The notes under the pieces were generated by a model, which saw only the letters and a list, made by a program, of their open reading frames with translations, made no database searches and was not told where the DNA came from. Positions 1-64,000 of a DNA stretch of 64,000 nucleotides are shown here, in pieces. Source of the DNA: Aradus depressus (Eukaryota > Arthropoda > Insecta > Hemiptera > Aradidae); assembly GCA_963662175.1 (NCBI GenBank), contig OY759218.1, positions 7,680,001-7,744,000 of the forward strand. The letters run 5' to 3'. Numbering within the stretch: the first letter of the stretch is position 1; every line of letters begins with the position of its first letter. Position numbers and translations under genes: made by a program.

Positions 1-89
1 GTTCAACTTGTAGACTTCTTTTCATGGATTCAACTGGAGTATGGAAGAAAAGTGGAAAAAGAAACAGAAGTTGAAAAAAAGTAGCTGGT

Positions 90-250
90 CGGTGAATCAC
101 CAGCCATGTACTTCCAGCGCCAATTAATCAACTGATTTTTTCTACCCATCTGAAACCAATCAACTGGGCTAATTATAAATAGTTGACTTACATAGCTTCT
201 GAATTCTCATACTAAATTTTATGTCGATACATTCATTACAGTTGTTAGTT
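90..250. repeat. Dispersed repeat family D, fragment
   Basis: Starts with the family terminus (sequence around GGTGAATCACCAGCCATGTACTTCC) and runs into the subunit with TTCTGAATTCTCATACTAAATTTTATGTCGATACATTCATTACA-type text, seen again more than fifteen times in the window. It has no coding capacity. Family D is probably a non-autonomous mobile element; its superfamily is not known to me. Confidence 0.6.
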
Positions 251-262
251 ATTGCTGCCGGC

Positions 263-1072
263 TAGTGGTATCGCCTGGCAAAGCAAACAAGCACAGAGAG
301 CAGCCCTTTCGAAGCAACTCGAACTGTCTCAACGGCTGCGCTACAGGTGCTAGCGGGAGCCCCACAATATTTGGTATTGGATGGTGGTGTTGCTGTTGCC
401 TCGTACTTATGTAGACACAATATGCCTTTAAGAGCAGATATTGATGAGCCCTTACGCATAGCCCTGGAAGAAGAGATCAGCGGGCAGGCCAGACCAGAGC
501 GTTGCAAAGAAATTGACGGGGTTAGAACCAAAATGGTCCAAGTGACATTTTTTAAAATTTTTCGTTAAGTGCATAATCGGGTATAAAAATGATAGTTCTG
601 TTCAGGAAAAAAATTGTACAAGTGAAATAAATCCTAGCCAGTGCTGAGATCTAGTGGCCAATCTTAGTAACTTAAACATATCAATAGTGACCTTGAAATT
701 AAGATTTTTATTCAATTTTATGGTTTGCTAACAGCAACTTTCACCATGAAAGCACAAGACAAAATATTTCCGGTTTCGATAAATTATAGATTTTTTAAAT
801 CAGTTGAGAACTTAATGTTCAGTTTCTTCAAAGTTTTAAAAATGTCACTTAGACCACTTTGATTCTAACCCCGTCAATTGTCAAGGAATGGATAGTGGGA
901 AAATAGCAACAACGTTGATCAAGAAGTTCGGATGGCCGAATGACGTACTTTTCGGACGTCCAGATACGCCTAGACAGAGGAGTATAACTGCCTACGAGAT
1001 GTATCGACAACATTTAGCGGTCGATTGGTGGAGGGAGACAGAAAAAAATTTAAAACCTCGTGGCTTACAGTA
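263..1072 (+). pseudogene. Unrecognised ORF split by a MITE
   Basis: An open frame without an obvious ATG runs from the stop at 263-265 to 514, and resumes at 876/880 to the TAG at 1070-1072. The 361 bp between them is a MITE flanked by AATT duplications. Taking out the MITE and one AATT gives a continuous frame of roughly 145 codons, ending in residues such as TAYEMYRQHLAVDWW. The segment is visibly GC-richer than its surroundings. I do not recognise the family: candidates are a captured gene fragment, part of a larger transposon ORF, or an exon. No splice sites were obvious at either end. The coding claim rests only on frame continuity across the insertion and on composition. Confidence 0.4.
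515..875. mobile_element. MITE copy 1 (TIR GACGGGGTTAGAA)
   Basis: About 361 bp with imperfect terminal inverted repeats of about 30 bp: GACGGGGTTAGAACCAAAAT at the left and the reverse complement of GACGGGGTTAGAATCAAAGT at the right. It is flanked by AATT on both sides (511-514 and 876-879). There is no ORF. Two further complete copies and one fragment occur in this window with the same ends and 4-bp duplications. Confidence 0.85.
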
Positions 1073-2030
1073 GGGATTTGTTTGTTTTAGAATATTTACT
1101 TCCAATAACAATGGTAAAACTAAAATTAAAGATAACAATTATTAAAATCTAACAAGATAAACTAATTTATATTTGATTTACATCAGATGATATTTATGTA
1201 CCTACCTATTTAACAAAAAGGTTACTGATGACATGAAGATATTTCCCTCTCATTAAAAACTAAATGAATAACAATGAAAATTTGAATTTTTATTTTATTT
1301 GGCATATTTACAATCGGCAAATAAAACCATTAGTAAATTTGGTGACAATATTCTAAAATGAAATAATGTAAAATAATAAATGCAATATGTAATAAAAAAA
1401 AAATAAATAAATAATAATTACAAATATAAATAAAAATGTATCTATAAAATGGTGAAAGGTACGTACAAAATAATAAATAATATATACACAATAAGTAAAT
1501 AATATACAAGGGTAGTAATAATAATAAATAAATACAAAAAAAAGTACAAAATAATAAATAAATAAATTCAGCTCGAGATCCCCGAAATACCACCGCTATG
1601 AGGCCATCCTCACTCCTCCAATTTGATGGAGGTAAAAGAGATCACGGTAGCCCGGGTGAATCACCACACCATCTCGCTCTGCCAACCTCTGACCAGCAGT
1701 GGTGGCAGACCGAGAGGGATAGGAAGAGCTGAATATGAGGGGACATGGAGGAGAAACTGGCTATTGCCAGCACTCCTAACAAATTGAAATTATAACAAAA
1801 TAAAAAAAAATTAATTAATAATTAATAAATACTGGCAACGATAACTGATATATGAAATACAATTAAACTTTAAAGATACATCTGTGGAAATAGAACTGGT
1901 TCTAAAGTGTTAACAAAGGGGAGTAGTGGAAATAAATTTGGTGATCCATATCCATGTTATTTTTGGTAACTTTATTTATTACAAATTAGTTATCTATCTA
2001 GATAGTTAACTAAACTATCAAGTAACCCGT
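1073..2030. other. AT-rich stretch without genes
   Basis: A1-rich and AATA/AATAAATA low-complexity sequence, densest at 1370-1600. One less AT-rich block (about 1575-1790) has no usable ORF and no similarity I recognise. No gene seen. Confidence 0.5.
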
Positions 2031-2390
2031 TTTCTCGCTCAACTCAAAAAAACCCAATAACTGCCAATGTAATGGAATGTATAGACATGAAATTTCATAT
2101 TTAGAGTCAAAACCCAATGAGGACATAACCTGTCAAATGTCCGCGATATTTTCAAATGTCACCGAAACAAAGTGGGGTTCAGGGAAGGGGCTCAAGTCGA
2201 AAACCCTAATAACTGCAGATGTAATGAATTTATCGACACAAAATTTAGTGTGAGGATTTAGGAGCCCATATGTGGGGTCAACTATTGAATATTAGAGCAA
2301 ACGGTCGACTGGTTTTGGAGGAGCAGCAAAAAGTTAATTGATTAATTCGTTCTGGGGAAGTACATAGCCGGTGATGGAACTACTTTTTGT
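2030..2390. repeat. Dispersed repeat family D, two subunits
   Basis: Contains the family D subunit twice (AATAACTGC.GATGTAATG, then a cgacatgaaatttcatat-like stretch) and the terminal part ending in TTAATTCGTTCTGGGGAAGT. It is followed at 2395-2455 by a stretch (gtggaatagacaatatt) shared with the Penelope-like remnants at 19466 and 57520. Confidence 0.6.
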
Positions 2391-2944
2391 GTGGAATAGA
2401 CAATATTTTTTTTAAAAAACTTTGTTTTATTTATTTATTGCAAATATCCACAATATGTTCGCGTTTTTCATTTTGTGAAGTAAGAAAATTCTAGTGAAAC
2501 TTTTAAACAGGGAAAGAACGAAAATTTCAAAGAATCTAATGATTTGTTTTTGTTCGGTATTCCCTTAATTTAGTGTTTTGAGTGAGAAGCGTCAAGTTCA
2601 CAAATGCCCCTGAGAAGTCATTCATCTCAGCTCTAAGAAGAATGAAACTGACTCTTGTTTTTGAAAAGGATGAATAATAAAGTGAAAAAACCTGGATTTT
2701 CACCATTAATAACCGTTTTTCCATGCCCCTGTTTTTAGGTGGAAAATTGTGATTCTTCACATTCCAGATGGATAAATAGCTTTATGAAAAACCCGAGGAT
2801 CACAAAAATAAGAGAAAAACACTCTTTAAGTTAAATATGTTCTCAAATCAATATGAACTCATTTTGGAGGATTTATAGAAAAAAATGCAGTACCCACCTG
2901 TTAGGTAAGGAGTCCGTTGTTATATATATATATATATATAACAG

Positions 2945-3250
2945 GTTAATGTTTTATACCTAGGGACCTAAGCATCCAATGCTCTTATCCCTTTCCTGGT
3001 AGCGCTGGGCTTCCACCTTATTTTGTTATCTGTATGTTTACACTACCTAAACCAAGTCCTTCATGAAGTATCCAGTCTCCAAGTTTGCTTAATGAACTTG
3101 AAAATGCTCCCGTGGTTCAATCTTCTAAAATCCTCCTCTCTGGTTACATCGTTACCAAAGATGTGGAATCTCGTTCGCGCGTATCGGGAGCATATGCCCA
3201 GAAAGTGTGCCGCCGTCTCGTTTTCTTCCTCACATCTATTTAATGGTTCA
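2945..3250 (-). mobile_element. LINE 3' fragment with CCHC-like finger
   Basis: The - strand encodes a piece ending a LINE ORF2: CEEENETAAHFLGICSRYAR, the cysteine/histidine knuckle found after RNase H in R1/I-type LINEs. The same sequence with more coding region is at 38885-39545. The 3' side runs into a short TA repeat at 2921-2941, as in the other copy. It is truncated and non-functional. Confidence 0.65.
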
Positions 3251-3430
3251 AAAAAATCCAAAAATTCTCTAATTTTTTAGAAGTTTGCTTGATTTATGCG
3301 AAAACTGTCCGTTCTATTTGAAAAATTATTCATATCAAAAAATGTTCCTTATTAAATTTTCAACCAACGATTCTCTTTGAGATTTGAAGTAGGACCAAAC
3401 TGTATGAAGCTCTAGCGACACAAAAATTGC
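3250..3430. repeat. Dispersed repeat shared with 25740-25890
   Basis: Text such as AGTTTGCTTGATTTATGCGA followed by CTTATTAAATTTTCAACC recurs at 25750-25860, and the distal part (GAGATTTGAAGTAGGACCAA) resembles 33030-33050. It is non-coding, and the full element is not defined. Confidence 0.5.
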
Positions 3431-3719
3431 CATCTTTATTTCAAAAAGAAAAAATTATATATAATAATAATATTTACTTATTTCCGTTAAGCCATAATAC
3501 ATCTCTTCGGTGCGATTGTATATGAATTTAATATTTTCTTATATTTTCCATTTTTTTAAATTATTGTTACTACTAATATATTAGTACACTGTTTTTTCAT
3601 GTTCAAGGCATTTCATAAAGACACTCTCCTGACCATTGCCATCATATTTGTATTCTCAATATTAGAATGTCTTAAGTGCATTCATTCCATAACATGGTTA
3701 TTGGATAGGTCATACAATT

Positions 3720-4074
3720 GACGGGGTTAGAATCAAAATGGTCCAAGTGACATTTCTTCAAATTTTTCGTTAAGTGCATAATCGGGTACAAAAATGATAG
3801 TTCTGTTCAAGAAAAAAGTTGTACAAGTGAAAAAAAACCTAGCCAGTGCTGAGATCTAGTGACAAATCACTTATTCCATTTTGGTGTCATGAACAAGTAA
3901 CTTAAATATATCAACAGTGACCTTGAAATTAAGATTTTTACTCAATTCGCAGAAGACAAAATACTTATTTCCGGTTTCGATAAATTATAGATTTTTTAAA
4001 TCAGTTAAGAACTTAATGCAGTTTCTTCAAAGTTTTAAAAGTGCCACTTAGACCACTTTGATTCTAACCCCGTC
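3720..4074. mobile_element. MITE copy 2 (TIR GACGGGGTTAGAA)
   Basis: About 355 bp, same family and terminal inverted repeats as the copy at 515-875, bounded by AATT at 3716-3719 and 4075-4078. The interior carries a few small deletions relative to copy 1. Non-coding. Confidence 0.85.
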
Positions 4075-4267
4075 AATTGTGAAAGTCAAAATAGCTTATA
4101 AATTATACATATATGTAGCTAACCTAATTTTAGTTGAGTACTACGAGTTGAGTACTCGAAAAATGATTTTCATAAAACGTTATTCATTTCAATATATAAA
4201 CAATAAAAGATGAACTGAGTACATATTTGAATACATTTTTTTAACTAAATTTAATTCTTATTTGCGG

Positions 4268-4380
4268 TTAACACAGGTTATATACATAATAATAACACAG
4301 GTTTTATACATAATAATAACACAGGTTATATACATAATAATAGCACAGGTTATATACATAATAATAACACAGGTTATTCG
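4268..4380. repeat. 24-bp minisatellite, about 4.6 copies
   Basis: Unit ACACAGGTTATATACATAAT plus AATA, repeated head to tail with single substitutions (one unit has TTTTAT for TTATAT, one has AGC for AAC). Non-coding. Confidence 0.9.
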
Positions 4381-4929
4381 AATTTTTTTGTTATTTAAAT
4401 CTTGTTTTCCCCAACTGTGTGAGCAGGGATAAAAAATGTCTCAAAAGTTTTTATAGATTTATAAGTAGTTCTGGACGTTCAAGGAATTTGTATTAGAACA
4501 TCACTTTTTTTCTGATTTCAACCGCATTCTTCCCGGCTGGCTTCCATATTGGCCAACAATTTCTTGACGATATAATCATTCTTTTGTGAGTTATCAGGGT
4601 TTTTTAGCCCTCTCTCCTCTTTGACTGAAAATCGATAGGTATCTCTTACTCTGTGAGGTCTGAAGATAGAGTTATCATGTCCCCAGACATATACACAATC
4701 ACAGACACATTTTTTAAAAAATTATTTTGGATTTCAGGGATGCAATTTCGTTGAAAACACAACTTCAAATTATTAACAGAATGCATTTTAAATGTTATAC
4801 TACTAGAGAAGTAAAAAAATGAAGAAGCTGAAAAATAAAATAAAAAATGAAAATAATAAATTAAATAAAACTCTTCTGTGCTAACTGCATTTAAAATGAA
4901 ACTTATGATGTACAACCCTCTAAAATCCG

Positions 4930-5445
4930 TCGTTGGAGCTAAAAATCAATATTTGACTTACATAGTGGCTTCTGAATCCTCATATTAAATTTTATGTCGA
5001 TACATTAATTAAATCGGGTTAGTAAGGTTTTTAAATCAAGCATTTTTCCTCTCATCCTCCCCTTTTCTTTGGCAAATTTTGCTGAAAATCAATAGGTATC
5101 ATCCTTATGAGGTTCTGAATATACATATAAAATTTCATGTCGATACATTAATTAAATCGGGTAAGTAAGGTTTTTAAATCAAGCATTTTTCCTCTCATCC
5201 TCCCGTTTTCTTTGGCAAATTTTGCTGAAAATCAATAGGTGTCTTCCTTAAGAGGTTCTGAATATACATATAAAATTCCATGTCGATACATTAATTAAAT
5301 CGGGTTAGTAAGGTTTTTAAATCAAGCATTTTTCCTCTCATCCTCCCCTTTTCTTTGGCCAACTTAGCTGAAAATCAATAGGTGTCTTCCTTATGAGGTT
5401 CTGAATATACATATAAAATTTCATGTCTATACATTCATTCAATCG
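4930..5445. repeat. Family D with 143-bp tandem subunits
   Basis: The landmark CATTTTTCCTCTCATCCTCC appears at 5041, 5184 and 5327, a constant period of 143 bp. Each unit holds the family D landmarks (ATTTCATGTCGATACATT and GCTGAAAATCAATAGGT). This shows that family D is built from a tandemly repeatable subunit. Confidence 0.85.
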
Positions 5446-5509
5446 AGTTATCGTATTCATGGACGTACATCGTAGACATTTTTAGAACAAATTTTAAATG
5501 TCATACTAC

Positions 5510-5885
5510 GTACGTCTAGGGAAGTAAAAATAAATAAATAAAAAATGATAAACAAAATGAAAATAATAAAGTAAAAGAATAAAAAAAAAAAAGTAATAAA
5601 ATATGGTGGTGCCAGAGTTGTGTGTCTACCCACCACAGAGATCTTGTGGGCGGAGGTCAGCGGGCCCTTGTCACTTTTATCCACTTAACTCTCCTTACAA
5701 GATCAAATAACCCAGCCCTTCACTTACCACAAACACTAAACACTACACAAACAAGTGGCAATTACCGCCATTTGTACCAACAAAAAATGAAGTTTAATTT
5801 AACAAAAAAATAAAATAATTATTATTTATATTTATAACAATTAAAAAGTAGTGAATAGTGAGAAAAAAAAAAAAAAAAAACATTT
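5510..5885. other. AT-rich stretch with poly(A)
   Basis: A-rich simple sequence at 5520-5600, a less AT-rich block at 5605-5790 with no convincing ORF, and a run of about 19 A at 5862-5880. No gene seen. Confidence 0.4.
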
Positions 5886-6034
5886 TTATAATATGAAAAA
5901 ATGAGTAATGGTAGTTAAAATAAATGTCAGGCAATATTTGCATTTTCGTGCATTTAGCAAAAAATAAATTACCTCTCTAACTATAAAATGTATCGAGATA
6001 TTTGGAATTGAGTTTAAAGGTCTTCTCTCTTCTG

Positions 6035-6490
6035 TGCTAACAGCAATAAAAATTAAACTTAGGATGTATAAACATAATTACCGAAGATAATACTATACTG
6101 TGGTAATAGCAACTTAAAATAAAACTTAGGATGTACAAACATAATTACCGAAGGTAAAACCCTCCTGTGCCAACTGCATCTTAAAATAAAACTTAGGATG
6201 TACAGACAATTACCGAAGATAATACTATACTGTGGTAATAGCAACTTAAAATACAACTTAGGATGTATAAACATAATTACCGAAGATAAAACTCTCCTGT
6301 GCTAACTGCAACTTAAAATAAAACTTAGGATGTACAAAATAACTACCTAAGATAATACTCTTCTGTGCTAACTGCAAATTAAAATTAAACTTATAATGTA
6401 CAAGAGTAAATTTCGAAGGCTACCTTCTGTGCTAACAGCAACTAAAAATGAAACTTATGACGTACAACCCTCTAAAACTATGACGTACAA
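6035..6490. repeat. Tandem repeat of about 66 bp, seven units
   Basis: The word CTTAGGATGTA or a close variant recurs at 6058, 6125, 6192, 6257, 6324, 6390 and 6454, spaced 64-67 bp. Each unit also contains TGTGCTAACTGCAACTTAAA and AATTACCGAAGATAATACT. A single related unit sits at 4865-4920. Short - strand ORFs here are only repeat translations. Confidence 0.85.
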
Positions 6491-7300
6491 AGTGGCTTCT
6501 GAATTCTCATGCTAAATTTTATATATTAATTAAATTGGCAGTAAGGTTTTTGAATCGAGCCCTTTTCCTCTGATCTTCCCTTTGGCCGATTTAGCTGAAA
6601 ATCAACATGTGTTGTCCTTATGGAATTTCGGATATACATATAAAATTTCATGCCGATACATTCATTAAAGTGAATTTTGTTCCGGTATGAATTGATGGAG
6701 GAGACCACGCTAAACATCCTAATGTGAAGGTTATTCTACTCAGATGAATTGAGGAAACAGAGCGAGGAGAGAGAGGATCCAGCGCGTCATTAAAGAGGTA
6801 GGAGGGTAGGTAGTTAAATACTAGCGAGGAGCTGTTACAGGGTCTTCAGGCTTTGGATAACATGGGTACAAAACACACCCCTGCAATCAATCAGGGGTTC
6901 GGAAAACATGAAATTCCGGTGAAAACTGAACATTCTGACAGATCACGTAACTTCCCCTATGCTGAGGAAGTAAAAAAAAAAAGTCAACGATTCACTTCCC
7001 CAGCGCGAGCCCCTCCCTTATTTCACCCAAAAACATACCTAACCTTCAAAAAACACCCCAATAACGCTTTAAATGTGAAGCGAAAACAGTTGATTAATTC
7101 TGGCTGTGGAAGTACATTGCATTGGATTCACCGCGACTTTTTTTTTCAGGTATCTTTAAATCAACAGGTATCGTCCTTATGGGGATCTGGGTGTCGATGT
7201 ATTAGGAAGGAGTTAACAGACATATTCCAGTAAAACTCAACATCGAATATCAGACCAATTACATAACTTTCCCTATACTTCGTCAAATGAGAAGGTAATA
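6490..7300. repeat. Dispersed repeat family D, composite
   Basis: Several family D subunits, including the second terminus (GAAAACATGAAATTCCGGTG, then a TAACTTCCCCTATGCTG hairpin-like end), at 6890-6975 and again at 7200-7290. ORFs in this stretch are repeat artefacts. Confidence 0.6.
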
Positions 7301-7619
7301 ATTAATAAAATACCTGAAACTTTTTGAAAGTGATACAACATTCATAATGATTGCAGGAAACACTCTTCTTCATCTATTTGCTTTATATGTGGTGCGTTAT
7401 AGCGTAGGGTCAACTAGGGTCCATTCACACCCACATACCTAAAACAAACATGAAAATAATTAGAAATTTGTAACAAATAAAAAATAAATATCAGTTACTG
7501 TCCGTCCGTCATTGGAAGACATGACTGCCCATCCCCACCCTTCCTTGCTCGCCAAGCTAGCGATGTATTACTTAGACTGAAAATGCTCACGAATGTTTTT
7601 ACTTACAGCTTAAGTATAG

Positions 7620-7960
7620 TGTAATAGTGCAAAAATCCGAGATCGAGTTTCCAACGGTTTTTTATGTTTCAAGGTCCCCTGCACACTTTTTGATAATTTT
7701 CGCGATGATGTCTGTCTTTGTGTGTATGTGATTGGAACTTTGTGAGTTCTCTAATTCAAAAACGATTCTAGCCATGAACTTTAAAATTTTAAATGAAGAT
7801 GTCCCATGTGCTAACTTAGATCTGATTAGATTTTGGCCGAAATCAAACGAAAATTAAGACCGCTTTACTTCGGGACCTAAGTACATGTTACTGCTTTTTG
7901 GAGGGGGAGTGAGAAGTTAATGAGTTCTGGGCGATTATATGGCCAGTGATTCACCGACGA
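7620..7960. repeat. Dispersed repeat shared with 25370-25600
   Basis: GAGATCGAGTTT, then CAACGG, GTATGTGATTGGAACT and CGAAAATT, then CTTTACTTCGG, occur in the same order at 25380-25590; the last part is also at 29590-29650. It is an ancient dispersed element, non-coding. Confidence 0.6.
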
Positions 7961-9080
7961 TTTTTTTTTTTTTTTTTGACAAAAACACTTCTGATATGTA
8001 AATTGATAATTTTATATTCAGAAATTTGATTTAAAGTCTATGTTCTACTCTACAGTAGAGGCCACAAGTTCAACTGGCCCCCTCCCACTAATTGTAGTCC
8101 TCCGACCCCCACCCCGCTTTGCCACCTGCCATCCTAGTCCAGTAACCTCCTCTTAGTATATTAGAATTGATTTAAAAAAGTATCTAATGCCTGGTATGCA
8201 TCGACGGTATTGTTGTTGTTAGCTGCTGGTTCCTCACTTAGACGTTTCTGTTACCCACTCTTACGTGTCTCGAGTGGATTATTCCTCAAGGGAATTGATA
8301 TTGTTTATTCTTATCGCGATATATCACGAAGGCATTCTACTGCCACTGCCTATTGCTGCTATCTATTTGCCATCTTCATGAACTTTCATGACTGCACTCA
8401 AATGGCTATTGCTGTAACCACGAATGCTTCTTCCTTTAGTTACTTTAGTAACGTATTATTCCTCAAGGTTAGGGTTCCGAAAACGGAACCTTTACAGCGA
8501 GTTGTGTTTGATTGTCTGTCCGTCTCTCTAGAGACCAAACCATTTGAACTAGAAGAAAGAACTACTTAAAGACCTTAGTTCAGAACAGAGATACCTAATT
8601 TCATTAAAATCAGACATTCTCCAATAGAAATATGTGTAGACACGTTTTGACCTTTGAGGTGTGGTAACATTTCAATGCTTTCATAACTCGGAATAGGTTA
8701 AAGCTCATTCAAGTTTTCTCAGACATTTGTGAGGGGGATTGGTGCAATTTACCTTTTCTCAGAAGAGGGAGGAAAAGCTGCACAGATTTTCTTCCATCTT
8801 CAGGGTCTACTTTTATCCGGAGTTTTTTCGAAATCGATCAACGGGATTTAAAAACAGACAAGAACTCAACAGTATCCTTTTTTAGACTTTCTTAGGATCA
8901 AAGACCCAAAACAATACCTAGTTTCCTGTATCTCCATGCCTCTGCCGACCGGCTACGTACGTTAGGCTTTCAAAAACCGTACCTTTCAATAAACTGTTAT
9001 ATTGAAAAACTCCGATTGCTAGCACAAATACGTCTCCACAATAACATTAAAACGTTTAGGATAATACTTGGAGGGTTCAA
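7960..9080. other. No gene recognised
   Basis: Mixed intergenic sequence with a T run at 7964-7978. A + strand frame at 8210-8569 (119 codons) has no recognisable motif, and the segment GTTCCGAAAACGGAACC inside it is a palindrome of repeat type, so I do not call it a gene. Confidence 0.4.
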
Positions 9081-9082
9081 AT

Positions 9083-9460
9083 GACGGGGTTAGAATAAAA
9101 ATGGTCTAAGTGACATTTTTAAAACTTTGAAGAAACTGTGCATTAAGTTCTTAAATGATTTAAAAAATCTGTAATTTATCGAAACCGGAAATATTTTGTC
9201 TTCTGCTTTTATGGTGAAAGTTGCTGTTAGCAAACCATGAAATTGAATAAGAATCTTAATTTCAAGGTCACTATTGATATGTTTAAGTTACTTCTTCATT
9301 TCACCAAAATGGTATAAGTGTTCTCTAGATCTCAGCACTGGCTAGGATTTCACTTGTACAACTTTTTTCCTGAACAGAACTATCATTTTTATACCCGATT
9401 AAGCACTTAACGAAACATTTTCAAAAATTTCACTTGGACAATTTTGATTCTAACTCCGTC
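9083..9460. mobile_element. MITE copy 3 (TIR GACGGGGTTAGAA)
   Basis: About 378 bp, inverted relative to copies 1 and 2, with target duplication AAAT at 9079-9082 and 9461-9464. It has the same internal landmarks (AAACCGGAAATATTTTGTCT). Non-coding. Confidence 0.85.
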
Positions 9461-9854
9461 AAATATCAGTTTTGTCTTGTAAGTGTCTGCAGGCTGCACC
9501 TTAAACGAAAAAGAGAGTATATTTACACTTTTTGTTTCTTTGTCCTTCTTTGAGTATCCCCATACAAACATTTTCCCACAAATATCTTACAAGTTAATCT
9601 ATAAGCGAATCAGAATCAATTGTAGAGTTTTTTGATAATGTGTATGTTAAATTTTGATAATGTAGATATTTTTTTTCACAAAAGGTTTGAAAAAAAAAAA
9701 ATATATATATATTTAATTTATTGCTTATAATATATTATGATATCTGACAATAATTGAAGTATAATTAATTGATGAAAAACTTCCTAAGACAAGTCCATTT
9801 TATTTTATTATGTCATTATTCTTGCAAATTTATTGTTTCAATTTTGTATAAATC

Positions 9855-10175
9855 AATACAGATGTGATTTTCACTAATTATCTAAACTCTCTTTATTTCA
9901 TTTTTTATTTTTGTTATGGCTTCTATTATTTTACAATTTCTCCCTTTTTTGTTTTATACCATTTTGAAATAACACCACTCGACATGTCTAGTTGCATCCG
10001 TCCAGCTTTCGGTAGTATTGTCCCGGATTTATCACATTGTCCCAATTCCGATGCTAAGGGCTCTGGGAAATACGCCGATTTTGAAGAACTGCAGCCGTCT
10101 CTCATCCTCCACCCTCGACATGCCTAGTTGTTTGCCATCGTCCAACTTTCGGCACTATTGTCCCTCCAGTCGACC
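9855..10175. repeat. Dispersed repeat shared with 19703-19950
   Basis: Begins ATACAGATGTGATTTTCACT and continues through CGACATG, CCAGCTTTCGG and CACATTGTCCC landmarks, all in the same order at 19703-19945. A partial third unit follows at 10116-10165. Non-coding. Confidence 0.7.
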
Positions 10176-10189
10176 GTTTGCGCGAATAT

Positions 10190-10910
10190 TCAACAGTTGA
10201 CTTACATAGGAGCTTCTAAATTCTCATTCTAAATTTTGTGTCGATAAATTCATTACATCGGCAGTTATTAATGTTTTTGAATTGAGCCCCCTTCCCTTCA
10301 GCCGATATCGCTGAAATTTGACAGGTCGTGTCCTCATTGGGTTTTGACTTTAAATATGAAATTTCATGTCGGTAAATTCAGAACATCAGCAGTTATTGGG
10401 TTTTTTGAGTTGGGCCCCTCTGATCCCCCTTGCCTTCTGCCGATTCCACTAAAATTAATAAGTGTCGTCCTTATGGGTATGAAATTTTGTGTCGATACAT
10501 TCATTACAACGGCAGTTATTAGAGTTCTTGAGTTAATCCTTTCCCCTAATCCCCCCTCCCCTTTGGTTGATTTGGCTGAAAATGGATAGGTGTCCGTATG
10601 GGATTTTGGTTACCCATATAAAATGTCGATACATCCATTCTATCGACAGATATTAGAGATTTTATGTTAAGCCACACCCGTAATCCCCCCATACACTTTG
10701 GTTGATTTGACTGAAAATCAATAGGTGTCATTGCTAGAGGTTTCTGGATTCATATATGAAATTTCGTGTCGATACCTTGATTATTATATCGATTATTTAT
10801 ATCGGGAATCATCGTTTTCACAGACAGAAATTTTACGTGCCCAGCTATATAAAGGTAGGGAGGAAAGTTATGTAATCAGTCAAAAACTCGACACGAAATT
10901 TCATATGTGT
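10190..10910. repeat. Dispersed repeat family D, about four subunits
   Basis: Repeated landmarks ATTCATTACATCGGCAGTTA and GAAATTTCATGTCG-like text occur at roughly 140-bp spacing. Open frames here (for example 10725-11096) reflect repeat sequence; I see no protein motif. Confidence 0.6.
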
Positions 10911-11279
10911 GACTATAAGGACAACACCAAATCGGCCATAGGAGAGAGGGGATTTGAATACTTGGCATCAAATTCTACTATACTTTGTATAACTGGGGAA
11001 GTAATACGTAAATGTTCATGGAAAATGGGGGTAAATGAGGAATCCTTGAAGGGTTGCAACCTTAAGTCCAGGTTCACGTACATACAAAACAGTTGAACCA
11101 CTAGGTTAAGTCAAGTATGGATTTTGTATCGCCTTTTAGAGAGGGTTGAAGTTTAGCCTAGCTCTACCGCTGCAGGAGTCCCGACACAAACCAAGGTTAC
11201 CTACCGCAAGACATCCTATTAATCACGGCTGCTCACTCAGATATTTCAGCTGTGTTTAAGGAGAAGTTGCTTTCTAATT

Positions 11280-11570
11280 TGCAGCCCAAAAAAAAAATAT
11301 ATTTGTTGACAATTTTTTTTATTTTTTTTAAATACTCATTCAAAAAATGTGAAATATTTACTATTATTACTTGATTCTTTATATAAATTAAGAAATGTAT
11401 TATGAGTATGTATATTTATTATAAAAATATCCAACAAATATTTAAAAAGATATATAACTTTTACTTACAATATGTTTTTTTCGAGAAAACTATTAACGTG
11501 ACAAATATAAAAAATATTGGAGATGACCCTTTGAAAATTTAACTGCTTGTAAAAAAAAACTTTTTTTTTC
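11280..11570. other. AT-rich stretch without genes
   Basis: Very AT-rich, with poly(A)/poly(T) runs. Nothing recognised. Confidence 0.5.
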
Positions 11571-12590
11571 ATAGTTGACTTATATAAGGGCTTCTAAATC
11601 CTCATACTAACTCTTGTGTGGACAGATTCATTACGTCAGTACTTTGAGTTGAGCCCCCTCTTTGATCCCCACCTTCCCTTTGGCCGATTTGGCTGAAAAT
11701 CAATAAGTATCGTCCTTATGGTGTTCTAGATGTGATACATTCATTCTATCGGGACTTATTGGGTTCCATATAGACAGACAGACATTTTTTGAAATCAGGG
11801 GTCAGAAAACATAAAATTCCGATGAAAACTCAACTTCGAATTTCTGAACGATTATATAACTTTCCCTACACTTCTTCTAGTTGTGACATGAATAAACAAT
11901 TTAAAAAATTAAATTTCTATGTTCTTCTCTACTTTTTGTACAGGTGCATCCTCTCAGACACACACCCGGCATCAGCCCCAGGCCACTCTTCGGGAAAAAA
12001 AGATAGGGAGACCGTCCTCGCATCTTTATATCCTCATTGTAGTGGTAGACAGAAAATTACTTATATTTTCCTCAAACGTTTCTTCTAAGTATAAGACTGC
12101 AAAACATATCAAAAGTCTTTGGTATATCACCGGCAATGTACATACCCAGCGCGAATTAATTAACTAAGTTTATGCTCCCTCTTATATTTGGTTAAAAATC
12201 AATAGGCGACTTACTGAAGGACTTGTGAATCCCCAAACTAAATAGGCTAGTCATAGATTAGTTAGGTACATCGGCAGTAATTAGGGTTTTACAGTTGAGC
12301 CCTCTCTTCTGATTCACTCCTTTTCCTTCGGCTACTCTTGTCGAAAATCTACAAGGGACGCTCTTATTAGGCCTGGATACACTTTGAATTTCATTACAGA
12401 GTTATTAGAGTTTTTAGGGAGTTCCCGATAGAATGCACGTATTGACACAATTTTGTTCGAGTGTCCAGAACCCAATAAGGACGACACCTTGGATCTTTAG
12501 CCAAATCGACCAAAGGGAAGGGGTGGAATAAGAAGTGGGCTTAACCCAAAAAGTCTAATAACTGCCGATGTAATGAATTACATTATAAAA
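11570..12590. repeat. Dispersed repeat family D, several fragments
   Basis: Family D pieces at 11575-11880 and, in both orientations, at 12130-12580. The intervening 11890-12130 (contains CACACCCGGCATCAGCCCCAG) is not obviously repeated and has no convincing gene. Confidence 0.5.
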
Positions 12591-12773
12591 GGTGCCTATT
12601 TAAAAATTATTATTATTATATTGTTTATTATATTTTAAAATTATCAATAATATAAACTAAATTTATAAATAATAAAGAAAAATTATTTAAACTTAAAATT
12701 CTTAACGTGTAAATATTCAAGTATATAGTATATATCCTAGTTTTCATTACCGAGACATAGACATTTAAAAAAT

Positions 12774-13246
12774 ACTATCGCCTTATGCCCATCCTTATTC
12801 TAAAAACTACATTCAATATTCACAATATAAACAAGAAAATATGCTGCCTACGAAATAATAGTTATCATGGGATTATTAAAAGATACATAGCAAATATACT
12901 AATCATATAAAACTAAAAACCTTATTAGAGAAATACATTTAAATAGAAAACAGAAAAACACTAAACGAATAAGAGAAACGCTACTATTACAATTTTCGAC
13001 TTCCTTTTTTTTCTTCAATTTGTGTTGCCTTATGCTCATCCTTTTTCTAAAAACTTCATTCAATGGTCACAATAATATTGTGAGTTTATATTATAAACAA
13101 GAAAATATGCTGCCTTCGAAATAATAGTTATCATGGGATTATTAAAAGATACATAGCAAATATACTAATCATATAAAACTAAAAACCTTATTAGAGAAAT
13201 ACATTTAAATAGAAAACAGAAAAACACTAAATGAATAAAAGAAAAG
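12774..13246. repeat. Direct duplication of about 200 bp
   Basis: 12774-12975 and 13027-13246 are near-identical (both contain ATAATAGTTATCATGGGATT and ATACATTTAAATAGAAAACA). The second copy has an extra stretch of about 20 bp near 13072-13090. The spacer is about 50 bp. Confidence 0.85.
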
Positions 13247-13589
13247 CTTTTTCTTTCTTTAATTTTCATTAAATCTTTGATTTACTGACAAATATTTGTG
13301 TAAAAAGCTAAAGCTAATTGTTTTAATTTTTCATAATTTTTTTTTATTTCTTTGTATTAAAACATTTTCAGTCTAGCCTGACACCAGGCGAAAAAAGGTA
13401 GGTAGATACATTACGAGAGAAAAAAACAAAAATGAATAACAAAAACATTGATCACTTTCGGAGTTATTGTGGGTTTCCCCTAGTGTACGAAACGTATGTC
13501 ATCGTTCAGAAATTCGATGTAGATTTTCCCCGAAAATTCATATTTTACGGATTCCAAAAATTAAAAAAAAAAATTAAAAAAATAAAAAT

Positions 13590-13860
13590 CGGCCAAATGG
13601 AATGGGGGGATTAGGGGAAGCTTATTAATTGACACAAAAATTTTTATATAAATTAAAAGCCCCTTAAAGACGACACCTATTAATTCTCAGCGAGGATCAA
13701 AGGAGAAGAACTAGACTCAAAAACTCAAACTGTCGATGTAATGAATGTATCGACACAAAATGTAGTATGAGGGTTAATGATTTTTAGCCCAAACAGTCGA
13801 TTCACTTTCAAAGTTTCTATAATTTACCTTCTATTGTTTCCAAATAATTGGGAAGGGGGC
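13590..13860. repeat. Dispersed repeat family D fragment
   Basis: Contains GATGTAATGAATGTATCGAC and the conserved TATTAATTCTCAGC-type segment. Non-coding. Confidence 0.5.
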
Positions 13861-15110
13861 CAGACATACGTGAAACATTCGTTGATAATAATAAATAGTA
13901 GATAGTAATAATAATGATTAATTCCGTCAAACCATAACATGGTAATAGGATACGTTACAAAAATAAAATGTTAGTTATATTTTTTTAATTATATTAAATT
14001 TAAGATAGGTTTTCGTACATTGTCTTCGATCTACAGAGACCCAAAAAACATTTGTACACAAGCAGTAAAATTTCGAAATGTGTCTTCATTAGTTTTTAGT
14101 TATTTATTACGTTCTCTCGAAAAGACGTAATGCTTCGGAAAAACATATAATTACTTATGTATCTCTGTAAATATTTGTTTGATATTTTTGTAATAAATAT
14201 TATAAAATCAATAAATAAATTATAAATATCACAATTTTTTTTATCAAGTAGTTTTTTAAAGATTAATTTCCAAAAAATATCAAATGTTTTCAGGCGAAAC
14301 TATCCTTTATAGACTGGAGAAGGTTTTCGCTTTTCGCTAAGTGAGCGCTATCTATGGCTTTTGTCAGAAAACTTTATTCTTGGGAAATAAATTTCATTGA
14401 GAATAATCATAGCCATAAATGCTGAAGAAGTACTTCTAAACAGCAAAGCGACTTCAAAGGATAAATGAAGTTACAAACAGAATCAAATGAATATTTATAA
14501 CTTAAATTAAAATTGACTTTGGACTTCCAAATCTAAAAGAAGATTAACCAGATTTTCGAGAGACATTTCCTTGGAAATTCCAGTGGTTCGATAGCTTCTT
14601 GTGGGAGTTATCGTATATTACTTACATTAAAATGTATTTTCAATATTTTACGGTCATTCCATAGTTCCGGACGGGACATTTTAAGACAGTTTTTGAGCTA
14701 TGTATGGCTGCTCACTCAAATATTTTAGCTGTGTTTAAGATGGAGCTGGCCGAGAAAAATCAGGTATTTTATGGCAATTATTACTTACATTCCTTCTATC
14801 GAGAGTTATCTTGTCCACAGACAGACATTTTTTTTTTTTTTTTTGGAATCAGGGGAAAACATGAAATTATGTATAATATTAATGTGCGATAAGTAGAAGT
14901 GCTGATAAGAGTGACGATAAAATAATAAGTAAATAACAAAATATACCTTAAAATGAACGGGCAAACATACGGGGTTCGCTAAGCTAAATAATAAAAACAT
15001 TTAAGCTTCAATTTATTACGAAACCTCACAGAAGAATAGCCGCACAGTCTCGAAGGATACGACACAACGACCGTTTTTTGGATTTTAATTTTGGATATTG
15101 GAACATTTTG
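13860..15110. other. No gene recognised
   Basis: AT-rich intergenic sequence; a short family D terminus with a T run lies at 14800-14880. The small ORFs lack motifs. Confidence 0.4.
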
Positions 15111-15417
15111 TCATTATATAGACCCGGGGCATTGCTAATGCTCCTAGATCAGTTAAACAAGTACAAACTAGATTTAGCTGCAAATCAGGAGGTTCGGTGG
15201 ACCGGCCAAGGCACTTTAGAAAAGAAGCACCATCTACTACAGCTGTCATGAGAGGCACCACCTGTTTGGCACAGGCTTCATCGTTGGAAAGAGATTCCGG
15301 CAACTGGTTATAGACTTCAAGGCAGTCAGCCCAAGAATTTGCGTAATTCGCATTAAAGGGAAGTTCAAAAACTACAGCCTGCTGAGTGTTCACGCGCCCA
15401 CGGAGATATCGGAGGAG

Positions 15418-16266
15418 GTGGATAAGGAACAATTCTACGACCTGCTCGAGAGGACCGTGGACCAATGCCCGAGATATGATGTTAAAATTATTGCAGGGGA
15501 AATGAACTCAAAGGTGGGTAGAGAAAGGTTTTACTCCCCAACCATAGGACAGCATAGCCTTCACGAATTCAGCAACGACAATGGACAGAGGCTTATTAAC
15601 TTTCCTGCCTCACGAGACCTCGTTATCGGAAGTACCTTATTTCCTCACAAAAACATTCATAAGGGTACATGGACATCGCTCGATGGTAGAATGGTAAACC
15701 AAATTGACCACATTCTGATCAGCTCCAGGAATAAGTCAAACTTACTGGACGTCAGATCCTACAGAGGAGCCAACGTGGACTCTGACCACTACTTAGCTGT
15801 TGCTCGCCTCAGAGAAAGGATCTATCTAATTAAGAACGAACGGGGAGAAAGAGTTAAAAGATATAACGTTTCTAAACTCATGGAAGAAGAATCGCACACA
15901 AGATATGTGGCGAACTTGGAAGAGAAATTACGAGCAGTGGAAATTCCAGATGGCTGCTGCCTGGACCAGAGATGGACCAAGTACTGTCAGGCCATTGGAC
16001 AGACTGCGGAGGAAACGCTAGGACCACAAGAGAGAGAGACCCGAGCCCCTTGGTTCGATGATGATTGTAAGACTATCACAGATGTCAAGAACGAAGCGTA
16101 TAGAGCCATGCTGCAGAGGCGTACGCGTAGAGCTAGAGAAGAGTATCGTCAGAGGAGAAGGGACGAGAAGCACCTCCATCGTAGAAAGAAGCGGCAATGG
16201 GAAAACCAGGAGCTGGAAGAACTCGAGAGGCTGAGAACGGTAGATGAAAATTCTACCAGAAGGTGA
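15418..16266 (+). pseudogene. LINE endonuclease domain (RTE-like)
   Basis: 282 codons from the C-terminal two-thirds of an exonuclease-endonuclease-phosphatase domain plus a charged linker. Visible motifs are IIAGEMNSKVG (the usual D of GDxN is E here), IDHILIS and the catalytic NVDSDHYLAVA. The last 100 residues are rich in R, E and K and look like the coiled linker before the reverse transcriptase. The start used is internal, because the true N-terminus lies upstream in other frames. The frame ends at a TGA created by a one-base shift; the alternative frame from about 16247 (FYQKVNKGRKPF) continues straight into the next ORF. It is a broken half of a single LINE protein. Confidence 0.85.
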
Positions 16267-17933
16267 ATAAAGGGAGAAAGCCGTTCAAGCCAAGATCGAG
16301 GGCTTGTAAGGACGAAAACGGGACTTTGCTGAACGAAAAGAATCAGGTCCTTCAAAGATGGAGGCGGCATTTTGACGAACTCCTTAACGGTGGTCAGAGA
16401 AGAGAAGCCATGGAGGATCTTGTGATTCCACGATCAGCAGAGGATGAGCTCGAGCCACCCGATGAGCTTGAAATAACCGAGGCCATGGAGAGGTTAAAGA
16501 ACAACAAGGCACCAGGATATGACGGTCTGTCTTCGGAGTTATTTAGGTATGGTGGAAGCGAGTTGAAGAAGATTATGATGGACCTTAGAATAGATATATG
16601 GACGGGAGAAGTCATGCCCAGAGCCTGGTACAAGACCGTGATTTGCTCCATACTAAAGAAAGGCAACCAGCTCGAATATGGCAATTATAGAGGAATTTCC
16701 CTGCTCCCATGCGCCTATAAAGTCCTGTCCAACATACTCTTCCAGAGACTGCTTCCCTATGCAGAACGGGCGCTAGGTCCTTACCAGTGTGGCTTTCGAC
16801 GGGGTAAATCGACCACGGATCAGATATTCTCCCTAAGACAGATCCTTGAGAAAGGTAAAGAGTACCAGATCCAGACCTGCCATCTCTTCATAGATTTTAA
16901 GGCTGCTTATGATAATGTCGACAGGCTGCAGCTGTTCAGGGCTATGGAAGATTTCAACATCCCGAGAAAGCTAATCCGTCTTTCAAAGCTGACGATGGCA
17001 AGCGTGCAATGTACGGTCCGGATCCAGGGAGAGTTCTCTGAGGAGTTTGAATCGAGTAAGGGAGTGAGGCAGGGTGATTCCTTAGCATGCTTACTCTTCA
17101 ATCTCGTCCTGGAGAAAGCAGTAAGGGAATCAGGCATACAGACGAACGGGACCATTTTCAACAGGACTGTACAGCTGCTAGCATATGCCGATGACATTGA
17201 CATCGTAGGAAGGTCATTTCGAGATGTCAAAGAGGCATTTCTGGCCTTGGAGGCACCGGCGAGGAGGTTGTGGCTTGTCATCAACGAAGCCAAGACCAAA
17301 TACTTGGTTTCAGAGCAGGAGGTCGAGCCACCGGAGCAAGTCACCATTGGCCCTTACTTCTTCGAGAAAGTGCAAGAGTTTGTATACCTCGGCTCTCAGG
17401 TAAACGTGAACAACGACATGTCAGCCGAGGTAAAGCGAAGAACAGTGGCAGCGAACAGGAGCTTCTTCGGCCTGAGGCATCATATAAGAAGTCGCCTCCT
17501 TTCAAGAAAAACAAAGTTCAGGCTTTATAAAACGTTGATCCGCCCCATCCTAACATACGGGTCCGAGGCTTGGACTATCTCCAAGTCAGATGAACAACAT
17601 CTTCTGGTCTTCGAAAGAAAGATCCTCCGCCGAATATATGGCCCAATACGCGATGGAGAAGACTGGAGACGACGCACGAACCAAGAAGTCTATTACCTCA
17701 CCCAGGAACCAGACGTTGTGAAGGTCATCAGGCTGGGAAGACTCAGGTGGGCCGGACATGTGGCAAGGATGGGCGAACATGAGATCCCGAGGAAGACGAT
17801 GTCGGACCGGCTTTACGGAACAAGACGCGTCGGGAGGCCGAAGCTGAGGTGGCAGGATGGTGTGGCGAATGATGCGATGAGCCTGCTTGGAGTCCGACAC
17901 TGGAGTGCAGCTGCACAAAACAAGGATAACTGA
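16263..17933 (+). CDS. LINE reverse transcriptase (RTE-like)
   Basis: 556 codons opening at a GTG codon in the frame that continues the endonuclease ORF after its shift. Reverse transcriptase motifs appear in order: NNKAPGYDGLSSELFRYGG (about residues 84-102), YRGISLL, GFRRGKSTTDQIFSLRQ, FIDFKAAYDNVD (about 215), VRQGDSLACLLFN (about 270), and the catalytic YADDIDIVG (about 310). The thumb follows, then the C-terminal LRWAGHVARM segment. It uses element RNA as template for target-primed insertion. The long uninterrupted frame suggests a fairly young copy, but it lacks the endonuclease in frame, so autonomous activity is unlikely. Clade assignment (RTE versus a relative) is by motif memory only. 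Confidence 0.85.
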   Translation: MNKGRKPFKPRSRACKDENGTLLNEKNQVLQRWRRHFDELLNGGQRREAMEDLVIPRSAEDELEPPDELEITEAMERLKNNKAPGYDGLSSELFRYGGSELKKIMMDLRIDIWTGEVMPRAWYKTVICSILKKGNQLEYGNYRGISLLPCAYKVLSNILFQRLLPYAERALGPYQCGFRRGKSTTDQIFSLRQILEKGKEYQIQTCHLFIDFKAAYDNVDRLQLFRAMEDFNIPRKLIRLSKLTMASVQCTVRIQGEFSEEFESSKGVRQGDSLACLLFNLVLEKAVRESGIQTNGTIFNRTVQLLAYADDIDIVGRSFRDVKEAFLALEAPARRLWLVINEAKTKYLVSEQEVEPPEQVTIGPYFFEKVQEFVYLGSQVNVNNDMSAEVKRRTVAANRSFFGLRHHIRSRLLSRKTKFRLYKTLIRPILTYGSEAWTISKSDEQHLLVFERKILRRIYGPIRDGEDWRRRTNQEVYYLTQEPDVVKVIRLGRLRWAGHVARMGEHEIPRKTMSDRLYGTRRVGRPKLRWQDGVANDAMSLLGVRHWSAAAQNKDN

Positions 17934-17999
17934 GCCTTGACTCATTAGTGGGTTGTCGAGCCATTGTGAATGAAGCTTCAACTAAAGTGTTTATATCCA

Positions 18000-19330
18000 A
18001 AACTCTCTATTCGGAACGTTGTTCAAAAATAATAAATAACCTTGATATAAAAGTCGTTTTTCTTATATAATAACATTATTTCATACTTAACTGTAATTTT
18101 TATTTTCTTCGTAGCGTTCCCCCACAGATATCCTACTATAAAGTCTGTCGAAATTACTTTTTGTTTAATATTTTTCATTACTAATATCATTATTTTATTT
18201 TTTTGTTATTTATTCATTTATTTTATTTCCATTGGTTTATTTATTTATTTTTTATTTATATATTGTGGTGTAAAAAATACACACATAAGTATTAAAGTAT
18301 TCCGAAATTTACTGTTATTTTTTTTATAAAAACAGCTAAAAACTAAAAGTTTTCGTAAAAATAGCAGTTAGAACATTATCAAATAAATGAGTGAATATAA
18401 ATATACAAAGACTGGACCATTCGCTTTTATTTAAAAACGAATGGTGAACAACCAATGAATGGAGACAAATGTCGGCGATCAGCAGTTTTAATAGACAGTG
18501 ACAGTCTAAGGAGAGTTGTGTTAGCGTTAAGACTGAGTGAGGGAGTGGTAGACTTAACACAGTGGAAGTACCTACATGCGCCAAAGACAAATTATTAATA
18601 AATACATAATTATTAATATATACCCAACATAAAAATTTTAAAGAGTGGCCACAGAAAAAAGACTGATGTTTTAGAAAATAAGTTTGTAAGAATTTTTGTA
18701 AATAATTTAATTTTTAATTTTCAAAGTTATTACTTTTTTTTATAATGTAGCTTAAGTTTAAATAAACCCAATTTTTGTTCTCTTCAAGTACGAACCTTGA
18801 AAATACCTTTGGATTAGAATGAAAACATTTTTGAAAATGGCATCTCAGATTATGTATATGTATATATTTTAGAAGAAATCAAAATGAAATAATTATTATT
18901 TGAATTTTTTTTTAAATACGCGCACTTGCTTCAAAATTGCACGTCATGAACTGTCGATATTTTTATTAGGGCCCTTTTCGGAAACGACTGTAGAAATCAA
19001 AATTTAGTAGAAGACCAGCAACAATTTCAACCTGAAGTGTGATAATTTTATTTGTTTTTATTATTTCCATTATTTTTATTTTATTATTAATTAATCATTT
19101 TATTTACTTTAAATTACATGCTTTCAATGATCCCAATATTTATTTTTTTCTTGCAATTTTTTTTTTTTTTTTTTTAATTCGTACAATTTGTCCTGTGAAT
19201 GGGACATAATAGTGACATCCTGAATTATGGTCGTGATAAGACGACACTTTTGGAAGAATTATACAAAATATTTATTAATATTATTATTTTACAGTCATTT
19301 AATTTCTATTATAGTTATTACTAACCACAT
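18000..19330. other. AT-rich stretch without genes
   Basis: TTTATT-rich low-complexity sequence and A/T homopolymers (for example at 19150-19177). The 84-codon - strand frame at 18336-18590 has no recognisable motif. No gene seen. Confidence 0.45.
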
Positions 19331-19404
19331 ATGTGTCCGACTCTAAAATTTAATAACTGTATATATATATATTGTTTGCACTCTGCAAACTAACCTAGTT
19401 CATA

Positions 19405-19450
19405 ACTAGACCTGACGATGGTGTGAAGCCGAAACCGGTAGTTGTATTTT
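19405..19450 (+). ncRNA. Hammerhead-like motif A
   Basis: CTGACGA (19412-19418), U plus a 3-bp stem GGT/GCC with a GTGAA loop, GAAA (19431-19434), and the palindrome ACCGGT (19434-19439) followed by A. This is the order of a hammerhead core (CUGANGA, helix II, GAAA, helix III, UH). The very short palindromic helix III is typical of the dimer-acting ribozymes known from Penelope-like elements. Cleavage is inferred, not shown. Confidence 0.6.
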
Positions 19451-19505
19451 TATAAATATCTTTAGTGGAATAGACAACATTTCAAAAAATAAGCTTGTTT
19501 TATTT

Positions 19506-19509
<4 letters not shown>

Positions 19510-19564
<55 letters not shown>
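19510..19564. repeat. (TA)n microsatellite
   Basis: About 27 uninterrupted TA units directly downstream of the hammerhead-bearing remnant; it ends in ATAATACAT. Confidence 0.95.
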
Positions 19565-19568
<4 letters not shown>

Positions 19569-19702
19569 CATAAAGTATCTTCATGATTACATTACTTTTA
19601 TCACATAACCTGGTTTAGCAGAAATGAAAAATATTATTATAAACATCCTCGAATTTCCAGTCCGGGGATTTCGGAAGTGAAAATGTTGGGATTTTGAAAT
19701 CT

Positions 19703-19950
19703 CAAATACAGATGTGATTTTCACTAATTATCTAGCTGCAAAATGTTTTTTATTTCTTTTTTTGTTATGGCTACTACTATTTGACAATTTCACCCCCTTC
19801 AAAGGTAATATTTTGTTTTATATCATTTGTAATTACCTCCACCTCCCTCCGCCCTAGACATGGACATGGCTAGTTTGCATGTCCAGCTTTCGGAAGTAAA
19901 GTCCCGGATTTAACACATTGTCCCGGATCCGATGCAAAGGACTCAGGCAT
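19703..19950. repeat. Dispersed repeat shared with 9855-10070
   Basis: Same landmark order as the copy at 9855 (ATACAGATGTGATTTTCACT, then GTCCAGCTTTCGG, then CACATTGTCCC). Non-coding. Confidence 0.7.
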
Positions 19951-20049
19951 TCTTATGACCTATTTTACTATGATATGATTTAACGGAAATAGATATTATT
20001 ATTAATAATTGCTCAGAAGGTAGTTTAAACATTAAAAAAAAAAAAAAAA

Positions 20050-20125
20050 AAGAGCCTTCTCAAGGCGTAGTGGCTTAGACAGGTGCAATTTGACGTATAG
20101 TTCCCGGATCGATTCCAGCAGATGC
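20050..20125 (+). repeat. Possible tRNA-derived SINE head
   Basis: GGCTTAGACAGG resembles a box A, and about 35 bases on GGATCGATTCC differs by one base from box B (GGTTCRANNCC). An A run of about 18 precedes it at 20033-20050. A weak call from two short motifs; no second copy was found in the window. Confidence 0.25.
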
Positions 20126-20649
20126 TGGTTATTCTTTTAAAATTAAAGTTGAATTTTAGGAAAAAGTACTGTTGCAAAAGAGTCGATTTTCTGTCCGAAT
20201 TGGGAGTATATAAGGAGCTTTTTTTCCCACAAACACTAACTTCGTCATTCCTTACAAACTTAATGAAAACCAACCCCTGAAGAGTATAATTCCAGAAATA
20301 TAGGACAATATTTACTTGAATTTTCTATTCAGGGATGGAACAGAGGATGGATTCCAACAGAGCATGAAGGGAAATGAATAAAGAAAGTAAATTGTATTTG
20401 GTATTTAAGTAAGTATGTGAGGGATATAGGGCAGTTTGAGGAGCCTCAAGGAAGATATTGTATTTCAATATGGCTTTGAAGGTCTCAGTTCAGAAATGGA
20501 CCATTCTTCGCCCATTTGAGGGGACCATATCAGTGTTTAGTAGAAAGTGTAAACTTTTTTGGTGCACTAATGAACCAAAGCCAAATTCCTTTCATGAGCG
20601 GTGTTTCAGTGTTGATTAGTTCATTGCAGAACTGAATAGAATTACTATA

Positions 20650-20890
20650 AAAATCAACTTATGCACTCACCCGGTTACGAAAACTACCGGGTTATGTATT
20701 CAAAGAAATGAAAGACGTCTTTCCACTGTTTTGTTTCCGACCAGAACCGGCTTTCAAAGCAACTGCGACATCATCAGTGGCACATCTCCCGTATAGTAGA
20801 CACCATACTAATCGGGTAAAGTGCCATTGATGGTGATGCAGTTGCGCTGAAAGCCTTTTCTGGAGATAAATAAAACAGTGAGAAGACAAC
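20650..20890 (-). ncRNA. Hammerhead-like motif K in a foldback
   Basis: On the - strand CTGATGA (20777 to 20771), a 15-base spacer and GAAA (20755 to 20752) are followed by GCCGGTT. An inverted partner on the + strand around 20820-20862 (ATTGATGG, then CTGAAAGCC) is degraded. Core letters match, but the spacer pairs poorly, so this is a decayed member of the set. Confidence 0.4.
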
Positions 20891-21164
20891 CATATGTAAT
20901 GTTGAATTTTCACCGGAATTTCATTTATCCGACCCCTTGAATCCAAATATTAAAAAAACATTTCTTGTTTTTGTGTGTGTGTGAGCGCGATAACTCCCAA
21001 TAGAATGAATGTACCGACACGAAATTATATATGTATATCCGGAACTCCATTAGGACGACATTTACCTATTTCCCATAAAGTTGGCCGAAAGGAAGGGGGG
21101 ATAAGAGAAGGGGGCTTAAGCAGAATCAATGCTGGCTAAAAATCAATAATTGACTTACAATTAG

Positions 21165-22254
21165 ATAGGGATTTCTGAATCCTCATATTAAATGTTGTGT
21201 TTATACATGGATTACATTGACAGTTATCAGGGTTTTTGAGTTAACTCATTGTACGCATCATCACAACATTTAATATGAGGATTCAGAAATCCCTATCTCT
21301 TCAGAGACTTCTGAATCCTCATATTAAATGTTGTGTTTATACATGGATTACATTGACAGTTATCAGGGTTTTTGTGTTAACTCATTGCACGCATCATCAC
21401 AACATTTAATATGAGGATTCAGAAATCCCTATCTCTTCAGGGATTTCTGAATCCTCATATTAAATGTTGTGTTTATACATGGATTACATTGACAGTTATC
21501 AGGGTTTTTGAGTTAACTCATTGTACGCATCATCACAACATTTAATATGAGGATTCAGAAATCCCTATCTCTTCAGAGACTTCTGAATCCTCATATTAAA
21601 TGTTGTGTTTATACATGGATTACATTGACAGTTATCAGGGTTTTTGTGTTAACTCATTGCACGCATCATCACAACATTTAATATGAGGATTCAGAAATCC
21701 CTATCTCTTCAGGGATTTCTGAATCCTCATATTAAATGTTGTGTTGATACATGCGTTACATTGACAGTTATCAGGGTTTTTGTGTTAACTCATTGCACGC
21801 ATCATCACAACATTTAATATGAGGATTCAGAAATCCCTATCTCTTCAGGGACTTCTGAATCCTCATATTAAATGTTGTGTTTATACATGGATTACATTGA
21901 CAGTTATCAGGGTTTTTGAGTTAACTCATTGTACGCATCATCACAACATTTAATATGAGGATTCAGAAATCCCTATCTCTTCAGGGATTTCTGAATCCTC
22001 ATATTAAATGTTGTGTTTATACATGCATTACATTGACAGTTATTAGGGTTTTTGAGTTAACTCATTGCACGCATCATCACAACATTTAATATGAGGATTC
22101 AGAAATCCCTATCTCTTCAGGGATTTCTGAATCCTCATATTAAATGTTGTGTTGATACATGCATTACATTGACAGTTATTAGGGTTTTTGAGTTAACTCA
22201 TTGCACGCATCATCACAACATTTAATATGAGGATTCAGAAATCCCTATCTCAGT
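21165..22254. repeat. Eight 136-bp palindromic tandem units
   Basis: The word CTGAATCC recurs at 21175, 21311, 21447, 21583, 21719, 21855, 21991 and 22127: exactly 136 bp each time, with no indel. Each unit begins TTCTGAATCCTCATATTAAA and ends with its reverse complement (TTTAATATGAGGATTCAGAA), giving arms of about 30 bp around a core of about 75 bp. The units differ by a few substitutions (GGATT/GGACT/AGACT at the junctions; ATGGATTAC/ATGCATTAC/ATGCGTTAC inside). The unit is derived from family D. Non-coding. Confidence 0.95.
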
Positions 22255-22339
22255 CAATTATTGTTTTTTAGTCAAAATCGTTCATTAATTCGAGCTGGGG
22301 AAGTACTTTACTTATATTTTTTAGCGACCTCTATAAGTA

Positions 22340-22710
22340 TGCGGCTTTTGCGCTCACCCGGTTCAAGAGACCAAACTGCGACTACATTCCCATCAAACAT
22401 GCTCTCCGCAACACAATATTTGTTAGACCGGTCGCGCGATAGCGATAATCATGGTCACCGGTACACAATATTTGTGTTTCCGCTCTCGCGATAATGCCTC
22501 AACACTTTTCCAAATTTCATTCTGCAGAAAAAATCCTTCTTGTAAAAATGTCGTTAACCAGAATGATCGGACGACAGAAAGAGGCGAAAACGGGGAACAT
22601 AATTTTATTTTAACTCTCTTGACTTCGTCATTTTTGGACGACAATAGATTACGTAACGTGATATCTTTCATTTGAGCCATATAATGTTTGTCTACGCTCA
22701 TTAGAATCTG
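22340..22710. other. Less AT-rich segment with ORFs on both strands, unassigned
   Basis: Open frames of 77 codons (+, 22261-22494) and 92 codons (-, 22423-22701) overlap. Two imperfect repeats (AACACAATATTTGTTAGACCGG and TACACAATATTTGTGTTTCC) lie 65 bp apart. It could hold an exon of the - strand secreted-protein gene at 23829-23907, but I see no diagnostic motif and do not call one. Confidence 0.25.
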
Positions 22711-23828
22711 ACATATCGTTCATAATATTAGTCACTGAACAGACAAATACTGAATACTGAGTTATGCATTTTCCGTCTTTGTATCTAGCCAATATGGAAA
22801 AAAGAAAATGTGAATACGTAGTATGACTATTCGTTTCATTAACCAGAATTTAATCACCCAAATGGGGCGAGGAACTTAAAAAAATTCGCGATTTCGCACT
22901 ACACTTTCAACATGGAAGTCGACTCAATGAATATGTTCTGTAAAAGGAAGATTCTGATTGACAGGAGAAATGTTAACATAAAGAACATATAAATTATAGA
23001 TACTGATGGTGGGAGTCAGGGCCGGGCGAAGCGGGCAAAAGTCCGGGGTGCCGATAATGTATAAAATAAATAGATAATTTGTAAAAGTGAGAAGTGGTAT
23101 TGACATAAAATCATTTCATAAAATAGTGGATTTTTTCATTCATATCATGCTACTAAAAATTTTTATTTTACTCTCCTCTTGTTTAAAAGAGTTAAATGTT
23201 TGTCAACTGTCTCTAGATATAAATTTAGGAATATATCGCAATGGAATATTCGTAATTTCTCATACCATCTGACTGAACCTAAATAGCGCATTTCACAATC
23301 TGGGTTTCCACGTGATAGAGAGGCATGTTTCCCCAGGTTCGGTTCACGATGCTCATTGCCGTCAAATCGACATAAGAATAAGATGACAACCTGTGAAACA
23401 AGCTAAAGCTTACAGAAATGATTTGGTCTTAGCAGGACTTTTATACCAACCACTTTTTTACAAATCACTCTCCCTCCTCTGAAATTCATTTCAAACTGGC
23501 ATTACTGGGTATATGAAAGTAATATGTTGGCATCAGCGGTTTTATTTTTTTCATTGCACATCGTAGTTCTGAGAGTGAAGTGTCTCAATTTTCGTCCAAT
23601 ATTTAATTAGATCTAATTTAGGACATGTGTATTCATCTCAAATTTCAGGGGAACTTGAAATGTAAAATTTTGTTGAAAACTCGATCTCGGATTTTCCCAA
23701 GATTACAATATTTCTTTTTACTATAAGAAATTAAAAATGCTTGAATTTAGTCTAAATGCTAGATTCTTTTTTTTAAACATAATTTAATGTAAAAGAAAAT
23801 AGAATAAAAATAAATACACGACATTTAC

Positions 23829-23907
23829 CTGTTTGTTTCGGGATGGATATTGCAGCGGTGAAGAAGACAACCAATGACACCAGAGCCAATATTCGAAATG
23901 AACACAT
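23829..23907 (-). CDS. First exon of a small secreted-protein gene (partial)
   Basis: ATG at 23907-23905 opens 26 codons that form a textbook signal peptide: a short basic start (MCSFR), a hydrophobic core (ILALVSLVVFFTAA), then ISIPKQT. The frame meets a donor, G|GTAAATG, at 23829/23828, leaving a phase-1 intron, common after signal-peptide exons of secreted peptides, inhibitors and antimicrobial proteins. A TATAAA on the same strand lies about 225 bases upstream of the ATG. Downstream exons would lie at lower coordinates; I could not identify them with confidence, so the mature product is unknown. The alternative is a chance frame, but the signal peptide plus donor combination argues for a real exon. 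Confidence 0.5.
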
Positions 23908-24132
23908 TTTGATGGGGAGAATCAAAAAAAAATTACATGGCAAATTGGCGATAAGTGGGATATAAGTACGTAACTTGTGGAATGCGGGCTTGATGGGAGC
24001 TGATAGAGCTTACCCGAAGCGTGGCTGAAGGCACACTGAGCTTGCCGCTTCAAGTTAGCCCAAAGTGCGGAGTGGAAGCGCAAGCGCCCCAACCCCCGTA
24101 CCCCCCCTGTAAACAATACCAAATAGTGCTTC

Positions 24133-24138
24133 TTTATA
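24133..24138 (-). promoter_or_regulatory. TATA box candidate
   Basis: TATAAA on the - strand (GGCTATAAAGAAG). The sequence between it and the ATG at 23907 is the least AT-rich of this neighbourhood, as expected of a promoter and leader. Confidence 0.3.
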
Positions 24139-24206
24139 GCCAATGTCAGGGGATCACAGGTCAGGGGTCTCACTCCCACAGCTCCTTCAGGGTATCCCCC
24201 TTTCAG

Positions 24207-24402
24207 GCATAGACTCTTTTTCCACCTTATTGTACTGTATGATTCTATACGTTGGGAGATTTCGTGATACTAGCCGTCAGACCGTGATATTAGGAACACA
24301 TACTAATGGATAGACTCTTTTCCGACCTTACTACGATTCTATACGTTGGGAGACTTCGTGATACTAGCCGACAGACCGTGGTATTAGGAACACAGACTAA
24401 CA
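24207..24402. repeat. Tandem duplication of about 92 bp
   Basis: Two units, each with GATTCTATACGTTGGGAGA, TTCGTGATACTAGCCG and AGGAACACA. They are diverged by a handful of changes. They lie just upstream of the TATA box of the - strand secreted-protein candidate. Confidence 0.85.
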
Positions 24403-24479
24403 GATATATACCTTTCAGACTTTTTCTGGAGGGACGACTCTTCTTAAGTCATCGGTGAATAACCAGTAATTTACTTTCA

Positions 24480-25370
24480 CAGTATTAATTATTCAATTAC
24501 ATGAATTTCAATTACAAAATCAATAGTTAAAGAACATATGGACTACTGAATCCTCATATTAATTTTTCTATCGATAGATTAATTTCATCGGCAGTTATTA
24601 GGGTTTTTGAATCTCCTCTGACTCCCGTTCCCTTCACCCGATTTTGTGTAAAAAAAAATAGGTGTCGCCTATATTTGAATTTAAGTATAAAATTTCATGT
24701 AGATACATTCATTACATCGGCAGTTATAAAGATTTCTTGTGTTGAGCCCCCATCTTATTCCACTCTTTCCTTCGACCGATTCTGCTGAAAATTTATAGGT
24801 ATTGTCCGTATATGGTTTCGAATTTACTTATGCGATTTCGTGTCGATACATAAATAGCGGTAGTTATTCGAGTTTTTGTATTAGGCCTCTCCCAAATCCC
24901 TCTCGTCCCTTTGGCCGATTTGGCTGAAAATCAATAGATGTCGTCTTTAGGAGGACTTCTATATACACATATTAACGTTCGTGATACATCGGGATTTATC
25001 GTGTTCACAGAAATTTATTTTCGGGGACGAGGCATAACAATAACTGCCTAAGTAATATGTATAGATATGCAATTTTATATGTGGACCCAGGACCTAATAA
25101 GAAGGACCAGAGGGGGGCTCAACTCAAAAACCCAAATAACTGTCGATGTAACGAATGTATCAACACGAAATTGATTGATTTTCATCCAGATCGGAAAATT
25201 GGGAAAAATCGCGCTTGAGAAGTACATTGCCTGTGAGTTTTTTCTTTTTAGTTTTTGGAATCAGGTGGTCGGGAAACATGCAATTCTGCTTAAAACTCAA
25301 CATCGATTTTCTGACGGATTACATAACTTCCCCTATATAGTGGGAGGAAGTTAATTTGGAAGTACTGTAA
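24480..25370. repeat. Dispersed repeat family D, long copy
   Basis: Five or so subunits followed by the family's terminus (GGGAAACATGCAATTCTGCT, then CTAACTTCCCC-like text near 25320-25345). Non-coding. Confidence 0.6.
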
Positions 25371-26030
25371 CCGTGCAAAAAACCGAGATCGAGTTTTCAA
25401 CGGAATTTCACGTTTCAAGATCCCCTGACCATTTTCACAATGTCAGTCTGTGCGTTTATGTGATTGGAACTCTGTGAGCACTCTAACTCAATGAACATAA
25501 AATTTGAAATGAATGTGCATATGCGGTAATTCTGATTGGATTAAATTTCGCCAAAATCGGACGAAAATTGAGGCCACTTTACTTCGGAACCCAATTATAT
25601 TTAACAAAACACTGCTTATAATTATAACCTAATCAAAAATCTTTTCAAACACTGAAAGGCACATTTTATTTAAAATACAATTTTCCGGAGGTCTCACGGT
25701 TTGCGAGATACATGCCGAAACCCGTCCTGAAATGTCCTTTGAATCACATATTTTTAGACGTTTGCTTGATTCACGCAAAAACAGTCAGTCCTATCGAAAA
25801 ATTAACACTCATAAAAAATTTTCCTTATTAAATTTCCAACTAATAAAATGCCTTCAGATTTCAGATAGTACCAATAAGTACAATGTTATAGAGCATGTAA
25901 AATAGGTTTCCATAGGAAATGGCTTACAATTAGTAATATTTTTAAAATATATTTTTATTGTTGGTAGTTTTTTATTAAAGGATAAAAAATAAAATGTATT
26001 TGATAAGGCCATAATAGAACTTTCCTATAC
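25370..26030. repeat. Two dispersed repeats in series
   Basis: 25380-25600 matches 7620-7880, and 25640-25890 matches 3250-3430 and the flanks of the inverted-repeat element at 29.8 and 33.0 kb (GTTTGCGAGATACA, then GCCGAAA). Non-coding. Confidence 0.55.
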
Positions 26031-26690
26031 CAAGCATTTCTTTGCAGATCACTCAGAACGCAGAAGTGTACGCTGCTAAGTGTGTAATTATAGACAATGG
26101 AATTTGAGAGTCTATTAAAAGAGTTTATAGCACATTTGTTTAAATGTAATATTATCCTATTTCTAATTATTGAGAGAAACTAACCAGACTTAAGACAATC
26201 ATTATAGTCAGGGCCGGCTCTAGGAGGGAGCAGGGTAGGTAGCTGTCGAGGGCGGCAAATTATGAAGGCCGTGAAAACGGCAGATTATTTGTACATTTGC
26301 AAAAATGTAATTATTTTATTTTTTTAAATAATTATATTTCAAAAAACGTTACAATTACAACTGACATAATGCTTCCGGTTGACTCTAATCACCCTTGGGC
26401 ACAAAACATCTCAGGTTTCAGATGGCGTTGATGGCAGGTTATTCAGAACACCTCTCAGTAACAATAATTTCTGTTGTGTTCTTATACAATGTATGTAGAC
26501 ACTATGCGGTATGTAAGAAACAAACTCAAGTAACTCAGTAATTGTATATGTATTTCATAACCTAACAAAAATAATGTAATTGTATCATATGATTTATATC
26601 TGTATCACACTATAGTCTCCCCCTCGAAATTATGTTCCTATGGTCATACACTTGGTCCCCGTGTCCTTTCTTCTGCCCCTTCGCCGGCAG
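26030..26690. other. No gene recognised
   Basis: AT-rich. It includes GTCAGGGCCGGCTCTAGGAG, a text of dispersed-repeat type, at 26208-26227. Nothing coding. Confidence 0.4.
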
Positions 26691-26865
26691 TAGCTTAAAT
26701 TTTTATTCATCTAGGGTAGAGGGTCTTTACATACAACCTGACATCATACCGGCTCGGGACCATCGCATTACGCCCCACCCGAAGAACGGCGTGCTTAAGT
26801 TTATTTTACATCCCGAATAAAATAAACTAAGGGCCTCGGCCGGGTTTCGAACCCACTAACTATAT
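26690..26865 (-). mobile_element. tRNA-derived SINE fragment
   Basis: Matches the central and head parts of the SINE at 40041-40387 (ATTCATCTAGGGTAGAGG, ACGGCGTGCTTAAGTTTATT, TAAGGGCCTCGGCCGGG). On the - strand it carries a perfect box B, GGTTCGAAACC. The box A end and the 3' tail are missing. Confidence 0.7.
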
Positions 26866-27204
26866 AATTTATATCTATATCACACAACAATTTCAATGAA
26901 GAATTGTTCACTGTTAAGAAAATTGGGAGTGAGAGGCAGTCTGCTTTGCCCCCAACCAGTCAACATCCAGCTAGACGCTAAGATGCGTCTGTAACTTCTT
27001 TAACCCCTTCTCTACTCTAAGGTCATTTTTATGTATAATACATATATTCATTATAATTTTTATGTATTTTCAGTGTCTATTTTACAACATTTTATCACTT
27101 TTTATTTTACATAACTTATTTATTGTTAATTATTGACTTGAACTGTAACAGTTCGTAAATTCTAGTGATTTTTAAAAATATTTTTTGGTTTATGTATTTT
27201 TAGA

Positions 27205-27300
27205 TTCACTACCTGAGGATGGTAGTTAATTGCCGAAACTAGTTGTGGTATGAATAAAATATATTCTTGTACTGATAACTCTGTATAACTTATTTATCTA
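27205..27300 (+). ncRNA. Hammerhead-like motif B
   Basis: CTGAGGA (27213-27219), then T and a 5-bp stem GGTAG/TTGCC closing a TTAA loop, GAAA (27235-27238), and the palindrome ACTAGT (27238-27243) followed by T. All core positions are intact. The spacing equals motif A. The following ATGAATAAAATATATTCTTG resembles the tail of Penelope-type terminal repeats. Confidence 0.6.
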
Positions 27301-27559
27301 CCAGGAAAGACATTTTCTTAAAAGGTGGCTTGTTTCCGATTGTAAATATGTAAATAAAATATATTTTTAGAAAATGTTTAAGGCGTCACTATTTTATAAT
27401 ACAAATAACTGTTTTTTATAATATTTAGAACAATTTTTCCCTACATAGCAATCACAAATTTATACCTTCTCTTACTGTAGAAAAAGCACCGGCTGACTTT
27501 CTTTATGATTTTTAAAACTTGTGGAAATTTTTTGGCTCTTACATCTTCGTACTCCTATA

Positions 27560-28735
27560 TATATATATTTTTTTTTTGTATTTATAACGACATTAAAGTA
27601 ATAATTATTGTCCCTCCTTGTGTATCCCCAAGCAAACATTTCTCCTCAATTATCTCACCAGTAGACCAGAATATTATTCAGAAATATTTGTGCATATTTT
27701 GAATAATTTAGAAGTTAGAAAAATTAACAATTTATTTTTATTTTTTACTGTTGTCTTGGAAATAAAAAATAATATTATTTAATTTGTTGCATGTAAGATG
27801 GATATATATATTTTAATTTTTTTTTTTTTTTTAATTTATTCATGTTCATGTCATATCTTGTTTTATTCAATTTTTCGAATTGTTTCTTTTATCCTGGTTG
27901 CTTGCACTATTTATATTAAAGAGCATGTCCATTTTTACTATTTCAATATTATTGGTATCTTTTTATTTAGTTGTTATATTGTGTACAATTCTTTATATAG
28001 ATATTTTTTCTTTTATTTTATTTTATATACTTAAATATAAGAATATTTATTTAAAAAAAAAAAAAAAAAAAAAAAAACACTCATTGCCATAGAGGTTGTA
28101 ATATTTTGTGCAATAAAAGTTTATCTATTAAAGTAATAATTGATTTAATTATTCTCTTTCTTTTTGAGTCACTTCTCTCTTTCTCTTTGCAACATATTCT
28201 CTCATTAAGAACCCTCTCTTCCTCTCTTAAAAACATTCAAAACACTCTCTCTTCTTCTATCACCCTTTAATACACCCCTCTTTTTCTCGGTTTATGACAA
28301 AGAAACTTCTCTCTTTTTCTCTCTTTAAAACAGTTCTCTCTCAATCTTCTTACTTTTTTCTCTTTTACGACTCTCTCGTAAGATATAATATAATATAATA
28401 TAATATAATATAATATAATATAATATAATATAATATAATATAATATAATATAATATAATATAATATAATATAATATAATATAATATAATATAATATAATA
28501 TAATATAATATAATATAATATAATATAATATAATATAATATAATATAATATAATATAATATAATATAATATAATATAATATAATATAATATAATATAATA
28601 TAATATAATATAATATAATATAATATAATATAATATAATATAATATAATATAATATAATATAATATAATATAATATAATATAATATAATATAATATAATA
28701 TAATTATTACTTTATTGTCGTTATAAATGCAAAAA
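27560..28735. repeat. Inverted arms around an AT-rich block
   Basis: The left arm at about 27572-27608 (TTTTTGTATTTATAACGACA, then TTAAAGTAATAATTATT) matches in reverse complement the right arm at about 28694-28735 (AATTATTACTTTATTGTCGT and so on). Between them lie AT-rich sequence, a 25-base A run (28052-28076), a CT-rich stretch (28150-28375) and the TATAA array. The left side also shares text with 9535-9605 (TATCCCCA, CAAACATTT). Confidence 0.6.
28381..28704. repeat. (TATAA)n microsatellite, about 64 copies
   Basis: About 320 bp of a perfect 5-bp repeat. It yields a spurious 167-codon - strand frame of repeating YYIIL that is not a gene. Confidence 0.98.
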
Positions 28736-28779
28736 AAAAAGGAAGGAGTTCGACAAGGGATAGATTTCAATTTTTATAA

Positions 28780-28880
28780 AAATACAAGAAAAAGAATAGG
28801 ACCTAGGTGTGAACCCTATGGAACACCTGATATTGCAGAAAATGCCAAGTAACAACTAGTTTCCAGATCACCATGAGGTA
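28780..28880 (-). mobile_element. LINE reverse transcriptase fragment
   Basis: The - strand reads SAISGVP, a stop in place of Q, then GSHLGPILFLVF: reverse transcriptase block 4 of a Jockey/CR1-type LINE. Only about 30 codons survive. Confidence 0.6.
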
Positions 28881-28899
28881 GAGAATATGGCGTTTTTTA

Positions 28900-29580
28900 T
28901 TTTATTTTTTTATTAGTTGTTCCTAAATAGGCCTAATCCACAAATACAACTAATTACGTAAAATTGATTCAGTTATATATATTTTATTTTTATTTTTTAT
29001 AATCGAGATTGAATATACTCTATAATTAATCCTGAATGCTTTATAGACGACCAAGATAAGGAAAAACTTGAAAGGCGAGTAGTCATATTAAAAAAGTAAA
29101 AAACAATGAGGAGAATTGAGTACATCGATTCAAACTACCTTGAGTTTCACGAATAATGCATGCGACCATCTTTGTGAAAAAATAACAATAATTAAGCATG
29201 AATAATCAATGAGAAATAATTGTAATATTATAAAATTGAACAGAAAGTAAAAGCTTTAATTTAAACAACACATATTTATAAATTTGATAGGATAGAATAC
29301 AATACCTTTGAAAGAAATTAATAAAACAAATTTTAGGAGAACAAAACAAAAAAAAGAAAGATATATATTATTCGTTTTAGATAAAGAATAATAGACAAGT
29401 AACCAATATAATAATATATATATGAAAATATTATAAATAAAGAGAAACTAAAATGGTGCTAATAACAACAATAATTATAATTTAAAAAATAAAAGGATAG
29501 GAAAAAGAAAAAATAATAATAACTATACTTACAGAAAATAAATGAAATTTCTAAAATGAATTTGAGAGAAGGGAGAGTGA
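28900..29580. other. AT-rich stretch without genes
   Basis: A-rich simple sequence; nothing recognised. Confidence 0.5.
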
Positions 29581-29852
29581 TATGTGATGAAGAAACATGT
29601 CCTAACTTAGTTCTGATTACATTTTGGCCCATATCGGACGAAAATTGAAGAAAAATTTATTTCAGGCAGAAGTACATTTTATCGTGTGCTTCTTAAGTTA
29701 CTGATTTAATCAAAACTATCTGCAAATAAACGTTGCAGAAAAAAATGAAATTCACATTCTATATTGAATACTTTAATTGAAGGTCGCTCAGTTTGCGAGA
29801 TACAAGCCGAAAACTGTCCTAACTAGCCCGGTCAATCTAGACATTTAAAGAT

Positions 29853-30148
29853 ACATAAATTCCCAACAAGCTGAAAGTGAGTATAATTGTTCAAAACATA
29901 ATTAAAAATAACATGTGAAAACTCCTTATCGTTCCGGTACGTGGAAAAAATTTTACTCGAGGTCAAAGGTCAAAAAAATGGGTTTTTCGCGATTTTCAGC
30001 AAAACGGTAAGTTTTATCATAAAATTACTCCAGACAAAAATTGTACATCATACAATTATCTATAAAAAATGTATTTATACTTTTTTTCCTAAGAGCCACC
30101 GCTTCTGGGATATAACGATTCAAAAAGTTGTAATCGTCATAATATGCA
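29853..30148 (+). repeat. Left terminal inverted repeat
   Basis: Pairs with 32686-32981 with about three differences in 296 bp. It includes GAAAACTCCTTATCGTTCCG and AAGAGCCACCGCTTCTGGGA. The 82-codon frame inside it is mirrored in the right arm and is not a gene. Confidence 0.95.
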
Positions 30149-30376
30149 TAAATACGCCACGTATATACATTTCTAAAGCTGCAATATAAGTTTTTTTTTT
30201 TTTTTTGTATTTATTTATTTAAAGACACAACTATGCAAAAATTCACAACCAGCGGCTGGGCTGACATGTAGGTACTATACAAAAATAATAAAAATAAAAT
30301 AAAATAATAAAAATAAATATAACATGAAAGGCTTGAGAGAGGAAAAACAGCCAGCGGTGAACCTCATGACATCACT

Positions 30377-30760
30377 TCATACCAGGAGATCTCTATGCCA
30401 AACTCTCTTTAATCTTCTTGGGGGATTGTGGGGTAAATTTGTACTTAAGATTTTGCGAATTTCCGGATTGGTGTGTAAGTAAATTTTGGTGTAGAAACGT
30501 TGGTATAAATGTTTAATGGTTGTGTCTATGGGTGTGATGTTCAAATCGCGGTGTAAAGTCTTGTTGTTAACGTATGGTGGGCATTGCGTGATCAGTCGGA
30601 GAGTTTTGGATTGAAATACCTGTATTCTTTTGATGTTCGAAGTCTTGGCTGTACCATATATTTGTAAGCCATAGGTCCAGAGAGGTCGGAGAAGATAGGT
30701 ATAACAATTTAGTTTTTGTCGAGTAGATAATTTAGAACGCCTATTCAAAATACTGTACAA
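30377..30760 (-). pseudogene. Jockey ORF2 C-terminal part
   Basis: 127 codons in a different frame from the upstream part. Segments LLRPLWTYGLQIYGTAKTSN and RIQVFQSKTLRLITQCPPYV match the corresponding region of the second Jockey copy at 41409-42401 (IIRPIWTYGLELWGTAKQSN). It represents the end of the LINE protein before the 3' UTR. Confidence 0.75.
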
Positions 30761-30881
30761 TAGTCTAAGTCACCGATCTAGTGTGAGTCGTGTCGTCCGA
30801 GTATGAGGGTTCCAAGTCAGCCTTCTATCGAGGGTTAATCCTAAATATTTTACGGAAGACGCATGAGGTAATGACTGGTTT

Positions 30882-31545
30882 TCAAGGAATACTGGGGGGA
30901 CAGTCACCACGGCGGAGAGCGAATGTTACGTGTTGACATTTTGTGGTGTTAAATTTAAATTTCCAAGATTTACTCCAAACTTCAATTTTGTTGAGGTGTT
31001 GCTGTAGTATGAGTGAAGTGGTGTGAGGATCTGTGTGAGAGGCTAGAATGGCGGTGTCATCTGCGTATGTGGCTGTTAATGTGAGAGGGTCGGTGGGTAA
31101 GTCGAAGGTGTACATGGAGTATAATAAGGGGGCTAATATTGAGCCCTGAGGCACGCCGGCCAGTATGGGATGGCAGGAGGAAATAGCTGAGCCCTGACGG
31201 ACGGCGAAATACCTATCCGTTAAGTATGACTGAAGAATAAGATAATATGTATGGGGTAGGAGGGGTTTAAGTTTATATAGAAGTCCCGCGTGCCAGACCC
31301 GATCAAAAGCCTGAGATATATCCAGGAATGCCCCGGCTGCGTAGAGTTTTCGCTCTAATGTAGACGCTGTGTAGTCGACAACTCTGTGCAGTTGGTGGGT
31401 GGTGGAGTGAGAAGAACGAAACCCAAACTGGTGATCGGGAAGATGAAGTGAAAGAATAGAAATGAGGCGTTTATAGAGAAGTTTTTCAAAGATCTTGGAA
31501 AGAAAAGAGAGAAGACTGATAGGTCGAAAGGAAGAAGGGAACCAG
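30882..31545 (-). pseudogene. Jockey reverse transcriptase, main part
   Basis: About 220 codons of reverse transcriptase with an intact catalytic YADDTAILAS and the VPQGS block, so it looked recently functional. The N-terminal endonuclease is missing through 5' truncation, and the frame is lost near 30882. The track start codon lies outside the LINE, so the true boundary is the junction with the XPG-like remnant at about 31545-31550. A 225-bp segment of the same LINE recurs at 56288-56508. Confidence 0.8.
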
Positions 31546-31549
31546 CTAA

Positions 31550-32498
31550 TAATGATGCAGATGTACTGATTATTGAAACAGTAATAGAGCAATTCGAATT
31601 GACAAATGCAACTATTGTTGTTGGTGAAGATGTAGACTTACTCGTATTACTCACTGCTCGAACTCCAACTGAAAAAACTATTTTCTTCATAAAACCAGGA
31701 AAAGCTCAACATCAATCGGAAATATATTCATCGAAAAGTTTATCTACTTTTGCAAAGTGTCAAAATCATCTACTATTTTTACATGCAATAACTGGCTGTG
31801 ATACGACATCTGCATTTTACAGGAGGGGCAAAACAACAGTTTTTAAAATGTTTGAAAAACAAGATTTAGTTCAATGTGCTGAAATTTTTAAAAACAGTAA
31901 TTCAACTCCACAAGAAGTTATCACCAACGGAATTCGCTTTCTTCTTTCTATGTACGGAGCTACTAAAAAAACTACCTGCTTAGATAAGTATCGATATGCA
32001 TGTTTCGTTAAGAACACTCGAAATAAAAAACAAGTGCAATTAGCTTCTCTTCCTCCAACCTCAGTTGCTGCTCATCAACATCTTTTTCGGGTGTATTATC
32101 AAGTGTGGCTTGGTTATCAACTAGACCCAACAGACTGGGGTTGAAAGTTGGTCGACAATACATTAGAACCAATTCAGACTTTACTCCCACCTGCGCCGGA
32201 AAAACTGCTAAACACAATTTTTTGCAACTGTAAAAAGGGATGCAGTGCTAAATGTGGTTGCAATAAAGTTGGACTGTTTTGTTCTCTGGCATGTACAAAT
32301 TGTCAAGGCCGGTCGTGTTCTAATATTGAATCACCAACAGTAGAGGATTCCTTTGATACCAACGAAGAGACATGCGATATATCACTATTGACGCAATTTA
32401 CTTACACCCAGAATGAAGAAGAAGAAGATGAAGAAGAACAAGAAAATCAAGAAGAAGATGAAGAAGAAGTATTCGAAGGTTATGAATCAGACGAATAA
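31550..32498 (+). pseudogene. XPG/FEN-like plus CXC-domain protein remnant
   Basis: The frame enters at the Jockey junction (DADVLIIE), runs to a TGA at 32142-32144, and continues in the same frame to TAA at 32496-32498, so one nonsense change (TGG to TGA is likely, in a DPTDWG-W context) splits it. The first part has VVGEDVDLLVLL, which resembles the acidic D-x-D strand of XPG-I regions, and about 60 residues later HAITGCDTTSAF, resembling the GCDY turn of FEN1-type nucleases. After the stop, nine cysteines in the order CNCKKGCSAKCGC, FCSLAC, NC, SC form a tesmin/CXC-type zinc domain, followed by an E/D-rich tail. The N-terminus is missing. Related proteins are multi-copy in insects as transposon passengers; the nuclease role is inferred. 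Confidence 0.65.
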
Positions 32499-32685
32499 AT
32501 TTCTATACTTTTTTTAAAATTTCCATAGCTTTTATCATTTCCAACCCTTGCTAACATCTGTTATTATACAATAGTTCAAACTAAACAGAATCACAACAGA
32601 CCTGTGGAATAGGCTACTGGGGAAACCACGTTAAAAAAAAAACACGCTAAGTACACTACCTCCTCATAGGTGGCGTGGAAACGTG

Positions 32686-32981
32686 TGCATATTATGACGA
32701 TTACAACTTTTTGAATCGTTATATCCCAGAAGCGGTGGCTCTTAGGAAAAAAAGTATAAATACATTTTTTATAGATAATTGTATGATGTACAATTTTCGT
32801 CTGGAGTAATTTTATGATAAAACTTACCGTTTTGCTGAAAATCGCGAAAAACCCATTTTTTTGACCTTTGACCTCGAGTAAAATTTTTTCCACGTACCGG
32901 AACGATAAGGAGTTTTCACATGTTATTTTTAATTATGTTTTGAACAATTGTACTCACTTTCAGCTTGTTCGGAATTTATGT
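32686..32981 (-). repeat. Right terminal inverted repeat
   Basis: Reverse complement of 29853-30148. The near identity of the arms suggests recent insertion or gene conversion between arms. Confidence 0.95.
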
Positions 32982-33224
32982 ACCTTCAACCTTATTTTTT
33001 GGTCTAATTTGACCGGACTATAACAGGACGTCAGATTTGAGCTAGGACCAATATGAACCAAGTTATAGTGACCAAAGAATGTGCGATTAAATTTCTATAG
33101 GAAATAGTTTAAAGTAGTGTCTAAATTGTAATGCAAGGCATGACAACGAATCTCAAAATATGTTTTATTATTGGTAGTTTGTTTATTAAAAAAGGTAAAA
33201 TATATGTGATGTGGCCACAACAGT

Positions 33225-33450
33225 ACTTTCTTATACCAACCACTTTTTTTTCAGATCACTCTCCCGTTTTCCTCTCAAATTCAATTCATACTGGCAAAAT
33301 TGGATATAAGACAGACTGAATTACGCTGTACAATGAAACAAAGAAAACCGCTGATGCCAACATATTACATTCCCCAATAAATTATGCCAGTATGAAATAA
33401 ATTTGAGAGGGGAGGGGATGCGAAAAAATGTGGTATACCGTATATATATA
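33225..33450. repeat. Small foldback repeat
   Basis: TATACCAACCACTTTTTTTT to TTCATACTGGCA (33232-33297) pairs with TGCCAGTATGAAATAAATTT to ATGTGGTATA (33385-33440). The left arm recurs at 23440-23520. Non-coding. Confidence 0.65.
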
Positions 33451-34010
33451 CTTTATTTTATGGAGTTTATAACTTATATGTATGTACCATAGATAGTTAA
33501 TACTTTGAAGCAGTCAATTAAAACATATTTGTTCAAATAATGTAGAGCGAATTATTAAATTTTGTTATTTATGTTGTAAATGACTTTTTCATATACTTAT
33601 CTCACATTCACTCATCACAGTTTAATTCTCTCATAGCTTGTTTCAACTACACTTACACCAAAGGGTTCTTCTGGAAGCTATTAGGATATTATAAGGATTG
33701 TAATCCTGGTTCATTTTTTTCAATCCCAGAATTTCTTGGTTTTGAATTATTACTTATGAAATATGAAAAATGAAATTGATCGCAGAGCACGTTCATCCAG
33801 TGGCACTAACCAAAACCCGCCTACTCGACATTAGTGCTGAAGAAATCCACCGGCTGTACAAGACACTAATTATTTCGGCACCATACTTAAGCGTTTTAGA
33901 TATCATTTATTCCATTGAATCGTAATTAATATATTTCTTATTTTATTCAAGACTAGCACTATTACCCGGCGTTGCCCAGGGAACTTTGAATTTTTCCCAT
34001 AATATCTCTC
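33450..34010. other. No gene recognised
   Basis: AT-rich. It ends with CCCGGCGTTGCCCAGG (33966-33981), a word repeated at 35460-35475 and inverted near 60903-60915, so probably a repeat end. Confidence 0.4.
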
Positions 34011-34330
34011 ATCCGATTCCTAATCCTATTCCGAAAACCCCAATAACTGTTGATATAATGAATGTATCGACATAAAATTTCATATTTAGAGTCAAAACCC
34101 AATGAGGACATTACCTGCCGAATTTCAGCGATATCAGCTAAAGGGAAGGGCAGCTTCAGGGGAGAGGGCTCAATTCAAAATTCCTAATAACTGCCGATGT
34201 AATGGATTTATCGACACAAAATTTAGTATGAAGATTTAGGATCCCCTATGTTAGTCAACTGTTGAATATTTGAGCAAAAGGAGGAGGGAAAAATTATTGA
34301 TTAATTCGTTCTGGGAAAGTATATTTTTAA
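34010..34330. repeat. Dispersed repeat family D fragment
   Basis: Two subunits and the TTAATTCGTTCTGGGAAAGT terminus, ending about 240 bp before the NCLN start codon. Confidence 0.6.
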
Positions 34331-34572
34331 AATAAAAGATGTTACTAACATGAAATAAAAATTAAAAATATTAAGAAAATAGATCATTACAATTTCTAAT
34401 TAACAGTTCGCTTTGAAACTGATGACATAGGTAAAATTAGGTAACGATATGCTTGAAAAATATATTAATTTGAGAACTGTTACAGAAATAAAAACGTTCG
34501 ATTGTTGAATTTATACATCGATTAGGCTTTTCATAACCTCTCCCCAATTTTGCTGATAACTCTTCTAGGAAC

Positions 34573-34744
34573 ATGTATACGGAATTTGATGAATTTTGTG
34601 AAATTTTTAAAGGATTTTTTCCTTGTTATTTAGTTTTCATTCTACCCATTCTTATTATAGTTTCACCGGCTTCGCCCGTGAGCGCATCGCATGAATTTAA
34701 CGTTTATAGAATGCAACATTATGACCTACATGGAGTATCTCGAG
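34573..34744 (+). CDS. NCLN: NCLN exon 1 (start, signal-anchor)
   Basis: 57 codons plus one base. MYTEFDEFCEIFKG precedes the hydrophobic FFPCYLVFILPILIIV, then HEFNVYRMQHYDL. The ATG is chosen because the short acidic leader before the anchor has the same shape as in other nicalins. Donor CGAG|GTATTT; phase 1. Confidence 0.88.
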
Positions 34745-37700
34745 GTATTTCTTAAATGTAACATCATTAAAAAAGGTTTTCTTTTTTTCTATTCAAAAAA
34801 TGTATAAATAATTATAATTGTCTTGGTCATTTAAAAAGTTTTAAGGTTTCCTCCACATTCTGTTTTACACTTAAATCGGATTTTACTTTTATCATAATTT
34901 TCTGTTACTATTGTCTTTCTAGGTGATATACTGAAATGAATTTAATCTCTACGAGATTGGAAGCATATTCACGCGAATGGGCTTTTTTACGCGCTGTCTT
35001 AGCAATACACCTTTTATTACAGAGTTGGATTCATTTGTTTTTGTGAAAATTACATAACATATCAATAAATTTAAAAGCTAGTGTATTGTACCTATACTTT
35101 CTGCGTTTAAAGAGGTAGTAATTGAATGTTCATAACTATACAGAAACACGTTTTGTTTTAAGGATACAAAAACAATAACAGGGAAGGTATTAAATATCAG
35201 AAAATTGTTTATATTAAATGAATTGACTAATACAATGAATAGTTTATTAATTATATGTAAAGATTAAAATACTCCCAAAAATAATATATCAATATGAAAC
35301 GAATCTATTAGTTTTAGACGTCAACCTTGTTTTTTAAGAAGGTTACGTTTCAATTATCCGCTCTTCAGTTGGATTATACCTCATGTGCATTAAAATGGTT
35401 CCTTTTTGCGTAGATAAGTATATTAAAATTGTTAATTTTCATTTTAGAGTAGCAAGTTGTCCCGGCGTTGCCCAGGAATAACTTTGTTTGTTATAAATTA
35501 GCTACAACTTTTCTATCAAAAGAAAAGTTTTAACTATGTATATAATTAGGACTTGTTTGGTCAAGCTTTTTAGATTTCTTTGGATACAGTTTGGTATTGA
35601 AAATGCCATTTCTTCTCTCAAATTTGAACTAATTTTGCTCTGCTCTTGTTCAATGTAAGACCTGATAGACTTTCATCCTGACGGGGAAATAGACTCTCTT
35701 ATCCGGTACAAAATCAGCTCCATCTTTGATGGAAAAATCCGTGGATAACCTACATTTTGGCATTTGGTGAACAAACGTCGCTTCATTAAAAAACATTCTT
35801 GAAGTGACAGCATTTCTTCTGGCCTTTCAGAACTTATGTTTTAAATAGTATTTTGGATGCAATTGAAAAGCGTCAATAATACCTACATAAACGCTTCGAT
35901 GAGCCTGAGTCTTACAGATCAATGATATATATTTATAATAATTGACCAAATATAATCTATAATAATAGCGACAATTATTTATCAGATTGATCAACTTTGT
36001 TTTTTTGCATTTCACCGATAGATACCTTAAATATCTAAATCCGTTTATCGTATCTTGAATTATAAAACCAGAAAGTTTACAGACATGTCGAATAAGAGAG
36101 AATTACAATTTTGTGCTCTAGCCAGCCACTTCTCTGTCAAATCCCAACTTGCCAAAAAGCAAATTAATACTTTTTAATAATAACTATTTGCGTAATATAA
36201 CTTTTAATTAATTTTCAGGATGTAGAACTGCTAGTTTAAGCTTGGAGGCCCGTTCTATAAATACTTGGAGTACCAAGAGGCATTGCATCGTATCAAGAAT
36301 TGAGGATTTAGCCACACAAAATATAATGAGAATTAAAGAAAATGCAGGCGGTTTACTAATAGTTTTACCCAAAAATATTGGATCTTTAAGTTCAGAAATG
36401 AAAGAAGTATATATTATTTATTTATATTTATTATTTTATTTGTGTTGTTATAATTGCATGTATATATATATAGGTATATATTTTGTTTTCAGTTATTTAT
36501 TGATTTGGAAATGCAGTTGTTGGAGGATGAGACATCAATTCCTATTTATTTTGTAGTTTGGTCGCCTCATTTAGAAAATATACTTTCTGATATTGAAATT
36601 AGTAGTTTTTCCAATGAGAAGGAAGGATCTGCTTTAGAAGGTAATTTTTTCCAATAATTATCTTATTTTATTTATCTCCTTAATAATGTATTTACAAAAT
36701 TATCAAATTACTTGAAAAAATAAACAAAATATATATTATATAGCGTTCTAGTAGGGAAGGATTGGCCAACGATATAATAAGGAGGAGGAGGGTCGATAAA
36801 AACAAACTTGGAATTTCTGCCAAGATTTCGGCACTGAGCGTGCTTTCTTCAGGGCTTTATTCTGCCAGGATGCTATTCATTCACCCGTAAAAGAAAGCGG
36901 GTCGTCAGTAGATTACGTTACTGTATTTCTACATGTTTGACAATTGGGTGGGCTCGTTATGTTTGAAGGTGGGTGGTTGTTTATATTATGGATCTGTTTA
37001 TAATGACGTCCGCATCGAGATGCAGGTCTCTAAATCTGGTTACCCCGTCTCCCTATTCTTTTACAGATGAATGAATAGCATCGGGGCACAATGAAGCCCT
37101 GAAGAAGGCATACTCAGTGCTGAAAGCTTGGCAGAAATCCACAAATTTGTTTTTATTGACCATAAACCTGATCTCTCCTTCCTATTTAATATATAGCATG
37201 TTCAGATTTTTATGATGTATTATTATTTTAATGTGTTTGTCATTATAATTAGTATGCTATTCATTTTATTGGCAGCCATGCTTCAGTCCTTTTCGGCCAA
37301 TGGGTACCGAATTGTTGTCAACGCGAACAGGCCAACATCGAAGAGTAATGCCAATATAATCTCAATACAGGTGACTATTATTACTAACTTCACAAGTTGC
37401 AAAATTGAAATGTAGTCTGACCTCTCAAAGATTTTATTATTATATGCTAGCCGGTTTTCGATGTTGTCCTCATCAGGCAGTCTACAAAATTGTATGTACT
37501 TTTTACTAAATTAAGAATTTTTTTGACTGTTGATGTGCTCACCTCGAAAGCCGGCTAGCAAATAATAATAAATTCTGATTATTCTAAGGTTTGGAATCGG
37601 CATGAGCTATTGCTCGGTTTATCTGGCATTGATTAGTCTACATATATGCGGGGAGTGAAATATGAGGAATGAAAAAATATATATATTTATCTAATTATAG

Positions 37701-40700
37701 TTAGCTCCATTCACCCTCTAAATGAGTCGCAAAAAAAAAAAAAAAAATGAAAAATTGCATTTCTCTTTTCATTAACAAATTACATAACAAAAATGAATGT
37801 TTACAAAGAAAACTAAAATGAGAGCTTGTTCGGCCAAGCTTTTTAGATTCCTTTGGATACAGTTTGGTATTGAAGGTGCCGTTTTCTTACAAATATCACA
37901 ACCCAATCCTTTACGAATTTGCGAATCTCGATTACGAGTATTGCATTCTTGATTGTTAAAAATCATACATTCGTGATTGTTAAAAATCATACATTCATTG
38001 CGGGTCTGAATGTGTTGACATGAAATTTTACATATAGTTTCAGAAGATCCTGTTATCAATCATTGATTTTCAGGCAAATCAGTCAAAAATAAAGTAAATT
38101 TGGGAGTATAATCTTAAGTTCGTTGATTGCAATTAATTCGAGATGGGAAAGTACTTCCTTTGGATTCACTCATGGCCTTTTAGCTTGTAACTTATAACCA
38201 TAATTCAAAATATGAATTTCGAGGCCTTTAAGACACTACTATTGATCTAATAACGGTGCGTTTCTCAACGAATAGAAGACCTGTCTCAATATTAAATATA
38301 TGTATAGATGTTTCTCTTTCTGATTGCTTTCTTGTACTTCTATTTTTCCAGGGAAAAATCTCGGGCTTTGGTTTAGAAGACAAACTCCCAACGATAGCAA
38401 TTGTCAGTCATTTTGACACATACGGAGGTGCACCCGTAAGATTTTTTTACTACTAATAATGTTAAGTATTATAAAGAAAAGAAGTATAGGGAATGTTAGG
38501 TGATCTGTCAGAAATTCTATTTCATTCTAGAATAAATGTACCGACACAAAATTGTATATGTTTAATTGACGATTTTCAGTAACATTGGCCGTCGGGAAAG
38601 GGGAAACAGAGGAGGGTGCTCAACTCAAAACCCGTAATAACTCTCGATGTAACGAATACATCAACATGAAATATAGTGATTCATATTCCTTAAGACATCT
38701 ATTGAATTTCGAACAAATCGCTATATTGGTTTCAGAGGAAGAGCGAGAACTTAGTTGATCAATTTGCACTGGGATGTTCATTGCCGTCGATGTTTTTTTT
38801 TTTTTTTTTCAGACATCTTTACAAATGACAATGTAAGATTGACTTTTAGAAAATGTTCCTATCCTTTCGGGAATATATACATATATATATAGTGGGCTGG
38901 TGTTTTACAACTAGGGACCTAAGCATCCAGTGCTCTTATCTCTTCCCACGAAGCGCTAGGCTTCCTCCACCAAGTTCTTCGTAGAGTGCTCAGTCTCCCA
39001 GTTTCCTTAATGAACCTAAGAATGCTCTCGTGGTCCAATCTCTAAAATCCTCTTCTGCGATTACATCTTCATCAAAGATGTGGAATCTCGTTCGCGCGTA
39101 TCCCGAGCTGATGCCCGGGAAGTGTGCCGCCGTCTCGTCTTCCTCCCCACATCTATCGCAGGTGGAACTGTCCTTGACTCCTACAGTGTGCAGGTGTCTA
39201 TTGAACGGACCATGTCCTGTGAGAACTCCAGTTACTTGCCGAAACTCGTTCCTTTTGAGGTTCAGGATCACATCCTTCAATACCTTGGACTCCCCTCCCA
39301 GGAACATCTTCGACTGCCTGCATGTGGTCTTTTCTCTCCATGTACGCTCCAAAAGATCCTTAGTCCACTCTTTAATCCGGATTAGGTATGCCTCCCGAGA
39401 TTTTCCTAGTACTGGCTCTGGCTCCATAAAGGGCTTACTTAAACTTTCCTTGGCTAGTCGGTCCGCCTCTTCGTTTCCCTGGATCCCCGAGTGTCCGGAG
39501 ACCCATTAGAGTCCAACCATCTTGCAGTACCCCCCGGGAAAAGGGAGAGAACAATAAAGGAAAACAATTGCGAGGTAAACATGGACTACCTCGGATGGCT
39601 TAAAGGTACTCAGGATGTAAATCATCCAAAATTAGCAATTATAGACGAATTATGGGAAGTACTCCCATCATCAGTATCTATAATTCATCTGTTCTTTAGG
39701 TTAACTATTCCTTCTGTCAATCAGAATCTTCATTTTATAGAACATATTTATTGAGACAACTTCTATGTGGAAACACCAAGTTAAAACGTTTCAATATATA
39801 TACTGGGTGGACTGGTGTGTACACCTTGCGACCTTAAATATCATATAACACATTTAGCAAAAAGCCGCGATGTGATGAGTGCAGGTTGCTTGTCGCTCCA
39901 TACTCATAGTCCACCACCTCCCAGCCGGTTACTCGACCCCTTCCGGTATGCACTGCACTGGAGTATAGAGGTCGACTCAATAAATATGTTCTATAAAAGG
40001 AAAATTCTGATTGACAGGTGAAATGTTAACATAAAGAACAGGGTTAGGTTAGGTTTTATGACTCATGCCCAGGCTTTAACTACGAGGTCATATCGCCTAC
40101 TACCAGAGCGCTCTTTCGTCACTCTGGTGGACATGAGCCCGACTCTACTGTGGGAGTCCTAAATTTTGCCTACCCTAAATTTTCATTCATCTAGGGTAGG
40201 GGTCTTTAACGAGTACCTGACATCGTACAGGCTCGGGACCATCGCTTAACGTCCCATCCGAAGGACGGCGTGCTTAAGTTTATTTTACCTCCCAGATAAA
40301 ATAAACTAAGGGCCTCGGTCGGGTTATGAACCCACGACCTTGAGCTCAGAAGTCAAGCACGCATACCACTGAGCTACCGGCGCCCTCCATAAAAAACATA
40401 CAACTTATTGATACTGATAATGGGAGTACTTCCCATAATTCGTCTATAATTGCTAATTTTTGGAAAAGGCAAAAAATAAATTGAGAGAAGTAATGCTGTG
40501 ATGAGTTTATTATGTAATAATAATAATGAAATTTCATAGAAAAGTCATGGACTGAGATATGTGGTTTCGCCATCTAAAACCATAAGTATATTTGATGGAT
40601 TAAATATTTTAGTATTTAATGGAACGTTTCGAGGCTAAGCTAATCATCAGCCCAATTTCAATTATGCTATTTTAGTTAAATAATCAAACTGAATAAGGAA

Positions 40701-43700
40701 AAGAGACCTAAGAAATTTTTTTTCTTATTTAGGTTGATTATTTAACTAAAATGTCAGCATTGAGTATTTCTTTTGAGATCTCTATTAAGAAATATGATGC
40801 TATATAATAAATGTCATGAAAACAGCCAAGAAGGTCGGTCTAGAGTATTTCAGAAACATTCCATTAATTCTTATTTTGTTAATTGTTTTTCAGGATTTGT
40901 CTTTTGGTGCGGATAGCAACGGTTCTGGTGTGATCATGTTATTAGAATTAGCTAGAATTTTTTCCCATCTTTACTCAAACTCCAGAACTCATGCTCAAGT
41001 TAACTTACTATTTCTTCTATCTGGCGGTGGGAAATTTAATTATCAAGGAAGTAAAAAGTGGCTTGAAGACCAGTTAGAACATCTGGAAGGTTCGCTATTA
41101 CAGGTATTGCATATTAACACAGTTTTATATATTTATTTATTTTTATAGAGATAGAAGGGGGGAGAGAAAGACATCTTAGATAAAGCGGATGAATGCCGGC
41201 ATTCGGGCTTATTACATTACTTTAATATTTTAGTATTTAGGGGAACGTTTCGAGCCCAAGCTCATCATCAGCCCATTCTGTAGGAGCAAGAAATTAAGTA
41301 ACTAGTCATAAGGATGTGGTTATCACCAACCTTAATAGTTAAAATAAATTTACCTCAATGATGTCTTTCTTAGTTAAAAAATCAAAAAGGAAACAGGTAC
41401 GTGCATTTTTTTTTTTTTTTTTTTTTAATTTCTTTATTTGCAATCTATATACATTTTATATAATTAGCAAATATGTTAACTGTATGCCTGAGTGTCTATG
41501 CCACATGTTGGGAGAGGTCAGCCAGCGCTGATACTCCCTAGATACTAGTACAATGTTTAGATTTCCCTTAGAAGATCTCGAGGCCACCTCCTATTCAGAC
41601 GGCGTGGAGGATTGTCAGGATGGGATTGAGAGGATAGGACTTGTGCAAATAGGTTAGGATGGGATGAAAGTTTATTGTGGAAATTTAAGAATCGGGATTG
41701 GACGAGTTCTTGGACGGTTGGAATGTTTAGGTTAGGTTAGGTTTTATGACTCATGTCCGGGCTTTAACTACGAGGTCATATCGCCTACTACCAGAGCGCT
41801 CTTTCGTCACTCTGGTGGACATGAGCCCGACTCTACTGCGGGAGTCCTAAATTTTGCCTACCCTAAATTTTTATTCATCTAGGGTAGGGTCTTTAACGAG
41901 TACCTGACATCGTACAGGCTCGGGATGTTTAGGTCTTCATGGAATAATTTATTGGTGACGTAGAAGGGAGCATTTACGATTCGACGAAGGACTTTGGACT
42001 GGAAAGCTTGGATGCTGTTTATATTGGATTGTTTGGCTGTACCCCATAGTTCGAGGCCGTATGTCCATATTGGGCGTATTATAGTCTTGTAAATGATCAG
42101 TTTGTTGGCAGTAGAAAGTTTTCATTTTGGTCCAAGTAGTCTACGTAGTAGTCCGTAAGGTCGATTCAACTCTTGTCGTTTAAGTCGTATGTGTGGGTTC
42201 CACGTCAGTCGGCTGTCTAAGTAGAACCCGAGGTAACGCACCTGGTTAGAGGAAGGAATTAGAACGTTGTTGATGGTGACGGGAGGGCACGTTTGATGGC
42301 GAAGTGTGAATGTAACCTGTACACATTTCTCTTCATTTCATCCGCCAGAGGTTACATCATTTCTCGATCTCATCGAAATGTTCCTGGAGAAGGAGAGAGG
42401 CTACGTGCATTTAAGAACGAAGTAAACTTCTGAATAATAAATACTTCTCAATAATAAATACTTCTGAATAATAAATACATCTGAATAATGTGTCATTGAA
42501 AATGCAGCTATTTAAAAGACCTGTAAAACAGCTTGAAATGTAATACCAAAAAAATATATAATATCTTTTTCTGATGGTAACCTAGCTACGGACTTTATGA
42601 TAGAGCAGAGCATAAATGAGGTTATCAAAACCTAATTCATGTTTATACTGAAGATCATTATTATTATTAGATAGATAATTATTACTGTATTAACCAATCT
42701 GTGATTTGGTCTTGGTCGTCTATTGATTATCTTATGTAAGACGAGGAAACTTTTACATCAAATAATCAATATTCATTTATTTTTTTATTACATCAGTTTT
42801 TCTTAGATTAATATTATTTCAAACCGTCTGGACATCCTCCCCTTTCTTATATTTTTAATATAATATTTTATTTTCATCTTGTTTACTTTTATAATATTTC
42901 TCTTTTACTTTTATGATTATTCTCCACTTAATTATGTTGTTTGTGTAATTATTTATCTATATTTATTTTTTATTTATTTATTTATATTTATTATTGTACG
43001 GTTGTAGTACGGTGCTCTTTTAATTAGTTTTCCTTTTCTTACTTTTGACTTTCTATTTACTTATTCTTAGGGGACCTCGGCCCCAGAGTAAAGCACAGGT
43101 TGGTTAGTATAAAATTTAACGTTTAATGTAGTAAGTTATTGCTGTGACAGTAATTGCATCAAAGCAATGACTGTATCAATGTTTGAACTACATAGATATT
43201 GAGGATAGAAACGTCGATGTGAAAAAAAGTTTAAAATAAATCCTGAGAAAAATAGCTGCAACTAAATAATACAACATTAATAGAAATCTCATTTCACATC
43301 ACAACCCGATTTTAATTTATGTTATTTATTTAGTAAAAAATCTAGAAAGCATTCTAAATATTACTTTCAGGATGCGATGTTTGTACTCTGCCTAGACACA
43401 GTGAGCTCCGACAAGAATTTATATCTTCACGTATCAAAACCTCCTAAAGAAGGATCTCCACTAGCTAAATTTTATGACGTAAGTATTTTTTTATTTATTT
43501 ATATTGACATAACATTATCTATGCTATAAAAACAGCGAAATATGCACATATATATGCAAATATATTTGGCAAGATATGCAATTAAAAACTAAAAATATGA
43601 GGAACGGCTGTAAAGCAAAAAAAAATACCTTTATAATAACTACTTTATAATAACTCAGAAATTGAAATAGTCCCACAATACACATATTTAGGAATCCCCT

Positions 43701-46700
43701 TTAGTAACTCTGGTTTATTCCTTAATGCAACCTTAAATTTTTCCTCCCCCTCCAAAACCAGTCGATGTTTGTGCTAATATTCAACATTTGATTGAGAGGG
43801 CACTGGTAGCTCAGTGGTATGTCCAACCATACCTAAACCTGAATGCTCCTTTCTCACACATCAAAGCACTGGCTCAACTCCGTCTATCTGGCAAGTACTA
43901 TCTTAAAATCAGTTACAAAAATAATGTATACACCCTTAAATCCCCATGAACTATGTAAAATATGTAATGAAAACGAATTGGAAGACGTATACCACCTGTT
44001 AATATCCTGTCCGATATACTCCCCCATTAGAAGCCACTTCCTGCCTCGTATCAGTATAGACCTATCCAACTTCCATACATTACTCCCTGTCCCATAATAG
44101 AAATGATATCTCAAATATTTTCTATTATTTAATCAGCGCTCTAAATCTTAGATCATTCATTGTTAATGAATAATGTATTTCAACTTCTATATTACATTTA
44201 TATTCAACACCCATATCCCCACTCTATATGTATTTACTCTCTTTGTTACATTATTATATTGTAATTACTTATTTTATTTATACTTTTTTATTTATTTATG
44301 TTATTTATTTAGTTTGTTAAAGGTTCCTTTATATATGTCATTATTGTTCAGCTGATCAGTCTCTAATTTTGGAAATGTTAATATTGTAAAAGTAATGGTC
44401 ACTGACTCAATTGTACGGGGATGATCCCTTTAAACAATAACAATTACTATTATTAATTTGCAGCAGAATCGGTAGAAGGGGAATCAGGGTTGGGGGGAAT
44501 TGAATTTTCATATTGTAGGACTGGTGGCGGTGTTTATTGAGTCACTTCCGGAGGGGAAGGCTGGGAATGTGCGGGAAAAGCACTGATTGGGCGACCCCCA
44601 CTCTTGACCAAGTGTGGGCACGAGAGGGGAGGAAGGCAGTCTATGATCAACTGTGGAACTGGACTGTTCTGTTGACTACCTGCGGCTGTACGTTTGTAAG
44701 TAGGCATCTAGTATTTACTGTGGGAGAGGGAGAGAGAGAGAGTGAGGCCCGGGGATTTAACTAGTTGTTACATTTATTTAGAACAATAAATAGTGCTGTG
44801 TTAATTTGGCTTGTTTTATTTATTGTCACCCCCACTCCTCCCGGTTACAATTGGTGTCAGAAGTGGGATTTAGTAGCCGGACTGCCGGGAAGAGCGGGAG
44901 TGGGAGTAGCGAGTCAAGGTGGCGGACGGCGCGCGGGCCGTAACTCGGTTGGGGAAGCGCTCCTGGCGAAAAGGGCCAAATTTTGGGTTCGGGAGCCCAC
45001 CTAAATTTGGGTACCTTGGTTTTGAGTAATTTTATCTCCCTTTCTACCCCCCCTCCCTTGTATTCCCCTTACGGTTGGGGTCTTCCAAGAATTCCGGTGG
45101 ACTTCCTGCCCTTCTTTTTAGCCACCCCTCTCATCCCCCTATCATTGGAACGGGCTCAGCCAGGGCTAGCGAGTGAGCGACTGACAACATGGAGGATGTG
45201 GAAGCGATGCAACGGGAGTTGGAGCAGTTGCGTCTTGCTAACGCCAGTATGGCCGAGTTAGCCAGGGACCGGGACGTCCTGGCGGCTCGGCTGGAGGAGC
45301 GAAGGGACGCCCAGGCGGCGCGGCCGGCCGAAGCCCGGCGGGACATGACCCTCCAACACTTGGTGAAGCCTTGGACGGGTGGACCCACGGACCTCCCCGT
45401 GAAGGAGTTTGTCCGTGGATTAGAAATGGTGGCCGCCAGCGGCAATTGGACGGACGCGGATAAGTGTCTAGTGTGTACACTTAAGGCGGAGGGCCTGGCT
45501 GGTCTTTTCCTGAGGGGCCACCCGGACCTGAAACGAGAGGGCGCCACTTTTGAGGATTATAAGCGGGTGTTGGAGGACCGGTTCGAGGACCGCGTCACCC
45601 CCGCTGAACACCTTGCGTTAACCTTGCTGAAACAAGCGCGGGAGGAGAGTGTCCGGGAGTTTGCGGACCGGTGCACCCAGATGGGGGAGCGGACTATCGC
45701 CGAGCATGGAGGTGCCGAGCGGAAGGCGTGGGAGCGACTCCACGTGGAAAAGATGGTGTTGGCCGTCTTTATGAAAGGCCTGCGGGGCGAGGCTCGCCGG
45801 GTTTTGGGATACAACCCTCCGGTCACTGTCGCGGAGGCAGTGGCGGTGGCCACCCGGGTGGAGAAAACCCTGGAGGTGGAACGCAAGGTGGCGGATCCGG
45901 GGGTCTTTGCTTACTCGACCGCTAGGCCCCCCAGCCCCTCCCGACGACCCGGGTCGGGTTGTTTCCGCTGTGGGGGGATGGACCATTGGGCGCGAGGTTG
46001 TAGGGCTGAAGGCAGCCGGCGGCCGGACCGGCCCAACGACGGGGGCCGAGCTTCACCACGGGTCACGGACCGCGGGACGGAGCCCAGGTTTCGTCCAGTG
46101 GGAAAGTGTTTCAATCGTGGAAGTGCGGGCCACCTGGTCCGGGATTGTCAGAGGTCCCGGGAAGGGCCTCCCCGGAGTGGGAGACCCACTGGCGTTAACC
46201 AGGTGGAGGGTTCGCCGGCCCCAAACGAGTACCCTCCGAGGCACGCCCCGGTCACGGAGGGACAGCTGGATTAGGGGCCCAGGCACAGATTGTGAACGTA
46301 ATAGGACAGGTGTGGCCGTTCCTAAGCCTGCCGCTCGTACTCCCAGGAGGCGTGCGGAGGTTGTTGGTGGACACGGGAGCGGGGATGTCCCTCCTTCAGA
46401 GGCCAGTAGCGGGAGTACCATTGGAGACGGTGTCCGTAGAAGCCCGGGGCGTGACGGAGACCAAGCTGCAGGTGGAGGGACTCCAAAGGCTACAGATCCG
46501 GTGTGGCCCTCAGACCTATAGCCAAGTGTTTATAGTGGCCTACCTCGACCTAGGATGTGATGGAATCCTAGGGGTGGATGCAATGGAGAGATTGGGCATT
46601 ACAGTGGACGTGGGGGCCCGCTGGGTTATGGAGTGTGGCCGACCCCTTCTGGAATTGGTGGGAGAGGTTCGGCCTGCCTCGCATGTCAGGATGGCAGGAG

Positions 46701-49700
46701 TGAGCAGAATCGAGTTGGGGAACGGCACTGACAAGCAGTGGATTACACGGATGTTGGAGCTTTCAAAGCAGATCTCCCGAAGGTTCGAGGGCCGGCGGAA
46801 TGAGGAAGTGCCGGAGCACCCCTCAGTCACGCGAACCAACGGGTATTTCGGAGGCAGACGGGGCACAGCGGGGCGCGTTTCACCTGGAATGGCGAGGCAG
46901 GGCCCCTCGAAGGATGAGGTGGCCGGGGGCCGGGAAACACGGGACGACACGGGCGCGGAAAAGACCATGCGAGAGGCAGAGAGCCCGTATGTTCGTCGAA
47001 GGAGGGCCCCCTTGACCTATGCGGAGGTGGCCAGGGGTGAGACTTGCCGGGACCTGGAGTCAACGCAGCAGGCCAAAAGTGGGACGTGTCGGAGCCCCGA
47101 GTGCGCCTTGGACAGCCGACCTCGAGCGTTGACGCGAACGGCCCGGGTATGCCTCGTGGAGTCGGTGTCGGTGCAGCCGCGGAGTCAGGCGCTAGTGCCC
47201 TGCCGAATTAGGGGTGCGTGGGACCGGGACCAGGCTATGTTCGAACCGGCCTGGCAGGAAAAGGGAATTTGGCGAGCGGGGCGGTGCATAGTGAAGGTGC
47301 AGGAAGGTCAAGCGTGGATACCTATACTTAATCTGGAAGACGAGCCCCTGCGACTCCCGAAAGGCCAGGAGTTGGGAACGGTGGGGAGTCTAGAGGAGCC
47401 CGAGCCGGGGATTTACGCTGTTGGGGCACCGAACATCGTGGGAACGCCCAGCACAGAACTACGCGAGCTGTTAATGGCCCGTTTGGGGCACCTCGAGGGC
47501 CAAGACGCTGAGGTCATTCGGGAGACGGTCTTGCAGTACGCGGACGTTTTTCAGGACCCTCAAGACGATCGGTTGGGCTGTACTGCCACCGTCCAGCACC
47601 GTATAGAGACGGGGAACGCCCGCCCGATAGCCAGGGCCCCCTATCGCGTCCCTTACCACCAGAGACCGGTGATGAAGGAGCTGGTCGACGATATGCTGGA
47701 GAAAGGGATTATTGTCCCTTCCGAAAGTCCCTGGGCCGCCCCCGTGATCCTGGTGAGAAAGAAGTCAGAGGATGGCATCGAAAGGTTTCGTTTCTGTACG
47801 GACTTTCGGGGGCTGAACGCCGTCACTCATGTCTCGAGCTACCCTATCCCTAACATTCACGAAACTTTGGAGGGATTAGGGAACAGCTCGGTTTTTTCCA
47901 CGCTCGACCTCACGGCTGGATACCACCAGATTGGCATAACACCAGAGGATCAAGAAAAAACTGGTTTCTCCACTCCGGAGGGCCATTACCAGTACACCAG
48001 GATGGCATTTGGGCTCGCGGGTGCTCCCGCCACCTTTCAGGCCCTTATGGACCGAGTACTGAGGGGTCTGAAGGGAAATTCTTGTTTTGTATATTTAGAT
48101 GACGTCATAGTGCATAGTAGGGATATACCTGACCACGCCATCAGACTAGGCCAGGTATTTCAAAAGCTGCGGGAGGCCAATCTCAAGGTAAATGTGCAGA
48201 AGTGTCACTTCGCGACCGACCGCGTGAGGTACCTGGGCCACATAGTGAGTCGTGACGGGGTCCTCCCTGACCCGGAGAAGGTGGTCGCCATGAAGGCTTA
48301 CCGTGTACCCAGAACCGTTAAAGAGGTTAAAGCTTTCTTGGGGCTGGTAGGTTACTACCGCCGGTACATTCAGGATTTCGCGGAGAAGGCGAGACCCCTA
48401 ACGCAACTCACTAAAGACGCGGAGGCGTTTGTCTGGGGAGCGGAGCAGCAGGGCGCCTTCGTTGCCCTGCGCGACCACCTGTGCTTCGATAGCGTGCTGG
48501 CCTACCCGGACTTTCATCTGCCGTTCATCCTTGCCGTGGACGCCTCGGGGGTTGCGTTGGGAGCGGTGTTGTCCCAGATCCAGAATGGCGAGGAACGACC
48601 CATTGGATATGCCAGCCGGCAGCTGAATGCGGCTGAGAGGCGTTATTCCACCACGGAGAGAGAGCTCCTCGCGGCCGTGTGGGCGACGGCCTACTTTCGG
48701 TGCTACCTTTATGGCAGAAAGTTTCGACTAGTCACCGACCACTCTGCTCTGCGGTGGATGCTGACGGTTAAGGATCCCTCCTCTCGGTTGGCGAGGTGGC
48801 AACAGAGGATGGCGGAGTATGATTACGAGCCTATTTACAGACCTGGTAAGACGCACCATAACGCCGATGCTATGAGCCGACATGTCGGAGTTTCTGTCGT
48901 GACGGAATGGGGATGGACGGAGGACAAGATCCGCGAACTGCAGCGACGGGACCCGGAGTGTCGCGACCTGGAGGGGAGAGCGAGAACCGAGACCCGACGG
49001 GACGAGCGAGGGCTTTTATACCTCAGGGAGCGACAAGGGGCGTGGCGTCTCGTGGTGCCCTCGGCATTGCGTCCCGCTATCCTGGCCTGGTCGCACGCAT
49101 CACCGGTCGCAGGGCACATGGGTGTCGAAAAAACCTTGGCCACGCTGACCCCTGGGTTCTACTGGAGGGGCATGGCAGGGGATGTCACGAAGTACGTGCG
49201 GGCTTGTAGAAGTTGCGGAGAACGAAACACCTCTGGACAGCGAAGAGCCCCCCTGGGCGCGGTTCCGTCTCCGCGTGCTCCATTTGAACTGATTTCGTTG
49301 GATATAGTGGGCCCGCTGCCCCGAACAAGCGCTGGCGGAAGGAAGTACATTCTAACGTGCCTGGACCACTTTTCTCGTTATGTGGAGGCAGTACCGTTGA
49401 TAGGAACCACGGCTGACGAGGTCGCCATGGCTTTGGCTGCCCGGATCATACCCAGGCACGGCGTGCCCTGCCAACTTCTGACGGACCAGGGGACGAATTT
49501 CACCTCCGAGCTCCTCAAAACCACCTGTAGGGCCCTGGGGGTGCGGAAGCTACAGACGACGGCATATCACCCTCAGTCGAATGGCATGCTTGAGCGGTTT
49601 CACCGGACTCTGGTTAACATGTTGTCCCATTACGTTCGGCGAGATGGATGCGATTGGGACCGTTGGCTCCCCCTCATGGTAATGGCCTACAACAGTACCC

Positions 49701-52700
49701 CACACTCGGCCACGGGCTACACCCCCAATTACTTGATTTACGGGAGAGAGCTGCGGCGGCCGTCCCCCTGTCAGCCGGATCCCGTGTGGGACCACGACGA
49801 CCAGGAGGATAAGCCACCATTTGCAAAAGACTTGCGGGACCGACTGGAGTATGCTTACGCCCAAGCGATGGAGCAAGCCCGCCTGAGCCACGAGGCTAAT
49901 GCCCAGCAATATGACCGCAAGGCAAAACGGCCGCAATACGACGTGGGGCAGTGGGTATATTTGCATTGCCCCGTGCCTCCCACGGGCACGTGCAAAAAGT
50001 TTTATCGGCCATGGAGAGGCCCATACCGTATTACCGAGCGGTTGTCCGACCTGACCTGGAGTATTGAGGTGCAAGCTGGTGTGTGTAAGGTCGTCCACGC
50101 GAACCGGCTGAAACCTCATAAGGGGGCCATGACGGACGAGGGGTGCTGGACTTGGGTTCCTGAGGAGAGGGCCGCGGAGGCGAAGCGCCGGGCTCCCGAC
50201 GCGGGCGAGCAAGTACCATGGGACTTCCTGGTGCCACCCCAGGACGAGGAGGATGGCGCCGAGGGACTCCGATGGGGGGAGGATGCGCCCCCGCCTGAGG
50301 ACGAGCTGGCGGATCCACCGAGCCCGGGTTCTCCAGAACCCGCGGACGACGTCGTTCGAGATCCGGAATACCGTCCGGGGACCCCCGGGCGCACTCACTC
50401 CCCGGATGCGCCCCCATGTCGTTCCCCTTATCTCCTGCGGAGGAGGAGGCCTGTGCCGCCCGATGACCCCTAACCGCGTTGTTTTTTCTGTTGCGGGCGG
50501 TCGAGGCTGGGTGGTGAGTTCGTCGTCGATTCTGCGATCCCTGAGTCTCGCCGCTAGTCGGGTGGGGATCGAGTTAGACTGTGTCGTGGGGGGGATGGAG
50601 GCCGCGACGATGGGTGGGGTGAGTAGGGCCCTGTTGTATCCCCGGGAGTTGAGCGTGCTCCTGTCCCAAGTCTCTCTGTTGCTTCCCAGTAAATTACAGG
50701 TGTTCGCAGGTGCAGCCGCCGAGGTGATGTGCGCCAGTTACGCAGCTATTGCGGTGCACGCTCTGGCAGTGGGGCGGGCTGTCCGCGTCTCGCTGGGCAT
50801 GCCACTCTCCTTCTCGGAGCACCGATATGAACTGGACCGGGTGCTCTCGTTACCGGTGATCGATGACCTCACGCAACTTCATACCCGGGTGACGGATCCA
50901 TTCCCCTACTACCTGGTCGGCGAGGACCGTGAATGGTGTGCCACCCCTCAGGAAAGCGATCTGCACGACTGCCGAGGCCGGGATGTTCTAGTTTGTCCGA
51001 GCGTATTATCCTTTTCCTCGCGACGCTCTCCTTCTTGTATGTCGGAAATCTGCTTTCACCGAGACCGCCCACTCCTGACGCTATGCAGTCGCGTCGAGCT
51101 GTCTGGACGGATCCTGGCGTTGTGGGCTTGGGATGAAGAGAACGCCCAGTGGCTGTGTGGTGTGCCTCGGCCGGAGAAGTTGCGAGCCCGCTGCAGACGG
51201 GGCCAGACCGGCGTCGTGCTGGAGCGCAGCAGCAGCGGACTTGGGGTGCTGGCCGCCGCGGACGGTTGTGCTTGGGTGTCGGACCTGGTTGGATTCATCC
51301 TGGTGGTGTGGTGGCGCACCCTGCGGAGGCCTCTGGTGGAGGGCCAGCGGGTATCCCCGCCGCCGGAACTGCAGCGCCCACCGTCGGCGCGGGCCGTTTT
51401 CTACTGACCTCGACGCCCGCGTCGGGAGACTGGGCCTGCGGACAACCCCCTTCGCGAGTGCTATGCTGCGACGGACGCTTAGGACTGGGGGTGTTTGGTG
51501 AATGTGTGTAATGTTACAAGTGTAATTGGTACATTAGTATGTAATTTGTAGTTACTTGTAGTTTAAGTTTATGTAATTTGTAGTTATTTGTAGTTTAAGT
51601 TTGTACTGGGATTTAGTAATAAGTGTAATTTGTGGTTTCCCCTGGCTTCCCTCTTAGGCACGTTGGGTGTGGAGTTGGAAAGGGAAGACACTCGTTGGAG
51701 TGCTTTCCCTTTTTTACAGGGAGGAGTAATTGTAGGACTGGTGGCGGTGTTTATTGAGTCACTTCCGGAGGGGGAGGCTGGGAATGTGCGGGAAAAGCAC
51801 TGATTGGGCGACCCCCACTCTTGACCAAGTGTGGGCACGAGAGGGGAGGAAGGCAGTCTTTACTGTGGGAGAGGGAGAGTTGTTACATTTATTTAGAACA
51901 ATAAATAGTGCTGTGTTAATTTGGCCACCCCCACTCCTCCCGGTTACAATATTTAATGTCAACGCCTAATGAAGAAATAACCAATCAAATTTGAGCGATA
52001 TCGGCCGAGGGGAAGGGGGGTTCAGGGGGAGAGGCTCAACCCAATACCTTAATAACTGCCGATGTAATGAATGTATCGTCATGAATTTTCATATTTAACG
52101 TAAACCCCAGTGAGGACATAACCTGTCAAATTTCAGCGATATCGGCTGAAAGGAAGAAGAGGTTCAGGGAAGGGGGCCCAACTCAAAAACCGTATTAACT
52201 GCCGATGTAATAAATTTATCGTCACAAAATTCAGTATGAGGATTTAGGAGCCTCTATGTATGCCAACTGTTGAGTATTAGCGCTAACGGTAGATTGGTTT
52301 TGGAGGTAGAGCGAAAAGTTAATTGATTAATTCGTTCTGGGAAACTACATTGCCCGTGATTCACCGACTAATTTTTACTTTCTTATACTAAAATTACTCG
52401 AGAAGTATAGCGAAAATTTATACTAGAAAACACGAACTCAGTACTTACACTTGTAATTAGATTCTAGACATTTGTTAATAGCATTTATTCAAACATACAT
52501 CTGTCTTTGACTGTAATCAAATAACATTTTTCATTAAAAAATAATTTGTTCGATGTATACCATTCATTTTTAAATAGTTTTCAAAAACATATGATTAAAA
52601 AAATAGATATCGGTGTAAGTTCTAGTTTGTTGTGGTTAATAAATATATTTTAGAACTAAAATAAAAGTTAACTTGTATACACGATAAATATTTATTCTTT

Positions 52701-55700
52701 TACATTTCGGAAAAAAAAAAAAAAACTCCCATGTAGAACTCTCTTCCGGGAATTTGGTATTGTAATTATGATTAATTATTGTTATATTTATTATAGGAAT
52801 TGAATTTAGGAAGCGGTGGTCGTGTTGAAGTTGTTCACAAAAAAATTAATTTGGCGGACGAGATATTAGCATGGGAACACGAGAGATACAGCATTCGACG
52901 TTTACCAGCAGCAACTATTTCAGGCATTAAGGTAAATATTATGTTCTGTATTATATTATATTTTGTAATTGTAATATTCTGGTGGATTTTGAAAAGGTTC
53001 TTAAGTATTCTTTTTTCAGGAAATCTCAATTTAAAGTGTTTTTGACAGATCAGACTCTGATTCAAGATTTATTTCTCAAAGTACTTATATTAGATTCCAT
53101 CTCTTTATTTATTTATTCTATAAAACGTTCATAAATATTTCTGAATTTCTATTTTGAGAATATGTAATAACATATATATACGAGTATAATTGTAAAAACT
53201 GCCGAAATAATGAATGTACCAGCATGAAATTTTATATATTTAATCCAAAACACTCTAAGGACGACACATACTATTTTTCAGCCGAAGCGATCTCAACTCA
53301 AAAACCCTAATAACTGTCGATGTAATGAATGTATCAACACAAAATTGTAAATGCAAATCCTCAACCTCATGGGGACGATACATATCAATTTCAAGCCAAA
53401 TCTGCCAAAATGAAAGGTGGGATTAGGGGTGAGGCCTAACTCAGTAACTGCCGATGTAATGAATGTATCGACATGAAATTTCATACTTGAAGTCAGTATC
53501 CCCCCCGAAGTGACACCCCTGGCTGAAAGGAATAGGAGGTTTAGGAGAGGGGGCTCAACTCAAAAAACCCTAATATCTGCCGATTTAATGAACTTATCGA
53601 CACAAATTTTATGTAAATCGACTATTGATTACTAGCGCAGACGGTCGACTGATTTTGGTGGGGGAGCGAAATGTTAATTGGTTAATTCGTTCTGGAGAAG
53701 TACATTGCCTGTGATTCGATTTTTTTATTTTCATTACAACTTGAAAAATCTAACTTTTGATGATATTTTAAATATATTCATTTATAAAAGTTGAAAAAAT
53801 TAAGAAAAAATGCCTTTGTAGCTGAGCTTTAAGACGATAGCAACCTGTAAACAGATCGTCCTTTCTTCCCAATTTGGGAGTACACTTAGAAGTTGAAATA
53901 AAAACATACAAGAAATACCAGGGAGAAAGATCTAATTATGTATATATAATATAAGAGTAACTTTGTTAAAATGTTTTGTGTTTTTACTGTTTCAGAGCCA
54001 CAAAAGTCCTCAACGGGGAACTATGTTTGATTTGCTTGAAAATGTGAACGTCAAAGCTCTTGCTAGAAATATTGAAGTCGTTGTATCCGCTTTAGCTAGA
54101 CAGATTTACAATGTTACCAGTGTTTCAAACCTATTCACTCCGCAAATGGTATGTTTAATCGGTTCATTCCATACGAACTCACCGATTCTTTTTTTGCATT
54201 ATATAGAATTTTTTGGAGTATTAATAGATATTTCTGACGTTATCTTTAATAATGCATGCAGTATAATGCTTTTATACAAAATTCCCCCTGGGTTACAAAA
54301 ATGACGGTATAAATTAGATATTTCAGTTTTAAAGGTCTCAACAACATTGCATCTGATACAAAATAATGAATATCAAAAATGTTCAAACTTTTTTTTAAAT
54401 ACTACTACGAAACTGTGTTCATCTTTTCAACACACAGTTTCGTTCTGGATATTTTGGCCAAACATGGCGTTCAGAAGCGGGGCTTCATTACAAAACCCAA
54501 AAACTGCCGATGAAATAGATATATCGACATCTGAAATTAGAAATCTCTGAATAAGATTATTACAAATAATTCGAGCTGGGGAAATACATTGCTGGTGATT
54601 CACCGATGATGCTTATCCTTTATCCAATTTAATTCCCTATCAAAGCCTTTCGTATTTTCATTCTGGAAGCTCGGTTCATTGTTTGGTACATTGGAATACT
54701 CGGTACATTGTTTATTATATTTAAAACTTTCTTTCGCGTATTATTGTTATCTTACATATTTGCACTTGTCTGCAATCATATTTTATACATCTATACTTGT
54801 TATTTAGGGAGCAGAAGAAGAAATGATTAGAGCCTGGTTAGAATTTCTGACACTACATTCTCGTTCAGCCCCTGTATTATGTGAAAAAAATAATCCACTA
54901 TTAAAAGCGACTCAAGATATGCTCAGCAGGTATTTTCTATAGTTTTTATAATTTTAATTTATAAATTAATTTTTAATTAATTTTTTTTAATTAAAAATTT
55001 TTAAAGACATTATTTTTTATTCCTTCTTTAAAGTTCTTTAGTAGGGTGTTGGGCCTCGTCTGCTTCGAATTAACGATTCACATCGCTGTTTCATACTTCT
55101 TATAAGGCTCAATACATAATGTTGGGGCAAAGAAGCCCATTCCTCAATTAATGCATCTGCAAGTTCATCCAAGTTATCCGAGCAAGGCGAACGCATGTGT
55201 AACTGGCGTTGGAGTTTATCACAAACATGCTCAATAGGATTCATGTCGGGCAGGCCAGTTCATGTGCGTCATTTCTCGTTCCTCTAAATAACGTTCAACC
55301 AACTTGGCGCTATGAGGCCGAGCATTATCATCAACAAGAATGACATTTTCCCCAATTTCTTGGGATAAAGGGACGATAACAGGCCTGATGACATTGTCCA
55401 GGTGCGTTTGTGCGGTCACATGTTCATTCCTGAACATTATCAGCTGAGTTTTTCGATTACTCGATATCCCTGCCCAGACCATTATTGAGCCTCTTCCATA
55501 AGAGCCTACTGGCTCAGTCATATCTGCGTTAAATCGCTGGTTTCGCTCTCTCCACACTCTAAAACGTCAATCATGATGACGGAGAACAAATTTGGATTCG
55601 TCAGTAAATAAACAACGGTCCCAGTCCTCATCGGACTGATGAGGACTAACCAACATGTTCACGAGCCCATAAGAGACGCGCTGATTTATGTTGTCTCGTT

Positions 55701-58700
55701 TAAAAACACCTCCTCGCTGGTCTTCTTACCCAGCTTTGCAGTTGTCGAGCTGTTAAACCTCGTTGCCTAGTGGTCTGGACTTTTAAATATCGGTCTTGCT
55801 GAGGGGTAGTTTTTCGAACTCGGCCTCCTCCATGAGTGTATTGAGCAGTACCTGCTCTCAGGTATCGTGACCATGATCTTCCGATAACTGTGTGAGCACA
55901 ACCAAGCCTACGGCCAACATCACGCTAAGAATGGCCTAACTCTAAAAGAGCCAAAGCCCTCCCTAGTTCTTCAACAGTAAGTCATCGTACCGGCATTTAA
56001 AAAAAAAATGTCTAGTGCGCTGGCTAAATGAGTACTGATGGTGAAAGACGAACTTGATTTCTTTAAAGGATTAACTCCGGTAAAGATGCTCCCAATTGTG
56101 TAATCAAAATGAATGTTTTTTGTTTATTTTTATTTTTCTTTAATCCCCACAGAGATCACTTGAAAAGAATGTGGAGAAGTTGTAAAAATAGTTTATTTTA
56201 ACTGAAAAAAATTTCAAATAATCCAAGTAAAAGAAAATGAGTGATATCTGAATTTTTGAAAGTGGTCCACTTCAATTTGTGAGCAGTTTATTTGTAAGCC
56301 ATAGGTCCAGAGAGGTCGGAGAATATAGGTATATCAATTCAGTTTTTGTCGAGTAGATAATTTAGAACCCCTATTCAAAATACTATAGTCCAAGTCGCCG
56401 GTCTAGTGTGAGTCGTGTCGTCCGAGTGTGAGGGTTCCAAGTCAGCCTTCTATCGAGGGTTAATCCTAAATATTTTACGGAAGAAGTATGAGGTAATGGC
56501 TGGTTTTCTATACAATATTTAAAACAATAAAAACAATAAGAAAAACATGTTTTTTTAAAGTATTGTCTATTTCACAAATTATATATAATATATGGGAGTA
56601 CTTTCGGTATTGTTACCATCTTCACCCACGACTTAACAAATACTAAATGGAAGTTCAACAAAAAGTAAAGAAAAAACGTGTTTTAAAAAAATATTGTCTA
56701 TTTCACAACATATAAATTATATGGGTGTACTTTCGGTATTGCTACCATCTTCAGCCACGACTAGACAAACACTAAATGGAAGTTCAGCCAGTTTATAATC
56801 CAAACGGTACACTTCCTTCAGTCCCCACCGGGTTTTTCCTATCCCTCCTGTACAGTTACGTCTTAAAATATGGAAAACATTAAAAATAAAATTGAAATCT
56901 TATAATAAAAGGAATTTTTTTAAAATAGTATGTGCTGATTAAAATACAAACACATTTATATGCATATATGAAATAAATCGAAGATGACAATAATAAGTAT
57001 ATAAATAAATATAAAAATACATAAAATAAAGATACATAGTTTTTGATGAAGTTGGTACGTATACACAGACTGGAGGATTATATTATTGGCGATAAAAGAA
57101 AAGGAGTGAATATTTGAGATTGGTCTGATCGTTCATACAATTTCCTTCTTATAGTGCTCTGTTTATTTCCCGTTGTTCCAGTGAGTTAAGTAATGTATCT
57201 TTGTCACAAAAATGTAGGTATTGTATGCCTGTATTAAGATCGAAATGGTGTTTGTTTTCGTTGATATGTTGTGCGAAAGTTGGTTTTACTGAATTGTATC
57301 TTGTGTCAGTGTTTAAGCCTATTTCTTATACGTGTTATTTTACCCTATTTTTAAATTGTCTCCCAGTTTGACTTACTTAAACAAAATTACAACAACTACA
57401 TTTTAGCTGGTAAACCCCACTTTTTTCTTCTGGTTTTGTTTTTGTCTTTAGTGTTGTTGATGTGTTTGTATAGTGGTAGCAATACCGAGAGTACTCCCAT
57501 ATTATATATATTTGTGAAATAGACAATATTTTTTAAAAAACATACGTTTTTTCTTTACTTTTTATTAAGTGTTTCACAATATCTCTGCAAGAAAGTATCA
57601 GGAAGTTCAACAAGAGTACATTCCGAAACCCCAGCCCCAGGGGTTTTTCCCTCTTCCTTTCTCCAGTTCAGTAAAGTCTTAAAAACATGGTAAACATTAA
57701 AAATCAAATTTCGTCTCAAATTGAAATCTTAATAATAAAAGAAAAATTTTAATTAATATCAGTGCTGATTAAAATACAAATATATAATATATTTCATTTA
57801 GCTGCTCTCTTCAGAAAATGACATTTTCCATGTAGGCGCTCGATTCTTTATGTATTTATTATTATTATTTTTTCAGATATTTAGAAGATGTAAAATTTTC
57901 ATACCAAGCTGCAGATAAAAGAGATCCTGAATTTGTCTTTTATGATTCAACAAATGCCATTATCAACATTTATAAGTACGTACATCTGTTTACAGTTTTC
58001 TTTTCCAATTTTTTAAGGTTCCGTATAGGATAAAACATTAAAAAGGAATCCTTATAGAGAGCCAATCCAGGAGCTAGAAAGTTGTTGTTTTTTTTTTTCT
58101 GAAAAATGACACTACACGTATCGCACACTACCAGTATCCAGGAATCTGGTCCTAGCTCGATGGATCACACTAGCACTCACATTGAAGCGATTTGCGACTG
58201 CGCGCATGGATTCACCGATGTTTAGCATCCCCATCGCTTGATTAAGGGAATCGTAACTTAAACGGTTCATTATGAACAGGTTCACGTGTAAGATCAACTC
58301 AGAAACTGTTAATCCACTGATGAAAACATTACTGTTCAAAAGATAAGAAATTCCATGATACAATATGACTTAATCCGGCAAATAACAACAGGGTAAAAGT
58401 ACACGCACTTACATTCTTTCACACTGCTAAGATACAAAGGTAAAATATTTCCGATTTTCTTTGTTTTCTCACTCACAAGAGGCCTCGTGTTACAACATAT
58501 GAACGCTCACATTGGTTCAAGCTTCGATAAAATGACAAAAAACGAGGTATACTATCGAATTTTTATGTGTTCCACTTCGAGTGTTGAGCAGTGTACAATA
58601 CTCAACATCAATATTTTGACTACTACATAACTTCTCTACACTTTGTGAAACTGGGGAAGTAAAAATGAAAATATATTTAAATTTAAACTAATATTATTTA

Positions 58701-59586
58701 TTTGTTTACAGTGTTAAGCCGGCAGTATTTGACCTATTCCTTTCTATTGTCATCGCAATGTACTTGGGCGTAATGTTTCTTGCTATGACGGTAATTATTA
58801 TTATAATTTATTAATTATCTTTAAATTATTACTTATTTTGGTTGAAATATTTTAGAATTGATTATTTAAAAGTTGACGGGGTTAGAATCAAAGTGGTCTA
58901 AGTGACATTTTTAAAACGTTGAAGAAACTGTGCAGTAAGTTCTTAACTGATTTAGAAAATCTATAATTTATCGAAACCGGAAATATTTTGTCTTCTGCTT
59001 TTATGGTGAAAGTTGCTGTTAGCAAACCATAAAATTGAATAAAAATCTTAATTTCAAGGTCTTTATAACTAGTTAGAACAAAGCCACCCAAGTATGTCCT
59101 TTAAGTGAAGCTCAGCGTATTCGAACACCTCACGCCAGGACTGTCCACGGTAGAACACCACAGTATCATCTGCAAATAACACTATCCTACCCTCCTTCGG
59201 TTCGTATTCTGTTATCTCGTTTATGTGGATGAGAAATAGAACAGGACCCAAGGTACTGCTTTGAATGACCCCATTAGGCATTTTTTAGTAAGTGGGGGAA
59301 GGAACCAGAATTTAGACTTAAATTTATTATATGAGTCAGTGGGGGGACTAGATGTGTGGAGTGGTTTTTTATAACTTTGGTAGAGAAATTGTGAGGGCCT
59401 GGAGCAGAACGGCCACAAGGTCATTAATGGATCTTTGCAACGTCAGACTCCGCTATCTCTATTCTTATGACGTTTTATTTTTCTTTGTTTTTCATCTTTA
59501 ATGTTTTATTATTTTGTTTTCAGAAATTGCCCCTGCTTTATACTGCGCTCATCCCATCAACCTTATCAAAAAAAATTAAGAGTTGA
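34573..59586 (+). CDS. NCLN: Nicalin (BOS complex subunit), 13 exons
   Basis: Exons: 34573-34744, 36219-36406, 36493-36640, 37276-37370, 38352-38435, 40894-41103, 43371-43478, 52797-52931, 53996-54148, 54808-54929, 57877-57975, 58712-58790, 59524-59586. Total 1656 nt, so 551 residues plus stop (vertebrate nicalin has about 563). Order: signal-anchor near residues 15-38, HEFNVYRMQHYDL, the M28 aminopeptidase-like fold (PTIAIVSHFDTYGGAP, GADSNGSGV, SGGGKFNYQG, LAWEHERY), and a C-terminal membrane segment (VFDLFLSIVIAMYLGVMFLA). Family knowledge: it lacks a working peptidase centre and forms the ER BOS complex with NOMO and TMEM147, part of the multipass translocon. All introns are GT-AG with matching phases. 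Intron 7 (9.3 kb) holds a Gypsy element and intron 10 holds Tc1 and Penelope-like copies. Exon 1 may be preceded by a UTR intron ending at TTCTAG (34568). Confidence 0.93.
35455..35640. repeat. Dispersed repeat in NCLN intron 1
   Basis: CCCGGCGTTGCCCAGG recurs at 33966. TTGGATACAGTTTGGTATTG recurs in intron 4 at 37853-37872, inside a longer match at 37815-37880. Confidence 0.6.
36219..36406 (+). CDS. NCLN: NCLN exon 2
   Basis: Acceptor TTTTCAG|GA, donor GAA|GTATAT. It encodes CRTASLSLEARSINTWST and ENAGGLLIVLPKNIGSLSSE, the region that in nicalin carries NTEAR and VVIILP. Phase 0 at its end. Confidence 0.9.
36493..36640 (+). CDS. NCLN: NCLN exon 3
   Basis: Acceptor GTTTTCAG|TTA, donor AG|GTAATT. 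It encodes LFIDLEMQLLEDETSIPIYF and an acidic linker. The preceding intron is only 86 bp. Phase 1 at its end. Confidence 0.88.
36815..36860 (-). ncRNA. Hammerhead-like motif C
   Basis: On the - strand: CTGAAGA (36852 to 36846), a spacer able to form GCAC/GTGC, then GAAA (36829 to 36826) followed by TCTTGG. The core letters are intact, but the stem is offset by two unpaired bases. Confidence 0.45.
37092..37135 (+). ncRNA. Hammerhead-like motif D
   Basis: CTGAAGA (37099-37105), a 16-base spacer with an imperfect stem (AG, bulge, CA against TGCT), GAAA (37122-37125), and the palindrome AAGCTT (37124-37129). It is the inverted partner of motif C. Confidence 0.45.
37276..37370 (+). CDS. NCLN: NCLN exon 4
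   Basis: Acceptor TTGGCAG|CC, donor CAG|GTGACT. It encodes MLQSFSANGYRIVVNANRPT. The intron before it holds the hammerhead-bearing foldback at 36805-37165. Phase 0 at its end. Confidence 0.87.
37435..37560. repeat. Foldback with hammerhead-like motifs E and F
   Basis: TATTATTATATGCTAGCCGG (37437-37456) is inverted at 37548-37568 (GCCGGCTAGCAAATAATAAT). E, on the - strand: CTGATGA (37476 to 37470), GAAA (37459 to 37456). F, on the + strand: CTGTTGA (37527-37533, one core change), GAAA (37546-37549) and the palindrome AGCCGGCT. Both helix II regions are poor. Confidence 0.5.
38352..38435 (+). CDS. NCLN: NCLN exon 5
   Basis: 28 codons, acceptor TTTCCAG|GG, donor CCC|GTAAGA. It encodes GLEDKLPTIAIVSHFDTYGG, the first strand of the M28-like fold; nicalin's VAHYDAFG is SHFDTYG here. 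Phase 0. Confidence 0.92.
38500..38800. repeat. Family D fragment in NCLN intron 5
   Basis: Carries GATGTAACGAATACATCAAC and the terminus GCACTGGGATGTTCATTGCC followed by a T run (38792-38810). Confidence 0.55.
38885..39545 (-). mobile_element. LINE RNase H and CCHC fragment
   Basis: The - strand reads, after a stop, WVSGHSGIQGNEEADRLAKE (the RNase H active-site signature), then MEPEPVLGKSREAYLIRI and, near the end, CDRCGEEDETAAHFPGISSG, the knuckle with its third cysteine lost. It is the tail of an R1/I-type LINE. The 3' end runs into a short TATATA repeat (38877-38892), as at 2921. It sits in NCLN intron 5, opposite in strand to the gene. Fragment only. Confidence 0.75.
39625..40470. repeat. 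Large foldback with a SINE inside one arm
   Basis: 39626-39757 is the reverse complement of 40461-40388 joined to 40040-39968: both arms contain AATTAGCAATTATAGACGAA, AGTACTCCCAT and TCAATCAGAAT, then TTTTATAGAACATATTTATTGA. The right arm is interrupted by the SINE at 40041-40387. A third partial copy without the SINE is at 22925-22993. Confidence 0.8.
40041..40387 (-). mobile_element. tRNA-derived SINE, full length, with TTAGG-type tail
   Basis: Read on the - strand, it begins GGGCGCCGGTAGCTCAGTGG (box A TAGCTCAGTGG at 40376-40366). Box B GGTTCATAACC (one mismatch) is at 40332-40322, then comes a body of about 280 bp, and it ends in ACCTAACCTAACC (40053-40041), the complement of insect telomeric TTAGG. 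It is flanked by CATAAAGAACA (40030-40040) and CATAAAAAACA (40388-40398), a duplication with one mismatch, and the empty site is visible at 22970-22980. Related copies lie at 26690, 41726 and 43796. Confidence 0.85.
40590..40660 (-). ncRNA. Hammerhead-like motif G
   Basis: On the - strand: CTGATGA (40650 to 40644), TTAGCTTAGCCTC, GAAA (40630 to 40627), and the palindrome AACGTT (40628-40623). It is a decayed version of motif H at 41240 (TTAG for TGAG, and AGCC for GGGC, spoil helix II). Confidence 0.45.
40894..41103 (+). CDS. NCLN: NCLN exon 6
   Basis: 70 codons, acceptor TTTTTCAG|GA, donor CAG|GTATTG. It encodes GADSNGSGVIMLLELARIFS and LLFLLSGGGKFNYQGSKKW, the most conserved block of nicalin. 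Phase 0. Confidence 0.95.
41236..41285 (-). ncRNA. Hammerhead-like motif H (intact core)
   Basis: On the - strand: GGG, CTGATGA (41271 to 41265), T, a perfect 4-bp helix II GAGC/GCTC with a TTGG loop, GAAA (41251 to 41248), the palindrome ACGT (41248 to 41245), T, then CCCC able to pair with the upstream GGG as helix I. This is one of the two best candidates. It lies in NCLN intron 6, antisense to the gene. Confidence 0.65.
41409..42401 (-). mobile_element. Jockey-type LINE, 5'-truncated, SINE nested
   Basis: Flanked by the duplication TACGTGCATTT (41398-41408 and 42402-42412), a clear target-primed insertion. The poly(A) tail is the T run starting at 41406. The - strand reads the end of ORF2: YLGFYLDSRLTWNPHIR, IIRPIWTYGLELWGTAKQSN and DNPPRRLNRRWPRDLLREI, with one stop in place of a residue after LLGPK. 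It is split by a SINE fragment at about 41728-41925. It lies in NCLN intron 6, opposite strand. Confidence 0.88.
41728..41927 (-). mobile_element. SINE copy nested in the Jockey LINE
   Basis: About 200 bp of the SINE's 3' half, ending in three TTAGG-type units; the tRNA-like head is missing. The flanks share ATGTTTAGG (around 41719-41727 and 41925-41934), so it is a 5'-truncated insertion with duplication. It is younger than the host LINE. Confidence 0.8.
42420..43370. other. AT-rich end of NCLN intron 6
   Basis: Short tandem AATAAATACTTCTGAAT near 42425-42485, TTTATT-rich stretches, and a possible LINE 3' UTR around 43010-43110. No gene. Confidence 0.4.
43371..43478 (+). CDS. NCLN: NCLN exon 7
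   Basis: 36 codons, acceptor CTTTCAG|GA, donor GAC|GTAAGT. It encodes FVLCLDTVSSDKNLYLHVSK, then PPKEGSPLAKFYD. The 9.3-kb intron that follows contains the Gypsy element. Phase 0. Confidence 0.93.
43796..43825 (+). mobile_element. SINE head fragment
   Basis: GAGGGCACTGGTAGCTCAGTGGTATG matches the first 28 bases of the SINE (box A intact), here on the + strand, and then departs from it. Adjacent to a LINE end fragment. Confidence 0.6.
43840..44450 (+). mobile_element. LINE C-terminal fragment and 3' UTR
   Basis: ALAQLRLSGKYYLKISYKNN in one frame, then, after a shift, the knuckle CKICNENELEDVYHLLISC in another: the usual end of a Jockey/CR1-type ORF2. The 3' tail has GGGGATGATCCCTTTAAACAATAACA. 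It is in NCLN intron 7, just upstream of the Gypsy element. Confidence 0.65.
44514..44849 (+). repeat. 5' LTR (336 bp)
   Basis: Begins TGTAGGACTGG, ends GGTTACA, and holds AATAAA at about 44784. It is 118 bp longer than the 3' LTR because of three segments absent there. Confidence 0.93.
44852..44870 (+). other. Primer-binding site, tRNA-Leu type
   Basis: TGGTGTCAGAAGTGGGATT is complementary to the 3' end of an animal tRNA-Leu (…AATCCCACTTCTGACACCA). It lies 2 bases after the LTR. Confidence 0.8.
45189..46274 (+). CDS. gag: Gag polyprotein
   Basis: 361 residues. The N-terminal coiled region (LEQLRLANASMAELARDRDV) leads into a retrotransposon-gag capsid-like domain (LKAEGLAGLFLRGHPDLKRE, FADRCTQMGERTIAE). 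Two CCHC knuckles follow, near residues 258-271 (CFRCGGMDHWARGC) and 307-320 (CFNRGSAGHLVRDC). In the second knuckle arginine stands where the second cysteine belongs, so one zinc ligand is missing. The start is the first ATG after the leader. The frame overlaps pol, which lies in the -1 frame, implying ribosomal frameshifting. Confidence 0.9.
   Translation: MEDVEAMQRELEQLRLANASMAELARDRDVLAARLEERRDAQAARPAEARRDMTLQHLVKPWTGGPTDLPVKEFVRGLEMVAASGNWTDADKCLVCTLKAEGLAGLFLRGHPDLKREGATFEDYKRVLEDRFEDRVTPAEHLALTLLKQAREESVREFADRCTQMGERTIAEHGGAERKAWERLHVEKMVLAVFMKGLRGEARRVLGYNPPVTVAEAVAVATRVEKTLEVERKVADPGVFAYSTARPPSPSRRPGSGCFRCGGMDHWARGCRAEGSRRPDRPNDGGRASPRVTDRGTEPRFRPVGKCFNRGSAGHLVRDCQRSREGPPRSGRPTGVNQVEGSPAPNEYPPRHAPVTEGQLD
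46292..50473 (+). CDS. pol: Pol polyprotein (PR-RT-RH-IN)
   Basis: 1393 codons without a stop. The aspartic protease has LLVDTGAGMSLL (about 24-35). The reverse transcriptase has FCTDFRGLNAVT (about 500), STLDLTAGYHQI and catalytic FVYLDDVIVHS (about 599). RNase H has LAVDASGVALGAVLSQ (about 747) with TDHSAL. The integrase has a zinc finger GHMGVEKTLAT and CRSCGERN (about 940-975), then DDE residues in SLDIVGPLP, LLTDQGTNF and GMLERFHRTL (about 1003-1100), and a GPY/F-like WRGPYRI module near 1240. The acidic, proline-rich C-terminus is low-complexity. The frame is open upstream of the ATG and overlaps gag, so the real product is probably a Gag-Pol fusion. Domain order PR-RT-RH-IN places it in Gypsy/Metaviridae. 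Confidence 0.95.
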   Translation: MNVIGQVWPFLSLPLVLPGGVRRLLVDTGAGMSLLQRPVAGVPLETVSVEARGVTETKLQVEGLQRLQIRCGPQTYSQVFIVAYLDLGCDGILGVDAMERLGITVDVGARWVMECGRPLLELVGEVRPASHVRMAGVSRIELGNGTDKQWITRMLELSKQISRRFEGRRNEEVPEHPSVTRTNGYFGGRRGTAGRVSPGMARQGPSKDEVAGGRETRDDTGAEKTMREAESPYVRRRRAPLTYAEVARGETCRDLESTQQAKSGTCRSPECALDSRPRALTRTARVCLVESVSVQPRSQALVPCRIRGAWDRDQAMFEPAWQEKGIWRAGRCIVKVQEGQAWIPILNLEDEPLRLPKGQELGTVGSLEEPEPGIYAVGAPNIVGTPSTELRELLMARLGHLEGQDAEVIRETVLQYADVFQDPQDDRLGCTATVQHRIETGNARPIARAPYRVPYHQRPVMKELVDDMLEKGIIVPSESPWAAPVILVRKKSEDGIERFRFCTDFRGLNAVTHVSSYPIPNIHETLEGLGNSSVFSTLDLTAGYHQIGITPEDQEKTGFSTPEGHYQYTRMAFGLAGAPATFQALMDRVLRGLKGNSCFVYLDDVIVHSRDIPDHAIRLGQVFQKLREANLKVNVQKCHFATDRVRYLGHIVSRDGVLPDPEKVVAMKAYRVPRTVKEVKAFLGLVGYYRRYIQDFAEKARPLTQLTKDAEAFVWGAEQQGAFVALRDHLCFDSVLAYPDFHLPFILAVDASGVALGAVLSQIQNGEERPIGYASRQLNAAERRYSTTERELLAAVWATAYFRCYLYGRKFRLVTDHSALRWMLTVKDPSSRLARWQQRMAEYDYEPIYRPGKTHHNADAMSRHVGVSVVTEWGWTEDKIRELQRRDPECRDLEGRARTETRRDERGLLYLRERQGAWRLVVPSALRPAILAWSHASPVAGHMGVEKTLATLTPGFYWRGMAGDVTKYVRACRSCGERNTSGQRRAPLGAVPSPRAPFELISLDIVGPLPRTSAGGRKYILTCLDHFSRYVEAVPLIGTTADEVAMALAARIIPRHGVPCQLLTDQGTNFTSELLKTTCRALGVRKLQTTAYHPQSNGMLERFHRTLVNMLSHYVRRDGCDWDRWLPLMVMAYNSTPHSATGYTPNYLIYGRELRRPSPCQPDPVWDHDDQEDKPPFAKDLRDRLEYAYAQAMEQARLSHEANAQQYDRKAKRPQYDVGQWVYLHCPVPPTGTCKKFYRPWRGPYRITERLSDLTWSIEVQAGVCKVVHANRLKPHKGAMTDEGCWTWVPEERAAEAKRRAPDAGEQVPWDFLVPPQDEEDGAEGLRWGEDAPPPEDELADPPSPGSPEPADDVVRDPEYRPGTPGRTHSPDAPPCRSPYLLRRRRPVPPDDP
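50487..51407 (+). CDS. Third ORF, envelope (F-like) candidate
   Basis: About 300 codons after the pol stop; the same frame is also open back to 50253 within pol. It has a spaced-cysteine pattern in its second half (PYYLVGEDREW, then a C...CP pair, then SCMSEICF, and GLGVLAAADGCAW) that resembles the conserved C-terminal half of insect F-type envelope-like proteins of errantiviruses and IRIS. A short hydrophobic stretch (VGFILVVWW) lies near the C-terminus. I see no clear signal peptide and no cleavage/fusion-peptide region, so it is either an N-terminally reduced envelope or a diverged accessory protein. The usual place of env (3' of pol) supports the call. Confidence 0.5.
   Translation, partial: SVAGGRGWVVSSSSILRSLSLAASRVGIELDCVVGGMEAATMGGVSRALLYPRELSVLLSQVSLLLPSKLQVFAGAAAEVMCASYAAIAVHALAVGRAVRVSLGMPLSFSEHRYELDRVLSLPVIDDLTQLHTRVTDPFPYYLVGEDREWCATPQESDLHDCRGRDVLVCPSVLSFSSRRSPSCMSEICFHRDRPLLTLCSRVELSGRILALWAWDEENAQWLCGVPRPEKLRARCRRGQTGVVLERSSSGLGVLAAADGCAWVSDLVGFILVVWWRTLRRPLVEGQRVSPPPELQRPPSARAVFY
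51731..51948 (+). repeat. 3' LTR (218 bp, three deletions)
   Basis: Same ends as the 5' LTR (TGTAGGACTGG ... GGTTACA), but it lacks about 76, 27 and 16 bp that the 5' LTR has; the remaining bases are almost identical (one clear substitution, GGGAAGG against GGGAGGC context). Confidence 0.9.
51949..52390. repeat. Family D, target of the Gypsy insertion
   Basis: Continues the family D text broken at 44513 (CATAT joined to TTAATGTCAACGCC) for two more subunits and reaches the terminus GTGATTCACCGACTAATTTT. Confidence 0.75.
52797..52931 (+). CDS. NCLN: NCLN exon 8
   Basis: 45 codons, acceptor TTATAG|GA, donor AAG|GTAAAT. It encodes VHKKINLADEILAWEHERYS and IRRLPAATIS. Phase 0. Confidence 0.94.
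53200..53725. repeat. Family D in NCLN intron 8
   Basis: Three to four subunits and the terminus TTCGTTCTGGAGAAGTACAT, ending about 270 bp before exon 9. Confidence 0.65.
53996..54148 (+). CDS. NCLN: NCLN exon 9
   Basis: 51 codons, acceptor TTTCAG|AG, donor ATG|GTATGT. It encodes SHKSPQRGTMFDLLENVN and the helix ALARNIEVVVSALARQIYNV. Phase 0. Confidence 0.93.
54440..54615. repeat. Family D fragment in NCLN intron 9
   Basis: CTGCCGATGAAATAGATATA and the terminus AATTCGAGCTGGGGAAATAC. Confidence 0.5.
54808..54929 (+). CDS. NCLN: NCLN exon 10
   Basis: Acceptor TATTTAG|GG, donor CAG|GTATTT. It encodes EEEMIRAWLEFLTLHSRSAP, a charged helical region. Phase 2 at its end. The next intron is loaded with Tc1, Jockey and Penelope-like DNA. 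Confidence 0.88.
55038..55244 (-). pseudogene. Tc1-like transposase, C-terminal part
   Basis: 68 codons beginning MNPIEHVCDKLQRQLHMR (third catalytic residue E) through ALIEEWASLPQHYVLSLIRS to the end of the protein; the TGG-to-frame junction with the core piece is shifted by one base. Confidence 0.8.
55231..55557 (-). pseudogene. Tc1-like transposase, catalytic core part
   Basis: 108 codons from WRERNQRFNADMTEP to EREMTHMNWPARH, including the second catalytic aspartate in VDDNARPH. A frame break separates it from the upstream first-aspartate segment; the next piece (55038-55244) overlaps it and holds the NPIEHVCDKLQ glutamate motif. Confidence 0.8.
56288..56508 (-). mobile_element. Internal Jockey fragment
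   Basis: About 220 bp nearly identical to 30658-30883 (TTGTAAGCCATAGGTCCAGA ... GAGGTAATGGCTGGTTTTC), with a 7-bp deletion. It has no poly(A) end, so it was carried or trimmed by rearrangement. Confidence 0.85.
56585..56630 (-). ncRNA. Hammerhead-like motif I
   Basis: On the - strand: GTGAAGA (56625 to 56619; first core C is G), T, perfect helix II GGTA/TACC with an ACAA loop, GAAA (56605 to 56602), palindrome AGTACT, C. Intact but for one core base. Confidence 0.5.
56715..56765 (-). ncRNA. Hammerhead-like motif J (intact core)
   Basis: On the - strand: CTGAAGA (56754 to 56748), T, perfect helix II GGTA/TACC closed by a GCAA (GNRA) loop, GAAA (56734 to 56731), then AGTACA, one base from the palindrome of motif I. 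Sits in the second tandem repeat of the Penelope-like remnant. One of the two best candidates. Confidence 0.65.
57150..57418 (-). pseudogene. GIY-YIG endonuclease remnant (Penelope-type)
   Basis: One frame, read through four stops, gives GVYQLKCSCCNFV, stop, VSQTGRQFKNRVK, then PTFAQHINENKHHFDL and DKDTLLNSLEQREINRAL. This matches the order of Penelope endonucleases (GVYxLxC, YxGxTGRxFKxRxxEH, xFAxHxxxxxH). It normally nicks target DNA for priming. Inactive here. Confidence 0.7.
57877..57975 (+). CDS. NCLN: NCLN exon 11
   Basis: Acceptor TTTTCAG|AT, donor TAA|GTACGT. It encodes YLEDVKFSYQAADKRDPEFV, then FYD, matching nicalin YLKDVK with ADKRDPEFVFYD. Phase 2. Confidence 0.94.
58100..58290 (-). 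mobile_element. Tc1-like transposase N-terminal fragment
   Basis: MNRLSYDSLNQAMGMLNIGE and SMRAVANRFNVSASVIHRAR form the helix-turn-helix start of a Tc1-type transposase (rest of the protein absent nearby). The residues differ from the start of the copy at 55031-56010 (LTVEELGRALALLE), so it is a different subfamily. In NCLN intron 11. Confidence 0.7.
58712..58790 (+). CDS. NCLN: NCLN exon 12 (membrane segment)
   Basis: Acceptor TTTACAG|TG, donor ACG|GTAATT. It encodes VKPAVFDLFLSIVIAMYLGV and the rest of the C-terminal transmembrane helix. Phase 0. Confidence 0.93.
58876..59061. mobile_element. MITE copy 4, half
   Basis: Left half of the GACGGGGTTAGAATC MITE, in the orientation of copy 3. 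It stops at TTTCAAGGTC, where the LINE fragment begins. In NCLN intron 12. Confidence 0.75.
59066..59283 (-). mobile_element. LINE reverse transcriptase fragment
   Basis: MPNGVIQSSTLGPVLFLIHI and RIVLFADDTVVFYRGQSW: blocks 4 and 5 of a Jockey/R1-type reverse transcriptase with the catalytic FADD kept. About 70 codons, immediately next to the MITE half. Confidence 0.75.
59524..59586 (+). CDS. NCLN: NCLN exon 13 (end)
   Basis: 20 codons and a TGA stop: KLPLLYTALIPSTLSKKIKS, a short lysine-containing cytosolic tail. Acceptor GTTTTCAG|AA. Confidence 0.85.
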   Translation, partial: KLPLLYTALIPSTLSKKIKS

Positions 59587-59660
59587 TTAGTCATAATGTA
59601 GTTACAATCGAGTCGTTTTTCTATATGAAGTAGTATTTAAATTAATTTGTTATTTCATGT

Positions 59661-59666
59661 AATAAA
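59661..59666 (+). other. Polyadenylation signal candidate of NCLN
   Basis: AATAAA 75 bases after the NCLN stop codon. Further AT-rich signals lie downstream, so the true end is unresolved. Confidence 0.4.
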
Positions 59667-60510
59667 TTTGATGAATTACCATTTTGTAAATAAGGAGAGG
59701 ATAATATTAATTATTAGACTTAAATTAATTTTATTTTACTTTAAGAAAAAAATATAAAAACATTTTTTTTCTCTGGATCGAGGGTGCCCAAGCCTTTACA
59801 TTAATTTTGAATTTCTTTGGTGTGCTACTATATTTTTACGTACGTTTGAATATACAGCAATAATAATACTTGAAAATACGTGTCTGAGTGGTTATTGTTA
59901 CTATCGTGAGAGGCTTTAGAAAAAAAAATGAAATTATTCGAATTACCACGACTGAAAGGATTGTCTATAGCTTGAAAAGTGTGTAAATAAATAATATTCA
60001 AAAACATTAGATATTCTCAAGGTTTTTTGTATTCATAAAACATTGTATATATTATTTATTTGTCATTCCCATAAAGTATTTTTATTTTTTATGTTAATAT
60101 TTTCCATTTTGAGTGTTTTTATGTATTCTGTCTATGAAATGCTTGGCGGAAGCTTAAATATTGATTCCTATAAATAATTGTAAAATGATTACTTTCAGAT
60201 GACTAATTTTGTGCGAAAAAATAAATACATAAACAAAACATATGAATTGCTTTTTATTTACTCCAAATTTGTCATGCGCAAGGTACAACTGAAGCTAAAA
60301 TAGAAAATTATGAAGTACGTAATTTCATAAACTGGACCCTCACTTTTCTAAAAGCGATGGATCCTCGATGACATATGAAACGTTTTTGTTCTTTCAATAC
60401 TCATAGAGTAGTAACCTTTGTTTTTTTTAATCACTTAGTTTTTGTGGTATTGATGGTACCTGTTAAGGTGGTTTTTCCTATAAAATGGTACAATATATTT
60501 TCTCTGGATT
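59667..60510. other. Region after NCLN, no gene
   Basis: AT-rich, with possible NCLN 3' UTR at the start. No repeat or ORF of note. Confidence 0.5.
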
Positions 60511-60514
60511 AAAA

Positions 60515-60790
60515 CCAATATTTTTTTTTTTTTTACGAACAGATATTTACAACTGTATAAAAATATATACAACAAGCAAATATGCTAATAGATAAGGGCA
60601 ATGTCAAGAGGGGAGAGATCACCCAGTCGTGACACTCCCCAGTCATTGATTTCCTCTCATTTTTAACTAATCACTGTCACTGCTGCTGATAAGGAAGTAT
60701 CTAAGCCTTAGGCCGTCGTTGGGGAAGTATGGCAGAATGGAGGGCACGGACTAGAGGATTAGATAGAGGGAACTAAGAAGCGAAAATAAT
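60515..60790 (-). mobile_element. Jockey-like LINE 3' UTR fragment
   Basis: Starts with a T run (60518-60534) and resembles the 3' end of the Jockey copy at 41409 in layout and words (GCAAATATG, GGGAGAG.TCA, CACTCCC). Confidence 0.45.
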
Positions 60791-61169
60791 TTTTTATATT
60801 TGGATTTAGCGACTTCGGTGACAAAAGGTACGTGTGACAAGAAAAAAACATAACAAACTAGCCCTACGAACTGGCATTTGTCTTGGGCTTTCATATAGTT
60901 TTGTGACGCCTAGACAACGCCGGGTACTTATTCAAGGTAAAATATCTATTCATTAAAGTATACGTTTGAATTGGTAGTGCATTGAAGAGTTCCCTAGGTG
61001 AAATTGGTGTGTAATTTGGAAGATATGAAACTCTTTACCGATCTATCAGAAATAGACCTCGCTATTCAAACTCACAACACTAATACTAAATTGTTAGATA
61101 TGAATGTTAAAAACAATTTCCCCACTAAAATACTGTTCCTATTTGATCCGAAACAACGTTATTCCCAAC

Positions 61170-61450
61170 TTTAGCCCTCACATTTCCTCCACTCGCGTGG
61201 AAAATGAAATCTATGTTGACAGCTTTTAGCACTGCTTGGCTGTCAGTATTAGGATTCGCCCTCCCCTGATGTTCCGTCTCTTAATGAGCCAGGCACACCC
61301 GAGAATGGCATATACTTCAGCTTGGAACACAGCGTGATGTACACCTAGGGATATACTGATTGTTCTGCCATGTATTCCAGCTCCAACTCCTCTCTCGGTT
61401 GAGTCGTCTGTGAACCGGACCAGCTTTTCCCCTATCTTGAGTCTTAAGGC
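61170..61450 (-). mobile_element. LINE RNase H fragment
   Basis: On the - strand: VRFTDDSTERGVGAGIHG, ISISLGVHHAVFQAEVYAIL, CAWLIKRRNIRGGRILILT: the N-terminal half of a LINE RNase H domain (D, then E in FQAEVYAI). It could be the missing upstream part of the family seen at 38885-39545. Confidence 0.7.
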
Positions 61451-61489
61451 CTAGACAGTAGTCATTGCTTCGTATTGCTCCTTACTTAT

Positions 61490-61530
61490 ATTACAGAAGA
61501 TGAGCTGACGGCTCGAAACGTTCCCATAAA
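61490..61530 (+). ncRNA. Hammerhead-like motif L (decayed)
   Basis: CAGAAGA (61494-61500; T of CTGA lost), helix II GAGC/GCTC perfect, GAAA (61515-61518), palindrome AACGTT. Same subtype as motif H, on the + strand. Confidence 0.4.
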
Positions 61531-62288
61531 AGACAATTCAGGAGATCGATTTTTCTGCGTGATCCATCTCCATGTATTAATAATGAGTTGCAAAATTAAA
61601 AGCCTGAGGAGAGTAATTCTTGAAAGAACTGAGCGGCGTCTTGTTTAAATGTTCTAATGGAAATTCTTGAAGCTTTTGGTTACTAACATTTAAGATATTG
61701 TAGTGTAATGTTGGATGTTAAGGTAATACCATCATGATCCACATCACTTCACATTCAAAAAATCTCATAATCCTAGACATTTCATGTCTAATCTCAGAAC
61801 TCACAAGAATACTTCTATATCCTTCTCTAGAAAAAAAAAAAAAAAAATTATGGGAGGGGATACATTTTAATTTAACTCTAAGTAATTTAAATTGGATTTC
61901 AACAGGTCTTCTAATCAGAGCTATTATTTTTTCCACCACTAAATGAGATGAATTCTTTATAATAAAAGTTACATATTATGTCAGGATAAACTCACCATCT
62001 TTTTATTTATGACAAAAACAACACTTTTTAATCTGAAAAAAAAATTTAAATTCAGCTACATAATTCTGAATGTTAATAAAAGATAAATTGATTGTTTTTG
62101 TCCTAAATAAAAAGGTTAAATTATCACTATTATTTAATAATTATGGTTTGATTGTTGGCAGTCGATAAAAAATATTATAAATAAATATATCGATTGTGAT
62201 TATCAGTGGTCATTAGTACACATAGGTTTATTGGTATTGTTAGGAATGTTGTTAAGCCTAGTTGTAATTACAATAGTAAATTATTGTC
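61530..62288. other. Region upstream of GET3, no gene
   Basis: AT-rich; a run of 17 A at 61830-61847. The overlapping short ORFs at 61718-61946 lack motifs. No TATA box close to the GET3 start. Confidence 0.4.
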
Positions 62289-62422
62289 ATGGATGCGTCA
62301 ACGTCAGATTTTCAACTTAATTCTGATGATTTGGAGCCTAGTTTAGAGAATGTAATTAATCAACCATCGTTAAAATGGATATTCGTCGGAGGGAAAGGAG
62401 GAGTTGGAAAAACATCTTGCAG
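62289..62422 (+). CDS. GET3: GET3 exon 1
   Basis: 44 codons plus two bases, ending inside the P-loop serine codon: [12 protein letters not shown]. Donor CAG|GTAATT. Confidence 0.94.
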
Positions 62423-63208
62423 GTAATTTTGTGCATACATCATTACTTTCGAATAATGTTTGACTTATATTTAGATCAGGGTTCCTTAAACGTTTTGCTG
62501 TCACTCTCCCTTGGAACAGATATTATTCCCGATCCCACCCATGATTTCCGACTTAAACTGTTGTTTTGTACTAAAACATGCATACTCACTGAAATGAACA
62601 AACAAATGGAATGGAACATTTTTACGATGAAAGTTTTGGATCACTTCAGTGTGAAGGATGTTGCTGTTTGCGGTCAATGAGACCAGTTATTTGAGAGACA
62701 ATGTTGGACGCATTCATGTTTGGTGTCCCACCGATTCTAGCTTTGGACTTCGTGCTAACATGAGTTTAAAACCCACATTTGCAGAGCAGAAATAGGTTGT
62801 CACAAATGGGATTGAAGCTGGAATACCTTTTTTTCTCAACTTACTATATTCTGCCATTTGAGAGCAACAACATTGATCATGAATCATGAAGATTGAAAAC
62901 TTTATTTCATGTACACTTTATGTATTTATTTTTGTGGAATTATTGTTTTAATTATTTTGTCCGAGTATCGCACGTGAAGTTAAAGCAATACAACACAAAA
63001 GTTAATATCGAATGACCTGCTAATATTTATATCTTTTAAATAATTACGTTTATGTTTCAGCTGTAGTTTAGCCATGAGGCTCTCTGCTGTGAGGCCAACA
63101 GTTTTAATAATTTCTACAGATCCAGCCCATAACATTTCAGATGCATTTGATCAGAAATTTTCGAAAGTTCCCATGAAAGTAAATGGTTTTGACAATTTAT
63201 TTGCCATG
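62289..63208 (+). CDS. GET3: GET3/ASNA1 ATPase, first two exons (partial gene)
   Basis: Exons 62289-62422 and 63061-63208 (intron 638 bp, GT-AG, phase 2) give 94 codons of the tail-anchored protein targeting ATPase, which binds C-terminal membrane anchors in the cytosol and delivers them to the ER. Motifs: [20 protein letters not shown], the deviant P-loop [16 protein letters not shown] (about residues 37-52), switch [21 protein letters not shown]. The second exon ends ATG|GTAAGT; the next exon, expected to start E-I-D-P, is outside the window. Start chosen as the first ATG in frame, with an acidic leader as in animal homologues. 2.7 kb downstream of NCLN, same strand. Confidence 0.95.
63061..63208 (+). 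CDS. GET3: GET3 exon 2
   Basis: Acceptor GTTTCAG|CT, donor ATG|GTAAGT. Encodes [18 protein letters not shown] and [20 protein letters not shown], ending FDNLFAM. Phase 0. Confidence 0.94.
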
Positions 63209-64000
63209 GTAAGTAATGAAACTATTTTCTTATATTTTTATGAATGTTTAGAAAAATGTCTTATCTATGTCGCCCCTCAGAGGTAAATACTCATTCACAA
63301 ATGTAGGAAAGATTCAAATTATTTATCCCACTCATGCCTTGTTAAATTTAGTACTTTTTAACATGGTGTATTTTGGAACAGGTGAATGTTTCAGCTTTGA
63401 AAATGTTCACCTCTGAATAGAGTAATAGTTATTAAGTAACATTTTTGAGTAGCGGAGGTGAGAGGGGCAAAAGGGCGTGGCGAACTTGCTCACTTGATCA
63501 GCCTAACATTTTCATCCCCGCGCTCTCCTTAACCCACGCTACGTACACCGTTCTCTCACTGTTCGCTATTATATCCTGATATGGAGACCATTCCCCTACA
63601 TCTTGAGTGGCCAATCCCACACCTAAATCTGATGTGAATCTTTATTTTGGGGCAAACATCACATCAATATTTATTTATTATTTAACGTAACGTAGATTTT
63701 ACAGAATATTGCCTTTACTGTTAAGGATGCCTTAATGGTACAAAATTGATCAATCCTAGAGCCAGAATTCTTTTTACAGTTTTTTAAAAATTTATTTAAT
63801 TAATTTAATGACTAGGAACTATTTTTTTCTTCTTTCTTTTAAACTGGTAATTGGAATGTTGAAGAACTTTTAATATTTTGTGCATATTCGATAAATGGCC
63901 ATATTATCGAATTATGTCAAATTATTCCAATTCCTTTCACGCTACATTTCCAATAAGAGCCACTGATTTCTCTTATTCGACCATTTCTACCATTATAATA
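63209..64000. other. GET3 intron 2, start
   Basis: AT-rich with one less AT-rich block at 63450-63600. No exon found before the window ends. Confidence 0.5.

What the first reader, a model, noticed from the sequence alone, without database searches (positions are those of the whole stretch)
19405..61530. A dozen hammerhead-ribozyme-like cores scattered on both strands
Seen: the order CTGANGA, short stem, GAAA, short palindrome recurs at 19412 (+), 20777 (-), 27213 (+), 36852 (-), 37099 (+), 37476 (-), 37527 (+), 40650 (-), 41271 (-), 56625 (-), 56754 (-) and 61494 (+). Stems differ in sequence but keep pairing in A, B, H, I, J and L (for example GAGC/GCTC and GGTA/TACC), and palindromes differ too (ACCGGT, ACTAGT, AACGTT, AGTACT, AAGCTT). 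Covariation of this kind means structure, not mere copying. Known: Penelope-like elements carry hammerheads with very short helix III acting as dimers. Inference: at least three or four distinct Penelope-like lineages left ribozyme-bearing terminal repeats here.
Basis: partly seen in the sequence, partly recalled or inferred. Interest (0 to 1): 0.8.

Follow-up and report, generated by a model that had tools for sequence, protein, structure and literature searches.

The report
Hammerhead ribozymes of Penelope-like retrotransposons
The scattered motifs are hammerhead-type ribozyme sequences left behind by several families of Penelope-like jumping genes, an arrangement already known in animals, but here they occur in very large numbers and with one extra letter in the core.

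Summary
All 12 cores are at the stated places. Nine have an exact CTGANGA...GAAA; three have one core change (37527, 56625, 61494). A strict three-helix descriptor finds 4 of the 12, against 1 hit in 60 randomised windows. Genome-wide, two family patterns give 18,323 and 10,379 exact matches against reversed controls of 2 and 0.

Site B matches an element with an 824-aa Penelope-like ORF between two such motifs, 2,970 nt apart. F/G match a second lineage, A a third. J/K lie downstream of a GIY-YIG fragment in the window itself. C has a weak RT remnant. D/E and H/I/L are repeat families with no ORF linked.

The motif lies near the 3' end of the copies, so 5'-truncated copies keep it, often as head-to-head pairs. 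One deviation from the textbook core is near-uniform: one extra nucleotide after A9, usually U, making CUGANGAUG (18,323 with it, 13 without). Self-cleavage is untested. Hammerheads in Penelope-like elements are known, so this is a new member of a known kind.

The parts
19404..19448 (+). Site A, family F1 (PLE-3): GAC-CTGACGA-T-(GGT)gtgaa(GCC)-GAA-(ACC)(GGT)-A-GTT
   Evidence: E 3e-14, but in the model's training set; 90.8% over 131 nt to the tandem PLE-3 copy
20704..20787 (-). Site B, family F4 (PLE-1); core intact, helix II decayed
   Evidence: 81.6% over 87 nt to L025 motif region
20824..20890 (+).
   Evidence: 79% over 67 nt to L025
26360..26443 (+). Possible decayed piece of a Penelope-like RT upstream of site C
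   Evidence: tblastn best E 0.002 (to P0014, over 26360-26422): weak
27205..27252 (+). Site C, family F6: helix I 5 bp, helix II GGTAG/TTGCC, helix III ACT/AGT
   Evidence: E 3e-13, but in the model's training set; no second copy of this family found in the letters held
36791..36895 (-). Site D, family F7 (extra A, not T)
   Evidence: 85.8% over 106 nt to site E
37096..37174 (+). Site E, family F7, head-to-head with D: A-(GGCAT)actca(GTGCT)-GAA-(AG)(CT)-T-GGC
   Evidence: also found at L026
37413..37489 (-). Site F, family F9 (PLE-2)
   Evidence: 82.9% over 82 nt to the motif downstream of the PLE-2 ORF in L030
37527..37559 (+). Site G, family F9, head-to-head with F, decayed core CTGTTGA
   Evidence: 75% over 152 nt to F in inverted orientation; only 19 nt match the F9 piece directly
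40600..40654 (-). Site H, family F5, helix II decayed
   Evidence: 89% over 55 nt to site I
41235..41279 (-). Site I, family F5: T-(GAGC)ttgg(GCTC)-GAA-(AC)(GT)-T-CCC
   Evidence: E 0.003 with a model built without this family
56588..56633 (-). Site J, family F8, second unit of a roughly 129-nt direct repeat with K; core GTGAAGA
   Evidence: E 6e-16, in training set; 83.5% over 133 nt
56717..56762 (-). Site K, family F8; helix III damaged (AGTACA)
   Evidence: E 3e-16, in training set
57086..57430 (-). GIY-YIG endonuclease fragment of a Penelope-like element, upstream of K and J, interrupted by stops
   Evidence: tblastn E 1.6e-27 to PLE-3, 49.6% identity; E 1.7e-17 to P0002; 4 stops in the frame given
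57466..57566 (+).
   Evidence: 57466-57504, E 5e-4; 57474-57566, 88%
61494..61530 (+). Site L, family F5, core CAGAAGA, helix II GAGC/GCTC
   Evidence: E 2e-5
2391..2449 (+). 3' tail remnant of a PLE-3 copy without its ribozyme
   Evidence: 83% over 59 nt
1908..1979 (-). Short fragment like the PLE-3 endonuclease C-end
   Evidence: tblastn E 6e-5 over 24 residues

Best explanation
The motifs are type I hammerhead-like ribozymes of endonuclease-bearing Penelope-like retrotransposons. In the three lineages where a fetched locus spans the junction (PLE-1, PLE-3, PLE-4), the motif lies between one ORF and the next, with the next frame's first Met 114-149 nt after the first core base; for PLE-2 I saw only the ORF's 3' side, which also carries the motif. 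Shown in sequence: the copies read end 3' about 80-150 nt after the first core base, so short 5'-truncated copies keep the ribozyme, and copies are often paired head-to-head. Inferred: reverse transcription starts just downstream of the ribozyme, as published for the Anolis element PAc. Inferred: in tandem transcripts two ribozyme copies pair through their palindromic helix III and cut after H17, giving unit-length RNA of about 2.8-3.1 kb. The dispersed single copies are then by-products of insertion rather than working ribozymes.
For: 824-aa open frame (stop to stop) with RT (PF00078, E 3e-10) between two motifs 2,970 nt apart; 25 relatives, most with RT, several with GIY-YIG (PF01541) and PF26215. 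PLE-1 direct array, period 2,969. In that capped list 48 of 56 matches reach the protein's last residues (820 or beyond) while their starts range from 1 to 563 (counted). PLE-2 motif in 3 of 3 loci fetched from the ORF's 3' side. PLE-3 tandem with motifs 2,836 nt apart. PLE-4 array, period 3,123, with an 841-aa frame. One representative each of nine families: helix I pairs 30 of 36 and helix II 27 of 27, against dealt means of 16.1 and 20.3; helix III is palindromic in 9 of 9. Third helix II pair: 18 of 24 distinct sequences pair, four pair types, dealt mean 8.4. Exact counts 18,323 and 10,379 against controls of 2 and 0. Head-to-head 22, tail-to-tail 4, same strand 1; 16, 0 and 1 in the 150 rows.
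Against: No self-cleavage test. The core has an extra nucleotide in every family read, which a textbook hammerhead lacks. As isolated monomers the hammerhead fold is the lowest-energy fold in only 1 of 9 families. Rfam finds no hammerhead. On the four-family alignment two of five covariation measures do not exceed the shuffles (pairs changed on both sides 4 against 3.3; pair types 8 against 8.8). GIY-YIG is below the Pfam cut-off in PLE-1 (E 0.03) and PLE-4. Families F3, F5 and F7 have no linked ORF. In PAc the ribozyme is not needed for insertion in vitro (PMC11167929, passages), so its role may be minor.
Confidence: 0.9

Rival explanations
1. The motif is kept as DNA- or protein-binding sequence (an RT or endonuclease recognition site, a start codon or a splice site) and no longer as a ribozyme; its pairing is inherited from an active ancestor.
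For: Extra core nucleotide in the families read. In PLE-1 the core AUG is in the frame of the ORF region that follows, and in one copy (L015) that frame stays open for 39 codons. Monomer folds are weak. PAc insertion does not need cleavage (PMC11167929, passages).
Against: Helices I and II and the palindromes changed in step between families while the core stayed fixed, which a plain binding site would not require. In 9 of the 10 copies read the core AUG opens only 2-16 codons. PAc RNA does cleave when protein is added (PMC11167929, passages).
Confidence: 0.2
2. The short units are retrozymes: small non-autonomous elements that spread as ribozyme-cut RNA circles.
For: J and K form a direct repeat of about 129 nt. 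F3 is abundant with no linked ORF: 2,017 first-look candidates, 40 scored.
Against: J/K is the only short direct tandem I saw in the letters held. Arrays seen have 2.8-3.1 kb units with an ORF. Short copies look like 5' truncations of one 3' end and occur head-to-head. F3 conservation runs further upstream in L012, L036 and a second copy in L010.
Confidence: 0.08
3. Chance word matches in a repeat-rich, AT-rich genome.
For: The loose pattern also hits repeats without helix II such as CTGAAGACCAAATAGAAA, and 7 of the 17 window rows are not at listed sites.
Against: Zero hits for 150 scrambled cores and for reversed sequence; genome controls of 2 and 0; ORF linkage.
Confidence: 0.01

Closest known systems
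Minimal type I hammerheads of Penelope-like elements (Cervera and de la Pena 2014, not held; described in passages of PMC6155905 and PMC7761336)
   Same: Type I layout, very short or absent helix III, tandem copies, pseudo-LTR location, thousands of dispersed copies
   Different: One extra nucleotide after A9 in the families read here; I could not check whether the 2014 consensus shows it
PAc, Poseidon of Anolis carolinensis (PMC11167929, passages)
   Same: RT plus GIY-YIG ORF, ribozyme at the pLTR-ORF junction, start codon after G8 at the start of stem II, reverse transcription starting inside the early ORF
   Different: In PAc the AUG opens the ORF; here the core AUG opened 2-16 codons in 9 of 10 copies read and 39 codons in one PLE-1-type copy
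Bdelloid Penelope elements (PMC3846280, passages)
   Same: Direct and head-to-head pLTR arrangement
   Different: Low copy there, often single; many copies here; a term search of that text found no ribozyme or hammerhead
CChMVd plus-strand hammerhead (PMC3705267, passage)
   Same: An unpaired nucleotide (A) after A9
   Different: A viroid; here the nucleotide is mostly U and, with the next G, makes AUG
Metazoan retrozymes (PMC7229834, abstract and passages)
   Same: Type I hammerheads in very large numbers (126,247 motifs reported in axolotl)
   Different: Retrozymes are small tandem units expressed as RNAs of about 170-400 nt; the arrays seen here carry an ORF of over 800 codons

Membership tests
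Penelope-like element (Penelope/Poseidon type) | Reverse transcriptase domain in one ORF | tested here: met
   PF00078 E 3e-10 in PLE-1, above cut-off; E 7e-6 in PLE-4, 26.4 bits against a cut-off of 29.6
Penelope-like element (Penelope/Poseidon type) | C-terminal GIY-YIG endonuclease | tested here: met
   PF01541 E 2e-6 in the PLE-3 C-end, above cut-off; below cut-off in PLE-1 (E 0.03) and PLE-4 (E 2e-4), though PLE-1 aligns with relatives that pass
Penelope-like element (Penelope/Poseidon type) | Direct tandem copies giving pseudo-LTRs | tested here: met
   Periods 2,969 / 2,836 / 3,123
Penelope-like element (Penelope/Poseidon type) | Head-to-head inverted copies and 5' truncation | tested here: met
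   22 of 27 adjacent pairs within 3 kb head-to-head, 4 tail-to-tail, 1 same strand; 16 / 0 / 1 within 5 kb; 48 of 56 PLE-1/PLE-2 matches keep the C-end with starts from 1 to 563., mechanical, in window plus 14 loci: 4 head-to-head and 2 tail-to-tail rows
Penelope-like element (Penelope/Poseidon type) | Spliceosomal intron in the element | not tested
   Only acceptor-like YAG words seen next to the ribozyme; no transcript data
Type I hammerhead ribozyme | Core C3U4G5A6N7G8A9 and G12A13A14 | tested here: met
   Exact in 9 of 12 window sites; demanded by the patterns in the genome counts
Type I hammerhead ribozyme | Helices I and II with covariation, helix I open | tested here: met
   one search mixed (three of five measures above all shuffles)
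Type I hammerhead ribozyme | A15.1-U16.1 and H17 | tested here: met
   9 of 9 family representatives chosen by me (H17 read from sequence); lost in some copies such as site K
Type I hammerhead ribozyme | No extra nucleotide between A9 and helix II | tested here: not met
   All 10 strict hits have one extra; 13 without versus 18,323 with, for one pattern
Type I hammerhead ribozyme | Match to an Rfam hammerhead model | tested here: not met
Type I hammerhead ribozyme | Self-cleavage after H17 | not testable with these tools
   needs a transcription assay
Metazoan retrozyme | Short non-coding tandem repeats of 150-450 nt | tested here: inconclusive
   Only J/K (about 129 nt) seen; the other arrays seen have ORF-bearing units

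The most novel reading that the evidence does not exclude
Penelope-like elements use their own hammerhead class, with one extra core nucleotide kept through many rounds of helix replacement. The extra U fuses the catalytic core to an AUG (CUGANGAUG), and a splice-acceptor-like YAG lies 2-9 nt upstream of the core. Splicing, translation from the core AUG and self-cleavage would then compete at one spot and decide whether a transcript becomes mRNA or template.
Probability: 0.2. Interest if true: 0.7.

Novelty: new member of a known kind. Interest (0 to 1): 0.42.

Why it matters
It gives an animal-type genome with at least four divergent Penelope-like lineages whose ribozymes can be compared directly, with 28,702 exact pattern matches. 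The near-uniform extra nucleotide may explain why standard models miss these motifs and makes a clear test possible: does it tune cleavage, or is it there for the start codon? The 3'-end location explains why hammerhead motifs appear scattered.

Tried and rejected
Rfam scans at gathering and E<10 gave no hammerhead; their miRNA hits in palindromic repeats look like chance from inverted copies. The raw genome count (145,573 versus 31,788 reversed) was not used as a copy number because it includes repeats without helix II. A search for relatives in viral contigs found none (5 pattern matches, none confirmed). The organism was not identified: a gypsy protein search named no close species (best match 54%) and the COX1 search was tried once and not answered. 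The genome count for the A-type families (F3/F7) did not complete. Alignments A1 and A3 were set aside for the covariance model because MAFFT misregisters helix III when its length differs; the model used A4, 8 sequences of four families. No homologous structure in the PDB by sequence. PMC12910113 was searched for hammerhead and ribozyme: 0 occurrences. One literature search (hammerhead ribozyme with copepod) gave nothing relevant.
Full report
WHAT IS IN THE WINDOW. The window is part of a 697.7-Mb, 74-contig genome of unnamed origin (C13:7680001-7744000); its retroelements are of animal type. The 12 listed cores are at the stated coordinates. Nine carry an exact CTGANGA with a following GAAA; 37527, 56625 and 61494 each have one core change. 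The loose pattern gives 17 rows in the window, 10 of them at 9 listed sites, against a mean of 4.1 in shuffles. A strict three-helix descriptor keeps 4 of the 12 (19412, 27213, 37099, 41271) and finds 1 hit in 60 windows randomised by dinucleotide frequency.

SPECIFICITY. On the window plus 14 arbitrary 10-kb stretches (204 kb in all) a similar descriptor with loop-free helix III finds 10 hits, all with exactly one nucleotide between A9 and helix II (7 with T, 3 with A). It finds none with 0, 2, 3 or 4 nucleotides, none with 150 scrambled cores (0 or 1 inserted) and none in reversed sequence. A covariance model was built from 8 sequences of four families. In the window it scores E<0.01 at six places: four that were in its training set, one unlisted relative of the F8 family (57466-57504 +), and 41271, a family left out of the model (E 0.003). 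A further ten rows have E from 0.4 to 5; among these, 37476 (E 3.4) and 40650 (E 4.7) are listed sites and the other eight are not. Among the other loci the model also finds held-out families F3 (L010, E 0.008) and PLE-2 (L030, E 0.009).

COVARIATION. With one representative per family (nine families, strands picked by me), helix I pairs 30 of 36 positions against 16.1 when the strands are dealt among families (P 1e-4), helix II 27 of 27 against 20.3 (P 5.5e-4), and helix III is palindromic in all nine. F2 and F8 are near relatives, so the families are not fully independent. On the four-family alignment 88.9% of cells pair, against at most 57% for slid versions; three of five measures exceed all 500 shuffles, but the number of pairs changed on both sides (4 against 3.3) and of pair types (8 against 8.8) do not; helix I carries the double changes and helix II there has none. 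Among 24 distinct sequences in the 100 rows listed, the third helix II pair forms in 18, as C-G, G-C, T-A and A-T (dealt mean 8.4, maximum 16 in 5,000). The pattern fixed the first two pairs but not this one.

THE HOST ELEMENTS. L025 holds an 824-aa open frame (stop to stop) between two F4 motifs 2,970 nt apart. It has an RT domain (PF00078 E 3e-10) and a GIY-YIG region below the Pfam cut-off by itself (E 0.03). A database search gave 25 relatives that carry combinations of PF00078, PF28514, PF01541 and PF26215, and an alignment of ten shows shared RT and GIY-YIG residues. In the whole genome (56 matches; 55 of 7,275 candidates scored) this PLE-1 forms a direct array with period 2,969; a second lineage, PLE-2, is 41-44% identical. 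Of the 56, 48 reach residue 820 or beyond while starts range from 1 to 563, the mark of 5' truncation with a fixed 3' end. Three loci taken from the 3' side of PLE-2 frames all carry the F9 motif. For PLE-3, a search with its last 120 aa gave 7,465 first-look candidates, of which the 150 scored are 94-100% identical (best matches, so biased high); a tandem pair has F1 motifs 2,836 nt apart. PLE-4 has an 841-aa frame between F11 motifs 3,123 nt apart in an array of seven listed copies; its RT and GIY-YIG matches are just under the Pfam cut-offs. In the window, site A matches PLE-3, B matches PLE-1 and F matches PLE-2. K and J lie downstream of a GIY-YIG fragment at 57430-57086 (-) (E 1.6e-27). 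C has a weak RT remnant upstream (E 0.002). D/E and H/I/L are repeat families without a linked ORF.

WHY THEY ARE SCATTERED. In the PLE-3 tandem, 332 nt separate the ORF's stop from the first core base, and the next ORF's ATG lies 115 nt after it. The corresponding first Met is 149 nt after the core in PLE-4 and 114 nt in PLE-1 (from the frame). Copies of F1, F2 and F4 that I read diverge from one another about 80 to 150 nt after the first core base. Thus the ribozyme sits near the 3' end and survives 5' truncation. Copies are often head-to-head: among 84 listed matches (of 100 shown; 16 rows of one satellite array dropped) there are 22 head-to-head, 4 tail-to-tail and 1 same-strand neighbour pairs within 3 kb; in the 150 rows there are 16, 0 and 1 within 5 kb. 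A mechanical scan of the window and 14 loci gave 4 head-to-head and 2 tail-to-tail rows. In the window, 20777/20824, 36852/37099, 37476/37527 and 56754/57474 are head-to-head. Head-to-head is called the most frequently observed inverted arrangement of Penelope elements in PMC3846280 (passages). The 3'-end placement agrees with PAc of Anolis, where reverse transcription starts inside the early ORF (PMC11167929, passages).

NUMBERS. CTGANGATGGT-N4-10-CCGAAA occurs 18,323 times (reversed control 2) and CTGATGATGA-N6-14-TCGAAA 10,379 times (control 0). The A-type families were not counted because the tool did not complete. The axolotl is reported to hold 126,247 type I motifs (PMC7229834, passages), so the numbers here are large but not a record.

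THE EXTRA NUCLEOTIDE. The first pattern without its T occurs 13 times (control 3). Families F1, F2, F4, F5, F6, F8, F9 and F11 carry T, so the core reads CUGANGAUG; F3 and F7 carry A. A canonical hammerhead goes from A9 straight into helix II (recalled). An unpaired A after A9 is known in the CChMVd plus strand (PMC3705267, passage). In PAc the ORF starts at the start of stem II, after G8 (PMC11167929), which would fit the same A9-U-G. In ten copies read here the core AUG opens 2-16 codons in nine and 39 codons in one PLE-1-type copy (L015); in PLE-1 it is in the frame of the ORF region that follows. I could not check the 2014 consensus, so I do not claim the extra nucleotide as unpublished.

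A FURTHER OBSERVATION. A TAG or CAG lies 2-9 nt upstream of the core in the representative copies of 8 of 9 families (background 0.22 per 12-nt window, P 4e-5) and in F11. The F2 copy used is truncated there. I chose the copies: the window copies of F7 and of F8 at 56625 read AAG instead. It was noticed after the fact and the families are partly related, so it is a lead: the ribozyme may begin at a 3' splice site. Introns in Penelope-like elements are known to me from a title in reference lists (Arkhipova et al. 2003).

MECHANISM AND LIMITS. Most likely the ribozyme acts in tandem transcripts as a dimer, because helix III has no loop and can only form between two copies; a cut after H17 would give unit-length RNA. 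This is inferred. Alone, the hammerhead fold is the minimum-energy fold in 1 of 9 families. In PAc the ribozyme cut only when protein was added and is not needed for insertion in vitro (PMC11167929, passages). The published view is that the role of these minimal ribozymes is unknown (PMC7761336, passages).

VERDICT. What deserves follow-up is the near-uniform one-nucleotide core insertion, its coupling to AUG, and the acceptor-like YAG beside it.

Noticed in passing
window 45189-50473 (+): GC-rich (51-61%) gypsy-type retrotransposon with long open gag- and pol-like frames; best protein match 54% identical.
   Followed up: partly
window 15418-17933 (+) and 41290-42400 (-): Non-LTR retrotransposon-like frames: an endonuclease/RT pair, and Jockey-like RT remnants next to site I (my reading of the translations).
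   Followed up: no
window 21250-22140: Long inverted repeats in a series; they attract sub-threshold plant miRNA family matches in Rfam.
   Followed up: no
window 40113-40387, 26692-26854, 41801-41918 and several sampled loci: A common repeat of about 275 nt, possibly a SINE.
   Followed up: no
G000 C1:135000-690000: Satellite with a unit of about 65-77 kb; the units listed carry an F2 head-to-head ribozyme pair.
   Followed up: no
families F1, F3-F9 and F11, just upstream of the core: Splice-acceptor-like YAG 2-9 nt before the ribozyme core in 8 of 9 representative copies tested.
   Followed up: partly
L030 431-851: Tandem 45-nt repeat shortly after a PLE-2 3' end.
   Followed up: no
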